Assembly: GCF_017996735.1 (NCBI RefSeq) | Contig: NZ_JAGOGJ010000005.1 | Coordinates: 58,764 to 122,763, forward strand | DNA length: 64,000 bases | Direction: 5' to 3' | DNA from: Niveispirillum sp. | GTDB taxonomy: Bacteria > Pseudomonadota > Alphaproteobacteria > Azospirillales > Azospirillaceae | In this document: one piece after another, positions 1-64,000 of the stretch | Position numbering within the stretch: the first letter of the stretch is position 1 | Layout: every line of letters starts with the position of its first letter | Notes under the pieces: generated by a model | The model's input: the letters and a program-made list of their open reading frames with translations, nothing else | What the model was told of the DNA's origin: nothing | Database searches by the model: none | Position numbers and translations under genes: made by a program

Positions 1-232
1 TGAAGGCGGTGACCGATACCGGCGCTTCCTGCAGCTTTTCCGCCCGCCGCTGCGCCGTCACCACGATCTCTTCCAGGCGCAGGCTGTCATCCTCTGCCGC
101 CGGTGCGTTTTGCGCCTGCGAAGCCACCGGCCCCAGGGCCAGCAAGGCCGTACCAGCCAGGGCCAGGAACCGCGCCCTGCGGGCGGAGGGCCGGCTATAT
201 TGCAACGCAAAAGAATTGGGAACCGGGATCAC
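1..232 (-). CDS. TonB-dependent receptor, N-terminal part only
   Basis: This is the first 77 codons of a gene that runs off the left edge. I chose a GTG start because GGGAGG lies just upstream at a good distance. The product begins with a basic, hydrophobic signal peptide ending near ASQAQ. It then has the stretch LEEIVVTAQRRAEKLQEAPV, which is typical of the TonB box and plug start of TonB-dependent outer-membrane receptors. Such receptors import siderophores, glycans or other large ligands using TonB energy. The ligand cannot be told from this fragment. A TTG 24 bases further in is a weaker alternative start. Confidence 0.85.
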   Translation of the reverse strand, partial: MIPVPNSFALQYSRPSARRARFLALAGTALLALGPVASQAQNAPAAEDDSLRLEEIVVTAQRRAEKLQEAPVSVTAF

Positions 233-429
233 TTGGACCTCCCTAGATGGCATACATTATTGTTGATGTTGGAGGAAATGATGCGGCAGGCTGGAAGCGG
301 CCTGTATAGCGGGAATTACCCATGCTCGACTGTCATCCACCCGGCAATATGGGTGTTTCCCCCTATGCCGGGCTGCCGGACACCCCGTTATCCTTGTCGC
401 ATCATCCCTGCGACAGACGGAGTTGTCCG

Positions 430-918
430 ATGAGCACGCATCTGCTGAAACGGTCCGATGCCGGTACGGTGACCGCGACCACGCAGCACCGGCCCGCCTT
501 TTTCGATCCCGGTAGCCTGCCCTGGCTGCCCTGGGTCATGCCGGGCACCTTTTTCAAACTGCTGAACGTCAACCCGATGAATGGCGGGTTCAGCATGCTG
601 CTGAAGGTGGAACCCGACAATTGGGCGCCCGTCCATGGCCATCTGGGGTCGGTTGAAGGCTGGCTGCTGGAAGGCGGCTTCGGCTATGGCAAGGATGATC
701 GCGGCCGCCCCGGCCACTATGTCTTTGAAAGCGGTGGCATCCGCCATGAACCCGACACGGACAAGGATGGCATGGTGATGTTCGCCATCGCCCATGGCCC
801 GCTGTGCGGCTACAATGATGATGGTTCCATCGCCGGCATCGTGGATGCCCGCGCCATGTATGATCTGGCCGTGGCCGGCGGGGCCGCCGGTCACCTGCCT
901 AAGCCGCTGGACTGGTAA
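430..918 (+). CDS. Cupin protein, 2,4'-dihydroxyacetophenone dioxygenase-like
   Basis: A 162-residue single cupin. Candidate metal ligands are H69, H71 and E76 in [12 protein letters not shown], plus H106 in GGIRHEP. Spacing and flanking residues resemble the ChrR-like cupins that include 2,4'-dihydroxyacetophenone dioxygenase, an iron enzyme that splits a hydroxyaryl ketone into a carboxylate and formate. The ATG at 430 follows CGGAG; an upstream in-frame ATG at 322 would add residues unlike the family. Two AMP-forming acyl-CoA ligases follow on the same strand, 14 bases after the stop, so the three genes probably form an operon. The cupin fold is clear. The substrate is inference, and other small-molecule dioxygenase or regulatory cupins are possible. 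Confidence 0.7.
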
Positions 919-932
919 GGGAGGACGCACCG

Positions 933-2612
933 ATGACGGTTCCGGAACCCGCCCTGGTTGTCGGTCCCACCGACCCGCCCCTGTTGCCCTGGACCATCGG
1001 CCAGGCCCTGGAAAACGCCGCCCGGACCTGGGGCGGGCGCGACGCGCTGGTCGTGCCCGGCCAGGGTGTGCGCTGGACCTGGGCCGGCCTGGCGGAACGG
1101 GCCGACCGGCTGGCGGCGGGGCTGCTGGCCCTGGGGCTGGAACCGGGCGACCGGGTCGGCATCTGGTCCCCCAACCGGGCGGAATGGACGCTGACCCAGT
1201 TCGCGACGGCCCGGGCGGGTCTGGTGCTGGTCACCATCAACCCCGCCTATCAGGCCGCCGAACTGGACTATGCGTTGAACAAGGTCGGGTGCCGGGCGCT
1301 GGTCCTGGCCCCCGGCTTCAAGGGCAGCGACTATGTCGGGCTGCTGCGGTCGCTGGCCCCGGAAATGGCCGACGGTGTGCCCTTGCGGGCGGCCCGGCTG
1401 CCGGCCCTGCGCCATGTCATCCTGCTGGGGGATGGCGCGGTGCCGGGCACCATCCCCTTCGCTTCATTGACAGAAGGGGCCGATCCGGCGGCGCTGGCCG
1501 CCGTGGCGGCCCGCCTGTCCCCCGACGATGCCATCAATATCCAGTTCACCAGCGGCACCACGGGCCAGCCCAAGGGCGCGACGCTGACCCACCGCAACAT
1601 CCTGAACAATGGCTATTTCGCGGGCCTGGGCATGGCGCTGGGGCCGGATGACCGGATCTGTGCGCCCGTGCCGCTGTACCATTGCTTCGGCATGGTGCTG
1701 GGCAATCTGGCGGCCGTGACCCACGGCGCCTGCCTTGTCCATCCCGGTGAAGGCTTCGACCCGCTGACCACCCTGCGCGTGGCGGCGGACGAACGCTGCA
1801 CGGCCATGTATGGCGTGCCCACCATGTTCATCGCCATGCTGGACCATCCGGAATTCGACCGGTTCGACCTGTCCACCCTGCGCACCGGCATCATGGGGGG
1901 CGCCCCCTGCCCCGTGACCGTAATGGAAAAGGTGCTGGACCGCATGAACATGCGCGAGGTCACCATCGCCTATGGCATGACGGAAACCAGCCCCCTCAGT
2001 TTCCAGACGCCCATCGATGCGCCGCTGGACAAGCGGGTGGGCAGCGTCGGCCGCGTGCATCCGCACCTGCAGGTGCGTCTGGCCGATACGGATGGCAACA
2101 CCGTGCCGCGCGGGGCCACGGGCGAATTGCTGACGCGCGGCTATTCGGTCATGCAGGGCTACTGGGCCGATCCGGACAAGACGGCGGAGGCGGTGGACGC
2201 GGATGGCTGGATGCATACCGGCGATCTGGCCGTCATCGACGAAGATGGCTGGTGCAACATCGTGGGCCGGGTGAAGGACATGGTCATCCGGGGCGGGGAG
2301 AATATCTACCCGCGCGAGGTGGAGGAATTCCTCTACCGTCACCCCGCGATCCAGGATGTCCAGGTCTTTGGCGTGCCCGATCCCAAATATGGGGAGGCCC
2401 TGTGCGCCTGGATACGCCCCCGCGACGGCAAGACCCTGACGGAGGACGATATCCGCGCCTTCTGCCAGGGTCAGATCGCGCATTTCAAGGTGCCCCGCTA
2501 TATCCGCTTCGTCACGGAATTCCCCATGACCGTGACCGGCAAGATCCAGAAATTCGCGATGCGGGAGGTGATGGTGGCCGAACTGGGCCTGACCCCGCCG
2601 CGAACCGCATAG
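933..2612 (+). CDS. AMP-forming acyl-CoA synthetase (FadD-like)
   Basis: A 559-residue member of the ANL adenylate-forming family, which activates a carboxylic acid with ATP and joins it to CoA. The P-loop-like motif [11 protein letters not shown] is at residues 205-215, the adenine-binding YGMTETSP is near 350, and the conserved C-terminal lysine is in TGKIQKF near 537. GGGAGG precedes the ATG. The sequence looks like the broad medium/long-chain or short-chain FadD-type ligases, and its acyl substrate cannot be named from motifs. It lies between a cupin dioxygenase-like gene and a second ligase, with gaps of 14 and 19 bases, so the three are probably cotranscribed. Confidence 0.85.
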
Positions 2613-2631
2613 ATTTCCCAAGAAGGAAACC

Positions 2632-4344
2632 ATGATGATCCACGACGCCGCCCACTCCTTCCTGGCCGCCCGCGACCTGCTGCTGGACCTGCGCCGTGAC
2701 CAGATGCAGGCACGTGACCGTTTCCAGTGGCCGGCCCCCGGCCCCTTCAACTGGGCGCTGGATCATTTCGACCGGGTGGCGGCCCGTATCCCCGACCGCC
2801 CGGCCCTGATCATCGCGCAGGAGGACGGGACCGTCACCCGTGCCACCTGGGGCGACCTGTCCCGGCGGTCGGCGCAGGTGGCCAACTGGCTGCACGCCCA
2901 GGGGCTGGGCCGGGGCGACCGGCTGCTGCTGATGCTGCCCAACATCGTGCCGCTGTGGGAAATCACCCTGGCCGCCATGAAGCTGGGCGTGGTCATCATC
3001 CCGGCCACCACCCTGCTGGACGGGGCCGACCTGACCGACCGGCTGGACCGCGGGCAGGTGCGCGGCGTGATCGCCACCACGGCTCTGACCGCGCGGTTCG
3101 ACGCCCAGCCGGGCCGCTTCCTGCGGATCAGCGTGGGCGGCCCCGCCCCCGCCGGCTGGACCGACTATGCCGATGCCGCCTCCGTGTCCCCCGCCTTCAC
3201 GCCCGATGGGCCGACGGGGCCGGACGACACGCTGCTGCTCTATTTCACCTCCGGCACGACGGCCAAGCCCAAGCTGGTGCGCCATACCCACCGCTCCTAT
3301 CCGGTGGGGCATCTTTCCACCATGTACTGGCTGGGCCTGCAACCCGGCGACGTGCATTGGAACATTTCCAGCCCCGGCTGGGCCAAGCATGCCTGGTCCA
3401 ACATCTTCGCCCCCTGGAACGCGGAAGCGACCGTCTTTGTCTATGCCTTCGAACGGTTCCAGGCGCGGCCCGTGCTGGACGCGCTGGTCGCCCATGGCGT
3501 CACCAGCCTCTGCGCCCCGCCCACCGTCTGGCGCCTGCTGATGCAGGAGGATCTGGCGCGCTGGCCGGTGAAGCTGCGCGAACTGTGCGGGGCCGGAGAG
3601 CCGCTGAACCCGGAGGTGATCGCGCGGGTTCAGGCCGCCTGGGGCCTGACCATCCGCGACGGGTTCGGCCAGACGGAAACCACGGCCCAGGTGGGCAACG
3701 CACCGGGCCAGCCCGTGCGCCCCGGCTCCATGGGGCGTCCCCTGCCCGGCTATGACCTTGTGCTGCTGGACCCGGACGGGAAGGAGGCGGACGAGGGCGA
3801 AATGGCCCTGCGCCTGTCCTCATCTCCCCTGGGGCGCCCGGCCGGCCTGATGGCGGGGTATGAGGGCAGCCCGGCGCCGGAGGCGGCCGGTCCCTATTAC
3901 CGCACGGGCGATGTGGCCAGCCGCGATACCGACGGCTATCTGACCTATGTCGGCCGTGCCGATGACGTGTTCAAGGCCAGCGACTACCGGATCAGCCCGT
4001 TCGAACTGGAAAGCGCCCTGATCGAGCATCCGGCCGTGGCGGAGGCCGCCGTGGTCCCCAGTCCCGACCCGCTGCGTCTGGCCGTGCCCAAGGCCTTCAT
4101 CATCCTGGCCCCCGGCTTCGCGCCCACGCGGGAGGTGGCGGCCAGCATCTTCAGCCATGTGCGCAAGGCCCTTCCCCCCTACAAGCGCGTGCGGCGGCTG
4201 GAGATATCCGACCTGCCCAAGACCATCTCCGGCAAGATCCGCCGTGTCGAACTGCGTCGTCAGGAACAGGCCCGGGACCTGTCCCAGCGCCATGATTTCG
4301 AATATTGGGAGGAGGATTTTCCCGAACTGTCGGCCAAGGGGTAA
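2632..4344 (+). CDS. AMP-forming acyl-CoA ligase, second copy
   Basis: A 570-residue ANL-family ligase with FTSGTTAKPK at residues 205-214, DGFGQTETT near 345, a YRTGD motif and C-terminal SGKIRRVEL carrying the catalytic lysine. Its overall pattern, including HWNISSPGWAKHAW, is closer to the medium-chain acyl-CoA synthetase and aryl-CoA ligase branch than to the preceding FadD-like gene, so the two are not a simple tandem duplication. AGAAGGAAAC precedes the ATG. With the cupin gene it may activate a carboxylic acid released by the ring- or ketone-cleaving enzyme. That role is inference. No aromatic-ring pathway genes follow downstream in the window. Confidence 0.82.
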   Translation: MMIHDAAHSFLAARDLLLDLRRDQMQARDRFQWPAPGPFNWALDHFDRVAARIPDRPALIIAQEDGTVTRATWGDLSRRSAQVANWLHAQGLGRGDRLLLMLPNIVPLWEITLAAMKLGVVIIPATTLLDGADLTDRLDRGQVRGVIATTALTARFDAQPGRFLRISVGGPAPAGWTDYADAASVSPAFTPDGPTGPDDTLLLYFTSGTTAKPKLVRHTHRSYPVGHLSTMYWLGLQPGDVHWNISSPGWAKHAWSNIFAPWNAEATVFVYAFERFQARPVLDALVAHGVTSLCAPPTVWRLLMQEDLARWPVKLRELCGAGEPLNPEVIARVQAAWGLTIRDGFGQTETTAQVGNAPGQPVRPGSMGRPLPGYDLVLLDPDGKEADEGEMALRLSSSPLGRPAGLMAGYEGSPAPEAAGPYYRTGDVASRDTDGYLTYVGRADDVFKASDYRISPFELESALIEHPAVAEAAVVPSPDPLRLAVPKAFIILAPGFAPTREVAASIFSHVRKALPPYKRVRRLEISDLPKTISGKIRRVELRRQEQARDLSQRHDFEYWEEDFPELSAKG

Positions 4345-4395
4345 TGTGGCCGGCATGGCCCTGGCAAAGACGAGACCCGGAGATGCCGGGCTTGA

Positions 4396-4437
4396 TTTTC
4401 CTTCATCGGGATCAAGTTTGCTCCCGATGAAGGAGAA
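4396..4437 (+). promoter_or_regulatory. Hairpin that includes the ribosome binding site of the EAL gene
   Basis: A 13-bp perfect inverted repeat (4399-4411 with 4422-4434) has a 10-base loop and extends to about 16 pairs with one G-U. The right arm contains AAGGAG, the ribosome binding site of the ATG at 4443. A competing short pairing exists between CTTGAT (4391-4396) and ATCAAG (4411-4416) in the loop. In RNA the long stem would hide the ribosome binding site. In DNA it could be an operator. There is no U-tract after it, so it is not a good terminator for the upstream ligase gene. Confidence 0.55.
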
Positions 4438-4442
4438 AACGT

Positions 4443-5486
4443 ATGCATTGCCCCGAATGTGAGAGGATCAAGGCCCTGGTCCATCCGGCAAACCGGCTTC
4501 TGCTGGCGCCGCCGACCGCTCACACCCGCCAGAAGCTGATGGAGATTGCCAAACGCCGGCGTTTGACCCTGGTGGCTGTCGATGATCCGACCTGTCTGGA
4601 CATCCGGTTGTTGCGGGCGGACATGGATTCATTCCTGACGGAAGCCAACGGCGCCCTTTCAGTGGAGGAAACGGACCATTGCCGCGCGCTGCTGCTGGAT
4701 GGTGAAAGGGAACCCACCCTTTCCGACTATTTATCGACGCGCACGCTGCGCTGGGTGATCGCGGCGGTAAAGGGGCAGTGGCTGGTCACCATGCTGGAAA
4801 AGGACCGCCTCTTCTCCATGCTGCAGCCGATCTGCCGGCCCGATGGCAGCGTCTTCGGGTATGAGGCCCTGTTGCGGGGACGGGAGGAGAATGGCGATCT
4901 GGTGTCGGCGGGTTCCTTGCTGTCGGTCGCCTCCGAAACCCAGCTCATGTTCACCCTGGATTTGGCCGCCAGACGGGAGGCGATCAAGGCCTTTGCCAAA
5001 CGCCGCCCTTCCGGGGCGAAGCTGTTCGTGAATTTTAACCCCTCCAGCATCTATGATCCGGCCTACTGTCTGCGCACCACCCAGACCTATGTCCGCGAGA
5101 TGGGGTTGAACCCGTCGGACATTGTTTTTGAAGTGACCGAAACGACCGAGGTGAAGGATCAGGCGCATCTGCGGGGCATACTGGCATTCTATCGTCAATC
5201 GGGCTTCCGCGTGGCGCTGGACGATATCGGCGCCGGCTTCTCGGGCCTGAACATGCTGCAGGAACTGCGGCCCGATTACGTCAAGATCGACATGGCGTTG
5301 ATCCGTGGCATCGAACAGGACCATTACAAGCAGAGCATCGTCCGGCATCTGGTCGGCATCGCCGGCGATACCGGCGCCCGTATCGTGGCCGAAGGCATCG
5401 AAACGGATGCGGAACGGGACTGGGTCCGAACGGCCAATGTCGATCTGATGCAAGGTTATCTTCTGGGAAGACCCGCCGCCGCGTGA
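4443..5486 (+). CDS. EAL-domain cyclic di-GMP phosphodiesterase
   Basis: A 347-residue soluble protein. Residues about 125-345 form an EAL domain, which hydrolyses cyclic di-GMP to pGpG. The signature EALLR starts at residue 141, and NFNPSSI, FEVTE, LDDIGAGFSG, DYVKID, VAEGIET and QGYLLGRP follow in order, so metal and substrate ligands look intact and activity is likely. The first 120 residues show no recognisable sensor domain but open with CPEC (Cys3, Cys6), which could bind metal or respond to redox. AAGGAG at a good spacing supports the start. The ribosome binding site lies inside a strong hairpin, so translation may be regulated. The gene converges with the lacI-type gene with only 16 bases between them. 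Confidence 0.9.
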   Translation: MHCPECERIKALVHPANRLLLAPPTAHTRQKLMEIAKRRRLTLVAVDDPTCLDIRLLRADMDSFLTEANGALSVEETDHCRALLLDGEREPTLSDYLSTRTLRWVIAAVKGQWLVTMLEKDRLFSMLQPICRPDGSVFGYEALLRGREENGDLVSAGSLLSVASETQLMFTLDLAARREAIKAFAKRRPSGAKLFVNFNPSSIYDPAYCLRTTQTYVREMGLNPSDIVFEVTETTEVKDQAHLRGILAFYRQSGFRVALDDIGAGFSGLNMLQELRPDYVKIDMALIRGIEQDHYKQSIVRHLVGIAGDTGARIVAEGIETDAERDWVRTANVDLMQGYLLGRPAAA

Positions 5487-5502
5487 CGCCGTTTCTTGCG
5501 CT

Positions 5503-6567
5503 TCAAGGGGTGGCGGCAACCGCCCGGGCGCGCAGGTCACGGCGGAATTGCGACAGGTCGTCGACCCGCTGATAGGGCAGTACGGTTTGCAACTGCTCCG
5601 CCGGTGTGCCGGACAGCAAAGCCAGGACATGGCGGGCCAGTTCCTCACCATCGCGCCGCTGCGGCTGATAATAATAGGTGACGCCCTGTTCGAACGGCAT
5701 GCGCAGGGGCATGCCGCCAAAGCCGACAATGCGCAGCCCGTCGCGCGCCGGGTCCATGCCATGGTCCAGGGCCGCCTCCATGGCGCCAAACATCGACAAT
5801 TGGTTGGCGCACAGGATCGCGGTGACCTTGCTGTCACGGACCAGCAGGTCGCGCACCGCCTCCTGGCTGGCCCAGGCCGACAGGTCGGCGGTGACCAGCA
5901 AGGACCGGTCCCAGGGCAGGCCCAGATCGGCCAATGCCCGCTGATATCCCCGCAGGCGCAAGCCGGCATAGGTCAGGCCGCCGGCCGGATTGAACAGCGC
6001 GATGCGCCGGTGCCCCTCTGCCGCCAGCCGCAGCACGGCGTCGTAAACACCCCCCTCATCATCATGATCAACAAAGGCGTGGGGGCTGTGCAGTTCGGTG
6101 CGGCCGAAGCAGACGAAGGGAAACTTATGTTCCAGGCAGAAGCGGGCCCGTTCATCCAGGGGCATGGTCCGGGAAAAGATCACGCCATCGGCCAGCCGCT
6201 GCTGGAACACGCGGCGGACCGCGTCCAGGGGCGACTGGCTGGCCGTTTGCGCCAGGACGATCAGGTTGTAATGATCATTCTCCAGCGTGCGGGACACGCC
6301 TTCCACCTGGGCCAGGAAACCGGCATCACCGTAATCGGCCACCGCCGGGGCGAAGAAGACCGAACAGATCTTCATGGTTCGCCCGGTGCGCAGATAGATG
6401 CCGCCGGCATCGGGAAGATAACCCATCGCCTGGGCCGCCGCCTTGACCCGCGCCACCGTCTCCGGCTTGACCTCCGGCCCGTCCTTCAGCGCCCGCGACA
6501 CGGTCGTGATGGACAGGTCCAGATGTTCGGCAAGGGTTTTCAGGTTGGTGCGTTGACGCGGGGGCAT
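5503..6567 (-). CDS. LacI-family transcriptional repressor
   Basis: A 354-residue regulator. The N-terminal helix-turn-helix (LKTLAEHLDLSITTVSRAL, residues 9-27) and hinge are followed by a periplasmic-binding-protein-like sugar sensor. It lies 31 bases downstream of the GH1 beta-glucosidase gene on the same strand, so the two are probably one operon and the repressor controls its own synthesis. Two palindromes centred on AACGTT, typical of LacI-family operators, overlap the divergent promoters at about 8.0 and 8.1 kb and are the likely targets. The inducer is probably a beta-glucoside or its breakdown sugar, inferred from the neighbours only. Confidence 0.92.
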   Translation of the reverse strand: MPPRQRTNLKTLAEHLDLSITTVSRALKDGPEVKPETVARVKAAAQAMGYLPDAGGIYLRTGRTMKICSVFFAPAVADYGDAGFLAQVEGVSRTLENDHYNLIVLAQTASQSPLDAVRRVFQQRLADGVIFSRTMPLDERARFCLEHKFPFVCFGRTELHSPHAFVDHDDEGGVYDAVLRLAAEGHRRIALFNPAGGLTYAGLRLRGYQRALADLGLPWDRSLLVTADLSAWASQEAVRDLLVRDSKVTAILCANQLSMFGAMEAALDHGMDPARDGLRIVGFGGMPLRMPFEQGVTYYYQPQRRDGEELARHVLALLSGTPAEQLQTVLPYQRVDDLSQFRRDLRARAVAATP

Positions 6568-6598
6568 GGTGGTCGGCTCTTGGCTGCTCCGCCGCAGA

Positions 6599-7954
6599 TT
6601 AGGGGCAATCGCCCGTCATCGGCACCTCATTATCGCGCATCACCCGCCGCATGAAGTCGAAAGAGGCCTTCGGCGTCCGCGTCAAGGTGGCGTAATCGAC
6701 ATGGACCAGCCCGAACCGCTTGTTATACCCATGGGCCCATTCGAAATTGTCCAGCAGCGACCAGGGCATGTATCCCCTTATATCGGCGCCTTCCGCGATG
6801 GCCCGGTGCATGCCAGCCAGATAGTCGCGGTAATAGGCGATGCGGTCCTGATCGTCGATGCGGCCATCGGCGCCGGGAATATCCAGGAACGCGGCCCCGT
6901 TCTCCGTCACATAGACCGGCGGGTTGCCGTAATCGCGGCGCAGCCCGATCAAGGCCTCATAGAAGGCATGGCCGTCGATGCCCCAGTTCATCTCCGTCCG
7001 GCGCAGATATTTCGGCGGCTCCACAATGCGGAAAGGCCACGCGGCCCCTTCCACGGGGGCGAGATAGGTGGGGAAATAATGGTTCACCCCCTGGAAATCC
7101 ACCTTCTGCCGGATCTCCGCCATGTCGTCCGCCCCGATATGGGGGCTGAACCTGTCCAGCACACTGTCGGGATAGCGTCCCAGATGCACCGGCCCCAGGA
7201 ACACGCCATTCCATTTATCCTCGAACAGGCGCACCAGATGCCGGTCGCGGTCGGCGAATTGCGGCAACGGCCGGCCGGTATGCACGGGCAGCACAAAGCC
7301 GACGGGCACGCCGGGCGCCCGGTCACGGATCACCCGCACAGCGCGACCATGGGAAAGGTTCAGGTGGTGGGCCACGCGCACGGCGGCGCGCGGATCGGTC
7401 AGGCCGGGGGCGTGGCGCCCCTCCTCGTTCCCGACCCAGGCACAGACCGACGGTTCATTGAAGGTCACCCAGGCGCGGGCACGATCGCCCAGCCGGTCAA
7501 CCATCAGCGCCGTGTAATCCGCGAACCAGCCGGCACTGTCGCGGTTGACCCAGCCGCCCTTGTCCTGCAGCGCCTGCGGCAAATCCCAGTGATAAAGGCA
7601 GGGCCACGGTTCCAGCCCGCGTTCCAGCATGCCATCGACCAGCCGGTCATAGAAATCCAGACCCTTGGCATTGACCGCCCCCACCCCCTCGGGCAGCACA
7701 CGGCCCCACATGATCGAGAAACGATAGTGCCGCGCCCCCAGGTCGCGCACCAGATCCAGGTCTTCGGACCAGCGATGGTAATGGTCGCAGGCGACGGTGC
7801 CCGTGTCGCCATTGGCCACCCGGCCCGGCGTGGCGCAATAGGTGTCCCAGATGCTGGGTCCGCGCCCGTCATCGGGCGCCCCGCCCTCGATCTGATAGCT
7901 GGAGGTGGAAACACCCCACCGGAATCCTTCGGGGAAACGCATCATCGCCGTCAT
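6599..7954 (-). CDS. GH1 beta-glucosidase
   Basis: A 451-residue glycoside hydrolase family 1 enzyme of normal length that cleaves terminal beta-glucosides such as cellobiose, keeping the anomeric configuration. The acid/base glutamate is in TFNEP (E167) and the nucleophile is in VTENG (E351). The N-terminal FPEGFRWGVSTSSYQIEG is the usual family signature. No signal peptide is seen, so it acts in the cytoplasm on sugars brought in by the divergent ABC transporter. I chose the ATG at 7954 because AGG lies upstream; the reading frame stays open further but the extra residues are not family-like. Starts at 7945 or 7942 are possible. Confidence 0.93.
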   Translation of the reverse strand: MTAMMRFPEGFRWGVSTSSYQIEGGAPDDGRGPSIWDTYCATPGRVANGDTGTVACDHYHRWSEDLDLVRDLGARHYRFSIMWGRVLPEGVGAVNAKGLDFYDRLVDGMLERGLEPWPCLYHWDLPQALQDKGGWVNRDSAGWFADYTALMVDRLGDRARAWVTFNEPSVCAWVGNEEGRHAPGLTDPRAAVRVAHHLNLSHGRAVRVIRDRAPGVPVGFVLPVHTGRPLPQFADRDRHLVRLFEDKWNGVFLGPVHLGRYPDSVLDRFSPHIGADDMAEIRQKVDFQGVNHYFPTYLAPVEGAAWPFRIVEPPKYLRRTEMNWGIDGHAFYEALIGLRRDYGNPPVYVTENGAAFLDIPGADGRIDDQDRIAYYRDYLAGMHRAIAEGADIRGYMPWSLLDNFEWAHGYNKRFGLVHVDYATLTRTPKASFDFMRRVMRDNEVPMTGDCP

Positions 7955-7997
7955 AGCCTGCCTGTTCGAACAACCCGGCGGAACCGCCATCCTTAAA

Positions 7998-8026
7998 ATC
8001 GTAACGTTTCGAAAAATGCGTGTCCA
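7998..8026 (-). promoter_or_regulatory. Promoter of the GH1-lacI operon with an overlapping LacI-type operator
   Basis: On the minus strand TGGACA (8026-8021), 17 bases, then TACGAT (8003-7998) fits a sigma-70 promoter (5/6 and 4/6). The imperfect palindrome TCGTAACGTTTCGA (7999-8012), with an AACGTT core, covers the -10 and spacer, where a bound LacI protein would block polymerase. Confidence 0.6.
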
Positions 8027-8049
8027 GCCATAAAGCCTCTGATCCTTGT

Positions 8050-8102
8050 TTGACAAAGCCCGTTTCCTGCCCATAATCGTCCATATCCGAAACGTTTTGG
8101 AT
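8050..8102 (+). promoter_or_regulatory. Promoter of the sugar ABC operon with an overlapping LacI-type operator
   Basis: TTGACA (8050-8055), 16 bases, CATAAT (8072-8077) is a near-consensus sigma-70 promoter. The 18-bp palindrome ATCCGAAACGTTTTGGAT (8085-8102, one mismatched pair) starts at the expected transcription start. It shares the AACGTT core with the operator at 7999, so one LacI protein could control both directions. Confidence 0.65.
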
Positions 8103-8113
8103 TGTGCGCCGCA

Positions 8114-9364
8114 ATGACATACAGGCTCCGGTCATGCTGCGCTGCCGTTGCGATCTCGCTTCTGTCCTGGGCGGGCCTGGGGGGCACCGCCGCAAGCGCG
8201 CAGGAGCTGGAGGTGATGCACTGGCTGACATCGGGCGGCGAATCCGCATCGCTGGCCGTGGTGCGCCGGGCCTTCGCCGACCAGGGGGGCGTGTGGCGGG
8301 ACGCCACCGTGCCCGGTGGTTCGGCCGCCCGCGCCGCCGCCGTCAACCGCATTCTGGGCGGCAACCCGCCGCCGGTCTTCCTGTTCTCACTGGGCGCGCA
8401 ATTGACCGAGTTGTCGGCGCACGGCTTGATCGTTCCCGTGCCGGGCGCGGATGAAGGCTGGGATGCGATGCTTCCCCCGCTTCTGTCCCGGTCGGCCCGG
8501 TATCAGGGCCGCTACATGGCGGCGCCGCTGAACATCCATGGGGAAAACTGGATGTTCTACAACCGCGCCGTTCTGGAAGCGGCGGGGCTGCCCGTGCCGG
8601 GCAGTTGGCCGGAATTCCTGGAAACCGCCGCCCGGTTGAAGGCGATGGGCAAGACCCCCATCGCCATGGGCGGTCAGCCCTGGCAGGAACGCCTGCTGTT
8701 CAACGCCGTGCTGCTGGGGGTGGGCGGACGTGATTTCTATCGCCGCCTTTATACAAGCCTGGACCCGGCAGCGCTGGACTCCCCCACACTTCTGGACGCC
8801 TTCCGCACCTTTGCCAGCCTGCGTGCCTTCGTGGATGAAGGCAGCCCCGGCCGCCGCTGGAACCAGGCGACCGCCATGCTGATGCGCGGCGACGCCGTGT
8901 TCCAGTTCATGGGGGATTGGGCCAAGGGGGATATGCGCGCGGCGGGTCTGGAACCGGGGCGGGAGATCGGCTGTGCGCTGGCGCCCGCGCCGGACCCGGC
9001 CTACATCATGGTGGTGGACGCCTTTGCCTTCACCGCGCCGCGCGACGAGGCCACGGGCGAGGCGCAGCGGCGGTTCGTGTCGGTGCTGATGGACAAGGAT
9101 GTGCAGGCACGCCTGAACCAGGCCAAGGGTTCCATCCCCGTCCGCACCGATGTGCCGGATGACGGGTTTGATGCCTGCGCGCGCCAGGCCATGGCCCTGA
9201 TCCGCGACCCGGCCACCCACCTGCCCTCCACGGGACTGTTCGGCATGTCCGGCGGGCTGTCGGGCGCCGTGGACGACGCCATCTCGCATTTCTGGAACGA
9301 TCCGCGCCTGACCCCGGAACAGGGGCAGGAATTGCTGCGCAAATCCATCCTGGCGTTCCGGTAA
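8114..9364 (+). CDS. Sugar ABC transporter substrate-binding protein
   Basis: A 416-residue family-1 extracellular solute-binding protein with an N-terminal signal peptide cleaved near AASAQ. It shows the family pattern of a hinge-linked sugar receptor, with MAAPLNIHGENWMFYNRAVLEAAGLPVPGSW split by normal spacing. It would capture an oligosaccharide in the periplasm and pass it to the two permeases that follow. The ATG at 8114 lies 12 bases after the LacI-type operator and has no strong ribosome binding site, so initiation may be weak or partly leaderless. The linked GH1 gene suggests a beta-glucoside such as cellobiose as substrate. That is inference. Confidence 0.9.
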   Translation: MTYRLRSCCAAVAISLLSWAGLGGTAASAQELEVMHWLTSGGESASLAVVRRAFADQGGVWRDATVPGGSAARAAAVNRILGGNPPPVFLFSLGAQLTELSAHGLIVPVPGADEGWDAMLPPLLSRSARYQGRYMAAPLNIHGENWMFYNRAVLEAAGLPVPGSWPEFLETAARLKAMGKTPIAMGGQPWQERLLFNAVLLGVGGRDFYRRLYTSLDPAALDSPTLLDAFRTFASLRAFVDEGSPGRRWNQATAMLMRGDAVFQFMGDWAKGDMRAAGLEPGREIGCALAPAPDPAYIMVVDAFAFTAPRDEATGEAQRRFVSVLMDKDVQARLNQAKGSIPVRTDVPDDGFDACARQAMALIRDPATHLPSTGLFGMSGGLSGAVDDAISHFWNDPRLTPEQGQELLRKSILAFR

Positions 9365-9397
9365 TCCGGCCGGCAAGGACCAAGAAGGGAGGACGGG

Positions 9398-10267
9398 GTG
9401 AAATCATCATTACGGGCGCCGGCCATCGCGCTGCTGCCGGCAGGCATGATCACCTTCATCTGCTTCTACCTGTTCATCGCCTGGACCTTCGCCATCTCCC
9501 TGACCGGTTCACAATTGCTGCCCAGTTGGGATTTTGTCGGGCTGGCCCAGTATGAAAGGCTGTTCGCCAGCGCCCGCTGGTGGACGGCGCTGCGCAACAT
9601 GGCGATCTACGGCACCCTGTTCATCACGGGCTGCCTGTCATTGGGATATCTGCTGGCCATCCTGATCGACCGGGGGGTCCGGGCGGAGGGGGCCTATCGC
9701 ACCATCTTCATGCTGCCCCTGTCCATGTCCTTCGTCGTGACGGGCATCATCTGGCAATGGATGCTCAATCCCGGCCTGGGCATCCAGCAGGCGGTGCGTG
9801 GCCTGGGGTGGGAGGATTTTGCCTTCAACTGGCTGGTCCGGGCCGACCGCTCCATCTACACCGTCGTCCTGGCCGGCATCTGGCAGCAATCGGGCCTGTG
9901 CATGGCCCTGTTCCTGGCCGGGCTGCGCGGTGTCGATCCCAATATCTGGAAGGCGGCGAAGGTGGATGGCATCCCCACCTGGCGGGTCTATGCCTCCATC
10001 ATTACGCCCATGCTGCGGCCCGTCTTCTTCACGGCCGCCATCCTGCTGTTCTCGCTGGTGGTGAAATCCTTCGATCTGGTGGTGGCGCTGACGGGCGGCG
10101 GTCCCGGCTTCGCGTCGGACCTGCCGGCGCGCTTCGTGATGGAGCATATCCTGAACCGGCAGGAACTGGGGCTGGGCGCGGCCGGCGCCTGCATGATGCT
10201 GGCCACCATCGCCGCCGTGGTCGGCCCCTATCTCTATGCCGAAATCCGGCAGAAGAAGGGGGGCTGA
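9398..10267 (+). CDS. Sugar ABC transporter permease, MalF/UgpA type
   Basis: A 289-residue inner-membrane protein with about six transmembrane helices. The EAA loop (KAAKVDGIPTWRVYASIITP) binds the ATPase. It starts at GTG, preceded by GGGAGGACG. It is the first of two permeases of a carbohydrate uptake transporter 1 system, lies 33 bases after the binding-protein gene and is followed 3 bases later by the second permease. Regulation is shared through the LacI-type operator upstream of the operon. Confidence 0.9.
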   Translation: MKSSLRAPAIALLPAGMITFICFYLFIAWTFAISLTGSQLLPSWDFVGLAQYERLFASARWWTALRNMAIYGTLFITGCLSLGYLLAILIDRGVRAEGAYRTIFMLPLSMSFVVTGIIWQWMLNPGLGIQQAVRGLGWEDFAFNWLVRADRSIYTVVLAGIWQQSGLCMALFLAGLRGVDPNIWKAAKVDGIPTWRVYASIITPMLRPVFFTAAILLFSLVVKSFDLVVALTGGGPGFASDLPARFVMEHILNRQELGLGAAGACMMLATIAAVVGPYLYAEIRQKKGG

Positions 10268-10270
10268 GCC

Positions 10271-11110
10271 ATGCGGCGTTTCCCGCTTTACCTGATGCTG
10301 TCGGTGGCGGCGCTGGCCGTGCTGTTCCCCCTGCTGGTGATGCTGTCCACCTCGCTGAAACCGCTGGCGGAGATCAATGGCGGCAGCCTGTTCGCGCTGC
10401 CACGGGAACCGACGCTGGATGCCTGGGCCAAAGCCTGGGGCGGGGCCTGCATCTCCGGTGATTGCCGGGGCCTGTCGGTCTGGTTTGGCAATTCCTTCGC
10501 CATTGTGCTGCCGGCCCTGTTCTGCTCCCTGGCGCTGGGCGCCCTGACGGGCTATGCGCTCAGCCTGCGGGCCGCCCGGTGGATGGACATCCTGTTCGCG
10601 GCCCTGCTGATCGGCCTGTTCATCCCGCCACAGGTGACATTGTATCCGATGATCGTGCTGGTCCGTGAACTGGGCCTGTTCGGCACGTTGGGCGGGCTGG
10701 TCTTCGCGCACACCGTCTGGGGTCTGGCCTTCGTCACCCTGCTGTTCCGCAACTTTTTCCTGTCCGTGCCGCGCGACCTGCTGAAGGCGGCGCGCGTCGA
10801 CGGGGCGGGCTTCCTGGCCACCTTCTGGCATGTGATGCTGCCTTTGTCGCTGCCGGTCTGCGCCGTCGCCCTGGTACTGCAATTCACCTATATCTGGAAC
10901 GATTTCATCCTGGGCCTGACCTTCGCGGGGCCGGGTCGGCAGCCGGTGACGGTGGCGCTCAACATCCTGGCCGGGTCACAGTTGGGGCCACAGGAATATA
11001 ACGTCAACATGGCGGCGACCATGATCGCGGCCCTGCCCACCATCCTGGTCTATCTCCTGTCCGGACGGCTGTTCGTGCGCGGGATCGCGGCCGGGGCCGT
11101 CAAGGGATAA
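10271..11110 (+). CDS. Sugar ABC transporter permease, MalG/UgpE type
   Basis: A 279-residue permease with about six membrane helices and an EAA loop (KAARVDGAGFLATFWHVMLP). It is the second half of the sugar channel. C-terminal residues LSGRLFVRGIAAGAVKG are the usual end of MalG-like proteins. It lies 3 bases after the first permease and 4 bases before the ATPase, which indicates tight operon packing. A periplasmic loop at residues about 45-70 holds two cysteines (ACISGDC) that could form a disulfide, which is not usual for the family. Confidence 0.9.
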   Translation: MRRFPLYLMLSVAALAVLFPLLVMLSTSLKPLAEINGGSLFALPREPTLDAWAKAWGGACISGDCRGLSVWFGNSFAIVLPALFCSLALGALTGYALSLRAARWMDILFAALLIGLFIPPQVTLYPMIVLVRELGLFGTLGGLVFAHTVWGLAFVTLLFRNFFLSVPRDLLKAARVDGAGFLATFWHVMLPLSLPVCAVALVLQFTYIWNDFILGLTFAGPGRQPVTVALNILAGSQLGPQEYNVNMAATMIAALPTILVYLLSGRLFVRGIAAGAVKG

Positions 11111-11114
11111 AAGA

Positions 11115-12200
11115 ATGCAACCTGTGCGCCTGCAAGGCATCGCCAAGAGTTTCGGCGCCACGCCCGTCCTGGACCGGATCGACCTTGACATCGAACCGGG
11201 GGAATTCCTGGTGCTGCTGGGCCCGTCCGGCTGCGGCAAGTCCACCTTGTTGAACATCGTGGCCGGGCTGGAACAGCCCTCCGCCGGCCGCATCCATTTC
11301 GGCGACCGGGATGTGACGGCGCTGGAACCCGATGCGCGCGACATCGCGATGGTGTTCCAGTCCTACGCGCTCTATCCCACCATGTCGGTTCGCCGCAATA
11401 TCGGCTTCGCGCTGAAGATGCGCGGCCTGGACGCGGCCGCGATCGACGCGAAGGTGGCGGCGGTGGCGAAGCTGCTGCAGATCGAACATCTGCTGGACCG
11501 CCGGCCGGCAGAGCTTTCCGGCGGACAGCAGCAGCGCGTAGCCATCGGCCGGGCCCTGGTGCGCGAGCCGCAGGTCTTTCTGCTGGATGAACCGCTCAGC
11601 AACCTGGACGCAAAGCTGCGCGCCGACATGCGGGTGGAACTGAAACGGCTGCATGAACGCGCGCGCCGCACCACCCTTTACGTCACGCACGATCAGGTGG
11701 AGGCGATGACCCTGGCCAGCCGCATCGTGGTGATGGACAAGGGCCGCGTGCAGCAATGCGACCGGCCGGAGACGGTCTATGCGCGCCCCGCCAATCGTTT
11801 CGTGGCTGGTTTCGTAGGCGCGCCGACCATGAATTTCCTGGAGGGGGAACTGGCCTTGTGGGACGACCGGCCGGCCCTGCGGCTGGACGATACCATCCTG
11901 CCATTGCCCGGCCTGCGGGGGGCGACCGGCCTGCATGTGGGACAGCCCCTGGTCCTGGGCCTGCGTCCCGAACATCTGTCGCTGGCCATGCCGGGGGATG
12001 AGGGCACCTGCCAGGGCCAGGTCTTGATGACGGAACCCACCGGACCGGACACCTATGTGCTGGTGCGGCTGGCGGGACGGGAGGTGACGGCCCGCGTCGC
12101 ATCCGGCATCGCGCTTGCCGCCGGACAGACGGTCGCCCTGCGCCTGGACGCTCCGGCCGCCAGCCTGTTCGACATCGCCGACGGTCGCCGGCTCAACTGA
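11115..12200 (+). CDS. Sugar ABC transporter ATPase, MalK/UgpC type
   Basis: A 361-residue ATPase. Walker A GPSGCGKST is at residues 36-44, the signature LSGGQQQR at 134-141 and Walker B VFLLDEPLSNLD at 154-165. A C-terminal TOBE/MalK-like domain follows (VGAPTMNFLEG and LGLRPEHL). It powers import by the preceding permeases, so the four genes form a complete importer. Its TGA stop is the first part of a compound-hairpin repeat that starts TGATACC, which may end or stabilise the transcript. Confidence 0.93.
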   Translation: MQPVRLQGIAKSFGATPVLDRIDLDIEPGEFLVLLGPSGCGKSTLLNIVAGLEQPSAGRIHFGDRDVTALEPDARDIAMVFQSYALYPTMSVRRNIGFALKMRGLDAAAIDAKVAAVAKLLQIEHLLDRRPAELSGGQQQRVAIGRALVREPQVFLLDEPLSNLDAKLRADMRVELKRLHERARRTTLYVTHDQVEAMTLASRIVVMDKGRVQQCDRPETVYARPANRFVAGFVGAPTMNFLEGELALWDDRPALRLDDTILPLPGLRGATGLHVGQPLVLGLRPEHLSLAMPGDEGTCQGQVLMTEPTGPDTYVLVRLAGREVTARVASGIALAAGQTVALRLDAPAASLFDIADGRRLN

Positions 12201-12321
12201 TACCAGCGGCACGAAATCATGACCGATGGTCAAGATTTCGTGCACCTCAAATCGCCGGCGGGCGCATCCGCGCCCTTGGCTACGCGGCATGGGCCGCGCG
12301 GCGGCAGTCGCCGCCGTACCA
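12198..12321 (-). repeat. Compound-hairpin repeat, copy A
   Basis: This is the reverse complement of copy E (27.93-28.08 kb) with long stretches of identity. It holds CACGAAA/TTTCGTG around TGACC/GGTCA, GGGCGC/GCGCCC, CGCGGC/GCCGCG and CGGCGGC/GCCGCCG stems. The far hairpin is cut short: TACCATCG is present but its partner arm is not. Its outer end TGATACC supplies the stop codon of the ABC ATPase gene. Confidence 0.75.
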
Positions 12322-12388
12322 TCGAAGCCAATATCCACCGCAGCGCACAAGCCGAAGGGCCTATCATCAACGGCGTGTAGAAGGATCG

Positions 12389-12413
12389 GGAACCAATGGC
12401 CCCCCGAGGTGTT
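12389..12413 (+). promoter_or_regulatory. General stress response (EcfG-type) promoter, GGAAC-N16-TGTT
   Basis: GGAAC (12389-12393), 16 bases, TGTT (12410-12413). It matches the alphaproteobacterial EcfG consensus GGAAC-N16/17-CGTT except for the first base of the -10. It lies 22 bases before the GT4 fusion gene. A GTTTCC-ATA-GGAAAC palindrome (12411-12425) overlaps the expected start point. Six other sites in this region share the same 16-nt spacing. Confidence 0.6.
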
Positions 12414-12435
12414 TCCATAGGAAACTCTTCAAGGG

Positions 12436-14727
12436 ATGACCATGATGATGCTGCGCCGCATTGCCCTGATCGGTACCGCGCTTCCACGCCGCTGCGGAAT
12501 CGCCACCTTCACGACGGATCTCCACGCCGCCATCAGCCAGACCGACCCCCGGCTGATCGCCGAAATCGGCGCGCTTACCGACAATGGTCAGACCTACGAC
12601 TATCCCGACATTGTCCAGTTGGAGATCAGGGAAGGTGTGGTGGACGACTATATCCATGCGGCGGAAACGCTGAATGGCGGCGAATTCGACCTGGTCTGCA
12701 TCCAGCACGAGTTCGGGATTTTCGGCGGTGAGGCCGGCAGCCATCTGCTCTGGCTGCTGAAACGGCTGCGCATTCCGGTAGTCACCACGCTGCACACCGT
12801 GCTGGCGGAACCGAACGAGGTGCAGAAAAGCGTGCTGTCCGCCGTGATCGAGGCCTCATCCCGCATCGTGGTCATGGCGGAAAAGGGCCGGCAATTGCTG
12901 CGGCAGGTCTATGGCGCCCCCATGGAAAAAATCGCCGTCATCCCGCATGGCATCTACCGGGAGGGGGATTTTCAGGAATCCGACGATTTCAAGCAGAAGC
13001 TGGGTTTTCAGGACCGGTCGGTGATCCTGACCTTCGGTCTTCTGTCGCCCAACAAGGGGCTGGAGACGGTGATCGACGCCCTGCCAGCCATTCTGGAGCG
13101 CAAGCCGGATGCGGTGTACGTCATCCTGGGCGCCACCCATCCCCACTTGCTGCGCCGGGAGGGGGAGGATTATCGCGAACAATTGGCCGAGCGGGCACGG
13201 CGCCTGGGCGTGGAACATGCCGTGGTCTTCGCCAACCATTTCGTGGACCGGTCCACCCTGCTGGACCATATCGCCATGTCGGACGTCTATGTCACGCCCT
13301 ACCTGAACGAGGCGCAGATGACGTCGGGCACCCTGGCGCAAAGTTTCGGCCTGGGCCGCGCCGTCGTCTCGACCCCCTACTGGCATGCGGCCGAATTGCT
13401 GGCCGACGGGCGGGGGGTGCTGGTTCCGTTCAACGATGCCGGGACGATGGGCAAGGCCATCGGCGACCTGCTGACTGACGACGCGGCACGCGACACAATG
13501 CGCCGCCGGGCCTTCGAATATAGCCGTGACATGGTCTGGAACCGGGTGGCCGAACGGTATCTGGATCTGTTTGGCGACGTGGTGCGCCGCTGGTTGCCCC
13601 TGGCCGCGCCCTCCCCGGTGCTGCGCCCCCGCCGCGTACGCGACCTGCCGGAGCCCAACCTGACCTACCTGGAACAGATGAGCGACGATACCGGCCTGTA
13701 CCAGCATGCTGTGGGCTGCATCCCGGACCGGTCACACGGTTATTGTGTGGATGACAATGCCCGTGCCCTGCTGCTGGCCTGCAACCTGTCGCACCATGCC
13801 GGCATGCGTGTGCCGGACCTGATGGTGTCGCGCTATGCGGCCTTCATCCAGCATGCCTGGAACCCGGATAACCGCCATTTCCGCAATTTTATGGGTTTCA
13901 GCCGGCAATGGCTGGAACCGCGCGGGTCGCAGGACAGCCACGGGCGCACGCTCTGGGCTCTGGGTGAATGCGCGCGCAGTGATCCGCATACCGGCCGCCG
14001 GCAATGGGCTCGCGACCTGTTCCGCATGGCCCTGCCCACGGCCGCCGAGTTTCCGGCCACCCGCGCGCAGGCCTTCACCTTGCTGGGGCTGGACGCCTAC
14101 TGCGCGGTGGAACCGGGCGACGGGTTCGCGGTTGATCTGCGCCATCGCATGGCCAGCCATCTGCTGGCCCTGTTCAAGGCCAATGCCACACCCGACTGGT
14201 GCTGGTTCGAGGATGGGTTGTCCTATGACAATCCGCGCCTGTCCCAGGCGCTGATCCTGTCGGGCCAGGCCATCGGCAGCGACTGCATGGTCGATGCGGG
14301 TCTGCGTTCCCTGCGCTGGCTGGCGGGGGTGCAGACATCGCCGGAGGGCGTGTTCCGTCCCGTCGGATCGGAAAGTTTCGGCGACAAACGCCGGCGGCCG
14401 CGCATCTTCGACCAGCAGCCGCTGGAAGCCACCGCCATGGTTGCCGCCTGCGTCGCCGCGCACGGGGTGGAAGAGGCATCGTTCTGGGTGGTGGAGGCGG
14501 CCCGCGCCTATGCCTGGTTCGAAGGCAGCAATGACCAGGGACTGCCCATGGTCGACGAGGATGGGGCCTGCCGTGACGGGCTGCGTCCCGACGGGCTGAA
14601 CCAGAACCGGGGCGGGGAATCGGTACTGGCCTACCTGCAGGCGCTCATCGATCTGCGCCGCGTGCTGGGTATCGCCAACAGTACGGCGCGGACGGACCCG
14701 GTCCTGATCCGGGCCATGCGCGCCTGA
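12436..14727 (+). CDS. GT4 glycosyltransferase fused to an alpha-helical glycosidase-like domain
   Basis: A 763-residue two-part protein. Residues 1 to about 385 are a GT-B fold glycosyltransferase of family 4 type, with RRCGIATF at the N-terminus, PHGIY, LSPNKGLETV and the donor-site region NEAQMTSGTLAQSFG. The second glutamate of the usual EX7E is not conserved. Residues about 400-763 are rich in helices with repeated WALGE, CWFEDGLSYDN and FDQQPLEATAM motifs, resembling an (alpha/alpha)6 toroid glycosidase or epimerase domain. A cytoplasmic enzyme building or editing a glycan seems likely. A GH130 gene follows 30 bases later and an EcfG-type promoter precedes it. The exact sugar is unknown. 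Confidence 0.8.
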   Translation: MTMMMLRRIALIGTALPRRCGIATFTTDLHAAISQTDPRLIAEIGALTDNGQTYDYPDIVQLEIREGVVDDYIHAAETLNGGEFDLVCIQHEFGIFGGEAGSHLLWLLKRLRIPVVTTLHTVLAEPNEVQKSVLSAVIEASSRIVVMAEKGRQLLRQVYGAPMEKIAVIPHGIYREGDFQESDDFKQKLGFQDRSVILTFGLLSPNKGLETVIDALPAILERKPDAVYVILGATHPHLLRREGEDYREQLAERARRLGVEHAVVFANHFVDRSTLLDHIAMSDVYVTPYLNEAQMTSGTLAQSFGLGRAVVSTPYWHAAELLADGRGVLVPFNDAGTMGKAIGDLLTDDAARDTMRRRAFEYSRDMVWNRVAERYLDLFGDVVRRWLPLAAPSPVLRPRRVRDLPEPNLTYLEQMSDDTGLYQHAVGCIPDRSHGYCVDDNARALLLACNLSHHAGMRVPDLMVSRYAAFIQHAWNPDNRHFRNFMGFSRQWLEPRGSQDSHGRTLWALGECARSDPHTGRRQWARDLFRMALPTAAEFPATRAQAFTLLGLDAYCAVEPGDGFAVDLRHRMASHLLALFKANATPDWCWFEDGLSYDNPRLSQALILSGQAIGSDCMVDAGLRSLRWLAGVQTSPEGVFRPVGSESFGDKRRRPRIFDQQPLEATAMVAACVAAHGVEEASFWVVEAARAYAWFEGSNDQGLPMVDEDGACRDGLRPDGLNQNRGGESVLAYLQALIDLRRVLGIANSTARTDPVLIRAMRA

Positions 14728-14757
14728 CCCGCCGTCCCCACGAAAGGAGGAAATCCC

Positions 14758-16059
14758 GTGACCCGTATTCCCAGCCTGACACGTCTGGCCCAGCAATTGC
14801 GGCCAGACCCGGCGCGCGTGGTCGTGCGCCCGTTCAAGCCGGCGACGGAGCCGCGCGACCTGAAATCCCATGACAGGTCGCGCGCCAACCGCATCGTCGA
14901 CCGTGTCCTGGCCCTGGACTCCGAAACGGCGACAAGCCAGTTGACCGATGTGCTGGAGAATTTCCGTGGCCGGCATCGGCAATTGCTGGAGATTTTTGAG
15001 GCGCGCGCCGACGAGATGGAAGAGGCGCTGGACAGCCACGAGCCCTTCACCCAGACCCAGCGGCAACTGGTCGGGGCCTATTTCCTGCACGAATATTCGT
15101 TCGAGGCCTCGGCCCTGTTCAACCCCTCCATCGTGCGCCATCCCGACCAGAGCGGGGTGATCGAAGGGGGGCTTCGCTTCATCCTGTCGCTGCGTGCCGT
15201 GGGTGAGGGGCACATCTCCTCCCTCACCTTCATGACAGGCATGATCTGTCCCGATGGCCGCATCCTGATGGACCCCAGATCACAACTGGCCTCCATCCCC
15301 CGCATCGTGAACCGTCGCAGCGGGCCCGATGGGGACGAGGTGGAGATCGCCTTCCGGGCGGAGGATGATATCAGCGAATGCGTGATCTTCCCCGTCACCG
15401 GCTCACAGGCCAACGGGATCGAGGATGCGCGCTTCGTGGAATTCGTGGATGGAGGGCATCGCATCTATTACGCGACCTATACCGCCTATAGCGGCCATTC
15501 CATCCGCACCGAATTGATGGAGACGCGGAATTTCGATAATTTCCGTATGTATCCGTTGCGCGGCGTGGCCGTGCGCAACAAGGGCATGGCCCTGTTCCCC
15601 CGCCGCATCAATGGCCGCTATGCCATGATCGGCCGCCAGGACAATGAAAATCTCTATCTGATCTATTCCGACGATCTGTATAGCTGGGATGAAGGCCAGC
15701 CCATCCTGCGCCCCACCCAGCCCTGGGAATTCGTGCAGATCGGCAATTGCGGTCCGCCGATCGAGACGGAGTATGGCTGGCTTCTGCTGACCCACGGGGT
15801 GGGCGCCGTAAGGCGTTATTCCATCGGGGCCGTGCTGCTGCACAAGGACGATCCCAGCCGGGTCATCGGTCGCCTGACGGAGCCGCTGCTGCGTCCCGAA
15901 CAGTCGGAACGATCCGGATATGTGCCCAACGTCGTCTATACCTGCGGGGCGCTGCTTCATCAGAAGCTGCTGGTCCTTCCCTATGGCATCTCCGATACGA
16001 TCACGGGCTTTGTCACCCTGAATATCGATGAACTGATCGGCGCGATGGACAGGACCTGA
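14758..16059 (+). CDS. GH130 glycosidase/phosphorylase, first copy
   Basis: A 433-residue five-bladed beta-propeller protein of family GH130, which acts on beta-mannosides by phosphorolysis or hydrolysis. The catalytic Asp motif appears as GIEDARF, followed by YYATYTAYSG, RNKGMALFPRRINGRYAMIGRQDNEN (interrupted here only by reading), NCGPPIE and LLTHGVG. An N-terminal segment of about 110 residues precedes the propeller. AAAGGAGG precedes the GTG start. The partner GT4 fusion lies 30 bases upstream, so a transferase and a phosphorylase are made together. Linkage is not decidable by eye; beta-1,2-mannoside activity is a family-based guess. Confidence 0.85.
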   Translation: MTRIPSLTRLAQQLRPDPARVVVRPFKPATEPRDLKSHDRSRANRIVDRVLALDSETATSQLTDVLENFRGRHRQLLEIFEARADEMEEALDSHEPFTQTQRQLVGAYFLHEYSFEASALFNPSIVRHPDQSGVIEGGLRFILSLRAVGEGHISSLTFMTGMICPDGRILMDPRSQLASIPRIVNRRSGPDGDEVEIAFRAEDDISECVIFPVTGSQANGIEDARFVEFVDGGHRIYYATYTAYSGHSIRTELMETRNFDNFRMYPLRGVAVRNKGMALFPRRINGRYAMIGRQDNENLYLIYSDDLYSWDEGQPILRPTQPWEFVQIGNCGPPIETEYGWLLLTHGVGAVRRYSIGAVLLHKDDPSRVIGRLTEPLLRPEQSERSGYVPNVVYTCGALLHQKLLVLPYGISDTITGFVTLNIDELIGAMDRT

Positions 16060-16106
16060 CCGGGTCAGGCCGCCCCTTGAGCCATGGCGGGGGAACAGCA
16101 ACGGAA

Positions 16107-16144
16107 CTGCATTGGCGGGGACCTGCCTGTCCGTGCCAATGCAG
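16107..16144. terminator. Hairpin between convergent genes
   Basis: A 10-bp perfect stem (CTGCATTGGC with GCCAATGCAG) is continued by an inner GGAC/GTCC pairing, midway between the GH130 gene and the convergent DUF892 gene. It has no T-tract, so it is at most a bidirectional or Rho-assisted terminator. Confidence 0.4.
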
Positions 16145-16151
16145 CCGTTTG

Positions 16152-16661
16152 TCAAACGCTGGCGGCGCGCGGATTGACGATCCGTTCGGCCAGCATGGTC
16201 AGCTTACGGTCGGTCGCCATCTCCTCCTCCAGGTTCTGGTGCAGGAGGGCGGCACAGTCGGCGCGACCCAGGCGCTTGGCCCAGGCGACCAGCGTGCCAT
16301 ATCGGGTGATCTCGTAATGCTCCACGGCCTGCGCTGAGGCCGCCAGGGCGGCATCCAGCACATCCTTGTCGGCGATTTCACCGGCGATCTCGTTGCTTTC
16401 CTTGATGATGCCGTCAATGGCGGGACAGTCCACGCCCTTGACCTCCACGCCATGCAGCTTGAACACCTGTTCCAGCCGCTCAATCTGGCCGTTGGTTTCC
16501 AGCAGATGGGTCTCAAACCCCTGCTTCAGGTCGGGATCAGTGGCCTTACTTATCATCTTGGGCAAGACCTTCATGATCTGGTTCTCGGCATAATAAATGT
16601 CGCGCAGCGTGTGCACGAACAGGTCATCCAGGGTCTGGATGTCACGGGTGAACAGGCCCAT
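16152..16661 (-). CDS. Ferritin-like DUF892 (YciE/YciF) stress protein
   Basis: A 169-residue all-helical protein. DLFVHTLRDIYYAENQIMKVLPKM at the N-terminus (shown in the genome as residues about 12-35), HLLETNGQIERLE and HYEITRYGTL carry the Glu/His residues of a ferritin-like four-helix bundle. Family members are stress-induced and their exact role is unknown. CAGGAG before the ATG at 16661 decides the start. A perfect EcfG-type promoter lies 87 bases upstream at 16748-16772. A second, distant relative is encoded at 19074-19565. It converges with the GH130 gene. Confidence 0.88.
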   Translation of the reverse strand: MGLFTRDIQTLDDLFVHTLRDIYYAENQIMKVLPKMISKATDPDLKQGFETHLLETNGQIERLEQVFKLHGVEVKGVDCPAIDGIIKESNEIAGEIADKDVLDAALAASAQAVEHYEITRYGTLVAWAKRLGRADCAALLHQNLEEEMATDRKLTMLAERIVNPRAASV

Positions 16662-16747
16662 GGTAGCGCTCCTGTCGGGTTGGATGTCGGGACCGGCATG
16701 GCCCCGGGCCCCTACGGGCTTGCGGCGGCTACCGTATCCGGTCAGGA

Positions 16748-16772
16748 AACGGACAGGGCCAATCAATGTTCC
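16748..16772 (-). promoter_or_regulatory. EcfG-type promoter, GGAAC-N16-CGTT
   Basis: On the minus strand GGAAC (16772-16768), 16 bases, CGTT (16751-16748). This is an exact match to the general stress response consensus, placed 87 bases before the DUF892 start codon. Confidence 0.75.
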
Positions 16773-16807
16773 GGCATGGTCCCGAAAAGCCGCCAACCGG
16801 TCTGATG

Positions 16808-16914
16808 TCAGTGGTCAAGAGTTTTGCCCCCTGGTATCCGCGCCGACGGGCGCGGCGGCGGCCCATGCCGCCGAAGCCGATAAATTCCGATGGGTCGGAA
16901 TTTATCGGCACTGG
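16808..16914 (-). repeat. Compound-hairpin repeat, copy B
   Basis: It holds a perfect 15-bp stem with a 4-base loop (16876-16890 with 16895-16909, starting GCCGATAAATTCCGA), then GGCGGC/GCCGCC and GCGCC/GGCGC stems. It ends in a region matching copy D, GGTCAA..TTTTG..CTGGTATC. The layout equals the other copies while the stem sequences differ. It lies between the stop codon of the PhyR-like gene (16917) and the EcfG-type promoter of the DUF892 gene. Confidence 0.65.
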
Positions 16915-16916
16915 CC

Positions 16917-17636
16917 TCAATGCCCCGCCGCGAAGAACAGTGCCTGATGGATCAGGGCCTTTATTTCCGGCGGATCGAACGGTTTGCGCGCAACAAAGAC
17001 CGGCTCCGGCCGGCTTCCCGTCAACAGCATCTCCGGAAATGCGGAAATGAACACGACCGGCGGCTTTGAGCTGGTGTACAGATCCTCCACCATCCCCGGA
17101 TGGCAGCCGCCATCGGCGATGATCAGGTCTGGCCTGTCCCGGCGCAACAGCGTGACCGCCCGGGCATGGGTTGGCGGCATGCTGTTGACGCGCAGCCCCA
17201 GGCCCTTGACGATCTGTTCGATATTCATGGCGATCAGTGGTTCGCTTTCGATGATCATCACTTCGGCCCCGCTCAGACTTGCCAGGCTGTGACCGGCCGC
17301 CTCGACCAGCGCCTCCACCTCCACGGGTGTGATCCCCATGATCTCCGCCGCGTCCCCCAGGGTGAAACGCTCCATGGAGATCAGCAGCAGCGCCTGCCGA
17401 ATACGCTGCTGCCGAATCCCGGCCTTCCCCGATGTGGCGGCGACCAGCCGGCTGTACAGTTTGAACAGACCGACGGCGGGATCAGGCAGGGTTTCCAGGA
17501 ACAAGGGGTCGGCGCGCACAATATCCAGCAAGGCGGAAACATAGGAATCCCCCGAAGCCTGGTTACCCGCCATTGCGCGCGCGTGACGGCGCAGCCGTGC
17601 CAGATGCGGTTCGATACCGCGCCTGTTCATTGCCAT
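16917..17636 (-). CDS. PhyR-like general stress response regulator with an altered receiver
   Basis: A 239-residue protein laid out like PhyR. Residues about 8-122 are a sigma-factor-like domain (HARAMAGNQASGDSYVSALL), and residues 125-235 are a receiver domain. In PhyR, phosphorylation frees the sigma-like part to bind the anti-sigma factor NepR. Here the phospho-acceptor D175, S198 and K218 (RKPF) are kept, but the acidic pair normally written ED is E130-S131, so metal binding and phosphorylation may be weak. The sigma-like part is also divergent. I see no nepR or ecfG beside it, so it may be a second, modifying copy. Start 17636 (after GGGGGAC) is preferred; 17630 and longer forms are possible. 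Confidence 0.8.
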   Translation of the reverse strand: MAMNRRGIEPHLARLRRHARAMAGNQASGDSYVSALLDIVRADPLFLETLPDPAVGLFKLYSRLVAATSGKAGIRQQRIRQALLLISMERFTLGDAAEIMGITPVEVEALVEAAGHSLASLSGAEVMIIESEPLIAMNIEQIVKGLGLRVNSMPPTHARAVTLLRRDRPDLIIADGGCHPGMVEDLYTSSKPPVVFISAFPEMLLTGSRPEPVFVARKPFDPPEIKALIHQALFFAAGH

Positions 17637-17757
17637 GCGTCCCCCGTCCGGCGTCATTTGTTCGGCTGATACGCGCAAAGAATACGTCACTCCTTTTTCA
17701 TTGGCGACTTTGCATGCGCGGTACACCCGATGGCACCACCTCCCCCCCAATTCCGAA

Positions 17758-17782
17758 GGAACACAACAGCACACAGCCCGTT
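17758..17782 (+). promoter_or_regulatory. EcfG-type promoter, GGAAC-N16-CGTT
   Basis: GGAAC (17758-17762), 16 bases, CGTT (17779-17782). An exact match, 40 bases before the small membrane protein and MscS genes. It lies in the divergent region with the PhyR-like gene, for which I see no such site. Confidence 0.78.
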
Positions 17783-17822
17783 ATGACAGGGACGCCGTGA
17801 ACGGCATTCAGAGGAGGAAGCC

Positions 17823-18038
17823 ATGACGCCCACCCTCGACCCGGGCCGCGATCCCGACAAGCAGGAATCGGAAGTGTCCGGACAGCATCTGCGCATGAAG
17901 GCCGAAGGCCCAATCATGGTGTCAGATCCCCCGGAACGGCAATCGGTGGAGGTGAAGCCGATGCGCTATGTCCTGGGCATCGGTATCGTGCTCGCGATCC
18001 TGGCCATGTTCCTGGCCTATATGCTTACTGGCGGTTAG
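17823..18038 (+). CDS. Small single-pass membrane protein
   Basis: A 71-residue protein with a charged N-terminal half and one transmembrane helix at residues about 48-68 (YVLGIGIVLAILAMFLAYML). GAGGAGGAAG before the ATG is a strong ribosome binding site. An EcfG-type promoter lies upstream and a MscS channel gene starts 9 bases after the stop, so it is probably a stress-induced partner of the channel or an independent small membrane protein. I do not recognise a named family. Confidence 0.7.
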   Translation: MTPTLDPGRDPDKQESEVSGQHLRMKAEGPIMVSDPPERQSVEVKPMRYVLGIGIVLAILAMFLAYMLTGG

Positions 18039-18047
18039 GGGCTTGTG

Positions 18048-18860
18048 ATGCTGGCTGACATTCCGGGACTGGTGCAGTTGGAAAACCTGCTGATCGTCTA
18101 CGGGCTGCGCATGATCGCGGTGATCATCATTCTGCTGGCGGGTCGCTGGGTGGCCAAGCTGGCGGCTGCCGCCGTCCGGCGGACATTGGAGGCCGCCCCC
18201 CATCTGGACGTGACGGTCACCGCCTTCCTGGCCAGCCTGGCCTATTACGGAACGCTGGCCGTCACCTTCGTGCTGATCCTGCAGGTGGCGGGCGTGCAGG
18301 CCACCAGTCTGGTGGCGATCCTGGGAACAGTGTCCCTGGCCATCGGTCTGGCCCTTCAAGGCACCCTGTCTAATCTGGCCGCCGGCGTCATGCTGCTGAT
18401 CTTCCGCCCCTTCCGTATCGGCGACATGATTGAGGTGGCGGGCAAAAGCGGCACGGTGGTCAATCTCAACGTCTTCATGACGGAGATTGCGGCGGGCGAC
18501 AATGTGAAGATCCTGGTGCCCAATGGTCAGGTCTGGGGTGCGGCTGCCATTACCAACCTGACCGCCTATCCCACCCGGCGGATCAGCATGACAATGGCCG
18601 TGCCGATCGATCAGGATCCAGAGGTCGCGGCCGCCCATCTGCGCGGGCGCATCGCCCAGGACCGGCTATTCCTGCCCACCCCCGCCCCCACCGTGACGGT
18701 CACCGCGTTGAGGGAGACCGATGTCGAACTGACGGCGCAGGCCTGGGCCAGGACCCAGGACATCGTGCAGGCGCGCGAGGACATGATCCGCCATCTGCGC
18801 GACCTGCGCCGGGACAAGGCCGACAAGGACCGCGACCGGGAGGACGGGAACCTGCCGTGA
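18048..18860 (+). CDS. MscS-family mechanosensitive channel
   Basis: A 270-residue small-conductance mechanosensitive channel. It has three membrane helices in the first 115 residues, the pore helix with GTVSLAIGLALQGTLSNLAAG, then the beta domain (FRPFRIGDMIEV and VPNGQVWG) and a charged C-terminal tail. It releases solutes on osmotic downshock. The start is ATG 18048, or GTG 18045. It shares an EcfG-type promoter with the small membrane protein before it, fitting a role in osmotic stress. The 213 bases after it (to 19073) show no gene or clear signal. Confidence 0.92.
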   Translation: MLADIPGLVQLENLLIVYGLRMIAVIIILLAGRWVAKLAAAAVRRTLEAAPHLDVTVTAFLASLAYYGTLAVTFVLILQVAGVQATSLVAILGTVSLAIGLALQGTLSNLAAGVMLLIFRPFRIGDMIEVAGKSGTVVNLNVFMTEIAAGDNVKILVPNGQVWGAAAITNLTAYPTRRISMTMAVPIDQDPEVAAAHLRGRIAQDRLFLPTPAPTVTVTALRETDVELTAQAWARTQDIVQAREDMIRHLRDLRRDKADKDRDREDGNLP

Positions 18861-19073
18861 GCTACGGCCACGCGTTCCCCACCCCCGCCGACCGCCCGGC
18901 CATGATCGGCTGACCAACAGCCACCACCGCTCTATACCCAGGGGGCGGGCCGCCTGCATCTGGCCACGATCCTGGCTGCGGTCTTCCGGGTGCAACTGCC
19001 ACCCTATCTGCAGGAAATACCACGGGGAACAGGGCACGGGCGGGGGTTCCGGCCCTGATCCCCCTGGACGTCT

Positions 19074-19565
19074 CTACCGCTTGTTATCCGTCATCAGATA
19101 TTGGCTGATGATGGCGGGAAGGTTCGCTTCCATCCAGGCGGCCATTGCCTGTTCCTGTTGCAGATTCTGGTCCAGGGCGGCGGCGATGCCCGGTTCACCG
19201 ACCTGTTCGGCGGCCAGGATCAGGGCACGGTAGTTGATGATCTCGAAATATTCGAAGGCGGCGCCGAACACGGCGCCCTTCACCACCTCATCGGAGGCGA
19301 AGATGCCGGACATGGCCTGGACCATGCCCGTCACCGCCCCGATGCCGGCCTTCAGCATGGAGGTATTGGCCCCCAGTTGGTGCAGGCATTCCTCGACGCG
19401 GGCCGCCTGACCGCGCGTTTCCTCCACATGCAGCACCAGCCGTGCCTTCAGGGCGGGATAGTCCTCGATCCGGCCGGCCAAATTGTCCAGCATCCTCTCC
19501 GCCTGCACTTCCATGGCATGGGCGTCGCGCAACCAGTCGATCAGATGTTCGCGGGGGGTCGTCAT
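19074..19565 (-). CDS. DUF892-like ferritin-type protein, second copy
   Basis: A 163-residue helical protein with LRDAHAMEVQAERMLDNLAG, HVEETRGQAARVEECL and EYFEIINYRALILAAEQ, the paired Glu/His helices of the YciE/YciF ferritin-like family. It is quite different from the copy at 16152-16661. AAGGAG precedes the ATG at 19565. The nearest EcfG-type promoter (19706-19730) faces the other way, and I found no matching site for this strand. It is divergent from the toroid-like gene. Confidence 0.82.
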   Translation of the reverse strand: MTTPREHLIDWLRDAHAMEVQAERMLDNLAGRIEDYPALKARLVLHVEETRGQAARVEECLHQLGANTSMLKAGIGAVTGMVQAMSGIFASDEVVKGAVFGAAFEYFEIINYRALILAAEQVGEPGIAAALDQNLQQEQAMAAWMEANLPAIISQYLMTDNKR

Positions 19566-19705
19566 GGTGTTGGCTCCTTGGCCGATATGAAGGGTGACGT
19601 GCGGTAACACCGCTGCCCCGCCGACCGCGCCGCACAATCGGTTGTTTATCGGGAGTACCCGTTTCGGGACAGGCCCCGCGCATCGGGATGGGGCGGGAAA
19701 GCGGC

Positions 19706-19730
19706 GGAACCCGCTGTCGCCATGTCCGTT
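19706..19730 (+). promoter_or_regulatory. EcfG-type promoter, GGAAC-N16-CGTT
   Basis: GGAAC (19706-19710), 16 bases, CGTT (19727-19730). An exact match, 32 bases before the ATG at 19763. It places the toroid-like/SDR/GH130 operon under the general stress response and argues against earlier in-frame starts such as 19688. Confidence 0.75.
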
Positions 19731-19762
19731 TCCTTGCTGGATATCGCAACCGGGTGCCCCGC

Positions 19763-22036
19763 ATGCTGATTGAAACGGCAGACCGATACGGAAAACAGGA
19801 CACCCACCCCGCGACCACCCGTCCCCCCGAAGAAGGCGTCAGCGCCGACCTGCTGTCCCTACGGGCCGAACTGGCGGCCGGTGATATGCGGCTGCTGGGC
19901 ATGCAGGATCTGGACATGGACAGCGACCTGCAGGTCCTGTCGGGAAAGGATGCGCTGTGGGTCGTCCTGCGCTCGCGGGGCCGGGCTGGTGCCGCCCTGC
20001 GCGCCGCCCATTGTCCCGGCGGCATCCAGCGGCTCAGCACAAGGCGCACACGGGATGGCTGGGTGATCGCCCTCTCCACCCTGTTCGGGGCACAGCAGAC
20101 CACCGTGGCCGTGGTCTGCCCCACGCCGCTGCTGCTGCGGGTGACCACGCGGCTGACGCCGTCGCTGCCGTTGCGCCCCGCCCGATCACCGCGCGATCTT
20201 TACCTTCTGGGTCCCGGCGACGATCCCATGGCGGCCGGCGGTCGGGTCGAAGCCGCACAGCGCGGCATGAATGGCGGCCTCTGTTTTTTTCGTCTCGACA
20301 ATCTCGGCCCCGGCTTCGGGCTTTATTTCCAGAACCTGACGGCGCTGAACGATTATTTCCGGCAGACCGGCACCAAGCCCGACACGGTGGTGGGCGGGCA
20401 CTGGCCGGAACTGGGCTATCGCGCACCGGAAACCAGGACCGGACCTCTGACCACCGCCGTCACCCTGACCCTGTCGGATGCCTTTCTGGGGCTGGACCGG
20501 AATGCCGGCGCGGATGAGGGGGACATGGCCCTGTCCTTCCTGCGCCTGCTGGCGGCGACGGTGCGGCAACTGGATGGGCCGCCCCCCACCTTCCGCGACT
20601 GGCCTTCCCGCGCAAGGTGGACGCTGGACGATCTGGACCAGGCGCCGGAAGCCACCGAAATGCATTTCGGCCATCGCTATATCCGCCCCTACACCAATGC
20701 CGAGCCGCCCGACAGCATGGTGCAGAATGCCGTGATTGCCGCCCTGGATGATTATGCACGCTGGCGCGGCGAAGCGGTGCCCCTGCGCGCGGAGCTGGCG
20801 GCCGGGCTGGAGCAGTTCCACGACAAACGCCTCAGCATGTTCCGGCGTTACCTGCCCGATGTGGGGCAGCAGAAGAACGCCGATACGGTGGATAGCTGGT
20901 ATCTCTATCACCCGCTGCTGACGCTGGGACAATTGGCAGTGGCCGGCGACGATCAGGCGCGGCGCCTGTTCACACGCTCGCTGCGCTATGCCATCCGGGC
21001 GGCGCGGCATTTCGGCTATCGCTGGCCCATCCATTTCGACGCCCGCGATTTCAGCGTGGTCACGGCAACGCGGGAGGATGGCTATGGCCAGACCGATGTT
21101 GGCGGGCTTTATGCCTGCGTGATGCTGCTGGCCCATGAACTGACGGGCGACCGCTGCTGCCTGGACGAGGCGGCGAAGGCCGTCGACGCGGCCCGGGGCC
21201 TGGGGTTTAACCTGAACTATCAGGCCAACCTGACGGCCTGGGGTGCGGCCGCCTGCGCCGGCCTGTGGCGGGCGACGGGGCGGGATGATTATCTGCGCCA
21301 ATCCTACGTCTATCTGGCCAGCTTCCTGCACAATTGCTGCCTGTGGGAATCGGAGATCGGCCATGCCCGCCATTACCGGAACTTCCTGGGCGTCACGGCG
21401 CTGCATAACGCCTCCTACATGGCCATCTATGAATGCTCAGACAGTTTCCGGGCCTTCCGCCAGTATCTGCAGGATGGCAATACGGCGCTGGACCCGGATG
21501 CACGGATGCTGGCGGCCGAATTCTGCCGCCATGCGCTGGACCGGGCCTGGTTCTACTATCCCGACGCCTTGCCGACCGATGCCCTGGCGGACAAGCAGCG
21601 CAACGGCCATATCGACCGCAACCGCAGTTTCCCGCTGGAGGATCTGTATCTGGACGGCCGCCCCGCCGGAGAGGTGGGGCAGGAGATTTATGGCGCCGGT
21701 GCCGCCTTCATCTTTGCCGCCCACGCCTTCCACCGGCTGGATGACGCGCCCTTCACGCTGTTCTGCGACCATTTCCTGTCCCGGCTGCAATCCGGGGAGG
21801 ATCATTCCGTCAGCTTCCACCTGCTGGGTGGACAGGACCGCCGGGCCCTTTTGCGCCTGATCTCCAACGATGGCCGGGAATTGCCTGTCATCACCATCCT
21901 GGCCGGCGACGGAACGCCCGTGCAACCCGGCAATACCGGCGACGGATACAGCGAATTCACCATTCCCGCCTGCGGACGGATCGCCATCGCCTGGGCGACC
22001 GATACGCATCCAACTGAAAAGGAGGCAGCCCCATGA
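19763..22036 (+). CDS. Large helical glycosidase-like protein of unknown function
   Basis: A 757-residue protein without a signal peptide. The first 300 residues look beta-rich. Residues about 330-660 are helix-rich with aromatic and acidic patches (DSWYLYHPLLTLGQL, EDGYGQTDVGGLY, WESEIGHARHYRNF, RNRSFPLEDLYLDG), resembling an (alpha/alpha)6 toroid as in glucoamylase- or cellobiose-2-epimerase-like enzymes. I cannot assign a family. The SDR gene overlaps its stop by 4 bases and a GH130 gene follows, so a carbohydrate role is likely. The EcfG-type promoter supports the ATG at 19763. Confidence 0.7.
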   Translation: MLIETADRYGKQDTHPATTRPPEEGVSADLLSLRAELAAGDMRLLGMQDLDMDSDLQVLSGKDALWVVLRSRGRAGAALRAAHCPGGIQRLSTRRTRDGWVIALSTLFGAQQTTVAVVCPTPLLLRVTTRLTPSLPLRPARSPRDLYLLGPGDDPMAAGGRVEAAQRGMNGGLCFFRLDNLGPGFGLYFQNLTALNDYFRQTGTKPDTVVGGHWPELGYRAPETRTGPLTTAVTLTLSDAFLGLDRNAGADEGDMALSFLRLLAATVRQLDGPPPTFRDWPSRARWTLDDLDQAPEATEMHFGHRYIRPYTNAEPPDSMVQNAVIAALDDYARWRGEAVPLRAELAAGLEQFHDKRLSMFRRYLPDVGQQKNADTVDSWYLYHPLLTLGQLAVAGDDQARRLFTRSLRYAIRAARHFGYRWPIHFDARDFSVVTATREDGYGQTDVGGLYACVMLLAHELTGDRCCLDEAAKAVDAARGLGFNLNYQANLTAWGAAACAGLWRATGRDDYLRQSYVYLASFLHNCCLWESEIGHARHYRNFLGVTALHNASYMAIYECSDSFRAFRQYLQDGNTALDPDARMLAAEFCRHALDRAWFYYPDALPTDALADKQRNGHIDRNRSFPLEDLYLDGRPAGEVGQEIYGAGAAFIFAAHAFHRLDDAPFTLFCDHFLSRLQSGEDHSVSFHLLGGQDRRALLRLISNDGRELPVITILAGDGTPVQPGNTGDGYSEFTIPACGRIAIAWATDTHPTEKEAAP

Positions 22037-22785
22037 CCGACCTGAATGACGCCCACACGGCCGAGCCCTCCCTGTCCGGCAAGCGCGCCGCCATTACGGG
22101 GGGCACGACGGGCATCGGGCGGGCCATCGCCGTGCTTCTGGCCTCCTACGGGGTCAGGGTCTTCATCTGCGGCCGCACGCCCGACCATCTGCATGATGCG
22201 CTGAACCGCATCAAGGAGGTGGGGGAAGGCGACGGCATGATTATCGATCTGGCGGACGAAGACAGTCCGGGCCGGTTCATCGCGGCCGCCGCCGATTATC
22301 TGGGCGGGCTGGACATTGCCGTCATCAATGCCGCCGTCCCGGCCAACGGCTTGTCGGAGATGTCGGCCGAAGACCTGCAATACGCGCTGGCCACCGACTT
22401 CACCGCCTATATCGCCAGCGCCCATGCCGCCTGCGACACGATGGGCGAAAAGGGCCATATCGTGCTGATCGGCTCGACCAGCGCGCATTCCCTGTCCCCC
22501 GGCTCCACCGTCTATGCCGGCATCAAGGCCGGCATCGCGGGTTTCTCAGAGGCCCTGACCAAGGAACTGGGGCCGAAGGGCATCAAGGTATCGCTGGTCG
22601 AACCGGGCTTCACGGCGGCCGACCTGCATTACCCCGACCTGTCCACCGCAGAGCAGCGGCAGATGATCGGGGAACAGAAGATGCTGCGGGCCGAGGATAT
22701 CGCCGTCGGGGTGCGCTACCTGCTGACCCAGCCCGACCGTGTGGTCGTGCAGCAATTGACCATCGTGCCCCGCCTGGACGATTGA
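22033..22785 (+). CDS. Short-chain dehydrogenase/reductase
   Basis: A 250-residue SDR with the Rossmann motif TGGTTGIG (residues 23-30), NAA, the catalytic Ser in IGSTSAHS and YAGIK in place of YxxxK. It lies between the toroid-like protein (4-base ATGA overlap) and a GH130 gene (4-base gap), so translation is coupled. It may oxidise or reduce a sugar made or released by its neighbours; the substrate is not known. A GGAGG-like signal (AAAAGGAGG) lies inside the end of the upstream gene. Confidence 0.88.
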   Translation: MTDLNDAHTAEPSLSGKRAAITGGTTGIGRAIAVLLASYGVRVFICGRTPDHLHDALNRIKEVGEGDGMIIDLADEDSPGRFIAAAADYLGGLDIAVINAAVPANGLSEMSAEDLQYALATDFTAYIASAHAACDTMGEKGHIVLIGSTSAHSLSPGSTVYAGIKAGIAGFSEALTKELGPKGIKVSLVEPGFTAADLHYPDLSTAEQRQMIGEQKMLRAEDIAVGVRYLLTQPDRVVVQQLTIVPRLDD

Positions 22786-22789
22786 CGCC

Positions 22790-23914
22790 ATGACCTTCCC
22801 CATCGACCGTCTGGTGCTGACGCCCGACGATATCGACCTCTCGCGGTCCCCGCTGGCGGGGCAGTTGGAGGCGGAAACCTATGTGCTGGGCGCCTTCAAT
22901 CCCGGCCTGACGCGGCTGCCCAACGGCAATCTGCTGCTGATGGTCCGGGTGGCGGAGGCGTTGCGCGACCCGATCCGGGACGGCCATGCCCATGCCATCC
23001 GCTGGGACGAGGACGAAGCCCGTTTCGTGCTGGATCGGTGGAAGCTGGAAATGGTCGACACGGCCGATCCGCGCAAGTTCCTGATCCATGGCGGCGGCTG
23101 GCGCATCATGGCGCTGACCTCGCTGTCCTGGCTGCTGCCGGTGGAAATGTCGCCCGACGGGCTGGACCGTGTCGCCATCCATTACGACCGGGCCATCGCG
23201 CCCGCCGCCTCGTTCCAATGTTACGGGGTGGAGGATGCGCGCATCTCCCGCGTGGATGGCACCTATCTGATGACCACCTGCTCCGTCAGCCCGGAACGGC
23301 ATTCCACCACGCTCTACCGGTCCCAAGACGGCTTGACATGGGACTTCGATGATATCGTCCTGGATCACCAGAACAAGGACATGCTGATCTTCGAAGGGCG
23401 GATCGATGGTCGTTACTGGGCGCAGACGCGGCCGCTGGGCGACCTGTATTTCGCCTATCCGCCCGAAAGCCCGTGGCGGGCAGGACCCTCAATCAACCTG
23501 GCCAGTTCGCCCGACGCGCGCCACTGGAAACCCTGGCGGCGGCCCGGCATCCGGCCCCTTTCAGGCACGGTCGCCACGGCCCGCGTAGGCGGCGGCGCCC
23601 CGCCCATCCTGACGGACCAGGGCTGGCTGACCCTGTGGCATGGGGTGGAGCCGAAGGAGATCGTAGGCATCTACCGCACCTACTGGTCCCTGCTGGATCG
23701 CGACGATCCCAGCCGCATCCTGCACAGCCCGCCAGAACCCCTGCTGGAACCCGCGCCCGACCTGACCAAACCCATCGAGCATCAGCTTTATCTGCGCGAC
23801 GTGGTCTTCACCACCGGCATCGTCGACCATGGCGACCATTATATCGTCGCCTCGGGAGAGGCCGACCTTGCCTGCCGCATCACCCACATCCCCAAACAGA
23901 CCTTCATCCCGTAA
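22790..23914 (+). CDS. GH130 glycosidase/phosphorylase, second copy
   Basis: A 374-residue beta-propeller of family GH130, shorter than the copy at 14758-16059 because it lacks the N-terminal extension. The motif FNPGLTRLPNGNLLLMVRV opens the first blade, GVEDARI carries the catalytic aspartate, and VGGGAPPI and WLTLWHGVEP follow. The two copies are clearly diverged, so they probably act on different beta-mannosides or linkages. It is the last gene of the EcfG-promoted operon 19763-23914. Confidence 0.85.
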   Translation: MTFPIDRLVLTPDDIDLSRSPLAGQLEAETYVLGAFNPGLTRLPNGNLLLMVRVAEALRDPIRDGHAHAIRWDEDEARFVLDRWKLEMVDTADPRKFLIHGGGWRIMALTSLSWLLPVEMSPDGLDRVAIHYDRAIAPAASFQCYGVEDARISRVDGTYLMTTCSVSPERHSTTLYRSQDGLTWDFDDIVLDHQNKDMLIFEGRIDGRYWAQTRPLGDLYFAYPPESPWRAGPSINLASSPDARHWKPWRRPGIRPLSGTVATARVGGGAPPILTDQGWLTLWHGVEPKEIVGIYRTYWSLLDRDDPSRILHSPPEPLLEPAPDLTKPIEHQLYLRDVVFTTGIVDHGDHYIVASGEADLACRITHIPKQTFIP

Positions 23915-23961
23915 CCGGACGGGCGACGGGACCAAGCCCGAAGCCCCACAACGCAGATCAA

Positions 23962-23996
23962 CAAAAAGAAGGCGGCGGGCCTGACGGTCCGCCGCC
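23962..23996 (-). terminator. Rho-independent terminator for the CBS-DUF6496 transcript
   Basis: Read on the minus strand, an 8-bp stem (GGCGGCGG with CCGCCGCC, loop of 10) is followed by TTCTTTTTG. It lies about 190 bases beyond the DUF6496 stop, after repeat copy C. The T-tract is only on the minus side. Confidence 0.55.
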
Positions 23997-24033
23997 CAGT
24001 CGGGCCCAAGGCAATCGGGAACAGGGTCATACC

Positions 24034-24187
24034 CATCTGCCGAGGGTTTTACCCTTGGCAGATTGGAGGCCGGCGACTGCCGGCCCGGCACCGCGTGGTG
24101 CCGTAAGCCAAGCCGCCGGATGTTGGCGCCCGGCGTCTGAGGAACACGCAATCTTCCTGGATCGGTCACGATCAAGGAAGATTGATA
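24034..24187 (-). repeat. Compound-hairpin repeat, copy C
   Basis: Five stems in a row: ATCTGCC/GGCAGAT with an inner GGG/CCC, GGCCGGC-GACT-GCCGGCC, CGGCACC-GCGT-GGTGCCG, the linker AAGCCAAG, and CAATCTTCCT/AGGAAGATTG with an inner GATCG/CGATC. Stem order, the GACT loop and the linker match copy E but most stem bases differ on both arms. Its end TGATATC starts at the stop codon of the DUF6496 gene. It fills most of the 273-base gap after the second GH130 gene. Confidence 0.7.
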
Positions 24188-24502
24188 TCAGTGACCCAGG
24201 GCGCGGGACAGTTCCGCCTTTGACATGCGCGACCGCCCCGACACGCCCTTGCGTCGGGCCTCCTCGTAAAGCTCCTCCCGCGTCGGGCCTTCGCTGCCCC
24301 GCGTCTGGCGCGTGCGGCGCAGGTTGCGGCGGTTGTCGGCGGGGCTCTCCTGAGTGGAGGTGCCGGCCTCATGCAGGGCGATGGCGACGGCCTGTTTGCG
24401 GCTGCGGACCTTCCGTCCGCTGGCGCTTTTCAGGTCACCTTCCTTGAAGTCATGCATGACGTCGCGGACGATTTCCTTCTGTTCGCCGGTCTGTTTCGTC
24501 AT
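24188..24502 (-). CDS. DUF6496-type small basic protein
   Basis: A 104-residue basic, hydrophilic protein. The N-terminal half KEIVRDVMHDFKEGDLKSASG and KQAVAIALHEAG matches the DUF6496 pattern seen in many alphaproteobacteria, and the C-terminal 35 residues (EELYEEARRKGVSGRSRMSK) look like a short Rho-N/SAP-like helix pair that could bind nucleic acid. It lies 25 bases after the CBS gene on the same strand and so shares its EcfG-type promoter. The role is unknown. Confidence 0.72.
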   Translation of the reverse strand: MTKQTGEQKEIVRDVMHDFKEGDLKSASGRKVRSRKQAVAIALHEAGTSTQESPADNRRNLRRTRQTRGSEGPTREELYEEARRKGVSGRSRMSKAELSRALGH

Positions 24503-24527
24503 GGTGCGATCCCCCCGTCCTGCCCGT

Positions 24528-24959
24528 TCACGCCCGCTGGTTATGGGCACCGGCGGGGCGGGCCACGCCGCCCAGCGCTCGGCCCGCCGCCTGCGGCTCG
24601 TTCACGGCCACATCGCCCAGCGACAGGATGCCGACCAGACGCTTCTCGCGGTTCAGCACCGGCAGGCGGCGCACCTGGATCTTGCCCATGTTGCGGGAGA
24701 TGTCGTCCAGATCCTCATCATCATAGCAATATTTGACATTGTCGCTCATCACGTCCCGCACCTTGGTGCCGGGACCGCGTCCTGTGGCGACGGCGCGGAC
24801 CACGATGTCGCGGTCCGTCACCATGCCGACCAGCCGGTCCCCATCCCCCACGGGCAGGGACCCCAGATCCTGGGCCGCCATCATCTTGGCGGCCTCCTCG
24901 ATGGTTTCGGTCGGGTTCGCGATACGCACGTCGCGCGACATGGCCTCACGGACTTTCAT
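24528..24959 (-). CDS. CBS-domain pair protein
   Basis: A 143-residue stand-alone Bateman module. Two CBS motifs (residues about 5-60 and 70-125; LPVGDGDRLVGMVTDRDIV and LPVLNREKRLVGILSLGDV) would bind an adenine nucleotide and signal energy or stress status. GAGGAAG before the ATG at 24959 decides the start. An exact EcfG-type promoter lies 48 bases upstream. Stand-alone CBS proteins are frequent members of the alphaproteobacterial general stress regulon. Confidence 0.9.
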   Translation of the reverse strand: MKVREAMSRDVRIANPTETIEEAAKMMAAQDLGSLPVGDGDRLVGMVTDRDIVVRAVATGRGPGTKVRDVMSDNVKYCYDDEDLDDISRNMGKIQVRRLPVLNREKRLVGILSLGDVAVNEPQAAGRALGGVARPAGAHNQRA

Positions 24960-25007
24960 GGCTTCCTCCATTGGATCAAGGTGGGGGCGATGACACCCCA
25001 TCAAGGA

Positions 25008-25032
25008 AACGATCTGGAAACCCATGGGTTCC
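25008..25032 (-). promoter_or_regulatory. EcfG-type promoter, GGAAC-N16-CGTT
   Basis: On the minus strand GGAAC (25032-25028), 16 bases, CGTT (25011-25008). An exact match, 48 bases before the CBS gene. Confidence 0.78.
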
Positions 25033-25086
25033 CGGATGGAGTTCGCACTTTCTGCCCGGTCATGCGGGATGCATATCGGCGGCGCG

Positions 25087-25122
25087 GATACCAGGGGTCA
25101 AAACTTTTGGCCTCTGGTATCA
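25087..25122 (-). repeat. Compound-hairpin repeat, copy D (single hairpin)
   Basis: Only the outer hairpin is present: GATACCAG (25087-25094) pairs with CTGGTATC (25114-25121), enclosing GGGTCAAAACTTTTGGCC. The same sequence ends copy B. The minus-strand TGATACC begins with the TGA stop codon of the DUF4142 gene. Confidence 0.65.
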
Positions 25123-25707
25123 TTCCCGCTTCTTGTCCTTCAAGTCGCGCTCCACGCCCTGCGCCAGACGCAGATGCTCTTCCAGCTTGGGCAGGCTGCT
25201 CCGGGCATAGTCGGCCAGCGCCGGGGTGGAGGTGTCCTGCAACTGGCGGTGTAACTCGATCATGGACCGATGGTCCTTGACCTGCTGCTGGATATAGGCC
25301 TGGTCAAAATCCGCATCCGCCACGTTGCCCATGGCCATGACCTTGGCCTGATGTTCGGCCGCCAGGGCGGACGGGATCACGATATTGGCCTGGGCGGCGG
25401 CGGCGGCCAGATCGGCATTACCCTTCGTATGATCGAACACCATCTGGTCGGCGAAGCGGCGCACGGACGGCAGGCGGGCGCGGCTTTGGGCCAACTGCCC
25501 CGCCGCCACTTCCGCCATGCCGCCCTGGGCGATCAGCGTCACCAGCTTTTTCTGGTCGGTACGCGCCGGCGCCTCCTGCGCCTCCGGCTTGTCGGAACCG
25601 GGCGGCACCACCTGTGGGTTGGCATGCGGGGATGGCGGAACCTGGGCCATGGCGGAACCGGCACACAAAACCGCACCGATCAATAGCGCCTGCTGCAACC
25701 TGCGCAT
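25120..25707 (-). CDS. DUF4142 periplasmic protein
   Basis: A 195-residue protein with a signal peptide (MRRLQQALLIGAVLCAGSAMA) and a helical DUF4142 domain (residues about 50-190; LVTLIAQGGMAEVAAGQLA, ADQMVFDHTKGNADL, HRSMIELHRQLQD). This family is a predicted ferritin-like helical bundle with conserved histidines, found in the periplasm of many proteobacteria and often stress-induced. AAGGGAGAAC before the ATG at 25707 supports the start. An exact EcfG-type promoter is at 25787-25811. The role is otherwise unknown. Confidence 0.88.
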   Translation of the reverse strand: MRRLQQALLIGAVLCAGSAMAQVPPSPHANPQVVPPGSDKPEAQEAPARTDQKKLVTLIAQGGMAEVAAGQLAQSRARLPSVRRFADQMVFDHTKGNADLAAAAAQANIVIPSALAAEHQAKVMAMGNVADADFDQAYIQQQVKDHRSMIELHRQLQDTSTPALADYARSSLPKLEEHLRLAQGVERDLKDKKRE

Positions 25708-25786
25708 CCTGTTCTCCCTTGGGGCTGGCGATCCCGGTGGCCGGTGGAACCGGCGAATAGGGCAAGGCTTGGGATCATGGAACGTC

Positions 25787-25811
25787 AACGCCGTCCAACC
25801 ACCGGCGTTCC
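25787..25811 (-). promoter_or_regulatory. EcfG-type promoter, GGAAC-N16-CGTT
   Basis: On the minus strand GGAAC (25811-25807), 16 bases, CGTT (25790-25787). An exact match, 80 bases before the DUF4142 start. Confidence 0.78.
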
Positions 25812-25900
25812 CGCGAAAGGGCGCCTCCCATGGAAAGTTTCCTTAAAAAGAACCTGTCATGCCGACAGCAAGACACGCCGCAGACCGGCATCCGCACGGT

Positions 25901-25925
25901 GGAACACCCGCGCCGATGGACCGTT
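25901..25925 (+). promoter_or_regulatory. EcfG-type promoter, GGAAC-N16-CGTT
   Basis: GGAAC (25901-25905), 16 bases, CGTT (25922-25925). An exact match that lies inside the open frame of the MFS gene and 27 bases before its ATG at 25952. It therefore argues for the shorter start. With the site at 25787-25811 it forms a divergent stress promoter pair. Confidence 0.75.
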
Positions 25926-25951
25926 GTCAACGGAATGGCTTGGAGAAACCG

Positions 25952-27463
25952 ATGGCACGGCTTGATCCACAGGCAGAGGTCAGCGAAGAGGATTCCGCGC
26001 GCGGGTTGCGCCTGCTGGTACTGGAAGCGGCCTTTTCCAGCGGCGGCGGCGCCCTGACCACGGGCGTGATCCTGACGGCCTTCGCCCTGCATCTGGGTGC
26101 CTCCAACCTGATGATCGGCGTTCTGGCCAGCGCTCCCTTCCTGGCGCAGTTGCTGCAATTGCCGTCGATCCTGCTGGTCGAACGGTTACGGCAGCGCAAG
26201 CGCATAGCCGTCCTGTCCAGCATCGTTGGCCGCCTGATGCTGGGCGTGATGGCCGCCACGGCGTTTTTTACAGGAACGATCCCGCTGCTGGTCTTTCTGG
26301 GCGCGCAGTTCATCCTGTGTGGCCTGGGTGCCGTCGGTTCCTGTGCCTGGAATGCCTGGTTGCGCGATCTGGCACCGGAAAAGCGGCTGGGTCAGGTCTT
26401 TGCGCGGCGCACGCTCTGGGTCACGGCCATCAACCTCCTGCTGGGACTGGCGGCCGCCATGGCGCTGGACCTGACCGGCGAAGGGTCGCTGGCCCGCGAC
26501 GTGCTGTTCGCGGGCATGTTTGCCGCCGGTTGCATCACCGGCCTGATCAGCGCGCGCATCGTGGCGGCCATGCCGGAACCGGCCATGCCGCCGCCCCGCG
26601 CCGCCGTCGGTCTCTCCACCATGGTGGCGGAACCGTTCCGCGACAGCAATTTCGGCCGGCTTCTGGTCTTCATCGGCAGTTGGCAGTTCGCGGTGAACCT
26701 CGCCACCCCGTTCTTCACCGTCTATATCGTCCGCCAACTGCAATTCGACATCAGCTTCGTCATGGTGCTGAATGTGTTGAGCCAGGTGTCCAATATTCTG
26801 GCATTACGCTATTGGGGCCGGCTGAGCGACCGTTTCTCCAACAAGAGCGTTCTCTCTGTCTGTGCCCCCGCCTATATCCTGTGCATCGTGGCCATGATCG
26901 GCGCGTCGCAGGTGGTGGACGCCGATGCCGCGAAGATCTGGCTGGTGGTGCTGCATCTGCTGATGGGCGCCGCGGTAGCGGGTGTCACCCTGCCCGCCAC
27001 CAACATCGCCCTGAAACTATCACCGCGCGGCAGCGCCACGGCCTATATCGCGGCCAGCGCCATCGTCACGGCTGTTGCCGCCGGCTTGGCGCCCATCCTG
27101 GGCGGTCTGCTGGCCGATTATTTCACCGAACGCCGGCTGGGCCTGCTGTTGAGCTGGACCAACCCAAGGGGGGTGCATGAATTGCCACTGGTTCTGACCA
27201 GTTGGGATTTCTATTTCCTGCTGGCCGGCATCATCGGCTTCTACGCCATCCACCGCCTGACGCTGGTCACCGAACAGGGGACCGTGGATCCGCGCGAAAT
27301 GATGACGGAGATGTTCAATGAAACCATGCGCAGCATCCGCAACATCTCCAGCGTTGCCGGTCTGCGGGGTGCCGTGACGGTCCCGCCCTCCATTTCCCGC
27401 GATGCCCAGGTGCGCCAGCGCCTGGAACGCGCCCAGGCCCACCGCGACGCGGCATCGGGCTGA
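25952..27463 (+). CDS. Major facilitator superfamily transporter
   Basis: A 503-residue protein with about twelve membrane helices in two halves and an MFS motif-A-like segment after helix 8 (RYWGRLSDRFSNKS). The substrate cannot be named. The hydrophilic C-terminal tail of about 60 residues (from LVTEQGTVDPRE) is long for an exporter. GGAG before the ATG and the upstream EcfG-type promoter both support the start at 25952. A Nudix gene follows after 24 bases, probably in one operon. Confidence 0.82.
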   Translation: MARLDPQAEVSEEDSARGLRLLVLEAAFSSGGGALTTGVILTAFALHLGASNLMIGVLASAPFLAQLLQLPSILLVERLRQRKRIAVLSSIVGRLMLGVMAATAFFTGTIPLLVFLGAQFILCGLGAVGSCAWNAWLRDLAPEKRLGQVFARRTLWVTAINLLLGLAAAMALDLTGEGSLARDVLFAGMFAAGCITGLISARIVAAMPEPAMPPPRAAVGLSTMVAEPFRDSNFGRLLVFIGSWQFAVNLATPFFTVYIVRQLQFDISFVMVLNVLSQVSNILALRYWGRLSDRFSNKSVLSVCAPAYILCIVAMIGASQVVDADAAKIWLVVLHLLMGAAVAGVTLPATNIALKLSPRGSATAYIAASAIVTAVAAGLAPILGGLLADYFTERRLGLLLSWTNPRGVHELPLVLTSWDFYFLLAGIIGFYAIHRLTLVTEQGTVDPREMMTEMFNETMRSIRNISSVAGLRGAVTVPPSISRDAQVRQRLERAQAHRDAASG

Positions 27464-27487
27464 AAGGAAGCCAGGGGAGCCGGCATC

Positions 27488-27934
27488 ATGCCCAAGAGCA
27501 AGACCAGACAATGCGCCGCCCTGCCGGTCCGCTTCATCGGGTCCATGCCGCGCGTCCTGCTGGTCACCTCCCGCCAGACACGGCGCTGGATCATCCCCAA
27601 GGGCTGGTTGAAAAAGAAGCTGTCCCCCGGCGCCATGGCCGCGCGCGAGGCGTTCGAGGAGGCGGGCGTGAAGGGACGCATCACCCCGGCCCCCATCGGC
27701 GCCTACCGCTATCTGAAGCTGCTGGACGATGGTGCCGCCGTGCGCTGCCATGTCGCCGTCTTCCTGCTGGAAGTGACGGAGATCCTGTCCGAATGGCCGG
27801 AGATGGACCAGCGGGAACGCCGCTGGCTGTCCCCCGCCGACGCGGCGGAGATGATCAGCGACGGCGGCCTCGCCCCCCTGCTGCGCGGCCTGGAGGACGG
27901 GATGCCCGCTCAAGGCGAGCCGAACCGCGACTGA
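27488..27934 (+). CDS. Nudix hydrolase
   Basis: A 148-residue Nudix enzyme. The Nudix helix region PKGWLKKKLSPGAMAAREAFEEAG keeps REAFEEAG, the metal-binding core, but the first glutamate of GX5E is replaced, as in a diphosphoinositol-polyphosphate/Ap4A-type subgroup written PKGW. It would hydrolyse a nucleoside- or inositol-linked diphosphate; the substrate is not decidable. It is in an operon with the MFS gene under a stress promoter. Its TGA stop is the first part of repeat copy E (TGATACC). Confidence 0.85.
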   Translation: MPKSKTRQCAALPVRFIGSMPRVLLVTSRQTRRWIIPKGWLKKKLSPGAMAAREAFEEAGVKGRITPAPIGAYRYLKLLDDGAAVRCHVAVFLLEVTEILSEWPEMDQRERRWLSPADAAEMISDGGLAPLLRGLEDGMPAQGEPNRD

Positions 27935-28083
27935 TACCATCGGTCAAAATTCTTGACCGATGGTACGGCGGCGACTGCCGCCGCGCGGCCCATGCCGCGT
28001 AGCCAAGGGCGCGGATGCGCCCGCCGGCGATTTAAGGCGCACGAAAGCTTGACCATCGGTCATGATTTCGTGGCCCTGGTATG
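27932..28083 (+). repeat. Compound-hairpin repeat, copy E (most complete)
   Basis: It contains a perfect 13-bp stem, TACCATCGGTCAA with TTGACCGATGGTA; CGGCGGC-GACT-GCCGCCG; CGCGGC-CCAT-GCCGCG; the linker AGCCAAG; GGGCGC-GGAT-GCGCCC; and CACGAAA/TTTCGTG around TGACC/GGTCA. It lies between two convergent genes: its left end TGATACC gives the Nudix stop, and its right end runs into the SDR gene, whose stop and last residues it encodes. Copy A is the same sequence in reverse. Confidence 0.8.
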
Positions 28084-28815
28084 ATACAGGGCGACGGCAT
28101 CGGCCCCGGCCGGGAAGTGCAGCCGCTCCGACAGGTCGTGTGCGGCATGCCAGACCGCTTCGGCCACATCGGTTTCCCGCGTGGTCAGGGCCGGGCTGGC
28201 GAAGGCCTTGAAAATCGGACCGGCGAAATCCGCATAGGCCGGCGGGATCAGGTCCGCGACCGGCAGGCCGGCATTCTGGGTAAAGCGGGTGGTCGGGCTG
28301 TAGCCCGGCTCCACCAGCTTCACCCGGATATTGAAAGTGGCCAGTTCATGGGCGATGGCGCCTGTGAAGCCGGTGATGGCCTGCTTGCTGGCCGTATAGG
28401 CGGCGGTCAGCGGCATGTCGGCCAGCGTGACGGTCGAGGTGACGTTGACGATGACGCCCGACCCGCGTTCCCGCATCTGCGGAATGACCGCCTGGCACAT
28501 GGCCATGACGCCGAACGTGTTGGTATCGAACAGTTTGCGCACATGATCCATGGGCGTGGCTTCGAACGCGCCAACGGTACCCACCCCGGCATTATTGACC
28601 AGAAGGTCGATCGGGCCGGCCGCCGCAACCGCTGCGGCGATGCTATCCGTGCTGGTGACATCCAGCGGGATGATCCGAAGATTGCCGGAACGCGGCAGAA
28701 CCTCCGCATCGGGCCGGCGCATGGTGGCAACCACGGTCCAGCCCTTGGCCAGGAAATGACGGGCGGTTTCCAGGCCAAAGCCGGAGGAGGCACCGGTGAT
28801 CAGGATCGTTTTCAT
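28060..28815 (-). CDS. Short-chain dehydrogenase/reductase
   Basis: A 251-residue classical SDR with TGASSGFG (residues 7-14), NNAG, the catalytic Ser in VTSTVTLADM and YTASK. It resembles SDRs annotated as oxidoreductases of unknown substrate. GGGAGG-type signals are weak before the ATG at 28815. The last ten codons (YHTRATKS end) are read from repeat copy E, so the natural C-terminus has probably been replaced by repeat sequence. A divergent-type AraC regulator gene lies just upstream on the same strand and may control it. Confidence 0.88.
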   Translation of the reverse strand: MKTILITGASSGFGLETARHFLAKGWTVVATMRRPDAEVLPRSGNLRIIPLDVTSTDSIAAAVAAAGPIDLLVNNAGVGTVGAFEATPMDHVRKLFDTNTFGVMAMCQAVIPQMRERGSGVIVNVTSTVTLADMPLTAAYTASKQAITGFTGAIAHELATFNIRVKLVEPGYSPTTRFTQNAGLPVADLIPPAYADFAGPIFKAFASPALTTRETDVAEAVWHAAHDLSERLHFPAGADAVALYHTRATKS

Positions 28816-28913
28816 GGGAGGATCATCCATCTGCTGGGGATGATGGATGAATAGCCGCAAACGATCAGATCATCGATAATCAGAAGTCCATAATTAATTA
28901 TCAACAGTCCAGA

Positions 28914-29840
28914 TCATGCTGCCGATAGCCGCGCGGCCTCCCGGCTCTCCCGGGCGAATTTGCCGGGAGAACAGCCCAGCCGCTTGCGGAAGGCCGTGCT
29001 GAAGGCGCTGGCGGACTCATAGCCGATTTCCTCGGCGATCCTGTCCAGGGTCTGGGTCCCCCGTACCAGGGCATCCTTGGCCAGGGCCAAGCGCCAGCGC
29101 GCCAGATATTCGATGGGGCCGCAGCCCAGATTGTCGGTGAAGCGCGCGGCAAAGCCGGATCGCGACAGGCCGGCGATGCGGGCAAGGCCGGCAACCGTCC
29201 AGCCGGCGCGCACATCCGCATGCATGGCACGCAGCACGCGTGCCAGGGCGGGATCGCGCATGCCGTTCAACAGGCCGGCCGGGCCATCCCCATCCGCCGC
29301 AACCCCGTGCCAGCGCAAGACCTCGATCAGCAGAACCTCCAGCAGGCGCTGCAGGATCAACGCGCGGCCGGGTTCCTGCGCCGTATATTCCTGGCTGATC
29401 AGTTCGATGATCTGGCGCAGCCGGCCCGCCCTGCCCTCCGATGCCGGAACCAGGATCATGCGGGGCAGCAAAGTCAGCAGCAGCGGTGCGTTTACCTGTT
29501 CGATGCGGAAGGTACCGCCCAGTGATTCAAAATCCGCCTCGCCTTCCTGCTCACCATGTCGCACGGCCGTATGGACCGGATCGCGGGGTTCACAGGCAAT
29601 GCCGGGATGGCTGCTCATCGTGAAGGACGGGGTGGAGGGCAGCAGCAGGAAGTCCCCCTTCGCGAATTTCCAAGGGTCCTGTCCGTCGAAGCTGATCCAG
29701 CATTCCCCTTTCAGGATAATCGCGAAACCGGGCGCGTCGTGGGCCGCATAGCGCATGCCCCAGCGCCCGCGCCCCGTTATGGGCTTGGAGATGGCCGTAT
29801 GCGGCCGGAGAAGTGCGATGACGTCGCTGAACGGATCCAT
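28914..29840 (-). CDS. AraC-family transcriptional regulator with cupin sensor
   Basis: A 308-residue regulator. Residues about 5-190 form an AraC_binding/cupin_6 sensor (AAHDAPGFAIILKGECWISF). Residues 205-300 hold two helix-turn-helix motifs (VAGLARIAGLSRSGFAARF and LDRIAEEIGYESASAFSTAFRKRLG) followed by the usual SPGKFAR. Such cupin_6 AraC proteins often sit beside and control an SDR gene, as here 98 bases downstream. No specific operator is visible. Confidence 0.9.
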   Translation of the reverse strand: MDPFSDVIALLRPHTAISKPITGRGRWGMRYAAHDAPGFAIILKGECWISFDGQDPWKFAKGDFLLLPSTPSFTMSSHPGIACEPRDPVHTAVRHGEQEGEADFESLGGTFRIEQVNAPLLLTLLPRMILVPASEGRAGRLRQIIELISQEYTAQEPGRALILQRLLEVLLIEVLRWHGVAADGDGPAGLLNGMRDPALARVLRAMHADVRAGWTVAGLARIAGLSRSGFAARFTDNLGCGPIEYLARWRLALAKDALVRGTQTLDRIAEEIGYESASAFSTAFRKRLGCSPGKFARESREAARLSAA

Positions 29841-29941
29841 TCTGGACGATCGGTAATTGTTGACGGCCTTTGAACCCTATAGAGTCCATTCCACCCTGTA
29901 AACCGGGGGGCGGACGCAGGCGCCGCCCCCCGTTCCATCCC

Positions 29942-32900
29942 TCAACCCGCCGCCATCGTTGCCGGACGGCGGCCAAACCAGCCGCGCATCCGGCCGATAC
30001 CCCGCTTGCCATCCTCCACCAACATCAGCAAGGCCGGCATCAGCAGCAGGACCAGCACCGTGGCCGTCCCGATGCCGAAGACGAAGGTGATGGCCATGGG
30101 CACCAGGAAGGCCGCCTGGAACGCCGTCTCCGTCAACAAGGGCAGCAGACCGAAGATGGTGGTCAGCGAGGTCAGCAACACCTGGCGCAGCCGTTCCGCC
30201 GCCCCATGTACCACCGCACTCTCCACCGCTTCGCCATCCTTGATACGGTCATCGATGCTGCTGACCACCTGGATACTGTCATTCACCAGCACGCCCGCCA
30301 TGCCCATGATGGCGATATAGGACCAGATCGTCATGTCCGCCCCCATCACCCAATGGCCGAAGATGGTGCCGGCGATGGAGAAGGGGATGATCATCAGGAC
30401 CGCGAAGGGTCGGGCGAAGCTGCCCATGATCCAGGCCAGCACCAGATAGATGGAGAACAGGGACACCACCATGCCGGCCATGAAGTCGGACCAGAATTCC
30501 TCTTCCTGGCGCGACCCGTCATTCTGGTCCTTCTTGACGCCGTACTTCTCCATGATGCCGGGCAGATGGTTCTTTTCGATATCGCTGCGGATCTCCCCGC
30601 TATTGCCCTTCAGGTGATCGACCTCGGCAAAGATGGAGACGGTGCGCTGGCCCTTGTTGCGCAGGATGCGCGACAGGCCGGGCCGTTCGGACAGTTCCAC
30701 CACATCGGCCAGCGGCACCTGCATGCCGGTCGGTGACCGCAGTTTCAGGGTGGCCAGCAGCGCCTCCGTCTGATCGCTTTCAGGCAGGCGGACACGTACC
30801 GTCACTTCCTCGTCACCCCGGGCAAAGCGCATGGCGATGGCCCCGTCCATGGCGTCGCGCAACTGCCGGCCCACATTCTCGGTGGTGAAGCCCAGGGCCT
30901 CGCCGCGCGGGGTGACCTTGACCACCAGTTCCGGCTTGCCCGCCGGCAGGTTGTCACGCGCCCCGCTGACCCCGCCATAGGTCATGATGATCTTCTTCAG
31001 TTCCTCCGACGCAGCCTTCAGCACATAGGGGTCGTTATGGACCAGACGGAAGCCGAAGCCATCGCCGCCAAACCCGTCCTGCTCGGTGGAGAAGATCACC
31101 TGATCGATGCCGGGCAGCAGCTTGGTCTCCGCCTCCCACTTCTTCATGATCTCGGGCAGACGCTGTTCACGGTCGTCGGCCACGGAGAATTCGACATTCA
31201 TGGAGCCGATATAGTCGCCCACCTGTTCGGGCAGGTTGTTGCCGGTCGTGACGCCCAGCTTGCCGAACGTCATCTTGACGATCTCACCCCGCTGCAGCCC
31301 ATAAGCGGCCTCCACGCGGTACAAGGCGGCTTCGGCCTCGTCGATCTGCTTGGCCACCACTTCGCGCGGGGTGCCGGGGCTGAACAGCAGGTTCAACTGC
31401 GCCTGATTGCCCTCCGGCTGCGGGAAGAAGGCGAACTTCACATGGCCGCCCCCCTGCAACCCGATGGCCAGCGCCATGACCGTGACCGCCGCCGCAACCG
31501 TCAGACCGCGATTATGGGTGGTCCAGGCAATGACCTGCGTGAACGGCCCATCACGGAAGGCGTTGAACTTCGCCTCGAACGCGACCCGCAGCTTTGACGG
31601 CGGCGACTTCTGCCCCTTTTCCAGCGCGTGGCGCATATGGGACGGCAGCATCAGGAAGCAGCCCAGCAGCGAGGCGATGATGACGGCGATGGAGATGGCG
31701 GGCAGCGGCAGCACATACTGCCCCGTGGTGCCACGCATCATCAGCATGGGGCCGAAGGCGGCAATGGTGGTGATGGCGGCCGCCGTGACGGGCCAGAACA
31801 TGCGCTGGGCGGCACGTTCCACGGCCTTGGTCGGCTCCATGCCCTTGTCCATCAGGGTCTGACCATATTCGGCCACCACGATGGCATCGTCACAGATGAT
31901 GCCCGTCATCATGATCAGGGCGAACAGGCTCATCACATTGATGCTCTGCCCGATCAGCACCATGATGGCGAAGGTGACCAGGAAGCTGACCAGGATGTCG
32001 ATGGCGATCCAGAAGGTGACCCAGGGCCGCAGGAACACGACCAGCACCGCCATGACCAGCACCATGCCGCCAACGGCATTGTCCATCAGCATGCCGATAC
32101 GATCTTCCAGCGCATCGGAATTGCGGTCATAGCTTTCGACGGTCACGCCGGGCGGCAGGGTCGGGCGCAGCTTTTCAAGGTACGCATCCACCCGTTCGGT
32201 GATGGCGATCAAATTGCCATTCTTGGAGGTCTGGAGCGACAGGTTGATGGCGGGGTTGCCATTGCGCCGGCCCGTCACGCCCCGATCGTCGAAGGCATCG
32301 CTGACCTGGGCCACCTGCCCCATGGTCACGCGCTGGCCCTGTTCGTCGGTGCGGAGCGTCAATCCTGCGACGCCGGCGGCATCCTCCTGCCGGCCCATGG
32401 ACCGCATCTGCTTTTCAATATTGCCCGACAGGGTGCCCGACGGCACATCGGTTGATGCCTGGGCCAGACGCTGGGCCACGGCCCCCAGGGTGGTATCCAG
32501 CCGTTGCAGCTCCGCCGCCGGCACCTCCACCCAGATCTCCGCATTACGCAGGCCGGACATATAGACACGGTCCACGCCCTGCGCCGTCACCCCGTCACGC
32601 ACCTGCTTGGCCAGCGCGCGCAATGCCGGTTCCGGCAGCGGCCCGGAAATGGCCAGTTCCATCAACTCGTCGGTGATGGTGAAGCGGTTGATGACGGGGC
32701 GTTCGGCACTTTGCGGCAGGGTGGTGATATTGTTAATGGCGCTTTCGACCTCCGACAGGGCCTTGGCCATGTCGGTGCCATGCTTGAAATTGATGAACAG
32801 TTCGCCGATGCCTTCGCGCGAACGTCCCGTCACCTCATCCACGCCTTCCAGGAACCGCACCTCGCGTTCCATGGCCTCGATGATGGAGCGGTCGATATCG

Positions 32901-33079
32901 TCGGCGGACGCGCCCTGCCACGCCGTCCCGACATAGATGCCCGGCACATCAAAGTCCGGTTCCATCTGCCGTTCCAGCTTGGCCAGCGCCCAGAAGCCGG
33001 CGATCATCATCATGATCATCAGGATATTGGCCGCCACCTTGTGGCGGATGAAGGTGCGGATCAGACCGGCGCTGTTCAT
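29942..33079 (-). CDS. RND efflux pump inner-membrane protein
   Basis: A 1045-residue resistance-nodulation-division transporter of normal length. It has twelve membrane helices, two large periplasmic loops, the N-terminal TFIRHKVAANILMIMMMIAG and the helix-4 proton-relay motif GIICDDAIVVAEYG. The sequence is of the branch with a four-helix motif DD rather than the AcrB-like hydrophobe exporters, so drug or lipid-like substrates are guesses. Its ATG overlaps the end of the adaptor gene by 4 bases. No outer-membrane channel gene is in the window. Confidence 0.93.
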   Translation of the reverse strand: MNSAGLIRTFIRHKVAANILMIMMMIAGFWALAKLERQMEPDFDVPGIYVGTAWQGASADDIDRSIIEAMEREVRFLEGVDEVTGRSREGIGELFINFKHGTDMAKALSEVESAINNITTLPQSAERPVINRFTITDELMELAISGPLPEPALRALAKQVRDGVTAQGVDRVYMSGLRNAEIWVEVPAAELQRLDTTLGAVAQRLAQASTDVPSGTLSGNIEKQMRSMGRQEDAAGVAGLTLRTDEQGQRVTMGQVAQVSDAFDDRGVTGRRNGNPAINLSLQTSKNGNLIAITERVDAYLEKLRPTLPPGVTVESYDRNSDALEDRIGMLMDNAVGGMVLVMAVLVVFLRPWVTFWIAIDILVSFLVTFAIMVLIGQSINVMSLFALIMMTGIICDDAIVVAEYGQTLMDKGMEPTKAVERAAQRMFWPVTAAAITTIAAFGPMLMMRGTTGQYVLPLPAISIAVIIASLLGCFLMLPSHMRHALEKGQKSPPSKLRVAFEAKFNAFRDGPFTQVIAWTTHNRGLTVAAAVTVMALAIGLQGGGHVKFAFFPQPEGNQAQLNLLFSPGTPREVVAKQIDEAEAALYRVEAAYGLQRGEIVKMTFGKLGVTTGNNLPEQVGDYIGSMNVEFSVADDREQRLPEIMKKWEAETKLLPGIDQVIFSTEQDGFGGDGFGFRLVHNDPYVLKAASEELKKIIMTYGGVSGARDNLPAGKPELVVKVTPRGEALGFTTENVGRQLRDAMDGAIAMRFARGDEEVTVRVRLPESDQTEALLATLKLRSPTGMQVPLADVVELSERPGLSRILRNKGQRTVSIFAEVDHLKGNSGEIRSDIEKNHLPGIMEKYGVKKDQNDGSRQEEEFWSDFMAGMVVSLFSIYLVLAWIMGSFARPFAVLMIIPFSIAGTIFGHWVMGADMTIWSYIAIMGMAGVLVNDSIQVVSSIDDRIKDGEAVESAVVHGAAERLRQVLLTSLTTIFGLLPLLTETAFQAAFLVPMAITFVFGIGTATVLVLLLMPALLMLVEDGKRGIGRMRGWFGRRPATMAAG

Positions 33080-34506
33080 TCGCTCTTCTCCCCGGCCGTG
33101 GCCTTGTCCTGAATGTCCCTGGCGGGGTTCGTGGCGACCTGGGCATCCGCCGCCGGCATCTCACGCACCGCAACCTTCAGGCCGGGTCCGATTTCCTGGA
33201 ACCGCGTAGTCACCACCTTGGCGCCGTCGCTCAGTCCCTTGTCGATGAACACGGCATCGCTGGTGCGGGCCACCACATGCACCTTGGTGCTTTCCAGCCG
33301 ACCCTCGGCATTGGCGATATAGACCGTGTCATTGCCATGCACCGCCGTGACGGGCAGGCGATGGACCGCAACATAGGCGCGGTCAGGCAGCGCCACCTCA
33401 ACGAAAGCACCGGGGCGCAGCGGCTGGTCCAGGCTTTGATTTTCCAGGCGCACAAAAATGGTGACGCCACCGGTCGCCGTATCGATCCGGTCGATCACGC
33501 GTTCCACCGTCGCGGGATAGGTCAGTCGCTGCTCACCCAGTTTCCAGGTCACCTCTGCCCGGCGGCCAACCACGCCCGCCCCATCGGCAGCCAGACGGCC
33601 ATAGGCCTCGGTCGACAGGGTGACGCGGGCTTCCAGCCCTTCCGTGCCCGACAGGGTGGCGACCTGATCGCCCGCCGACACGCGCATGCCCACTTCAGCC
33701 TTGGTCTGGCCGACAAAGGCATCGAAGGGCGCGGTCAGCTTGGTGCGGGCCAGATCGGTTTCCGCCCGATCCAGGGCCGCCTTCAGCCGGTCGATGGTCG
33801 CTTCCTGCTGCCGCACGCGGGCATTGCCGGCTTGGAACCCGTTCTCCATGGCGGCCAGGATCTGGCGTTCCGCCGCCAGGGCGCCCTGGCTCTGTTCCAG
33901 CCGCGCGATGGAGATGGTGCCCTTGTCATACAGGGCCTGGGCGCGTTCCTGTTCCCGCTCCTTCAACCCCAGTTGCTGGCGCGCCAGTTCGGCGCGCGAC
34001 TTCTCCGCCGCTGCGGTCGCGCGCAGCTCATCCAGGCGGGCCTTGGCCTCGGCCAACTGTGCCCGCGTCTCCCGCACATTCAGCTGATAATCCCAGGGGT
34101 CGATTTCCAGCAGGGTTTCGCCGGCCTTGACCAGACCGCCGTCGCGCAGGGCCGGCGACACCGTCTTGACGGTCCCGGCCACCAGGGGCCGCAATTCCGC
34201 CGACCGGCCCGCGACCAGTGTGCCCATCAGGGTCATATCCGGGCGATGATCGGCGCGCGCCACATTGACGGCATCGACGGACCAGACCCGTTCCGGCCGG
34301 TCCTCACGGGCCACTTCCGGCTTGCTGGCCACCATCAGGGTGAAACCGCTGACGCCCAGCAGCAGCACGCCGCCGATGGCCACCACCCGCTTGGACCGTG
34401 GCCCCAGCGCCGCCCATTTTGGCAGGCGCAACCGATCCCCCCAGCCCCGAAGCGCCCAATGGCGCCCCGCCTGCATCACCGCGACCTTCTCCATGCCATC
34501 CCCCAT
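33076..34506 (-). CDS. RND efflux periplasmic adaptor (membrane fusion protein)
   Basis: A 476-residue adaptor. A cytoplasmic lead of about 40 residues and one membrane anchor (VVAIGGVLLLGVSGFTLMVA) are followed by the lipoyl half-motif LVAGTVKTVSPALRDGGLVKAGE with a split, a long coiled-coil hairpin (residues about 140-250, rich in EARA/KAR) and beta-barrel domains. It links the RND pump to an outer-membrane channel. The coding end overlaps the pump start by 4 bases. Start 34506 follows AAGG; 34494 after GGGGGA is an alternative. Confidence 0.9.
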   Translation of the reverse strand: MGDGMEKVAVMQAGRHWALRGWGDRLRLPKWAALGPRSKRVVAIGGVLLLGVSGFTLMVASKPEVAREDRPERVWSVDAVNVARADHRPDMTLMGTLVAGRSAELRPLVAGTVKTVSPALRDGGLVKAGETLLEIDPWDYQLNVRETRAQLAEAKARLDELRATAAAEKSRAELARQQLGLKEREQERAQALYDKGTISIARLEQSQGALAAERQILAAMENGFQAGNARVRQQEATIDRLKAALDRAETDLARTKLTAPFDAFVGQTKAEVGMRVSAGDQVATLSGTEGLEARVTLSTEAYGRLAADGAGVVGRRAEVTWKLGEQRLTYPATVERVIDRIDTATGGVTIFVRLENQSLDQPLRPGAFVEVALPDRAYVAVHRLPVTAVHGNDTVYIANAEGRLESTKVHVVARTSDAVFIDKGLSDGAKVVTTRFQEIGPGLKVAVREMPAADAQVATNPARDIQDKATAGEKSE

Positions 34507-34711
34507 CAGCCTTGGCTTTCGCCTTCATCGGATGGGCGGCCCACACCTTCCCCGGCATGGACCCGCCCGCTGGGCCAGGGTGATTGCAGTCGGCGTGCCA
34601 GATTGAAAAATGGCGGAAATGCGGGGTCAGGGTCGGCGGCGTGGAAAGTGACGATGGTCGGCATCGCCACATTTTCGCCTTATCGTCAATTGATGGCGGA
34701 TTTCACCGCCC

Positions 34712-35911
34712 CTATGGGCGGGCGGCCACGGCCTGGAAAAAGGCCAAGGTCTCATTCTCCAGCGTCTTCACCCAGGCGGTGGGCCAGTAGGACAGTTTCA
34801 CGATGACGGTCTTGCTGGCCGGATCGATCCAGATGAACTGGCCATGCACGCCCTTGGCCATATAGGCGTCGCTGTCCGGCAGGGTCCACCATTGATACTG
34901 ATAGCCCTGAACCCGGTCCGGCGCCGCCGGTTCCGTCCCCTGCGGGATGGTCGATGCCGCAACCCAGAACGCAGGCACCACCTGCCGGCCATTGGCCTTG
35001 CCACCATTCAGCATCATCAGGCCCAGGCGGCCATAATCGCGCAGCCGCGCATTGAACCCGGCCCCGGCCCAGGCGCGGCCCACACCCGGCAGCCCGTCCA
35101 GCAGCCAATATCCCGGCGCCTCCATGCCCGCCGGCTTCCACAGCCGGTCGGCCATGTAATCGGCCAGCGGCCGCTTGACCGCGCGTTCCAGGACCCAGCC
35201 CAGGACGCCGGCCTCCAGCGTCGAATAATTGAATAAGTCACCGGGCGGATGGGCGCGGTCGATGCCGATGGCCAGGTCGGTGAAACGCTGCCGGCCCGTG
35301 ACCAGGCTGTTTTCGTACAATTCCTCCATCTGGCTTTTCTGGCCAAACCCATAGGTCTCCCGGAACGCCGCACCCGACCGCATCAACAGGGCCTGGCGGA
35401 TGGTCACACCATCATAGGCGCCGCCCGCCAGTTCCGGCACATAGCGGGTCAGCGGGTCATCCACCCCGCCGATCAAGCCATCGGCAATGGCCTGCCCGAT
35501 CAGGATGGCGGTGATGGATTTCGCCATGGAGAAGGAGATGAACCGGCTCTCCGGCCCGCTATTGTTGCGGTAGATTTCATGCACAATCCGCCCGTCGCGG
35601 ATGACCAGCAGGGCATTGGTGCGCGTCCGCTCCAGAAAATCGGCGGTCGTGCGGCGCTGGCCGTCGAACTCATACAGGATATCCAGGGCCGTGATGGCCT
35701 CCGGCAGGCGCCATGTCTGCCGGCCGCTGGGCACGGGCGCGGTATCAAACATCTCGTCCATATGACGGAAGGTCAGGCTGTTCAGCTTGTCCCCGTAAAG
35801 CGCCCGCCGCGCCTCCTGCTGGCTGGGCGACACCTGCGCCGACACCGCCGGGACCAGCAGGCCCAGCACCAGCACAAGGGCGGCGGCCGGTCGGGCAAGG
35901 CGGAAGGGCAT
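34712..35911 (-). CDS. Secreted serine hydrolase (beta-lactamase/NylB-like fold)
   Basis: A 399-residue protein with a signal peptide (LVLVLGLLVPAVSAQ). The catalytic SMAK tetrad (Ser and Lys of SxxK) is in FISFSMAKSITAIL, the YxN-type tyrosine in NYSTLEAG and HGQFIW replaces the third box. It belongs to the class C beta-lactamase/esterase/6-aminohexanoate-dimer hydrolase group, whose members cleave esters or amides; the substrate is unknown. GGAG before the ATG at 35911 is well spaced, so I prefer it over 35917. It lies 82 bases after the beta-propeller phytase gene on the same strand, perhaps in one operon. Confidence 0.85.
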   Translation of the reverse strand: MPFRLARPAAALVLVLGLLVPAVSAQVSPSQQEARRALYGDKLNSLTFRHMDEMFDTAPVPSGRQTWRLPEAITALDILYEFDGQRRTTADFLERTRTNALLVIRDGRIVHEIYRNNSGPESRFISFSMAKSITAILIGQAIADGLIGGVDDPLTRYVPELAGGAYDGVTIRQALLMRSGAAFRETYGFGQKSQMEELYENSLVTGRQRFTDLAIGIDRAHPPGDLFNYSTLEAGVLGWVLERAVKRPLADYMADRLWKPAGMEAPGYWLLDGLPGVGRAWAGAGFNARLRDYGRLGLMMLNGGKANGRQVVPAFWVAASTIPQGTEPAAPDRVQGYQYQWWTLPDSDAYMAKGVHGQFIWIDPASKTVIVKLSYWPTAWVKTLENETLAFFQAVAARP

Positions 35912-35993
35912 CGGCATCTCCAGGCGTCCATGGGCTACAGGGATGCGATGATCCCGCATCCCCGCCCGTCTGGCAAATGCCGCGCCCGGTGCC

Positions 35994-37322
35994 TCAGCGC
36001 GGCGCCCAGCCGCCTTCCTTGACCGTCAGTTGCGGCAAGGCCGCGACGACATCGGCCCAGGACACATATTTGAAGTTGGTGGCCCCCGGCTCACCGCTCA
36101 TGCCGTTCAGGTCATCATTGTATCCGTCCTGCACGATCAGCAGGCCCTGCGGATATCCGGGCAGCGGGATCGACACCAGTTCGGCCCCGTCACATTCCTG
36201 GCCGGCATCGATGGGGCCATTGGCCGTCAGCTTGAAGCTGCCCAGATAGCGGTTGTCCCCGCCGCGTTCGAAGAGGACAAAACTGTCGTCAAGCCCGCCA
36301 TTGTCGGAATGGCCGCCATCACCATGGGCGTCGCCCTGGCTGGACGCGATCAGATAGCCGGTGCCGTCCGCGCCGCGATAAAGCGCCAGCCCTTCGACAT
36401 CGCGCGCCACCTTGCTGTCTGGATTGTTGAACGGGCTTTTCACCGATCCGCGCGTTTCATAGAAGGGCTTGGCGTCGGCCGTGCCCGTCTTCAGGTTCAC
36501 GCGCCACAGGCCCACATCCTCCTGACCTGCGAACAGGATGCCCGCTTCCGCATCCACCACCAGCCCCTCGAACTGCGGCGACCAGTCCTGTTCGGGATCA
36601 TCCTCATGCTCGGCCCACAGGTTCTGGCCCTTATGGGTGGTGGGGAAGTCCCAATGGCGGGTGCGCTCGTGCCCGACGGTGCCGTCGGGCTTCACCACCA
36701 GCCTTTGTTCAGCCAGCCGCGCCGCGTTGCGCTGCGCCACCACGGCCCGCACCTCGCCCGTCGCCTTGTCCTGCCACAGGGTCAGGCCGTAGGCGCTGGC
36801 CTGATCGGTCACGGGATTGTCGATCTCCGCCTTGCCATCGGGTGACAGGCGCGTGGGGAAGACCTGGCCCTGGTTCGGGTCGCTGATATCGGTCAGGGGC
36901 GCCGTCGGGTTGGCGGGATCAATGGCCCAGACCATCAGCCGGTCGCGGCCCCGGTCGCTGGCCACCGCGATATCGATGCTGGTGCCGTCGGGGCGCTTCA
37001 GCCCATAGGCCACATCGACATTGTTATAGCGGCCGTCAGGCTGGGCATCGATCCGCTGCACCAGCTTGCCCTGAAGATCATAGACCCGCAGGCCCGATCC
37101 CTTCACCGCCGTGATCACCAGGCTCTTGCCCGGGTCCGTGGGGTGCAGCCAGAAGGACGGATCGTCCGCATCGCCGGTCTGCACACTGTCCGGCAGACCC
37201 GGCGCGGTTTCCGCCACAGGCTTCACCAGCACAAGATCGGCTGTCGCCTTCGGGACGGCCTGCTTGTCATTGCCGCAAGCGGCCAGCAACAGCAATGCTG
37301 CAAAAGGGATCAGGGCACGCAT
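35994..37322 (-). CDS. Beta-propeller phytase lipoprotein
   Basis: A 442-residue 3-phytase of the six-bladed beta-propeller class, a calcium enzyme that removes phosphates from phytate (myo-inositol hexakisphosphate). The family signature DADDPSFWLHPTDPGKS is near residue 55, and further Asp/Glu-rich turns (DNPVTDQASAYGL, EGLVVDAEAG, DSKVARDVEGLAL, QDGYND) line the propeller. A lipoprotein signal ends in LLAACG, so it is anchored on the outer membrane. The start 37322 has GGGAG at good spacing; an upstream ATG at 37340 sits too close to its signal. It lies just downstream of iolA, fitting supply of inositol to that pathway. Confidence 0.9.
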   Translation of the reverse strand: MRALIPFAALLLLAACGNDKQAVPKATADLVLVKPVAETAPGLPDSVQTGDADDPSFWLHPTDPGKSLVITAVKGSGLRVYDLQGKLVQRIDAQPDGRYNNVDVAYGLKRPDGTSIDIAVASDRGRDRLMVWAIDPANPTAPLTDISDPNQGQVFPTRLSPDGKAEIDNPVTDQASAYGLTLWQDKATGEVRAVVAQRNAARLAEQRLVVKPDGTVGHERTRHWDFPTTHKGQNLWAEHEDDPEQDWSPQFEGLVVDAEAGILFAGQEDVGLWRVNLKTGTADAKPFYETRGSVKSPFNNPDSKVARDVEGLALYRGADGTGYLIASSQGDAHGDGGHSDNGGLDDSFVLFERGGDNRYLGSFKLTANGPIDAGQECDGAELVSIPLPGYPQGLLIVQDGYNDDLNGMSGEPGATNFKYVSWADVVAALPQLTVKEGGWAPR

Positions 37323-37362
37323 GGTCTCGGGATCTCCCATTCCTTGAGGATTTTTGTAAGGG

Positions 37363-37386
37363 AAAACGCCCCCCTGCCATGGGGGT
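37363..37386 (-). terminator. Possible terminator after iolA
   Basis: On the minus strand CCCCC-ATGGCA-GGGGG is followed within two bases by GTTTTCCC. The short T-run makes it weak. If real, it separates the iolCDEBA transcript from the phytase gene. Confidence 0.4.
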
Positions 37387-37401
37387 AAGCCGAGGATGCG
37401 C

Positions 37402-38904
<1,503 letters not shown>

Positions 38905-38937
38905 CGTTCAGGTTCCTGATAAGGCGGGAAACGGCGG

Positions 38938-39744
38938 TCAGCGCGTTCCCGTGATGATCCATTCATGGGCGGGGTCATTGTGGAAGCGCCACTTGCGCTC
39001 CGGCCCCGCCATCACATTCAGGTAATAAAGATCATAGCCATGGGGGGCGCCGACCGGGTGGTACCCGCGCGGCACCATCACCACATCGCCATCCTCCACA
39101 CACACCGTCTCATCCAGCGACCGGTCATCGGTATAGACACGCTGGAATGCAAAGCCCTGTGGCGGGTTCAGGCGGTGGTAATAGGTTTCCTCCAGCAAGG
39201 TCTCCGCCTCGCGCGCCGTATCATGCTTGTGCGGGGGATAGCTGGACCAATGGCCGCCGGGGGTGATCACCTCCACCACCAGCAGACTGTCGGCGGGCTC
39301 CCCTTCCGGCAGGATGTTGCGCACATGGCGGGTATTGGTCCCCTGCCCCCGCACCTCCCGCCCCATGCGGGCCGGTTCGATCAGGCGGGCCTCGCCGCCG
39401 GGCCGGCCGGGCGCGGAACAGACGGCCAGTTCGACGGGACCTTCCGCTGTCACCGTGTAAGAAACCCCGGCGGGGATATAGGCGGCACCGGGGGCGGCAT
39501 CGACAAACGGGCTTTCCCGGCCACCGGTCAGGCCCAGATCGACCTCCCCCGCCACAATCCGCGCCGTACCGGTGACCAGCACCAGGCAAAGCTCCCGATC
39601 CGCTTCATGCCCGGACAGGCTCTGTCCTGGTGTCAACCGGTGCAGGGCAAAGCCGACATGGCCCCAGCCCGCACTTTCCGGCGTCACCGACAGGGTGCGG
39701 CCATCGGCATCGGGGGCCGTCGGGCGGACACGCAGCCGGCTCAT
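38938..39744 (-). CDS. iolB: 5-deoxy-glucuronate isomerase
   Basis: A 268-residue double-cupin isomerase that turns 5-deoxy-glucuronate into 5-dehydro-2-deoxygluconate. It shows the family motifs SSYPPHKHD, the metal histidine/glutamate set in ETYYHRLNPPQGFAFQRVY and HPVGAPHGYDLYYLNVMAGP (three separate segments). Its ATG overlaps the stop of iolE by 4 bases, so the two are translationally coupled. Confidence 0.95.
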   Translation of the reverse strand: MSRLRVRPTAPDADGRTLSVTPESAGWGHVGFALHRLTPGQSLSGHEADRELCLVLVTGTARIVAGEVDLGLTGGRESPFVDAAPGAAYIPAGVSYTVTAEGPVELAVCSAPGRPGGEARLIEPARMGREVRGQGTNTRHVRNILPEGEPADSLLVVEVITPGGHWSSYPPHKHDTAREAETLLEETYYHRLNPPQGFAFQRVYTDDRSLDETVCVEDGDVVMVPRGYHPVGAPHGYDLYYLNVMAGPERKWRFHNDPAHEWIITGTR

Positions 39745-40649
39745 GATCCCCTCCCCACCACGGTCAGGCCCGCCGCCGTCGCGGCCTCGGTCAAGGTGCG
39801 GATGCCGATGCGGCCATAATCGGCCGGCGGGGCGATGGCCGGGTCCTGTTCGGCTTCCACGATGACCCAGCCGCTATAACCGATATCGGCCAGGGTACGC
39901 ATCACGGCGCCGAAATTGATGCCGCCATCGCCCGGCACGGTGAACATGCCGGCCAGCACCCCTTCCAGGAAACTCATCCCCGTTTCCCGCACACGGGCAA
40001 AGACATCCCCGCGGTAATCCTTGCAATGGACGTGGGCCACACGTTCGGGATGGTCGCGCAGCAGGGCCAGCGGATCGACCCCGCCCAGCACGGCATGTCC
40101 CGTATCCACGGTCAGACCGACACTCGGCCCCGTATGGCGCAGGAAGGCGTCCAGGTCCGCCGGCCGTTCGACCACGGTGCCCAGATGGTGGTGATAGGCC
40201 ATGCGCATGCCCTGGCCCTTCAGATAATCCGACACCGCCGTCAGCCGCGCGCCGAACTGCACCCATTCCGCCTCATTCAGGGACGGCGTGTCGTTCAGCG
40301 GGATTTCCTTGCGGCAATGGATGGCGTTGCTGGTCTCGGCAAAGACAAAAACATCGGTGCCCAGCGCCTTCAGCAGCGCCAGATGCGGCTGCAAGGCCGC
40401 GATCTCCGTGTCGGCGTCCTGGACCAGCAGATTGCCGCTGTACCAGCCGCCGACCAGATTCAGATCGTAACTGCCCAGCAGGTCGCGCAGGGCCGCCGGA
40501 TCGCGCGGGAAACGTCCGCCCAGTTCGATGCCGGTGAAGCCGATCTCGGCCGTGTCCGACAGGACCGTGGACAGCGGGGTGTCACCGCCCAGTTCGGGCA
40601 TATCGTCATTGATCCAGGCAATGGGGCTGACGCCAAAACGGATGCTCAT
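39741..40649 (-). CDS. iolE: Inosose dehydratase
   Basis: A 302-residue TIM-barrel enzyme of the xylose-isomerase-like superfamily that dehydrates 2-keto-myo-inositol. The N-terminus FGVSPIAWINDDMPELGG is the IolE signature, and metal ligands lie in GGRFP, GTVVERP, DTGHAV and HCKDYRGD. I chose ATG 40649, which starts MSIRFGVSP; the open frame upstream runs into repeat copy F. A 118-base gap holding that repeat separates it from iolD, unlike the tight overlaps elsewhere in the operon. Confidence 0.94.
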   Translation of the reverse strand: MSIRFGVSPIAWINDDMPELGGDTPLSTVLSDTAEIGFTGIELGGRFPRDPAALRDLLGSYDLNLVGGWYSGNLLVQDADTEIAALQPHLALLKALGTDVFVFAETSNAIHCRKEIPLNDTPSLNEAEWVQFGARLTAVSDYLKGQGMRMAYHHHLGTVVERPADLDAFLRHTGPSVGLTVDTGHAVLGGVDPLALLRDHPERVAHVHCKDYRGDVFARVRETGMSFLEGVLAGMFTVPGDGGINFGAVMRTLADIGYSGWVIVEAEQDPAIAPPADYGRIGIRTLTEAATAAGLTVVGRGS

Positions 40650-40688
40650 GGTCACAGGCCTTCGATTTTGATCTAGAATTGTTCCCTC

Positions 40689-40770
40689 AGGCGCCGGGCG
40701 CCGCCGTCCGGCGGCTTGGCTCACGCGCCCATGAGGGCGCGGGCCAGCGGTCGCTGGCCGCCAAGGATCA
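40689..40770 (-). repeat. Compound-hairpin repeat, copy F, inside the iol operon
   Basis: Stems GGCGCC/GGCGCC, GCCGCCG-TC-CGGCGGC, GCGCCC-ATGA-GGGCGC and GGCCAGCG/CGCTGGCC flank the linker CTTGGCT, in the same layout as copies A and E but with different stem bases. Its end TGATCC starts at the iolD stop codon. It could slow, end or protect the transcript between iolD and iolE. Confidence 0.65.
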
Positions 40771-42606
40771 TGTTCCACGACCCTTGGCCTCATAGGCGGC
40801 GCGCGCCTGGCGCACCTGCTCACGCGGGGAGGTTTCGGGCACCGCCACCTCCCACCAGGCACCACCACCGGCATCGGACGGGCGCGGGTCGGTATCGATG
40901 ACAATCACCGTGCTGCGGTCGGCTGTGCGGGCGCGGGCCAGCGCCGCCTCCAGCCCGGCAATATCCGCCACCTTCTCGGCGATGGCACCCAGGCTGGCGG
41001 CATGGGCCGCAAAATCGATGTCGGGCATGACCCGGTGGCGGGCATCGGCCAGCAGATTGTTGAAGGGCGCCCCGCCCGTGGCCGCCTGCAACCGGTTGAT
41101 GCAGCCGAAGCCGCGATTATCCAGCAGGGTGACAATCAGCTTCGTGCCCAGCATCACCGACACGGCCAGTTCGGAATTCATCATCAGGTAGGAACCGTCA
41201 CCCACCATGACATGCACGGGCCGCTGCGGCTGCGCCATGGCCACGCCGACACCGCCCGCGATTTCGTACCCCATGCAGGAATAGCCATATTCCATGTGGT
41301 AGCCACCGGGCCGTTTCACCCGCCACAGCTTGTGTAGGTCCCCCGGAAGGCCGCCGGCGGCGCAGACCATGATGGCATCCTGGGCGGAGGATCTCTGGAC
41401 CGCGCCGATCACCTGCGCATCGGTGGGCAGGCCGGGACCGGCGGGCGGGGCCGTCACCGCCTCGACCTGCGCATCCCACGCCGCCCGCGCATCGGCCAGG
41501 GCGGCAACCCAGCCGGCCGGCGCGGTCCAGCCGGACAGGCCAGCCGCCAGCAGGTCCAGGACACGGGCACCATCGCCCACCACCGGCAGGGCGCCCTGCT
41601 TGTACGCGTCGAAGGCGGCGACATTCACCTGCACCAGATCGCGGCCCCGATTATGGATCAGGCGACGCGATCCGGTGGTGAAATCGGCCAGACGCGTGCC
41701 GATGCCGATGATCAGGTCGGCTTCGTCCGCCGCCTTGTTGGCAACGGCACTGCCCGTCACGCCGATGGCGCCCAGATTGGCGGGATGGTTCCAGGCCAAG
41801 GCTCCCTTGCCGGCCTGCGTTTCCGCCACCGGCACACCGGTGGCGCGGGTGAAATCGGCCAGGATGTCGGCCGCACCGGCATAATGCACCCCGCCGCCGG
41901 CGATGATCAGCGGCCGTTTGGCCTTGGACAGACGGTCGCGCAGCATCCACAGTTCCCGCGGATCGGGTTCGACCCGCCGGAAATGCCAGAGGCGCGGTTC
42001 GAAGAAGCTTTCGGGCCAGTCATAGGCTTGCGCCTGCGTATCCTGACAGAAGGCCAGCGTCACCGGCCCGCAATCGGCCGGATCGATCAGCACCGCCATG
42101 GCGCGCGGCAGTGCGTCCAGCAACTGTTCCGGCCGGGCGATCCGGTCGAAATAGCGGCTGACGGGCCGGAAACAATCATTGGCCGACACGGTGCCGTCGC
42201 CAAAATCCTCCACCTGCTGCAAGACCGGGTCGGGCCGGCGGCTGGCGAAGACATCACCGGGCAGGAACAGCACCGGCAGGCGGTTGACATGGGCCAGCGC
42301 CGCCGCCGTCACCATGTTGGTGGCGCCGGGACCGATGGAACTGGTGCAGACCATGGCCCGGCGGCGGTTGCTGGCTTTGGCAAACGCGATGGCAGCATGG
42401 GCCATGCCCTGTTCATTATGCGCGCGATAGGTGGGCAGCGCATCGCCGATGCCGTGCAGCGCTTCGCCCAGACCGGCGACATTGCCATGGCCGAAAATGG
42501 CCCAGACCCCGGCGAAGAAGGGCACCGGTCCCCCGTCACCCTCCACGCTCTGCGCCGCCAGCCAGCGAACTGTGGCCTGGGCAGCGGTCAGTCGGATCGT
42601 GTTCAT
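40768..42606 (-). CDS. iolD: 3D-(3,5/4)-trihydroxycyclohexane-1,2-dione hydrolase
   Basis: A 612-residue thiamine-diphosphate enzyme that opens the inositol-derived ring to 5-deoxy-glucuronate. It begins IRLTAAQATVRWLAAQ. The ThDP glutamate is in the region of GHGNVAGLGEAL, and the Mg/ThDP motif runs from VGDGSYLMMNSE to LLDNRGFG. Length is normal for the family. Its start overlaps the end of iolC by 4 bases; the stop codon opens repeat copy F. Confidence 0.95.
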   Translation of the reverse strand: MNTIRLTAAQATVRWLAAQSVEGDGGPVPFFAGVWAIFGHGNVAGLGEALHGIGDALPTYRAHNEQGMAHAAIAFAKASNRRRAMVCTSSIGPGATNMVTAAALAHVNRLPVLFLPGDVFASRRPDPVLQQVEDFGDGTVSANDCFRPVSRYFDRIARPEQLLDALPRAMAVLIDPADCGPVTLAFCQDTQAQAYDWPESFFEPRLWHFRRVEPDPRELWMLRDRLSKAKRPLIIAGGGVHYAGAADILADFTRATGVPVAETQAGKGALAWNHPANLGAIGVTGSAVANKAADEADLIIGIGTRLADFTTGSRRLIHNRGRDLVQVNVAAFDAYKQGALPVVGDGARVLDLLAAGLSGWTAPAGWVAALADARAAWDAQVEAVTAPPAGPGLPTDAQVIGAVQRSSAQDAIMVCAAGGLPGDLHKLWRVKRPGGYHMEYGYSCMGYEIAGGVGVAMAQPQRPVHVMVGDGSYLMMNSELAVSVMLGTKLIVTLLDNRGFGCINRLQAATGGAPFNNLLADARHRVMPDIDFAAHAASLGAIAEKVADIAGLEAALARARTADRSTVIVIDTDPRPSDAGGGAWWEVAVPETSPREQVRQARAAYEAKGRGT

Positions 42607-44528
42607 GCGCGCATCCCCTGTTCGCGGGCACCCCGCCAGGCCGTGACCAGTCGGGTCAGCTTGCCGGCCAGTGCCGTGACCGCCTGTTCATCATCAATGC
42701 TGCGGGTCAGCCATTGCCGGGCCACATCGTGGAAAATGGTGCGGCCCACGGCGAAGCCCTTCACCTGCGGGAAGGAGGCCGCCACCTGGAAGGACGCGAT
42801 CAGTTCCTCCTCCGGCGCCGACAGGCCCAGCAGGACGATGCCCCGGCACAGCGGGTCGTTCTTTTCCACCACCTGCGAGATACGGCCCCAGGCGGCTTCG
42901 TCCTCCACCGGCTCCAGCTTCCACCAGTCGGGCCGCACACCCAGATCATAGAAGCGCTGCACGGCGCGGGCGATGGTGTCGCTGTCCACCTTGCTTCCCA
43001 CAGGCATGATGACTTCCAGCAGCAATTCATGCCGGGTCTTGCGGCAGGCATCGAACAAGCGCAGCACCTGCCGTTCCTGACGGTCGCGCAGGTCGGCCGG
43101 ATCATCGGGGTGATAGAAGACCAGGCATTTCACGACGTGATTCAACGGCCATTCGGCGATTTCCGTCGCCACATCGGCACTGCTTTCAAAGGCCAGCGGC
43201 CGCGATTTCGGCTCCTCGATGGGCCGGCCGATCCAGTAGGGAAAGTCACCGGCCCGTGCCAGCGCATCAAACCCGAACCGCCCGTCCAGCAGCACGCCGA
43301 AACGCGGATCACCCCCCGCCACCCGGTCCAGCGCCGACAGGGCCAGATCCTTGAAGGCCGGCACCAGGGCGATATCCACGCCCAGTTCGGCGGCCAGATC
43401 CTCGAACTGGCTGCGATGGTCGATGGCCAGCACCGTCAGTTCCGGATAGGAACCCTGGCGTGTTGTCGCCCAATGCACATGTTCCAGATCCGCATCCTCG
43501 CGCAGGCGGAAGGGGCGCTCCCCCTCACCCAGGAAGTTTTGCAACTCCGTCCAGGTCGGCATGGCGGGCGCGCAGCCATGGCGCGACACCACGATGGCCC
43601 CGCAGGCATTGCCCAGTTCACAGCATTGTTCCAACGGCAGGTCGCGCAGCCAGCCGCGCAGGAACCCCGCCATGAAGGCATCGCCCGCGCCCAGCACGTT
43701 ATAGACCTCCACCGGGAAGCCGCGCGCGCCAACGCCGTCATCCAGGCTGTCGGGGATGGCGCCGGGAAAGGCGACACAGCCCAGGGGACCCCGCTTGGTG
43801 ACCAGCAGGGCGCCCGTCTGTTCCCGGATGGCGCGCAGGCAGGCGATGGTGTCGGTACTGCCGCCCAGGATATGCACCTCCTCCTCCGTCCCGATGATCA
43901 GGTCGCAGAGCGGCAGAACCTCCTGCAAACTGTCGGTCACGGATTGATCGGCAACAAACCTGTTCTCGCCGGCGTCACGGCCGGTCAGCCCCCAGAGCAC
44001 CGGGCGGTAATCGATATCGAACACGACGCGCCCGCCCGCCGCTCGCACCGCGCGGGCGGCCTTCAGGCTGGCGGCCCGCACGCCCGGCTGCGACAGATGG
44101 GTGCCGTTAATCAGCACGGATCGCGCGCGGGCCACCAGTTCCAGATCCACATCTTCGGGCACCAGCGCCATGTCGGCGCAATTCTCGCGATAGAAGATCA
44201 GCGGGAAATTCTGCCGGTCGCGGATTCCCAGGATGACCAAAGCCGTCAGCCGCGCCGGGTCGGCAATCACACCCTTGGTGTCCACCCCTTCCCGCGCCAA
44301 TTGTTCGGCGATGAACCGGCCCATGTGGTCAGCCCCGACACGGGTCAACAGGCCGGTGCGCAGGCCCAGGCGGGCGCCGCCCACGGCGGTGTTGGTGGGG
44401 CTGCCGCCGACATATTTGGCGAAGGAAGCCATATCCTCCAGCCGCCCGCCGACCTGCTGGCCGTAAAGATCGACGCTGGACCGGCCGATGGCCAGAAGGT
44501 CCAGGGTCTGTTGCTCCTGAGAGGGCAT
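42603..44528 (-). CDS. iolC: Fused 5-dehydro-2-deoxygluconokinase and DUF2090 aldolase-like protein
   Basis: A 641-residue fusion. Residues about 10-330 are a PfkB-type sugar kinase (YVGGSPTNTAVGGARLG and the ATP-site NVLGAGDAFMAGF) that phosphorylates 5-dehydro-2-deoxygluconate. Residues about 350-630 are DUF2090, thought to be the 5-dehydro-2-deoxyphosphogluconate aldolase giving DHAP and malonate semialdehyde; no separate iolJ is present. This fusion is usual in alphaproteobacterial iol operons. It is the first gene of iolCDEBA and has an IolR-type operator 90 bases upstream. Confidence 0.94.
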   Translation of the reverse strand: MPSQEQQTLDLLAIGRSSVDLYGQQVGGRLEDMASFAKYVGGSPTNTAVGGARLGLRTGLLTRVGADHMGRFIAEQLAREGVDTKGVIADPARLTALVILGIRDRQNFPLIFYRENCADMALVPEDVDLELVARARSVLINGTHLSQPGVRAASLKAARAVRAAGGRVVFDIDYRPVLWGLTGRDAGENRFVADQSVTDSLQEVLPLCDLIIGTEEEVHILGGSTDTIACLRAIREQTGALLVTKRGPLGCVAFPGAIPDSLDDGVGARGFPVEVYNVLGAGDAFMAGFLRGWLRDLPLEQCCELGNACGAIVVSRHGCAPAMPTWTELQNFLGEGERPFRLREDADLEHVHWATTRQGSYPELTVLAIDHRSQFEDLAAELGVDIALVPAFKDLALSALDRVAGGDPRFGVLLDGRFGFDALARAGDFPYWIGRPIEEPKSRPLAFESSADVATEIAEWPLNHVVKCLVFYHPDDPADLRDRQERQVLRLFDACRKTRHELLLEVIMPVGSKVDSDTIARAVQRFYDLGVRPDWWKLEPVEDEAAWGRISQVVEKNDPLCRGIVLLGLSAPEEELIASFQVAASFPQVKGFAVGRTIFHDVARQWLTRSIDDEQAVTALAGKLTRLVTAWRGAREQGMRA

Positions 44529-44617
44529 TCAACACTCCCCATGCGTGTCGCGTGGACCCGTTCACCGGGCCGTCAATTCCGTCTCCATAGCTATGGCGTT
44601 TCACCGTGGAATGCAAT

Positions 44618-44631
44618 GGAAATTTCATTCC
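44618..44631. promoter_or_regulatory. IolR operator upstream of iolC, GGAA-N6-TTCC
   Basis: GGAA (44618-44621), ATTTCA, TTCC (44628-44631). This exactly matches the palindrome known for the RpiR-type IolR of Sinorhizobium. It lies between iolR and iolC, in AT-rich DNA suited to a promoter for iolCDEBA. Confidence 0.7.
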
Positions 44632-44659
44632 ATTTAAAAATAGAATGAATAATCCACCG

Positions 44660-45556
44660 CTAGCCCTTCTTCCCTTTCCGTTTGGGCGCCGGCTCCTCGG
44701 GCTGTTCCTCGGCCGCGAAGGCCAGCCCGATGGCCAGGGCCTGGGCCAGACAGATGCTGGCCGCCAGCGACCGGAAGCCCCGCACCTCCGCCTCACGCAC
44801 CTGCAGCACACAGGTGGCGGGCTTGGCGATGGGGCTGACCAGACTGTCGGAAATGGCCAGGATATCGGCCCCCTGCTCCACCGCGCGTTCCACCAGTTCC
44901 AGCGTCTCCCCCGCATAGGGCTGGTAGGAGATGCCGATCAGCAGGTCGCCCTTGCGGATGGCCGACATCTGCTGCCGCGCCAGCCCCGCCACCCCATCGA
45001 CCAGGATGGTGCGCCGCCCCACCTGCTGCAGCAGATAGGCCAGATACGACGCCACCGGGAACGACCGGCGGAAACCCGCGACATAGATCGTGTCGGCCGC
45101 CTGGATCAGGCGGATGGCGGCATCCACCTGTTCCACCGTCGCCGGCTGTTCCAGGGTTTGCAGCGCCAGGACATTGCCGCCCACAAATTCCGACAGAAGC
45201 TCCGCCGGGTTGCGGGCCGGATTGGTGACGGCACTCTGCGCGAAGCTGCGCACCCGTTCGCCATAGTTCAACGCGGCATTGCCCGATACCAGACCATCAC
45301 GGAACAGCCGCTGCATCTGGCTGGCACCGGAAAAGCCGAAGGTCTTGGCAAAGCGGATGATGGCCGATGGCTGCACATTGGTGCGTTCGGCAATCACCGC
45401 CAGGGTTTCCAGCGCCGTCTCGTTCGGCTGGTCCAGAACGAAGCGCGCAATCTGCTTCAACCGCTTCGACAAGCCGTCATAGCGTTCAAGGATCAGGGCC
45501 CGTAATTCCTCCGCCGTGGCGGGCGGTGCCGCCAGATCCGACATTTCCTCTTCCAT
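44660..45556 (-). CDS. iolR: RpiR-family regulator of inositol genes
   Basis: A 298-residue regulator with an N-terminal HTH_6 domain (residues about 15-90; VIAERTNVQPSAIIRFAKTFG) and a C-terminal SIS sugar-phosphate sensor (residues about 135-270; YVAGFRRSFPVASYLAYLLQQ and GISYQPYAGETLELVERA in two parts). It ends in a lysine-rich tail. Position between iolC and two inositol dehydrogenases, plus GGAA-N6-TTCC sites on both sides, makes it the likely repressor, relieved by an inositol-derived phosphate. Start choice is uncertain: 45559, 45556 and 45544 are all possible. Confidence 0.9.
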   Translation of the reverse strand: MEEEMSDLAAPPATAEELRALILERYDGLSKRLKQIARFVLDQPNETALETLAVIAERTNVQPSAIIRFAKTFGFSGASQMQRLFRDGLVSGNAALNYGERVRSFAQSAVTNPARNPAELLSEFVGGNVLALQTLEQPATVEQVDAAIRLIQAADTIYVAGFRRSFPVASYLAYLLQQVGRRTILVDGVAGLARQQMSAIRKGDLLIGISYQPYAGETLELVERAVEQGADILAISDSLVSPIAKPATCVLQVREAEVRGFRSLAASICLAQALAIGLAFAAEEQPEEPAPKRKGKKG

Positions 45557-45587
45557 CATGCCCCTCGGTTCCAACACGCTTTCAGAT

Positions 45588-45601
45588 AGAATATCCGTTC
45601 C
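45588..45601. promoter_or_regulatory. IolR-like operator between iolR and the first inositol dehydrogenase
   Basis: AGAA-TATCCG-TTCC, one base off GGAA-N6-TTCC, 32 bases upstream of the iolR start. It would allow autoregulation. Confidence 0.5.
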
Positions 45602-45660
45602 GGGATGGAATATCGACCCTTGAAGCTGAACGGCAGATGAATTCCATTTTTTGAATAGAA

Positions 45661-45674
45661 AGAATTTTCGTTCC
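45661..45674. promoter_or_regulatory. IolR-like operator before the first inositol dehydrogenase
   Basis: AGAA-TTTTCG-TTCC, one base off the consensus, 55 bases before the ATG at 45729 in an AT-rich stretch. Confidence 0.5.
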
Positions 45675-45728
45675 ATGATAAAGCCTGTTTCCGACAAGGA
45701 CGGCAAGCGACCGTCCAGGGGAGGTTCC

Positions 45729-46715
45729 ATGTTCAAGATCGCACAATTGGGGGCCGGCCGGATGGGCGGGGTCCATGCCGGCAATGCCGCCGCCCATCCC
45801 AGCCTCGACCTTGCCTATATCGTGGACCCGCGCGCCGACGCGGCCGACCGTCTGGCCAGCCGCACCGGTGCGCGCGTGGCCAGCCTGGATGACGTCCTGT
45901 CCGATACGGATGTGAAGGGCGTGATCGTGGCCAGCGCCACCGACTGCCATCTGGACCATGTGCTGGCCTGCCTGGGCGCCGGCAAGGCCGTGTTCTGTGA
46001 AAAGCCGCTGGATCTGGACCTGGCGCGTCTGCGCGCCGCCGAAGGCCATTTCGGGCCGGAGGCCCCGGCCCTGTTCGTGGCCTTCAACCGGCGTTTCGAC
46101 CGGCATGTCCGCGCCCTGAAGGCCCGCATCGACAGCGGCGCCATCGGCAGTCTTGAAACCCTGCATGTCGTGAACCACGATCCGGAAAGCCCGCCGCCCG
46201 GCTTCATCCCCGGCAGCGGCGGCCTGTTCAAGGATTTCACCATCCATGATCTGGACCTGGCCCCCTGGCTGCTGGGGGAACGGGTGGTGGAGATTTTCGC
46301 CTGGGCCTCCTGTCTGGTCGATCCTGAGATCGGACGGCTGGGCGATGTCGATACGGCCAAGCTGGTGCTGCGCACCGGATCGGGCCGCCTCTGCACCCTG
46401 TCCAACAGCCGCCGCACCGGCTATGGCTATGATCAGCGGATCGAGGCTTTCGGATCGAAGGGCATGGCCCGCATGGATAATGAGGTGCGCAGCACCGTCA
46501 GCGTCTGGGGAGAGGCGGGCGCCCAGGCCGATGCCTTCCCCTATGCCTTCATGGACCGCTATGCCGGCGCCTATGCGGCAGAGCTTGACCATTTCGCCCA
46601 GGTTCTGGCCGGCACGGCCAAGCCGGAGACCGGATACCAGGCCAGCATCGACGCGCTGGCCCTGGCCGAAGCGGCGGCCCTGTCCGTCCAGACCGGCCAG
46701 CCCGTTAAACTGTAA
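45729..46715 (+). CDS. iolG: Inositol 2-dehydrogenase, first copy
   Basis: A 328-residue Gfo/Idh/MocA oxidoreductase that oxidises myo-inositol (or scyllo-inositol) to inosose with NAD. It has the Rossmann motif GAGRMGGVHAGN (residues 8-19), EKPLDLD with the catalytic lysine, and FKDFTIHDLD with the Asp/His of the active site. GGGGAGG before the ATG at 45729 decides the start. It is followed 14 bases later by a close paralogue and is divergent from iolR, with IolR-like sites between them. Confidence 0.92.
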   Translation: MFKIAQLGAGRMGGVHAGNAAAHPSLDLAYIVDPRADAADRLASRTGARVASLDDVLSDTDVKGVIVASATDCHLDHVLACLGAGKAVFCEKPLDLDLARLRAAEGHFGPEAPALFVAFNRRFDRHVRALKARIDSGAIGSLETLHVVNHDPESPPPGFIPGSGGLFKDFTIHDLDLAPWLLGERVVEIFAWASCLVDPEIGRLGDVDTAKLVLRTGSGRLCTLSNSRRTGYGYDQRIEAFGSKGMARMDNEVRSTVSVWGEAGAQADAFPYAFMDRYAGAYAAELDHFAQVLAGTAKPETGYQASIDALALAEAAALSVQTGQPVKL

Positions 46716-46729
46716 TCAGGGACCCTAAC

Positions 46730-47710
46730 ATGCACGACATCGCCATTGTCGGCGCCGGCCGCATCGGCCGCATCCATGCCGCCAACGCCGCCCGCCATCC
46801 GGGCCTGCGCCTGAAATATATCGTGGACCCCGTGGCCGCTGCTGCCCAGTCCCTGGCCGCCGAAACGGGCGCGCAGGTGGCGGACCTTGACACAGCCCTG
46901 GCCGACCCGTCGGTGGCCGGCGTGATCATCGCCAGTTCCACCGACACGCATCTGGATTATTCCTGCCGCGCGGTGGCCGCCGGCAAGGCTGTGTTCTGTG
47001 AAAAGCCCATCGATCAGGACCTTGAACGCGCCCGGTCGGCCTCCGCCACCCTGGGCGGCGCGCGGCTGTTCCTGGGTTTCAACCGCCGTTTCGACCCGCA
47101 TTTCCAGGCGCTGAAGGCGCGGCTGGACAGCGGGGCCGTGGGGGCGCTGGAAACGGTGCAGATCACCAGCCACGATCCCGCCCCGCCGCCCGTATCCTAC
47201 ATCAAGGTATCGGGCGGCATCTTCAAGGACATGAGCATCCATGATTTCGACATGGCCCGCTGGCTGCTGGCCGAACCGGTGACCCAGGTCTATGCCGCCG
47301 CCTCCTGTCTGGTCGATCCCGCCATCGGGGAAGCCGGCGACGTGGACACGGCCAAGATCCTGCTGCGCACCGACGGCGGCAAGCTCTGCGTCATTTCCAA
47401 CAGCCGGCGCAGCGGCTACGGCTATGACCAGCGGATCGAGGCGTTCGGGTCCAGGGGCATGGTGAAGGCCGACAATGTGCTGGAAAGCACCGTGTCCGTC
47501 TGGGGGGCGGAAGGGGCCGCCGCCGACCGGCTGCAGAACTTCTTCCTGGACCGCTACGCCGCCGCCTACCGCCTGGAAATGGACCATTTCGCCGACATCC
47601 TGTCGGGCAAGGCCGCTCCCGCCATCACCTATGCGGATGGGGTCGGCGCGCTGGCCTTGGCCGAAGCGGCGGCGCAGTCGGCAAAGTCGGGACAGGTGGT
47701 GACGCTGTAA
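46730..47710 (+). CDS. Inositol 2-dehydrogenase, second copy
   Basis: A 326-residue Gfo/Idh/MocA enzyme with GAGRIGRIHAAN, EKPIDQD and FKDMSIHDFD in the same places as its neighbour. The two proteins align along their whole length, so this is a tandem duplication that has diverged. One may prefer myo-inositol and the other scyllo- or D-chiro-inositol, or inosose stereoisomers from phytate mixtures; the sequence alone does not say which. A rho-independent terminator follows at 47736-47773. Confidence 0.9.
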   Translation: MHDIAIVGAGRIGRIHAANAARHPGLRLKYIVDPVAAAAQSLAAETGAQVADLDTALADPSVAGVIIASSTDTHLDYSCRAVAAGKAVFCEKPIDQDLERARSASATLGGARLFLGFNRRFDPHFQALKARLDSGAVGALETVQITSHDPAPPPVSYIKVSGGIFKDMSIHDFDMARWLLAEPVTQVYAAASCLVDPAIGEAGDVDTAKILLRTDGGKLCVISNSRRSGYGYDQRIEAFGSRGMVKADNVLESTVSVWGAEGAAADRLQNFFLDRYAAAYRLEMDHFADILSGKAAPAITYADGVGALALAEAAAQSAKSGQVVTL

Positions 47711-47735
47711 CGGCCGACCTTTCGCCGCACCCTGA

Positions 47736-47773
47736 AAAGGCCCGCTCCGCTGCTGCCGGGGCGGGCTTTTTTT
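47736..47773 (+). terminator. Rho-independent terminator after the dehydrogenase pair
   Basis: GCCCGCTCC pairs with GGGGCGGGC (one G-T), followed by seven T. It ends the plus-strand transcript 26 bases after the second dehydrogenase. Confidence 0.85.
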
Positions 47774-47780
47774 ATGGCAG

Positions 47781-47945
47781 ACCCTCACCCTCCCAAGCCT
47801 TGACAGGCTTGGGCCCCTCCCTCTCCCACTGACGTGGGCGAGGGGTGGAACTCCATCGCCTTTGGTTCCGCCCCTCGCCCGCTTGCGGGAGAGGGAGGGG
47901 CCCGCCCGCGCCAGCGGGTGGGAGGGTGAGGGTGAGGGTGAGGGT
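47781..47945. repeat. Large nested palindrome with GAGGGT tandem repeats
   Basis: Outer arms ACCCTCACCCTCCCA (47781-47795) and its exact complement (47919-47933) enclose CCCCTCCCTCTCCC/GGGAGAGGGAGGGG and the inner CGAGGGG..GGAAC/GTTCC..CCCCTCG. Four GAGGGT units (47922-47945) overlap the right arm. It fills the gap between two terminators and holds no gene. Its sequence is unrelated to the A-F repeats; it resembles dispersed palindromes known from other GC-rich proteobacteria. Confidence 0.75.
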
Positions 47946-47993
47946 GAAAACAGCATCCCAAACAGGGACAGCGATTCCATCCGCCACACCGCC

Positions 47994-48027
47994 CAAAAAC
48001 AAAACCGCCCCGGATCGCTCCGGGGCG
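47994..48027 (-). terminator. Rho-independent terminator after the histidine-acid phytase
   Basis: On the minus strand a perfect 10-bp stem CCGCCCCGGA-GCGA-TCCGGGGCGG is followed by TTTTGTTTTTG. It lies 40 bases beyond the phytase stop. Confidence 0.88.
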
Positions 48028-48066
48028 GCAAGGCTGACGGTGTTGAAGCAGGAGAGGGAGCAACCG

Positions 48067-49347
48067 TCAGGGTTGGGAAGCGGCCTTCAGCTTGGCATCG
48101 ACGGCACTGAAGAAATCCTCGGCCCGGCAGGTGGTCTTGTCAGGCCCCTTGGCGCAGAGCGGCAGGGCCATATAGGTAACCACGGCCGGGTTGGCCTTCA
48201 GGTCCAGCGGTTCCAGGTTGCGCAACTGGTCCATGGTCTGGGCGCGATAGAAGGCGCGGATGAAGCGCTGGCCCTTCTGGTCGTGCAGCATCTCGATCCC
48301 GATGGCGCCGCCCGGCGGCGTGTCGTCGGCGGGATAGCTGTCGATGCGCCAGTGCAGGTCCAGCATGCCGGCCAGATCGGCGATGTTGGTGTCATGCCCG
48401 GCCATCAGCGCCAGCTTTACCTGACCATCCTGCAAATAGGACAGCAGCCGGCGCATGATGGGGGCTGCCGCCCGGTCGGCGATATAGGATGGCCGGTTCT
48501 CATACTTGAATTTCTGCGGATGGAAATTCAGCATCCGTTCGATATCGGCGCGGCTGGCCCGTCCCCAGGCCACCTGCTCCATCGGCTTGCCTTCCAGATA
48601 TTCCAGCAGGAAGGTCTGGCTGATGGTCGATCCCTGGCCGAAGGCTCCGCCGACATCGGGCCGCCCCTCCTCCTCATCCGCTTCCAGGGCGGTGTGCAGG
48701 TCGGTGATCTTGCACCCGGCCGGCAGCTTCTTCTTGGCGCACCATTCATCGCTCTGGCGGCCCAGCGCCTTCTGCAACAGGGCAAATTCCGTCTCGAACG
48801 CCGCCATATCCTGCTTCAGCCCGCCCGATGGCAGTTTGGCGGACGATGCCGCCATGGCCTTGGCGGGGTCCAGGCGGTTGGCCGGTACGGTCAGCGGATG
48901 GAAGACACTGTCCTCATCGGCCCCCGTCGGGTGGGTCACCGCGACCGTGCAGGTGGGCGCGAAGCCCTCCACCATGCTTTTGGCGGTGCGGATGGCGCGT
49001 TCCTTGGCGCTGGCCTCCACCTTGTACTGCGCCTCCGTCGGGCAGCCTTCGGCCGGGAACAGGCCGCGCGCGGCAAAGAACTGCCGGTCGAACCGGCCCA
49101 GCAGCACCACGCCCTGTGCGCCCCGGTCGGTCAGGTTGCCATAGGGCACGGACCAGGCGGGCCAGGGCTGTTCGGCCAGCCCCGCCGCCGGTTCCTTGGT
49201 GGGCGGGCGGATGCCGTGGCGGGTGAACATCGCCACCTTTTCCAGGGTCAGGCCCGCCGGTTGTGCCGGAAGCTCCACGGCCCCCGCCGTCAGCGGCAGG
49301 CACAGGGCGGTGGCAGCCAGAAGCGGGCGCAGCATCTTGCGCATCAT
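48067..49347 (-). CDS. Periplasmic histidine-acid phytase/phosphatase
   Basis: A 426-residue secreted phosphatase of the AppA/Agp class that removes phosphates from phytate or glucose 1-phosphate through a phosphohistidine. The signal peptide ends near LTAGA. The catalytic motif RHGIRPP is at residues 43-49 with the nucleophile H44, and the acid motif HDT is at H318-D319. Cysteines at 102, 133, 203 and 212 could form disulfides. It is 67 bases downstream of a TonB receptor on the same strand and probably in one operon with it. With the propeller phytase it gives this region two unrelated phytase types. Confidence 0.88.
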   Translation of the reverse strand: MMRKMLRPLLAATALCLPLTAGAVELPAQPAGLTLEKVAMFTRHGIRPPTKEPAAGLAEQPWPAWSVPYGNLTDRGAQGVVLLGRFDRQFFAARGLFPAEGCPTEAQYKVEASAKERAIRTAKSMVEGFAPTCTVAVTHPTGADEDSVFHPLTVPANRLDPAKAMAASSAKLPSGGLKQDMAAFETEFALLQKALGRQSDEWCAKKKLPAGCKITDLHTALEADEEEGRPDVGGAFGQGSTISQTFLLEYLEGKPMEQVAWGRASRADIERMLNFHPQKFKYENRPSYIADRAAAPIMRRLLSYLQDGQVKLALMAGHDTNIADLAGMLDLHWRIDSYPADDTPPGGAIGIEMLHDQKGQRFIRAFYRAQTMDQLRNLEPLDLKANPAVVTYMALPLCAKGPDKTTCRAEDFFSAVDAKLKAASQP

Positions 49348-49414
49348 ATGATTTCCCCTTTATCTGGGAAGGAAACCCCGGCGGCCTTCCGCCGCCAGGG
49401 TCGCCAGGGCCGGA

Positions 49415-51970
49415 TCAGTACTTGTACTGCGCGCCCAGCTTGAACGACCGGCCATAGCGCTCGGCCTCCGCCATCTGGTGCTTCTCGCCGATATAACGGC
49501 GGAACTTGGCATCGGTCAGGTTCGCCCCTTCCAGATAGACTTCCAGTTGCTTGGTGAAGTTGAAGCCGACGCGGGCGTCCATCGATCCGTTGCTGTCGGT
49601 ATAGATGTCGGTCGCCTTGTTGGCCCCCACCGTATCCAGGAAGGGCGACCGGTAGGAATAGGCGACGCGGGCCGACAGGCCATCCTTCTCATAATAGAGC
49701 TGGGCAGAGGCAACCCGCTTGGACTGGCTGAACATGGGCAGCGTGTCAGTGCGGCCCAGCACGCCCTTGGACTTGCTGTCCGTCAGGGTCAGGTTACCCT
49801 GCACACCCAACCCGTCAAACGGCGTTGGCAGGAACGTGCCCTGGATGCTGACATTGGCCTCCACACCCTTCACGGTCGCCGACTTGGCGTTCAACGGCGT
49901 GGTGACCAGGGCGGTCGGCAGGGTGATGCCCCCGAAGGTGCCATTGGTCACCGTAATGGCCTGGCTATAGATCGGGTTGTCGATATCCTTCTGGAACAGG
50001 GCCACCGACAGCACGCCCTGGCTGGCCAGGTAATATTCGGCCGACAGATCGAAATTCACGGCCTTCAGCGGGGTCAGATCGGGGTTGCCCTTATTGACCG
50101 TGGCTGCCCCCGTATCGACGGAGATGAAGGGCGGCAGATCGGCATAGTTGGGCCGGCCGATGGCCGTGGTCACCGCCCCGCGCAGAACAAAACGCTCATT
50201 CACATCGAACCGGGCATTGATGCCGGGGAACCAGTCCGTATAGCTGCCCTTGCCAAAGGAATTGAAATCCTGGTCGGGGGTGGAGGCGGCATTGATGATC
50301 TTGGCCGCAAAGTCACCCTTCGTATGCTCCATGCGCACGCCGGGGATCAGGGTCAGCCGGTCGAAGGTGATGGATGTCATGGCATAGGCCGCCGTCACAT
50401 CCTCCGTCACCTTGTAATCATTGGCCAGCGTGTTGGAGATGGAGCCCGACCGGCTATAGGCCAGCGAACCCGCGTGGGACGCGACATAGGCTTCCGCCGC
50501 ATCATAATCCACGCGCGGATCGATGGGGAAACGGCCGCCGAACACGGCGCGTCCCGTCGCCTCCCCCGTCACGGATGCCAGGGTGAAGCCGCTGGCGTCA
50601 TAGCTTTCGTAATCGCGGTTGTTCGACTTGTGCCGCGACAGGTACTTGGCACCCACCTTGATGAAGGCCTCGTCGCCCAGTTCCACGGGCAGCTTGTAAT
50701 CGGCCCGGTACTGGTAAAGGTTCTCCTCCGCCTTACGATGGTCGTAGGAGACGGAGCGCGCGCCGTAAAGCGCGGCGTTATAGGCTTCGGCCGCCGGCGT
50801 CACCTGATAGATATTGCCGGTCGTGTCATAGGTGGCGGTGAAGGCGTTGGAGCCGGTGCGGAACTGCCATTCACTGCGCAGCGGGTCTTCCTTCACGGCG
50901 CGGGTATAGGTGGCGTCCACCTCCAGCGTGCCGTCGCCGATCTCGAACTTGCCGCCGGCATTGGCGGTGACGGTATTGTCATCCTCCTCGCGCACACGGA
51001 CGAAACGGGTGCCGCGCGCCCGGAAACTGCCGGTGGTGGCCGTCTGTGCCGTGATGGTGGACGGGATTTCCACACGGAACTGGTCACGAACCTCGCTGTC
51101 GGAATATTCAGCATAGGAACTGCGCAGATACAGCTTGGTCGTGTCGTTGACGTTCCAGTCGAAATTGGCCACCCCGCCGATGCGCTTGCGGGTCAGGTTA
51201 TATTCGCGCGGCCGGAAATCATCGGGCACGGCATAGCCGCCGACGGTGCGCCAGTTGGTGGAGCCCTGCACATTCTCCGACCGGATGGGCCGTTCGTCAT
51301 AATTGGCGGAAAGGACCAGACCGAACTGCCGCTCATCGCCGAAAATATCGCCGACGGTCATATCGCCGCCGAACGGGTTCTTCTTGTTCAACTGGTACTG
51401 GCCGATGCTGCCCCGCGCCGTGGCGAAGAATTTGTTGCGGTCAAAGGCACTGACCGTATTGATATTGACCTGGCCGGCGATGGCGTTGGCGTCGCGGTCG
51501 GGCGTCAGGCTTTTCACCACTTCCACCGACCCGATCATGGCCGACGGAATATCGTCCAGCTTCACCGACCGCCCTGCCGGCTCCGGTGCCGCCGCCGTCT
51601 GGCCGTTCAGGGTGACATTGGCCAGATCGGGGCTGACACCACGGATGATGACATAACGGCCTTCGCCCTGATCGTTGGCCACCGACAGGCCGGGCAGGCG
51701 CTTGATGGCTTCAGCCACATTCTGATCGGGCAGCTTGCCGACATCATCGGCCACCACGGCGTCCATGATGCTGGTCGAATTCTGCTTCAGCTCCAGCGCT
51801 TTCTTTTCGGCCAGACGCATGCCCGTGACCTGGATTTCCTCCAGCATGTCGACCGCCGGCGGCGGCGACTGGGCGGCGGCCTGCGAGATAGCGGCGGTCA
51901 GGGCCAGCAGGCTGACACAACCCACCAGACGGTTGGTCAGCAGGGCGCCAGTTTTTGTCGACGGCGTCAT
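49415..51970 (-). CDS. TonB-dependent receptor linked to the phytase
   Basis: An 851-residue outer-membrane receptor. It has a signal peptide (residues about 10-35), a TonB-box-like LEEIQVTG, a plug domain (residues about 60-170; VAEAIKRLPGLSVANDQGEG and RYVIIRGVSPD) and a barrel ending in FKLGAQYKY with a terminal aromatic. It is of the TonB-Xanth-Caul type that usually imports carbohydrates. Transcription with the histidine-acid phytase suggests inositol phosphates or a phytate-metal complex as ligand; that is inference. GGAG before the ATG at 51970 is better spaced than for 51976. Confidence 0.9.
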   Translation of the reverse strand: MTPSTKTGALLTNRLVGCVSLLALTAAISQAAAQSPPPAVDMLEEIQVTGMRLAEKKALELKQNSTSIMDAVVADDVGKLPDQNVAEAIKRLPGLSVANDQGEGRYVIIRGVSPDLANVTLNGQTAAAPEPAGRSVKLDDIPSAMIGSVEVVKSLTPDRDANAIAGQVNINTVSAFDRNKFFATARGSIGQYQLNKKNPFGGDMTVGDIFGDERQFGLVLSANYDERPIRSENVQGSTNWRTVGGYAVPDDFRPREYNLTRKRIGGVANFDWNVNDTTKLYLRSSYAEYSDSEVRDQFRVEIPSTITAQTATTGSFRARGTRFVRVREEDDNTVTANAGGKFEIGDGTLEVDATYTRAVKEDPLRSEWQFRTGSNAFTATYDTTGNIYQVTPAAEAYNAALYGARSVSYDHRKAEENLYQYRADYKLPVELGDEAFIKVGAKYLSRHKSNNRDYESYDASGFTLASVTGEATGRAVFGGRFPIDPRVDYDAAEAYVASHAGSLAYSRSGSISNTLANDYKVTEDVTAAYAMTSITFDRLTLIPGVRMEHTKGDFAAKIINAASTPDQDFNSFGKGSYTDWFPGINARFDVNERFVLRGAVTTAIGRPNYADLPPFISVDTGAATVNKGNPDLTPLKAVNFDLSAEYYLASQGVLSVALFQKDIDNPIYSQAITVTNGTFGGITLPTALVTTPLNAKSATVKGVEANVSIQGTFLPTPFDGLGVQGNLTLTDSKSKGVLGRTDTLPMFSQSKRVASAQLYYEKDGLSARVAYSYRSPFLDTVGANKATDIYTDSNGSMDARVGFNFTKQLEVYLEGANLTDAKFRRYIGEKHQMAEAERYGRSFKLGAQYKY

Positions 51971-52311
51971 TGTCATCTCCAGAAAGGCTGATCTTCAAAC
52001 GGGGATGCTGAAAGGCGGCAAGGCATCCTGACCCTGCTTCTGGCGGTCATCCGCGACCGCGCCACGTCAGCCCCGTGAATTCTTCGTTGCAAGCAATTGC
52101 GGGAAATCCATGCAAAGCACAGATCCGCAGGTCGCGTTATCCGCCGCCAGGGCCGGGGGAACATGCATTCAACCGTGTGGATTTGTGCTGTCGTCTGCCG
52201 CGACCAGCCCTTCCGTGCCTGGGCATCATTGTCTCCCTGATTTGTTATTGTGATGGCCGACCCGTTGGGGAATCGCCACCGGTTTCGATTGTTGATGTGA
52301 TCTTATGAACG

Positions 52312-52343
52312 AAAATTCCATTCGTCAACAGAAATGGAATTTT
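52312..52343. promoter_or_regulatory. AT-rich palindrome upstream of tpiA and the TonB receptor
   Basis: AAAATTCCATT (52312-52322) and AATGGAATTTT (52333-52343) form a perfect 11-bp inverted repeat with a 10-base gap, carrying TTCC and GGAA half-sites in outward order. It lies in the divergent 650-base gap between the receptor and tpiA. The rest of that gap, 51971-52300, shows nothing I can name. Confidence 0.45.
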
Positions 52344-52367
52344 CCTTGTATTTTTTTCCAGGCCGTT

Positions 52368-52381
52368 GGAATTTGCGTTCC
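52368..52381. promoter_or_regulatory. IolR operator in the tpiA/TonB receptor gap, GGAA-N6-TTCC
   Basis: GGAA (52368-52371), TTTGCG, TTCC (52378-52381). An exact match to the IolR palindrome, 240 bases before tpiA and 400 bases before the divergent TonB receptor. Confidence 0.6.
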
Positions 52382-52432
52382 ACGGACGCCAAGGGCGCCG
52401 CCACCTCCCCCCGACATTGCCGGAGCCGCCCC

Positions 52433-52618
52433 ATGGCCAGGGTACGCAACCCCATGATCCGTATGCAGAAAGTGACAATACTGCACCCGCCGCGCGACAA
52501 GGATGCCGCTCACCATCTGGCCGAAATCCTGCGTCAGGCGGGGCTATCCCCCGGTCGCGCCGGCATGGCACGGATCCTGCCAATGGCCCCGAAACGGCCC
52601 AAGGCCGCGCGGAGGTGA
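52433..52618 (+). CDS. Possible small protein preceding tpiA
   Basis: A 61-residue open frame. The ATG at 52433 follows CCGGAG at seven bases and the stop lies 4 bases before the tpiA ATG, so the two could be translationally coupled. The stretch VTILHPPRDKDAAHHLAEIL has a hydrophobic strand then an amphipathic helix; the C-terminus is basic. I recognise no family. It could be chance in GC-rich DNA. Confidence 0.3.
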   Translation: MARVRNPMIRMQKVTILHPPRDKDAAHHLAEILRQAGLSPGRAGMARILPMAPKRPKAARR

Positions 52619-52619
52619 T

Positions 52620-52633
52620 GGAATGAACGTTCC
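52620..52633. promoter_or_regulatory. GGAA-N6-TTCC over the tpiA start codon
   Basis: GGAA (52620-52623), TGAACG, TTCC (52630-52633) spans the ATG of tpiA. It matches the IolR palindrome and would make a downstream roadblock site, but part of it is fixed by codons, so chance is possible. Confidence 0.35.
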
Positions 52634-53375
52634 ATTTATCGCGGGGAATTGGAAAATGAACGGGTTGCGTGCCGACGGGCTGGCCCTGGCGCGCGATCTG
52701 GCGGATTGGCTGGCAACGGCCCGGCCAGGGTTGGAGATGCTGATCTGTCCGCCCGCCACCCTGCTGGCCGACATCGCCGCCATGGCGGCGGGCGGGCCGT
52801 TGCTGGTGGGTGCGCAGGATTGCCATCACCGGCCGGCCGGCGCCCATACGGGCGATCTTTCCGCCGCCATGCTGGCCGATGCGGGGGCCGGTCATGTTAT
52901 CCTGGGCCATTCCGAACGACGCGCACGGGGGGAGGACAGCGCCCTGATCGCAGCCAAGGCGGCGGCGGCCCTGTCGGCCGGCCTGCGCCCCCTGATCTGC
53001 ATCGGGGAAACCCTGGCGGAGCGGGAGGTGGGACAGGCCGGCAGCATCGTGACCGGGCAATTGCGTGACAGCCTGCCGCCCGGCATTGCCGCCGACAGGC
53101 TGATCATCGCCTATGAACCCGTCTGGGCCATCGGGACCGGCCGCACGGCCGATGCCGACACCATCGCCGCCATGCATGCGCTGATCAAGGCGGAACTATC
53201 GGCCCTGCTACCGGGTGGGGATGCTGTCCGCCTGCTCTATGGCGGCTCGGTGACGCCGGCCAATGCCGCCACCATCTTGCACCTGCCCGGCGTGGACGGG
53301 GTGCTGGTGGGCGGGGCCAGCCTGAAGGCAGCGGATTTCAAGGCGATTGCCCTTGGTGGAAGGGGCGGCGCCTGA
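52623..53375 (+). CDS. tpiA: Triosephosphate isomerase
   Basis: A 250-residue TIM barrel of normal length that interconverts DHAP and glyceraldehyde 3-phosphate. The active-site residues K11 (GNWKMNG), H96 (GHSERR) and E165 (YEPVWAIGTG) are all present. I chose ATG 52623 with GGAGGTG upstream. The place, inside a region of inositol and phytate genes and behind an IolR-type operator, suggests a dedicated copy to handle DHAP from inositol breakdown rather than the main glycolytic one. Whether another tpiA exists elsewhere cannot be seen here. Confidence 0.93.
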   Translation: MNVPFIAGNWKMNGLRADGLALARDLADWLATARPGLEMLICPPATLLADIAAMAAGGPLLVGAQDCHHRPAGAHTGDLSAAMLADAGAGHVILGHSERRARGEDSALIAAKAAAALSAGLRPLICIGETLAEREVGQAGSIVTGQLRDSLPPGIAADRLIIAYEPVWAIGTGRTADADTIAAMHALIKAELSALLPGGDAVRLLYGGSVTPANAATILHLPGVDGVLVGGASLKAADFKAIALGGRGGA

Positions 53376-53391
53376 CGCGCCGCCCCGACCC

Positions 53392-54849
53392 TTATTGATA
53401 AAACGGCTTCTCCGGCCAGCCTTCCGGCATGTCGGTGCCGTAATAGCCGCCACCCTTGCGGAACCGTTCCAGACGCTTCAATTCGCCCGGATCGGCCTTC
53501 ACATCCCAGGTGCGCTTGCCATTGGTCAGGTCGGCCGGGGTCAGGACCAGCGGTTCCCACACCCGCGCGCCCGACACATCATGCAGGGTCATGGTCAGGC
53601 TGGGCTTGTCAACCATCTGGAAATCCAGAACGCCGACATTGACGCTGCGCGTCCAGGTGTCGCGGATACGCACCTCCGGCATCTGGCGCAGGTTCTTGGT
53701 GGCCGGCATCTGGGCCAGGGGCGAGGAACAGAGATCATAGATATCGTATCCACCATGGGCCGACCGGGGGATACAGTTCAGTTCACCCATATGGCTGTCG
53801 CCGGAGATGCAGACGACACCGCCGATATTCCGGTCACGCACGAAATCGAAGATCTCGTTGCGCTCCGTCATGAACACGCCCCAACTGTCGCCGCCCTTCT
53901 CATTCTCCGCCGTCGACCATCCGGTGCCGGAAACCAGCACCTTGAACACGGCCTTGCTCTCCAGCAGCGCCGCCTTCAGCCAGGCTTTCTGTGCGGGCCC
54001 CAGCATGGTCTTGCTGGCATCGTCACGGTTCTCCGTCGGATCGCGGTGATAGCGGCCATCCAGGAAGAAGAAATCCACCCCGCCATAGGATTGCTTGAAA
54101 TAGATGCCCTTGTTGCCCGCCTCCCCATAGGCGGGGTTGGGCCAGTAGTTCCGGAAAACCGCCAGCGACCCGTCCTTGTAGGGGCTGGTCCCGTCCGACC
54201 CGTTATAGCCGAAATCATGATCATCCCATATGGCCAGTTGCGGCGTGCTGCGCAACAGCGGTTCCAGGCGGCGGACCAGCCGTTCGCGACCGTACAGTTC
54301 GGCCAGGGCCGCCGGCTCGTCGCTGTCGCCATAGATATTGTCGCCCAGCCAGAAGAACATGTCCGGCTCCAGCGCCTGCACCACTGACCAGATGGGCTGT
54401 TCGGCATCGAACTGGATACGGCAGCAGGACCCGAAGGCGATGCGGAAATCCGCCTTGCCCGCCGGTGCCGTGCGCGTGCGATAGGGGAAAGGCTGCTCAC
54501 GATCCAGTTGACCGTCGAATTTCAGCCGGTACCAGTAGGTGGTGGCCGGCTTCAACCCCTCGGCCTGCAGGGTGACGCAGCAATCATCCTCTGCCCGCGC
54601 CGCTGCCGTCTGGCTGCTGATCACCTTGGCGAAGGTGCGCTCGGCGGCGATTTCCAGCGTCACATTGAAGGCACCGCTGGCCCGCACCCAGACGCTGATA
54701 TGGCCGGAACCGGGTGCACCCACCATGGGTCCCTGCAAGGCCCGCGGATAGCCCAGCACCGCCGCCAGCCCGGCCGCCGGCCACAGGGACGCACCGGCCA
54801 GTGCCGTCGTGCCGGCCAGGAACTGACGCCGGCTGCCATGGAAACGCAT
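53392..54849 (-). CDS. PhoD-type alkaline phosphatase/phosphodiesterase
   Basis: A 485-residue phosphatase of the PhoD family, a calcium/iron metallophosphoesterase exported by the Tat pathway. The twin-arginine signal MRFHGSRRQFLAGT opens the protein, followed by an N-terminal beta domain (residues about 40-130) and the metal site residues in FGSCC, WLGDNIYGD, AIWDDHDFGYN and SGDSHMGE. It would free phosphate from phosphodiesters or monoesters in the periplasm. ATG 54849 is spaced well from AAGGA inside the end of the inositol monophosphatase gene; 54858 is an alternative. It is the last gene of the transporter-IMPase-PhoD operon. Confidence 0.9.
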   Translation of the reverse strand: MRFHGSRRQFLAGTTALAGASLWPAAGLAAVLGYPRALQGPMVGAPGSGHISVWVRASGAFNVTLEIAAERTFAKVISSQTAAARAEDDCCVTLQAEGLKPATTYWYRLKFDGQLDREQPFPYRTRTAPAGKADFRIAFGSCCRIQFDAEQPIWSVVQALEPDMFFWLGDNIYGDSDEPAALAELYGRERLVRRLEPLLRSTPQLAIWDDHDFGYNGSDGTSPYKDGSLAVFRNYWPNPAYGEAGNKGIYFKQSYGGVDFFFLDGRYHRDPTENRDDASKTMLGPAQKAWLKAALLESKAVFKVLVSGTGWSTAENEKGGDSWGVFMTERNEIFDFVRDRNIGGVVCISGDSHMGELNCIPRSAHGGYDIYDLCSSPLAQMPATKNLRQMPEVRIRDTWTRSVNVGVLDFQMVDKPSLTMTLHDVSGARVWEPLVLTPADLTNGKRTWDVKADPGELKRLERFRKGGGYYGTDMPEGWPEKPFYQ

Positions 54850-54854
54850 GCTGC

Positions 54855-55673
54855 TCATCCTTCGTTCGGGGGCCCGTTCAAGGCTTGGTTCAACCGGTCC
54901 ACCAGGGCCGCATGGATGCGGCCATTGCTGATGCAGACATTCTGGCCGTGAAGATCCAGCCTGTCACCCCGGACATTGCTGACGGTGCCGCCCGCCTCCG
55001 ATGCCAGGATCAGGCCCGGCGCCATGTCCCAGGCATTCAGCGCCCGTTCCCAATAGGCGTCCCAGCGGCCACAGGCGACATAGGCCATGTCGACCGCACA
55101 GGCCCCCGTGCGGCGCAGCCCCGCCACATCGGCCGACAACAGGGCCATTTCGCGGGCAAAGACGGGATGGTCGGGCTTGCCCGCGAACGGCATGCCGCAG
55201 GACAGCACCGCATCGCCCAGCGTGGCGCGGGAGGAGACATGGATGCGCCGGCCGTTCAGCCAGGCCCCCCGCCCCTTCTCGGCCACGAACATTTCCTCCA
55301 TCACGGGGATATAAGTGACGCCGGCCACCACCTCGCCATCGCGCGCCAGGGCGACATTGACCCCCCAGAGCGGGCAGGAGAACAGGAAGTTCGTGGTGCC
55401 ATCCAGCGGATCGACGATCCAGCTATGGCTGGCATCGCGGCCACTGACCTGCCCGCCTTCTTCGCCCAGAAAGGCGTAATCGGGCCGGAAACGCGACAGG
55501 ATGGTGCGGGCGGTCTGCTCCGCCTCCTCATCCGCGACGGAGACAAGGTCCGCCGGTCCGCTTTTGGCGCGGATGACCAGATCGGACAGTTGCGAGAAGC
55601 GGCGCAGAAGCCCGTGACCGGCGGCCTGGGCCGCATCGATCATCGCCGACAGTTCGGGAGATGGGGAATTCAT
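54855..55673 (-). CDS. Inositol monophosphatase family protein
   Basis: A 272-residue phosphatase of the IMPase/SuhB superfamily. The metal-binding motifs GEEGG (E71, E72) and VDPLDGTTNF (D88, D91) and the C-terminal WDMAPGLILASEAGG are complete, so it should dephosphorylate myo-inositol monophosphates or related substrates with Mg. It has no signal peptide, so it is cytoplasmic. Its neighbours are a phosphate-ester transporter gene 6 bases upstream and phoD downstream. In this setting it would finish phytate breakdown to free inositol. Confidence 0.92.
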   Translation of the reverse strand: MNSPSPELSAMIDAAQAAGHGLLRRFSQLSDLVIRAKSGPADLVSVADEEAEQTARTILSRFRPDYAFLGEEGGQVSGRDASHSWIVDPLDGTTNFLFSCPLWGVNVALARDGEVVAGVTYIPVMEEMFVAEKGRGAWLNGRRIHVSSRATLGDAVLSCGMPFAGKPDHPVFAREMALLSADVAGLRRTGACAVDMAYVACGRWDAYWERALNAWDMAPGLILASEAGGTVSNVRGDRLDLHGQNVCISNGRIHAALVDRLNQALNGPPNEG

Positions 55674-55679
55674 GATGGA

Positions 55680-57026
55680 TCAGTCCCTCAATCGCGTGCG
55701 CCACAGGGTCGCCGCCAAAACCATGGAAACCACCGACGCGGCGATCCAGAACCAGATCACCGGGCCGAAATTGTAATGCCGGACCCCGTCGACCATGGTC
55801 ATGCCACGGTCGATCAGCATGCCGGAAACATGTTCCTGCAGGGCCGCCCCCACATAGCTGAAGATGCCGATGACCCCCATCGCCGCCCCCGCCACCCGCT
55901 TGGGTGCGATATCGACCGCGAACAGGCCGCCCAGGGAGGTGACAAGCCCCGTCATGCCGGCCCCGAACAACACCATGCCCAGCAGTAGCAGCGGCACGCT
56001 GTTCGGCCCGAAAAAGATCAGCAGCATGCCGATCAGTTCCAGCACACCGAACAGCAGGTTGGCCGGCGGGCGGCGCGACTGGAACAGCTTGTCCGACAAC
56101 AGGCCAAAGCTGATGGCGCCGACAATGCCGGCCACGGTGCTGACCATCAACAGCGTGCCCGCCATGGCCAGCGAATAGCCCCGCACCTCCTGCAAATACA
56201 GCACGCCCCAGGAATTGATGGCATAGCGGGTGACATAGGTGGTGGCCGATGCCAGACACAGGACCCAGATGGCGGGCAGTTTCAGGATGTGCAACTGCTG
56301 GGCCAGGACGGAACGCGGATCGGCCTTGGGCTTTTCCCCGTAATGATCGCCCTTCCAGTCATTGACGGGCGGCAGGCCCATTGTCTGCGGCCGGTCCTGC
56401 AACAGGAACCAGACAAAGGCGGCGGTGGCGATGCCGATCAGCCCCGGCCCGAAGAACCCGGCCTGCCAGCCCAGCCAGCCGACCAGCGATCCCACCACCA
56501 GGAAGGTCAGGCCTTCACCGATGGAATGGGCCGTGGACCAGACGCCATAGGCGCGGCCCCGCTCCCGGTTGGAGAACCAGGCCGTCATGGCCACCACCCC
56601 GCCCGGCGCGCCGAAACTCTGGAACCAGCCATTCAGGCCCCAGACCAGTACCGCCACCCAGACACTGGTGACAAACCCCATGGTCAGGTTGCACAGCGCC
56701 GTCAGCAGGAAGGTGACGGCCAGCGCGCGGCGGATATTGGCATGGTCGGCCAGAAACCCGTTGGTCAGCTTGCCGATGGCATAGGTGTAGAACAGGGCAG
56801 AGCCGATATGGCCCAGTTCCGCCGGCGAAAACACGTCCGCATCGATCAGCGGCTTCTTCACCACGCCCAGCGCCAGCCGGCAGGTATAGATCAGGCCATA
56901 GCCCAGCGTGATGGCCAGCATCACGCGCAGGCGATGACGGCGATAGGCTGCATCGATCTCCGCCGCCCCCGCCGTCACCGGCCGGTCAGGCCCGGTGGCG
57001 AAAAAGCCCAGCAACGCGCGCACCAT
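55680..57026 (-). CDS. Organophosphate:phosphate antiporter-type MFS transporter
   Basis: A 448-residue MFS protein of the OPA group (GlpT/UhpT/UhpC), with YGLIYTCRLALGVVKKP after helix 1 (conserved arginine), NGWFQSFGAPGGV and WFSNRERGRAYGVW motifs. Members exchange a sugar-phosphate or glycerol-phosphate for inorganic phosphate. It leads an operon with an inositol monophosphatase and a PhoD phosphatase and has an IolR-like site upstream, so inositol phosphate may be the cargo; that would be new for the group. GGAGGAG before the ATG at 57026 is a strong start signal. Confidence 0.85.
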   Translation of the reverse strand: MVRALLGFFATGPDRPVTAGAAEIDAAYRRHRLRVMLAITLGYGLIYTCRLALGVVKKPLIDADVFSPAELGHIGSALFYTYAIGKLTNGFLADHANIRRALAVTFLLTALCNLTMGFVTSVWVAVLVWGLNGWFQSFGAPGGVVAMTAWFSNRERGRAYGVWSTAHSIGEGLTFLVVGSLVGWLGWQAGFFGPGLIGIATAAFVWFLLQDRPQTMGLPPVNDWKGDHYGEKPKADPRSVLAQQLHILKLPAIWVLCLASATTYVTRYAINSWGVLYLQEVRGYSLAMAGTLLMVSTVAGIVGAISFGLLSDKLFQSRRPPANLLFGVLELIGMLLIFFGPNSVPLLLLGMVLFGAGMTGLVTSLGGLFAVDIAPKRVAGAAMGVIGIFSYVGAALQEHVSGMLIDRGMTMVDGVRHYNFGPVIWFWIAASVVSMVLAATLWRTRLRD

Positions 57027-57099
57027 GGCGCTCTCCTCCCTGACCGGACGGTTCATCCCGCCCCGTTGGAAGGCACGATATTCCATATTCCAAAAATTT

Positions 57100-57113
57100 A
57101 GAAGATATTTTCC
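57100..57113. promoter_or_regulatory. IolR-like operator before the OPA-type transporter
   Basis: AGAA-GATATT-TTCC, one base off GGAA-N6-TTCC, 74 bases upstream of the ATG at 57026 in a strongly AT-rich patch with two further GGAATAT half-sites on the minus strand. Confidence 0.5.
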
Positions 57114-57229
57114 ATCGTATCGGCACGGGTTTCCGGCGGGGGACAGCAGGCGCAGCCTGCCCCGTCACCGGCGGCCCAGCCCCGGTGATCACGGTCGTTG
57201 CGCAACCATGTGCATTATTGACGGTGCCA

Positions 57230-57250
57230 ATCCCCATCCGGCATGGGGAT
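57230..57250. other. Perfect hairpin downstream of metQ
   Basis: ATCCCCAT-CCGGC-ATGGGGAT lies 47 bases beyond the metQ stop. There is no T-tract, so it may be only a transcript-stabilising end. Confidence 0.35.
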
Positions 57251-57296
57251 CGGGCGGGCGCCAGAGCGGCCTGATGGTGAAGGAACCGACCAGCCG

Positions 57297-58079
57297 TTAC
57301 CAGGCCGGAACCACCGCCCCCTTGAACGCCGTCTCGATATAGGTCTTCACGGGGGCCGAGTTATAGATGCCGACCAGCTTCTTCACCCACGGCTTGTCCT
57401 TGTCGGCAATACGGACGGCGATGACATTGGCGTAGGGGCCGTTGGCCGGTTCCCGTGCGATGGCGTCCTTGATCGGGTCCAATCCCGCCTCCAGCGCGTA
57501 ATTGCCGTTGATGGCGGCGGCATCCACGTCACCCAGGCTGCGCGGCAACTGGGCCGCGTCCAGTTCCACGATCTTCAGGTTCTTCGGGTTCTGGGTGATG
57601 TCCAGCACGGTGGCCTTCAGCCCCGCCTTGGGATCGACGCCGATCAGCCCCTCACGCGCCAGCAGCAGCAGGGCGCGGCCGCCATTGGTGGGGTCGTTGG
57701 GAATGGCGATCTTGGCCCCCTTGGGCAGGGCGTCCAGCGACTTGGCCTTGGATGCGAAGATGCCCAGCGGGAAGGTCACGGTCTTGCCCACCGCCACCAG
57801 CTTGAACCCCCGGTCGGTGATCTGATTGTCCAGATAGGGCTGGTGCTGGAAGCTGTTGGCATCCAGGTCACCGCTGTCCAGGGCGGCGTTGGGCACGACA
57901 TAGTCGCTGAATTCCAGCACATCCAGCTCCAGACCCTGGCCGGCGGCTTCCTTCTTCACCACCTCCATGATCTGGGCATGGGGTCCGGGGGTCACACCGA
58001 TCCGGACCTTTTCGGCCTGAACGGGAAGGACCGGGGCCAGGACAGCGGCGGCAAGGGCCAGGAGGGCGGGAATGCGCAT
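57297..58079 (-). CDS. metQ: Methionine ABC transporter substrate-binding protein
   Basis: A 260-residue NlpA/MetQ protein that binds methionine (D- or L-) in the periplasm. The signal peptide MRIPALLALAAAVLAPVLPVQA lacks a lipobox cysteine, so it is soluble rather than a lipoprotein. Family stretches include VRIGVTPGPHAQIME, NSFQHQPYLDNQ and IPNDPTNGGRALLLL. It closes the metNIQ operon, 12 bases after metI. Confidence 0.92.
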   Translation of the reverse strand: MRIPALLALAAAVLAPVLPVQAEKVRIGVTPGPHAQIMEVVKKEAAGQGLELDVLEFSDYVVPNAALDSGDLDANSFQHQPYLDNQITDRGFKLVAVGKTVTFPLGIFASKAKSLDALPKGAKIAIPNDPTNGGRALLLLAREGLIGVDPKAGLKATVLDITQNPKNLKIVELDAAQLPRSLGDVDAAAINGNYALEAGLDPIKDAIAREPANGPYANVIAVRIADKDKPWVKKLVGIYNSAPVKTYIETAFKGAVVPAW

Positions 58080-58091
58080 GGGGATCGACCT

Positions 58092-58757
58092 TCAGCTTCC
58101 GGGATTACGTTTGTCCAGGCGGCGGGCCAGCGCCTCGCCGCCCGATTGCAGGGCCTGCACGACGACGATCAGGACCAGCACGACCGCCAGCATCATTTCC
58201 GGCATGAAGCGCTGATAGCCATAGCGGATGCCCAGATCACCTAGGCCGCCGCCACCGACGGCACCGACCATGGCGGAATAACCCACCAGATTGACGGCGG
58301 CCAGCGTCAGGCCGCGGACGATGCCGGCGCGGGCCTCCGGCAGCAGGATCTTGGTCACCACCTGTCCGGGCTTTGCGCCCATGGCGCGGGCCGCGTCCAA
58401 CAGGCCGTGATCCACCTCGCGCACGGCCCCTTCCACGACACGTGCGATGAAGGGGATGGCGGCCAGCGTCAGGGGAACCGTCGCGGCGGCGGTACCGATG
58501 GAGGTGCCGGTCAGCAGCCTTGTCAGCGGCACGATGGCCACCACCAGGATAATGAAGGGCGTGGACCGGGTGGCGTTCACGATCAGGCCGACCGTGCGCT
58601 GCAGCGCCGGTTTCGGCAACAGGTCGCCCGACCCCGACAGGGCCAGGAACAGGCCCAGCGGCACACCGGCCAGGGTGGCAAGCCCCCCCGCCACCGCGAC
58701 CATCAACAGGGTCTGAACCGTGGCGTCAGCCAGCAGCGACAGCATCTGTGGCGACAT
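58092..58757 (-). CDS. metI: Methionine ABC transporter permease
   Basis: A 221-residue permease with five membrane helices and the EAA loop (DAARAMGAKPGQVVTKILLPEA). It forms the methionine channel. Its start lies inside the 3' end of metN (32-base overlap). GAGG precedes the ATG at 58757; the later ATG at 58745 is an alternative. Confidence 0.92.
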   Translation of the reverse strand: MSPQMLSLLADATVQTLLMVAVAGGLATLAGVPLGLFLALSGSGDLLPKPALQRTVGLIVNATRSTPFIILVVAIVPLTRLLTGTSIGTAAATVPLTLAAIPFIARVVEGAVREVDHGLLDAARAMGAKPGQVVTKILLPEARAGIVRGLTLAAVNLVGYSAMVGAVGGGGLGDLGIRYGYQRFMPEMMLAVVLVLIVVVQALQSGGEALARRLDKRNPGS

Positions 58758-59832
58758 GGCCCAGAACCTCGATCTCCGCGCCACGGGCGCGCAATTGTTG
58801 GATGGCGGCGTCGATGGCGGCCCCTTCCCCCGTCAGGGCGGCCACCAGGCCGGCGAAGGGCTGGTCGCCCAGCGGCTGCACCCGGCCCGCAACCAGACGG
58901 GCACCGATACCGGCGGCCCCCAGGTCGGACAGCAGGGGGGAGGCGGCCAGATCGCCCACCGCATGCAGCCGGATCAGGGTGGCACCCCCGGCCAGCGGCG
59001 CGGGCGACAGGCGATCGGCCAGATGCGGCGGCAGTTCCGTCCCCGTTTCGCCCAGCAGGAAACGGCGGGTGGTGGCATGGGCGGGATGGGCGAAGACCTG
59101 CGCCACCGGCCCCTGTTCGATGATACGCCCGGCCTCCAGCACCACCACCTGATCGGCCACTTCCCGCACCACGGCCATCTCATGGGTGATCAGCAGGACG
59201 GTCAGGCCCAGATCACGATTGATGCGGCGGATCAGGGCCAGGATCTGGCGCGTGGTTTCGGGGTCCAGCGCCGATGTCGCCTCGTCACACAGCAGAAGCT
59301 GCGGATTGGGGGCCAGCGCGCGGGCGATGCCCACTCGCTGCTTCTGCCCGCCGGACAGGGCGGCGGGATATTGCGATGCCTTGTCGGTCAGGCCGACAAG
59401 ATCCAGCAGTTCGGCCACGCGCGGCCCGATCTTTGCCGTCGGCCAGCCCGCCAGTTCCAGCGACAGGGCAACATTGCCCGCAACCGTGCGGTTGGCCAGC
59501 AGGTTGAAATGCTGGAAAATCATGCCGATGGATTGCCGGGCGCGGCGCAGCGCCTCTTCATCCAGGCTGGTCAGGTCGCGGCCACCCACAATGACGGTGC
59601 CGGCATCGGGCCGTTCCAGCAGGTTCACGGCGCGCAGCAGGCTGCTTTTCCCGGCCCCGCTGGGGCCGACGATGGCGGTGATGCCACCGCGCGGAATATC
59701 AAGGTCGATGCCGGCCAGGGCGGCCACGGTCCGGCCATCCTTGCCATGGAAGGTCTTGGCGATGCCCGCCAGCCGCACCATGAAAACGTCGGGCGCGTCC
59801 TGTCCTGTCACAATCGGGTCCATGTCACTCAT
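58726..59832 (-). CDS. metN: Methionine ABC transporter ATPase
   Basis: A 368-residue ATPase with Walker A GPSGAGKSS, signature LSGGQKQR, Walker B LLLCDEATSALD and a C-terminal NIL domain (about the last 90 residues) that binds methionine and shuts transport by feedback. It leads metNIQ. No RBS stands out; starts at 59832, 59823 or a TTG at 59877 are possible. I see no SAM riboswitch in the 141 bases upstream. Confidence 0.92.
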   Translation of the reverse strand: MSDMDPIVTGQDAPDVFMVRLAGIAKTFHGKDGRTVAALAGIDLDIPRGGITAIVGPSGAGKSSLLRAVNLLERPDAGTVIVGGRDLTSLDEEALRRARQSIGMIFQHFNLLANRTVAGNVALSLELAGWPTAKIGPRVAELLDLVGLTDKASQYPAALSGGQKQRVGIARALAPNPQLLLCDEATSALDPETTRQILALIRRINRDLGLTVLLITHEMAVVREVADQVVVLEAGRIIEQGPVAQVFAHPAHATTRRFLLGETGTELPPHLADRLSPAPLAGGATLIRLHAVGDLAASPLLSDLGAAGIGARLVAGRVQPLGDQPFAGLVAALTGEGAAIDAAIQQLRARGAEIEVLGHVATDAVAAG

Positions 59833-59973
59833 CGGGCGGTCGTTGGCCGATCCTGCCCCGGATTGCTGTTGCGGCAAAGAGTGAAGTGGGCATGGGTGAC
59901 GGACAATCGGCGAATTTACGCGTCTGGTATGTGGTGTGATGAATAATACATCAAATATATCGTTGTTTAAGCC

Positions 59974-60357
59974 CTATCCGATCGCCTGCCGCGCCATCTG
60001 CAAGGTGCGCTGGAAATGGCCCCGGATAACCTGTTCCAGCTTGGGCGTGGGCACGACAAAGGCGTTGCGGCCATCCAGGTCGGCCTTGCGCTTTTCCAGA
60101 TAACCGTCATCGACGGCGCGCTTGATCCGGTCCTCGCGCGTGCGGTTGGAACCGCTTTTCATGGTCTGGCAGGCGGCGCTGACCGTCAGCGGCGCCCCGC
60201 GCCAATGGCCCACGGTACAGCTGACAAACAGGTACCAATATTCCTGCGTGAAATAGCCGGGACGGTTCTCGAACGCGCGGTCCCAGTCGCGGGCGTAGTT
60301 TTCCAGGAAGTCCAGCCAGCGGAACAGGTCCTGCTCACTGATACCCGGATCGTTCAT
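59974..60357 (-). CDS. Small winged-helix-like protein overlapping lptD
   Basis: A 127-residue protein of unrecognised family. The central part (residues about 55-110) has helix, turn, RTREDRIKRAVDDGYLEKRKADLDGRNAFVV split as a recognition helix and a beta wing, as in MarR-like winged helices. The ATG overlaps the lptD stop by one base (TGATG), so translation is coupled. The usual lptD partners surA and pdxA are absent. A role in envelope-linked control is possible but only a guess. Confidence 0.65.
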   Translation of the reverse strand: MNDPGISEQDLFRWLDFLENYARDWDRAFENRPGYFTQEYWYLFVSCTVGHWRGAPLTVSAACQTMKSGSNRTREDRIKRAVDDGYLEKRKADLDGRNAFVVPTPKLEQVIRGHFQRTLQMARQAIG

Positions 60358-62627
60358 CAGCGGTCCTGCGGGCCAAAGACGGCGCCGGACAGCGACGGGC
60401 TCATGAATTCGCCCAGATTCTTGAAGGCCACGCGGAAGAACAGCCGGTCGCCACGGTCGATGCCGGTACGCCGCGTATTGTCGCGTTCGGCCACCAGTTG
60501 GAAGGTCAGGCAATCCTCCTGATAGGTGATGGTGGCCGATGACAGGACAGGGCCGCCGCCGGGCGCCAGATCGCGCCGGTGATTGACCCCCACCGACCAG
60601 CGGTCGGTCAGGGCGGAATTGATGCCGACCGTCAGTTCCTCGCGGTTGCGCGTGGCCAGCCCGCCATCCTGGGTCAGCTTATCCAGATAGACATAGGAAC
60701 CCGACACCCGGAACTGCGACGGCCCGAACACGCCATAAACGTCGTGCAGGCGCTGCGCCCCCGTCTGGCTGTCCAGCCGGAAGGAATAGGAAATGTCCAT
60801 CCAGGGGCTGGGCGTCAGTTCCAGCTTGCCCACCACGTCCGAGGTGCGGCGGCGCAGGCCAGATCCGCCGGGGAAATCAGCATCGCCCTGCAGACGCTGG
60901 CTCTGGCCCAGGAACAGGGTGGAGGAACCGCCACCGAACCCGTAGAAGCCGGTCTTCACGCCATAGGTCAGGCGTTGCCCGCCTTCCAGCCGGTCGATGC
61001 CGGGATAGCGCGAGGCGCGGAACAGGTTCGTATAGTCGAATTCGATATCCTGGCTGTCCTCGTTGGGGATATAGCCGGAATTGTCGATATTGGGGGCCGC
61101 CGACAGCATGACCATGGGTTCAATCAGGGTCTGCACCGTCGCATCCTGACGCGCCAGCGGGTAGGACACGGTCCAGTCCGCATGCGGGAAGCCACGCAAG
61201 CGGACCTTGTCATCCTGTTCCACGCTGCCATCGGGTCGGCGCAGGTTGGACACCCAGTAGCCATCGGCCCGCGCCTCCGCCTTCAGCACGGAAACGAGGC
61301 CGAAACTGGTGATGTCGTCGCGGCGCCAGCCGGCGGCCGACGACACACGGCGCGTGTCATTGCCGCTGGACCGCAGCAGCGACAGGAAACCAGCATCGGC
61401 CGACCAGCGCCCGCCCAGCAGACCGCCGGGCTCGCCCAGCGCGCTATAGGTCACCATGGGCAGGACGACGGGTTCCTCCTCCGGGTTGCCGGGGCGCAGA
61501 TCCTGGAAATCATAGACATTGAGGGCCAGGTAATCGCGCCCGTCGAACCGTTCCACAAAGCCGCGGCTGGCCAGGATATCCTCCCGGCTATAGTCGTACC
61601 GCAGCAGATGGGTGTTATCGGTCACGCGCTTCAGGTCGAAACCCCAGCGCCACTTCTCATCGATATCGAACCGGCCCGTGCCGAAGATATGGCCCCGGAA
61701 ATCCTTCTTCTCCACGATGCCGGCCGCCGTTTCCCGCGCGCGGTCGGCATAGGTGGCGCTGCCCGACAGGGTGATGGAACCGGTGGCGAAACGCTGGCGA
61801 TATTCCCCGCCCAGCAGCAGGCCATCCTCGGTGCTGGGCGTCACTTCCAGCGTGAAATCCTTCGACTCGTCGATATCGAAGAAATAATAGATGCGGGCAT
61901 AGGTGCCCAGATCGGAACTGATGCCGCCGCCCGGTGTCAGGAAACCGCTGCGCCGTTCGACAGTCGGGTCGGGATGGCCGAAGAAGGGCAGCCACATGAC
62001 GGGCACGCCCGCCACTTCCAGCGTCGCATCGCGGTAATAGACGTCGTGCGCCTGCTGGTCATGGGTGATGCGGGCCGCCCGGATCTGCCAGATCGGCGGG
62101 CGCGTCGGGTCGGTGGCGCACAGTTCGCACGGGGAATAGACGGCATTTTCCATGCGGGTATAGCGGCCCTCGCGCCGCTCCCCCTGCAGGGCCGCGAATT
62201 TGGAATTGTCGGACAGCAGGATGCGGACCTGATCGACAAAGCCCTTCTGAAGGTCGTCGGTCAGTTCCGTATAATTCGCAAACATCACCTCGCCCGTCGG
62301 CTCCAGGATGGAGACATTGCCGGACGCGGTGACGACATTGGTCTTTTCCGAAAAACTGACCGTGTCGGCCAGCAGCAGCCGCCCGCCCTGGCTCAACTCC
62401 ACCTTGCCGCGCGCGGTGATGATGCCCAGGTCCTGGTCGTAATCCACACTGTCGGCCGACAGCAGCACGGGCTGGCCGTTTTCCGTGGGCTTGGCGGGGC
62501 CGGCACCATGCTGGGTGGCATCCGTGCCCTGCGGCACCTGCACATCCGCCGCCAGGGCGACACCCGACAAGCCGAAAGCCAGCGCCGTGGACAGCAGCAG
62601 GCGGCGATAGGTCCGGACAGGGTGCAT
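60357..62627 (-). CDS. lptD: LPS-assembly protein LptD
   Basis: A 756-residue outer-membrane protein that inserts lipopolysaccharide into the outer leaflet. After a signal peptide (MHPVRTYRRLLLSTALAFG, cleaved near ALAAD) comes a periplasmic OstA/LptA-like beta-jellyroll (residues about 55-190; LLSADSVDYDQDLGIITARG) and then a C-terminal barrel. Cysteines at CELC (residues about 160) and near the C-terminus are placed for the disulfides typical of LptD. Start 62627 gives the signal peptide; the longer frame upstream does not look coding. The ribosome binding site is weak. Confidence 0.93.
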   Translation of the reverse strand: MHPVRTYRRLLLSTALAFGLSGVALAADVQVPQGTDATQHGAGPAKPTENGQPVLLSADSVDYDQDLGIITARGKVELSQGGRLLLADTVSFSEKTNVVTASGNVSILEPTGEVMFANYTELTDDLQKGFVDQVRILLSDNSKFAALQGERREGRYTRMENAVYSPCELCATDPTRPPIWQIRAARITHDQQAHDVYYRDATLEVAGVPVMWLPFFGHPDPTVERRSGFLTPGGGISSDLGTYARIYYFFDIDESKDFTLEVTPSTEDGLLLGGEYRQRFATGSITLSGSATYADRARETAAGIVEKKDFRGHIFGTGRFDIDEKWRWGFDLKRVTDNTHLLRYDYSREDILASRGFVERFDGRDYLALNVYDFQDLRPGNPEEEPVVLPMVTYSALGEPGGLLGGRWSADAGFLSLLRSSGNDTRRVSSAAGWRRDDITSFGLVSVLKAEARADGYWVSNLRRPDGSVEQDDKVRLRGFPHADWTVSYPLARQDATVQTLIEPMVMLSAAPNIDNSGYIPNEDSQDIEFDYTNLFRASRYPGIDRLEGGQRLTYGVKTGFYGFGGGSSTLFLGQSQRLQGDADFPGGSGLRRRTSDVVGKLELTPSPWMDISYSFRLDSQTGAQRLHDVYGVFGPSQFRVSGSYVYLDKLTQDGGLATRNREELTVGINSALTDRWSVGVNHRRDLAPGGGPVLSSATITYQEDCLTFQLVAERDNTRRTGIDRGDRLFFRVAFKNLGEFMSPSLSGAVFGPQDR

Positions 62628-62816
62628 CTTCAACAGCGTCTCGGGGTTACGGTCGACGGGTGCTAGCTTGTCCCCGACGGGGGGTGCGCTGTCAACTGAT
62701 GCCGGGGGGAAGCAGGTGGGACATAGCGGCAGGGGCGGCCAAGCGGGACGCATGACCGGCACCGGGGGCTCCCGATTTGCCGCCTTCATGGCTTCGCCCC
62801 GCCCTTTTGCCCCAGC

Positions 62817-63917
62817 CTATTGCCCCACCGCCGCCAGCACATGGTCGGTCAGAATACGTTCAGTCAAACCGTGGGCGTCCCTGACGCGGTAATTGGTGGT
62901 GGTGACGGTCACGACCATCCGAAGCCGGGGAAAGACCGCGACCTTGTTGCCGCCCGTCCCGCTCATCAGCCAGGCCAGTTCCTCGCCCGTCGCCGTCTTC
63001 AACCGCTTGATCCACCAGAGATAGCCATAGTCCGTCTGTTCATCGACCTGGGCCTGGGCACTGGTGGAGGCACGGACCCAGTCCGCCGGGATCAGGCGTT
63101 TGCCCTGCCAGACCCCGCCATCCAGATAAAGCTGGCCCAGCTTGGCCAGATCGCGGCTGCGCAGGCCCAGGCCGCCCCCCGTCATGGCGATGCCCGTGGG
63201 GGTTACCTGCCATTCCACAGGTCCGATGCCCATGGGGCCAAACAGGCGTTGCTGCGCCATGTCCTGGATATTCCGTCCGGTCGCGCGCTGGATGACGGCC
63301 CCCAAGGTCACCGTGCCGGCCGTGCAGTAGCTCCAGCTTCGGCCATGGGGCGACAAATGGGGCGGCGTGCTCCAGTTCGGGAAACCTTTGATGGGCAATT
63401 CCAGCGTGAACCGCACCCAATCCTCGATCAGGTACATCCTTTCCTCGTTGCCCCGGGAATAGGAGTTGCTGTCATCGCATTCGAGCAGGGAACTCATGGT
63501 GAGGAAATCCTCCACCGTGATCTTGTCCTTGCGCGGGTCGGGGTTCTGCAGGGGCTGCATCTCCGGGAAGAACGGGGTGATGGGTGTTTTCACCCCCGCC
63601 AGGGCGCCGTCGCCGATCGCCAGACCGGTCAGCATGCCCGTGAGCGTCTTTGTGACGGAGCGTGTGTTGCGCAACGCATCACGCCCCCCCTCATCGAAAT
63701 ACTGCTCATAGACCAGCCGCCCGTCGCGGGTGATGACGACACTGGTGATCTTCTGGAAATCACCCCGCGTGATGGCGGCCGTCATGGCCGCCAACCGCGC
63801 CGGATCAAGGCCCTCCGATGCCGGATCGCCGGTTTCCCAATCCTTGGAGGGCGACTGGGCCGCCGCCACGGGGGCAAGGCAGCACAGGGCGAACAAGGCC
63901 CATCCCGCGTACTTCAT
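62817..63917 (-). CDS. Secreted serine hydrolase (beta-lactamase family)
   Basis: A 366-residue protein with a signal peptide (MKYAGWALFALCCLAPVAAAQ). The SxxK motif is in RNTRSVTKTLTGML, a YxT/YCTAG element follows near residue 200, and the third box lies in MSGTGGNKV. It belongs to the same broad class as the gene at 34712-35911 but shares little sequence with it. Substrates may be esters or peptides of the cell envelope; a true beta-lactamase role is unlikely from the motif set. GGGGGAGG before the ATG at 63917 is a strong start signal. Confidence 0.87.
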   Translation of the reverse strand: MKYAGWALFALCCLAPVAAAQSPSKDWETGDPASEGLDPARLAAMTAAITRGDFQKITSVVITRDGRLVYEQYFDEGGRDALRNTRSVTKTLTGMLTGLAIGDGALAGVKTPITPFFPEMQPLQNPDPRKDKITVEDFLTMSSLLECDDSNSYSRGNEERMYLIEDWVRFTLELPIKGFPNWSTPPHLSPHGRSWSYCTAGTVTLGAVIQRATGRNIQDMAQQRLFGPMGIGPVEWQVTPTGIAMTGGGLGLRSRDLAKLGQLYLDGGVWQGKRLIPADWVRASTSAQAQVDEQTDYGYLWWIKRLKTATGEELAWLMSGTGGNKVAVFPRLRMVVTVTTTNYRVRDAHGLTERILTDHVLAAVGQ

Positions 63918-63981
63918 GTCCACCTCCCCCCCAACCATCGACCCGATCACAGCTTTTGCTGGACCGCCGGTCATCCCTGTG

Positions 63982-63995
63982 TACTGTATACAGTA
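63982..63995. promoter_or_regulatory. Perfect palindrome TACTGTATACAGTA
   Basis: A 14-bp perfect palindrome 65 bases upstream of the serine hydrolase, at the right edge. The TGTATACA core is common in GntR-family operators. It may control this gene or a divergent gene beyond the edge. Confidence 0.45.
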
Positions 63996-64000
63996 TATTC

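Follow-up and report, generated by a model that had tools for sequence, protein, structure and literature searches.

A candidate phytate-utilisation locus joining two phytases and a TonB-dependent receptor to myo-inositol catabolism genes in Niveispirillum

In the inositol module of Caulobacter crescentus, GGAA-N6-TTCC boxes lie before the inositol units, which are derepressed when iolR is deleted (PMC2597717). Its importer is the ABC transporter ibpA-iatA-iatP, encoded elsewhere, and the main text of that report makes no phytase, TonB receptor or OPA transporter part of the module, phytase appearing in its references only. A receptor adjoining a phytase, with phytate as the proposed substrate, is described in Citromicrobium (PMC3400609), and a Caulobacter phytase controlled by UrpRS has been studied in the context of uranium and of phosphate source, according to the accessible part of a review (PMC8963506). 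Papers surveying iol gene clusters and cross-feeding on phytate cover the same iol enzymes and name phytate as an inositol source but, in their available portions, handle phytase and iol genes separately, partly in different cross-feeding species (PMC9430895, PMC12838507). The carbohydrate utilisation loci of Xanthomonas follow the same logic of receptor, enzymes, importer and regulator as the locus described here; their substrates are sugars, and inositol goes unmentioned in the main text (PMC1790865). A phytase adjacent to a TonB receptor has, then, already been published, as has the IolR regulon. Our locus shares iolG, an RpiR-type iolR, iolCDEBA and GGAA-N6-TTCC boxes with the C. crescentus module, and a receptor-phytase pair with Citromicrobium, where, unlike here, the accessible text ties no iol genes, OPA transporter, monophosphatase or regulator to the pair.

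The window, a 64,000-nucleotide stretch of a Niveispirillum contig, contains a gene block of 21 kb (35994-57086) whose families were identified by Pfam and NCBIfam profiles and PDB matches. Every gene named by the initial annotation is present: two unrelated phytases, a TonB receptor, an OPA transporter, an inositol monophosphatase, PhoD, both dehydrogenases, iolCDEBA, iolR and tpiA. That annotation had the region extend from 34712 to 57113; we place the hydrolase at 34712-35959 outside the block. In G003 and G006, two genomes of the same genus whose gene order from the OPA transporter to the propeller phytase is otherwise as in the window, that phytase is not followed by any relative of the hydrolase. 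Rfam at E 0.1 returned two chance-level matches only, both under the gathering score. Several starts lie inside the longest open reading frames (iolE, iolR and tpiA). The features are as follows.

34712-35959: serine hydrolase (PF00144), outside the block
35994..37340, minus strand: beta-propeller phytase (PF02333, E 3.8e-50, 171 bits, cut-off 21; Bacillus phytases in the PDB, E 6e-35)
37402..38904, minus strand: iolA, malonate/methylmalonate-semialdehyde dehydrogenase (TIGR01722, 659.6 bits, cut-off 448.5)
38938..39744, minus strand: iolB (TIGR04378, 334 bits, cut-off 205)
39741..40661, minus strand: iolE (TIGR04379, 376 bits, cut-off 290); start placed by relatives, the L010 alignment starting at residue 82; longest ORF reaches 40904
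40768..42606, minus strand: iolD (TIGR04377, 924 bits, cut-off 715)
42603..44528, minus strand: iolC kinase fused to a DUF2090 aldolase, IolC-IolJ (NF047869, 758 bits, cut-off 600)
44617..44632: candidate IolR-type box (10/10), 96 bp before iolC
44660..45559, minus strand: iolR, RpiR/SIS regulator (PF01418, PF01380); start uncertain, longest ORF reaching 45784
45587..45675: three candidate IolR-type boxes between iolR and iolG1, at 45587, 45631 and 45660 (8/10 each)
45651..46715, plus strand: iolG1, inositol dehydrogenase family, GFO/IDH (PDB inositol dehydrogenases, E 5e-73); start uncertain
46730..47710, plus strand: iolG2, inositol dehydrogenase family, GFO/IDH (PDB inositol 2-dehydrogenase, E 3e-86)
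48067..49347, minus strand: predicted AppA-type histidine acid phytase with signal peptide (PF00328; PDB phytase 4arv, E 9e-60)
49415..51976, minus strand: TonB-dependent receptor (PF00593, PF07715; TIGR01782, 610 bits, cut-off 310)
52305..52382: three candidate IolR-type boxes, at 52305 (8/10), 52335 (8/10) and 52367 (10/10), roughly 340-400 bp upstream of the receptor gene
52619..52634: candidate IolR-type box (10/10), spanning the tpiA start codon
52623..53375, plus strand: tpiA (PF00121, E 5e-76)
53392..54858, minus strand: PhoD-like phosphatase with twin-arginine signal, SRRQFLAG (PF09423, PF16655)
54855..55673, minus strand: inositol monophosphatase family protein (PF00459, E 1.3e-56; PDB SuhB-type, E 5e-67)
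55680..57086, minus strand: OPA-family organophosphate transporter, GlpT-like MFS (PF07690; GlpT 1pw4, E 1e-53)
57099..57114: candidate IolR-type box (9/10), 20 bp before the OPA gene; also 9/10 in G003 and G006

All parts of an iol gene cluster (iolG, iolE, iolD, iolB, iolC, an aldolase and iolA) lie together; iolB, iolE, iolD and the iolC fusion exceed curated cut-offs, iolA exceeds the MMSDH cut-off, and iolG is assigned by Pfam and PDB. The tpiA of the block is a second copy, the other being on contig C249. The propeller phytase is likely a lipoprotein, a lipobox being read if translation begins at Met 37322. The AppA-type enzyme carries RHGIRPPTK and HDTN, which fit the RHGxRxP and HD motifs that we take to mark histidine acid phytases; among the matches listed, some of them the same gene under two handles, RHGxRxP occurs in 23 of 24 and HD in all 24. 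With 236 bits against 585 it falls below the NCBIfam AppA equivalog cut-off. The receptor lies upstream of it across a gap of 67 bp, and its best PDB match, the colicin I receptor (E 2e-6), is uninformative on substrate. Aligned with GlpT 1pw4, the OPA protein has both of the arginines that we presume to bind phosphate, as expected by sequence of an OPA antiporter; it stays below the UhpC equivalog cut-off (252 versus 564 bits). The monophosphatase, on which no signal peptide was seen, is likewise below equivalog cut-offs (173 of 275 bits for HisN, 170 of 332 for another). For these three proteins the assignment is thus at family level and the precise activity predicted. A point against the route proposed below is that inositol monophosphatases act poorly on the 2-phosphate left by AppA-type enzymes.

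We consider it probable that the block is a phytate-utilisation locus, in which phytate is broken down for carbon, likely under IolR. The TonB receptor would carry phytate or other inositol polyphosphates across the outer membrane. Two enzymes, the propeller phytase as a lipoprotein and the AppA-type phytase in the periplasm, would then strip phosphates, mostly down to inositol monophosphate, perhaps assisted by the exported PhoD. The OPA transporter may import inositol monophosphate across the inner membrane and send inorganic phosphate out in return, an exchange that would also rid the cell of surplus phosphate, and a cytoplasmic monophosphatase would release myo-inositol. IolG, IolE, IolD, IolB, the IolC-IolJ fusion and IolA would convert this to acetyl-CoA and DHAP, the latter being passed to glycolysis by the additional TpiA. 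IolR would shut the iolC, iolG, receptor and OPA units until inositol breakdown begins. A receptor, enzymes, an inner-membrane transporter and a regulator stand together, the gene content of a TonB-dependent utilisation locus. Since the block recurs with largely the same gene set in three other orders and boxes stand before most of its units, phytate is likely food and not only a source of phosphate. At the level of sequence this supports the initial proposal that phytate is stripped of its phosphates and the imported products are fed to central metabolism.

The recurrence was read from all iolC-positive genomes in samples of three other orders, the Sphingomonadales, Caulobacterales and Lysobacterales. 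These 56 genomes gave 52 readable neighbourhoods, reaching at most 19.5 kb to each side of iolC and wider in four Lysobacterales genomes (G084, G494, G242 and G277 were dropped for short contigs); in G271, one of the four read more widely, 22-26 kb separate iolC from the phytases. A propeller phytase was found in 30 of the 52, weak AppA-like matches (26-27%) near iolC in G766, G776 and G826 being excluded from the phytase count. With queries taken from the window for OPA, monophosphatase and PhoD, the OPA transporter and the monophosphatase were present in 24 of the 30 phytase-bearing neighbourhoods versus none of the 22 phytase-free ones, and within the Caulobacterales alone OPA occurred in 5 of 8 with phytase versus 0 of 7 without. 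A single order sample supplied fifteen of the 22 phytase-free neighbourhoods, and 14 of these form one iolD clade, so that Fisher values overstate independence. OPA follows iolA, iolB or the receptor immediately in 17 of the 24 clusters. As for the AppA-type phytase, 13 of the 19 loci with a related gene in a first scan have adjoining iol genes; the remainder comprises L015 and L024, which break off before iol could show, L027, whose homologue is distant and whose contig is short, and L011, L016 and L026, considered below. In two order samples, the distance between iolC and a cluster-type AppA phytase is 3-22 kb in 9 of 9 genomes, or in 7 of 7 when the two query genomes are set aside. A 45% match on a Novosphingobium plasmid has no iol genes in the 33 kb read.

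The same association bears on a rather unlikely alternative, that OPA, monophosphatase and PhoD handle some other organophosphate (glycerol-3-phosphate, hexose phosphates or glycerophosphoinositol) or that OPA is a UhpC-like sensor, inositol entering by an unseen importer. GlpT is the nearest solved structure to OPA, sources label OPA relatives 'UhpC-like sensor', and in G082, G476 and G501 OPA shares its cluster with inositol BPD-type ABC genes. Against this alternative stand the restriction of OPA and monophosphatase to phytase-bearing neighbourhoods among the 52 and the box before OPA, which is kept in the window and the two same-genus genomes after OPA moved; nor does a UhpB-like partner adjoin OPA in the window. 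Unlike in C. crescentus, an ibpA-like binding protein gave no match in the window's genome (search with the L020 protein at E 1e-15), and relatives of it are absent from 13 of 14 genomes tested, this one included.

We then return to the phytate-as-carbon reading and its regulator. The RpiR/SIS gene is accompanied by GGAA-N6-TTCC boxes before the units, the sequence pattern of a Caulobacter-type IolR regulon, and the window holds 6 box sites at no more than one mismatch versus 1.2 expected, 4 of the 6 in the block. These are candidate sites, at which IolR would bind and repress. The boxes at 52305 and 52335 are 30 bp apart, and such a pair recurs with this spacing before the receptor in other orders. 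In uncorrected counts upstream of the receptor the IolR palindrome ranked only 8 of 1024 over six loci, or 5th once the window was added, amid GC-only palindromes; dinucleotide shuffles were then used to correct for base composition. So corrected, it came first among 1024 upstream of the receptor in seven loci outside the genus and again first in 11 further, previously unused loci with a close IolR, versus 226 of 1024 in seven loci without one; the dividing line, 50% IolR identity, was our own choice, and the siblings G863 (49.6%) and G834 (50.0%) fall on either side of it. Fifteen loci belong to the IolR side, among them G084 without upstream DNA and G328 without a site; a site is present in 13 and a pair with the 30-bp spacing in 10, and the near-siblings G476/G501, G677/G831 and G727/G762 are not independent. 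The box at the tpiA start scores 9/10 in G003 and G006, its overlap with coding sequence making its role unsure. The proposed control by one repressor is thus backed at the level of sequence for iolC, iolR/iolG, the receptor and OPA, all preceded by IolR-like boxes, but not directly for the propeller phytase, which has no box of its own and whose expression would rely on read-through from the iol operon.

These boxes also weigh against a phosphate-scavenging locus, in which phytases and receptor would answer to a phosphate-starvation system and the iol genes mop up inositol. Phytases and PhoD are commonly enzymes of phosphorus acquisition. With a consensus that we take to be that of the PHO box, no site with up to 3 mismatches was found in 34-58 kb, and hence none before the units of the block as in a PhoB regulon; three lie elsewhere in the window versus 3.5 expected. 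IolR-type boxes mark the receptor and OPA instead, and phosphorus supply could be covered by another receptor-phytase pair that the genome carries elsewhere. We regard scavenging as improbable, even though a Caulobacter phytase is required when phytate is the sole phosphate source, as the accessible part of the review has it (PMC8963506).

That the genes are accidental neighbours assembled in this genus is hardly credible. In its favour, OPA is found in only 4 of 82 genomes of the bacterium's own family, and L011, L016 and L026 carry receptor and AppA-type phytase with no iol genes in the stretch present. Against it, iol genes in three other orders are again surrounded by phytase, TonB receptor, OPA and monophosphatase, in several gene orders and with boxes accompanying a close IolR; the synteny check named by the initial annotation as a possible refutation thus came out in its support. 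L026 has no box site (best 6/10) and L011 a single weak, distant one. By the same token, the combination that had been thought new is linked as described, yet is also found in Sphingomonadales, Caulobacterales and Lysobacterales and is not peculiar to this genome.

Phytate is the main phosphate store of plants and one of the leading forms of soil organic phosphorus, and it is discussed for the most part as a phosphorus source. A recurring locus seemingly under an inositol repressor suggests that some bacteria would use it as carbon, freeing most of its phosphate into their surroundings, which bears on soil phosphate cycling. A bolder reading, put forward tentatively though we find it plausible, is of a mobile phytate-as-carbon locus, assembled on no fewer than two occasions, with different iol lineages and different regulators, with the receptor as a dedicated active phytate importer and OPA as an inositol-monophosphate:phosphate antiporter; inositol would then enter phosphorylated, one surplus phosphate being paid out per molecule. 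The locus thereby offers candidates for two steps, active outer-membrane phytate import and inner-membrane inositol monophosphate import, that have no tested protein in the accessible text of the surveyed literature, and gene set and boxes together could serve as a marker for spotting such bacteria in genomes. No UrpRS-like kinase/regulator pair was detected within the block itself. Using a query which, like those for the non-window receptors and the second receptor, came from phytase clusters and so biases the count, kinase/regulator genes were seen in 12 of 30 related clusters, where they would resemble UrpRS of Caulobacter as outlined in the accessible part of the review (PMC8963506).

The genes that the initial annotation had listed for 35994-57086 were all recovered with Pfam and NCBIfam, and they form four units on the minus strand and two sets of genes on the plus strand:

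Minus strand: OPA/GlpT-like transporter (OPA, 55680-57086), inositol monophosphatase family protein (54855-55673), PhoD
Minus strand: TonB receptor (49415-51976), AppA-type phytase (48067-49347)
Minus strand: iolR
Minus strand: iolC(J)-D-E-B-A, propeller phytase (35994-37340)
Plus strand: tpiA; iolG1-iolG2

The genome (7.47 Mb, 268 contigs) belongs to the Azospirillaceae, placed by NCBI in the order Rhodospirillales, and the tpiA of the block is its second copy. Two genomes of the same genus (G003 and G006) carry the block in identical gene order, with 80-99% protein identity. Neither has, 3' of the block, a relative of the serine hydrolase encoded at 34712-35959, so we take the propeller phytase as the end of the block. 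This hydrolase gene (PF00144), just downstream of the propeller phytase, may be a strain-specific neighbour.

The synteny check proposed in the initial annotation showed that phytase, OPA and monophosphatase recur with iol genes in other orders. We sampled 250 genomes from the order of Luteimonas, 296 from that of Sphingopyxis and 249 from that of Brevundimonas, among which 26, 14 and 16, respectively, had iolC (NF047869, E up to 1e-100). Up to 19.5 kb was examined on either side of iolC, with longer stretches for G082, G271, G087 and G328, and 52 of the 56 genomes yielded readable neighbourhoods of at least 25 kb, which are not fully independent owing to kinship among the genomes. A propeller phytase was present in 30 of the 52 (9/24, 13/13 and 8/15 in the three orders), within 19.5 kb of iolC in 29 and about 26 kb away in G271. 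OPA and the monophosphatase occurred in the same 24 of the 30 phytase-bearing neighbourhoods and in none of the 22 phytase-free ones; PhoD was found in 13/30 versus 0/22, and an inositol-type ABC binding protein in 3/30 versus 14/22. What this analysis adds is that the gene set recurs in several orders, that OPA and monophosphatase go with phytase, and that IolR-type boxes precede the receptor and OPA. The initial annotation was right in what it observed, and its reading as one system for phytate and inositol is made firmer by this recurrence and by the boxes.

In the order of Sphingopyxis, 111 of 296 genomes encode a propeller phytase; 17 of these genes (two-domain genes counted once) are in the 13 readable genomes with iolC, and 13 of the 17 adjoin iolC. 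These iolC-adjoining phytases lie in long open reading frames (about 670-720 aa; for example, locus L019, 4957-7269), several with two phytase matches, and those elsewhere are mostly single, of about 350-400 aa; the two-domain enzymes may be a catabolic type. AppA-type phytases (at least 40% identity) were found in nine neighbourhoods, each also with a propeller phytase. In two of the order samples, the AppA-type phytases fall into two sets by E value to the order's own query, at a cut of 1e-130. Those with E up to this value lie 3-22 kb from iolC in 9/9 genomes (7/7 without the two query genomes), while weaker homologues occur in 24 other genomes, only two of which have iolC, distant from the phytase.

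Deletion of Caulobacter IolR derepresses the iol promoters; the repressor acts with GGAA-N6-TTCC sites, and mutation of one such site raises iolC expression (PMC2597717). We searched for the palindrome TGGAA-N6-TTCCA, scored as matches out of 10:

Perfect box: 96 bp before iolC
Perfect box: between the receptor and tpiA
Perfect box: across the tpiA start
Three 8/10 sites: between iolR and iolG1

The three perfect boxes are the only ones in the 64-kb window; three further sites have one mismatch, one of them 20 bp before OPA and two outside the block. These six sites compare with 1.2 expected, and none of 100 shuffles reached six. When all 1024 palindromes were ranked by how far they exceeded dinucleotide shuffles in the regions upstream of the receptor, this one came first for a set of seven loci outside the genus, with 13 occurrences versus 0.64 expected (0/200 shuffles as many). 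It again ranked first at 11 fresh loci whose IolR is at least 50% identical (17 sites versus 1.36 expected, in 10/11 regions; 0/200 shuffles); at seven loci with a best IolR match below 50%, it ranked 226th (2 sites versus 1.24 expected). A pair of boxes 30 bp apart precedes the receptor at 10 of 15 loci, and also in the window (52305/52335). No PHO-box-like site was found in the block. A leader of about 340 bases (51977-52304) separates the box pair from the start of the receptor gene; it is equal in length at loci L009 and L010 and without a match in Rfam.

Taken together, the block is predicted to be a phytate-utilisation locus, likely under IolR, that would support growth on phytate. Judging from signals in the protein sequences, the propeller phytase would be a lipoprotein, the AppA-type phytase periplasmic, PhoD Tat-exported and the monophosphatase cytoplasmic. 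Inositol may enter the cell as a monophosphate, which would make sense of the link between an organophosphate transporter and a monophosphatase in the cytoplasm. In OPA relatives such as GlpT, which swap organophosphate for phosphate, two arginines bind the substrate, and both are aligned in the window OPA. The inositol ABC binding protein had no relative in 13 of 14 genomes tested, the window's own among them; OPA was present in 13 of the 14, G010 of the same genus lacking it in the sense of this test. Phytate carries six phosphates per six carbons, probably more phosphate than the cell needs, and a phosphate-exporting antiporter would therefore suit a carbon-directed system. The iol enzymes yield DHAP and acetyl-CoA, and the extra TpiA would be placed where DHAP arises.

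Propeller phytases have reportedly been noted next to TonB receptors in older work. The gene order in sampled genome G746 (phytase-iolG-iolR-iolCDEBA-regulator-kinase) fits a Caulobacter UrpRS-controlled phytase placed by iol genes, an adjacency that we presume from its locus numbering. Published work covers the control of this phytase by UrpRS (PMC8963506), a TonB receptor adjoining a phytase, with phytate as its proposed substrate (PMC3400609), and the dominance of Sphingomonas and Caulobacter on phytate-baited beads (PMC5017799). The Caulobacter IolR regulon is also published, but the main text has phytase only in its reference list (PMC2597717). Among openly available papers, judged mostly by title and abstract, we found no description of phytase, TonB receptor, iol genes and OPA as a single locus.

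In an iolD tree of 57 rows the orders are intermixed: each of the three orders needs five changes versus a minimum of one, and branches with good support make four or five of these changes unavoidable. It is therefore likely that the locus has passed from one order to another. Two deep iolD lineages with different regulators both come with phytase, and partly with OPA, which suggests that the phytase-iol combination came together on more than one occasion or was rebuilt.

The AppA-type phytase has its nearest named loci in a Niveispirillum MAG (94%) and alphaproteobacterium AAP38 (93%), in line with an organism from Niveispirillum or a very close relative. Iol genes adjoin it at 13 of the 19 loci found among named genomes, in Niveispirillum, AAP38, Brevundimonas, a Lysobacterales MAG, Pseudoxanthomonas, Rhodanobacter, Luteimonas, Sphingopyxis and Sphingomonas. 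Among the best 120 of 4665 matches, OPA relatives at 73-78% include those of Luteimonas, Pseudoxanthomonas, Rhodanobacter and Sphingomonas flavalba. In the four genomes from the order of Luteimonas that were read more widely (G082, from Luteimonas wenzhouensis; G271; G087; G328), iolA is directly followed by OPA and monophosphatase, which are 70-76% identical to those in the window, and PhoD is present in three of the four; these seemingly local additions are thus part of the set. In 17 of 24 clusters the gene directly before OPA is iolA (11), iolB (3) or that of the receptor (3), with gaps of at most 150 bp. The window OPA stands apart from these genes with its own IolR-type box, which is retained in G003 and G006.

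A kinase/regulator pair, which may be UrpRS-like, and a second TonB receptor occur in 12/30 and 17/30 phytase-bearing clusters, respectively, as counted with biased queries (for example, L034, 7551-12039; L017, 7482-13276; L021, 5452-9874); neither was found in the window's block. The window's genome has a second propeller phytase (L148, G000:C124:1-19500, at 10556-11878; 91% identity), immediately preceded by a TonB receptor of its own, 35% identical to that of L019; this pair is separate from the block, with no iol genes within the 19.5 kb read. In G010, a receptor and an AppA-type phytase at 73-74% (L149, contig C28, 9911-13757) have neither iol genes nor OPA within the 19.5 kb read. More distant OPA relatives (42%) are carried by the Plesiomonas and Vibrio plasmids NZ_CP062197.1, NZ_CP027853.1 and NZ_AP028132.1.
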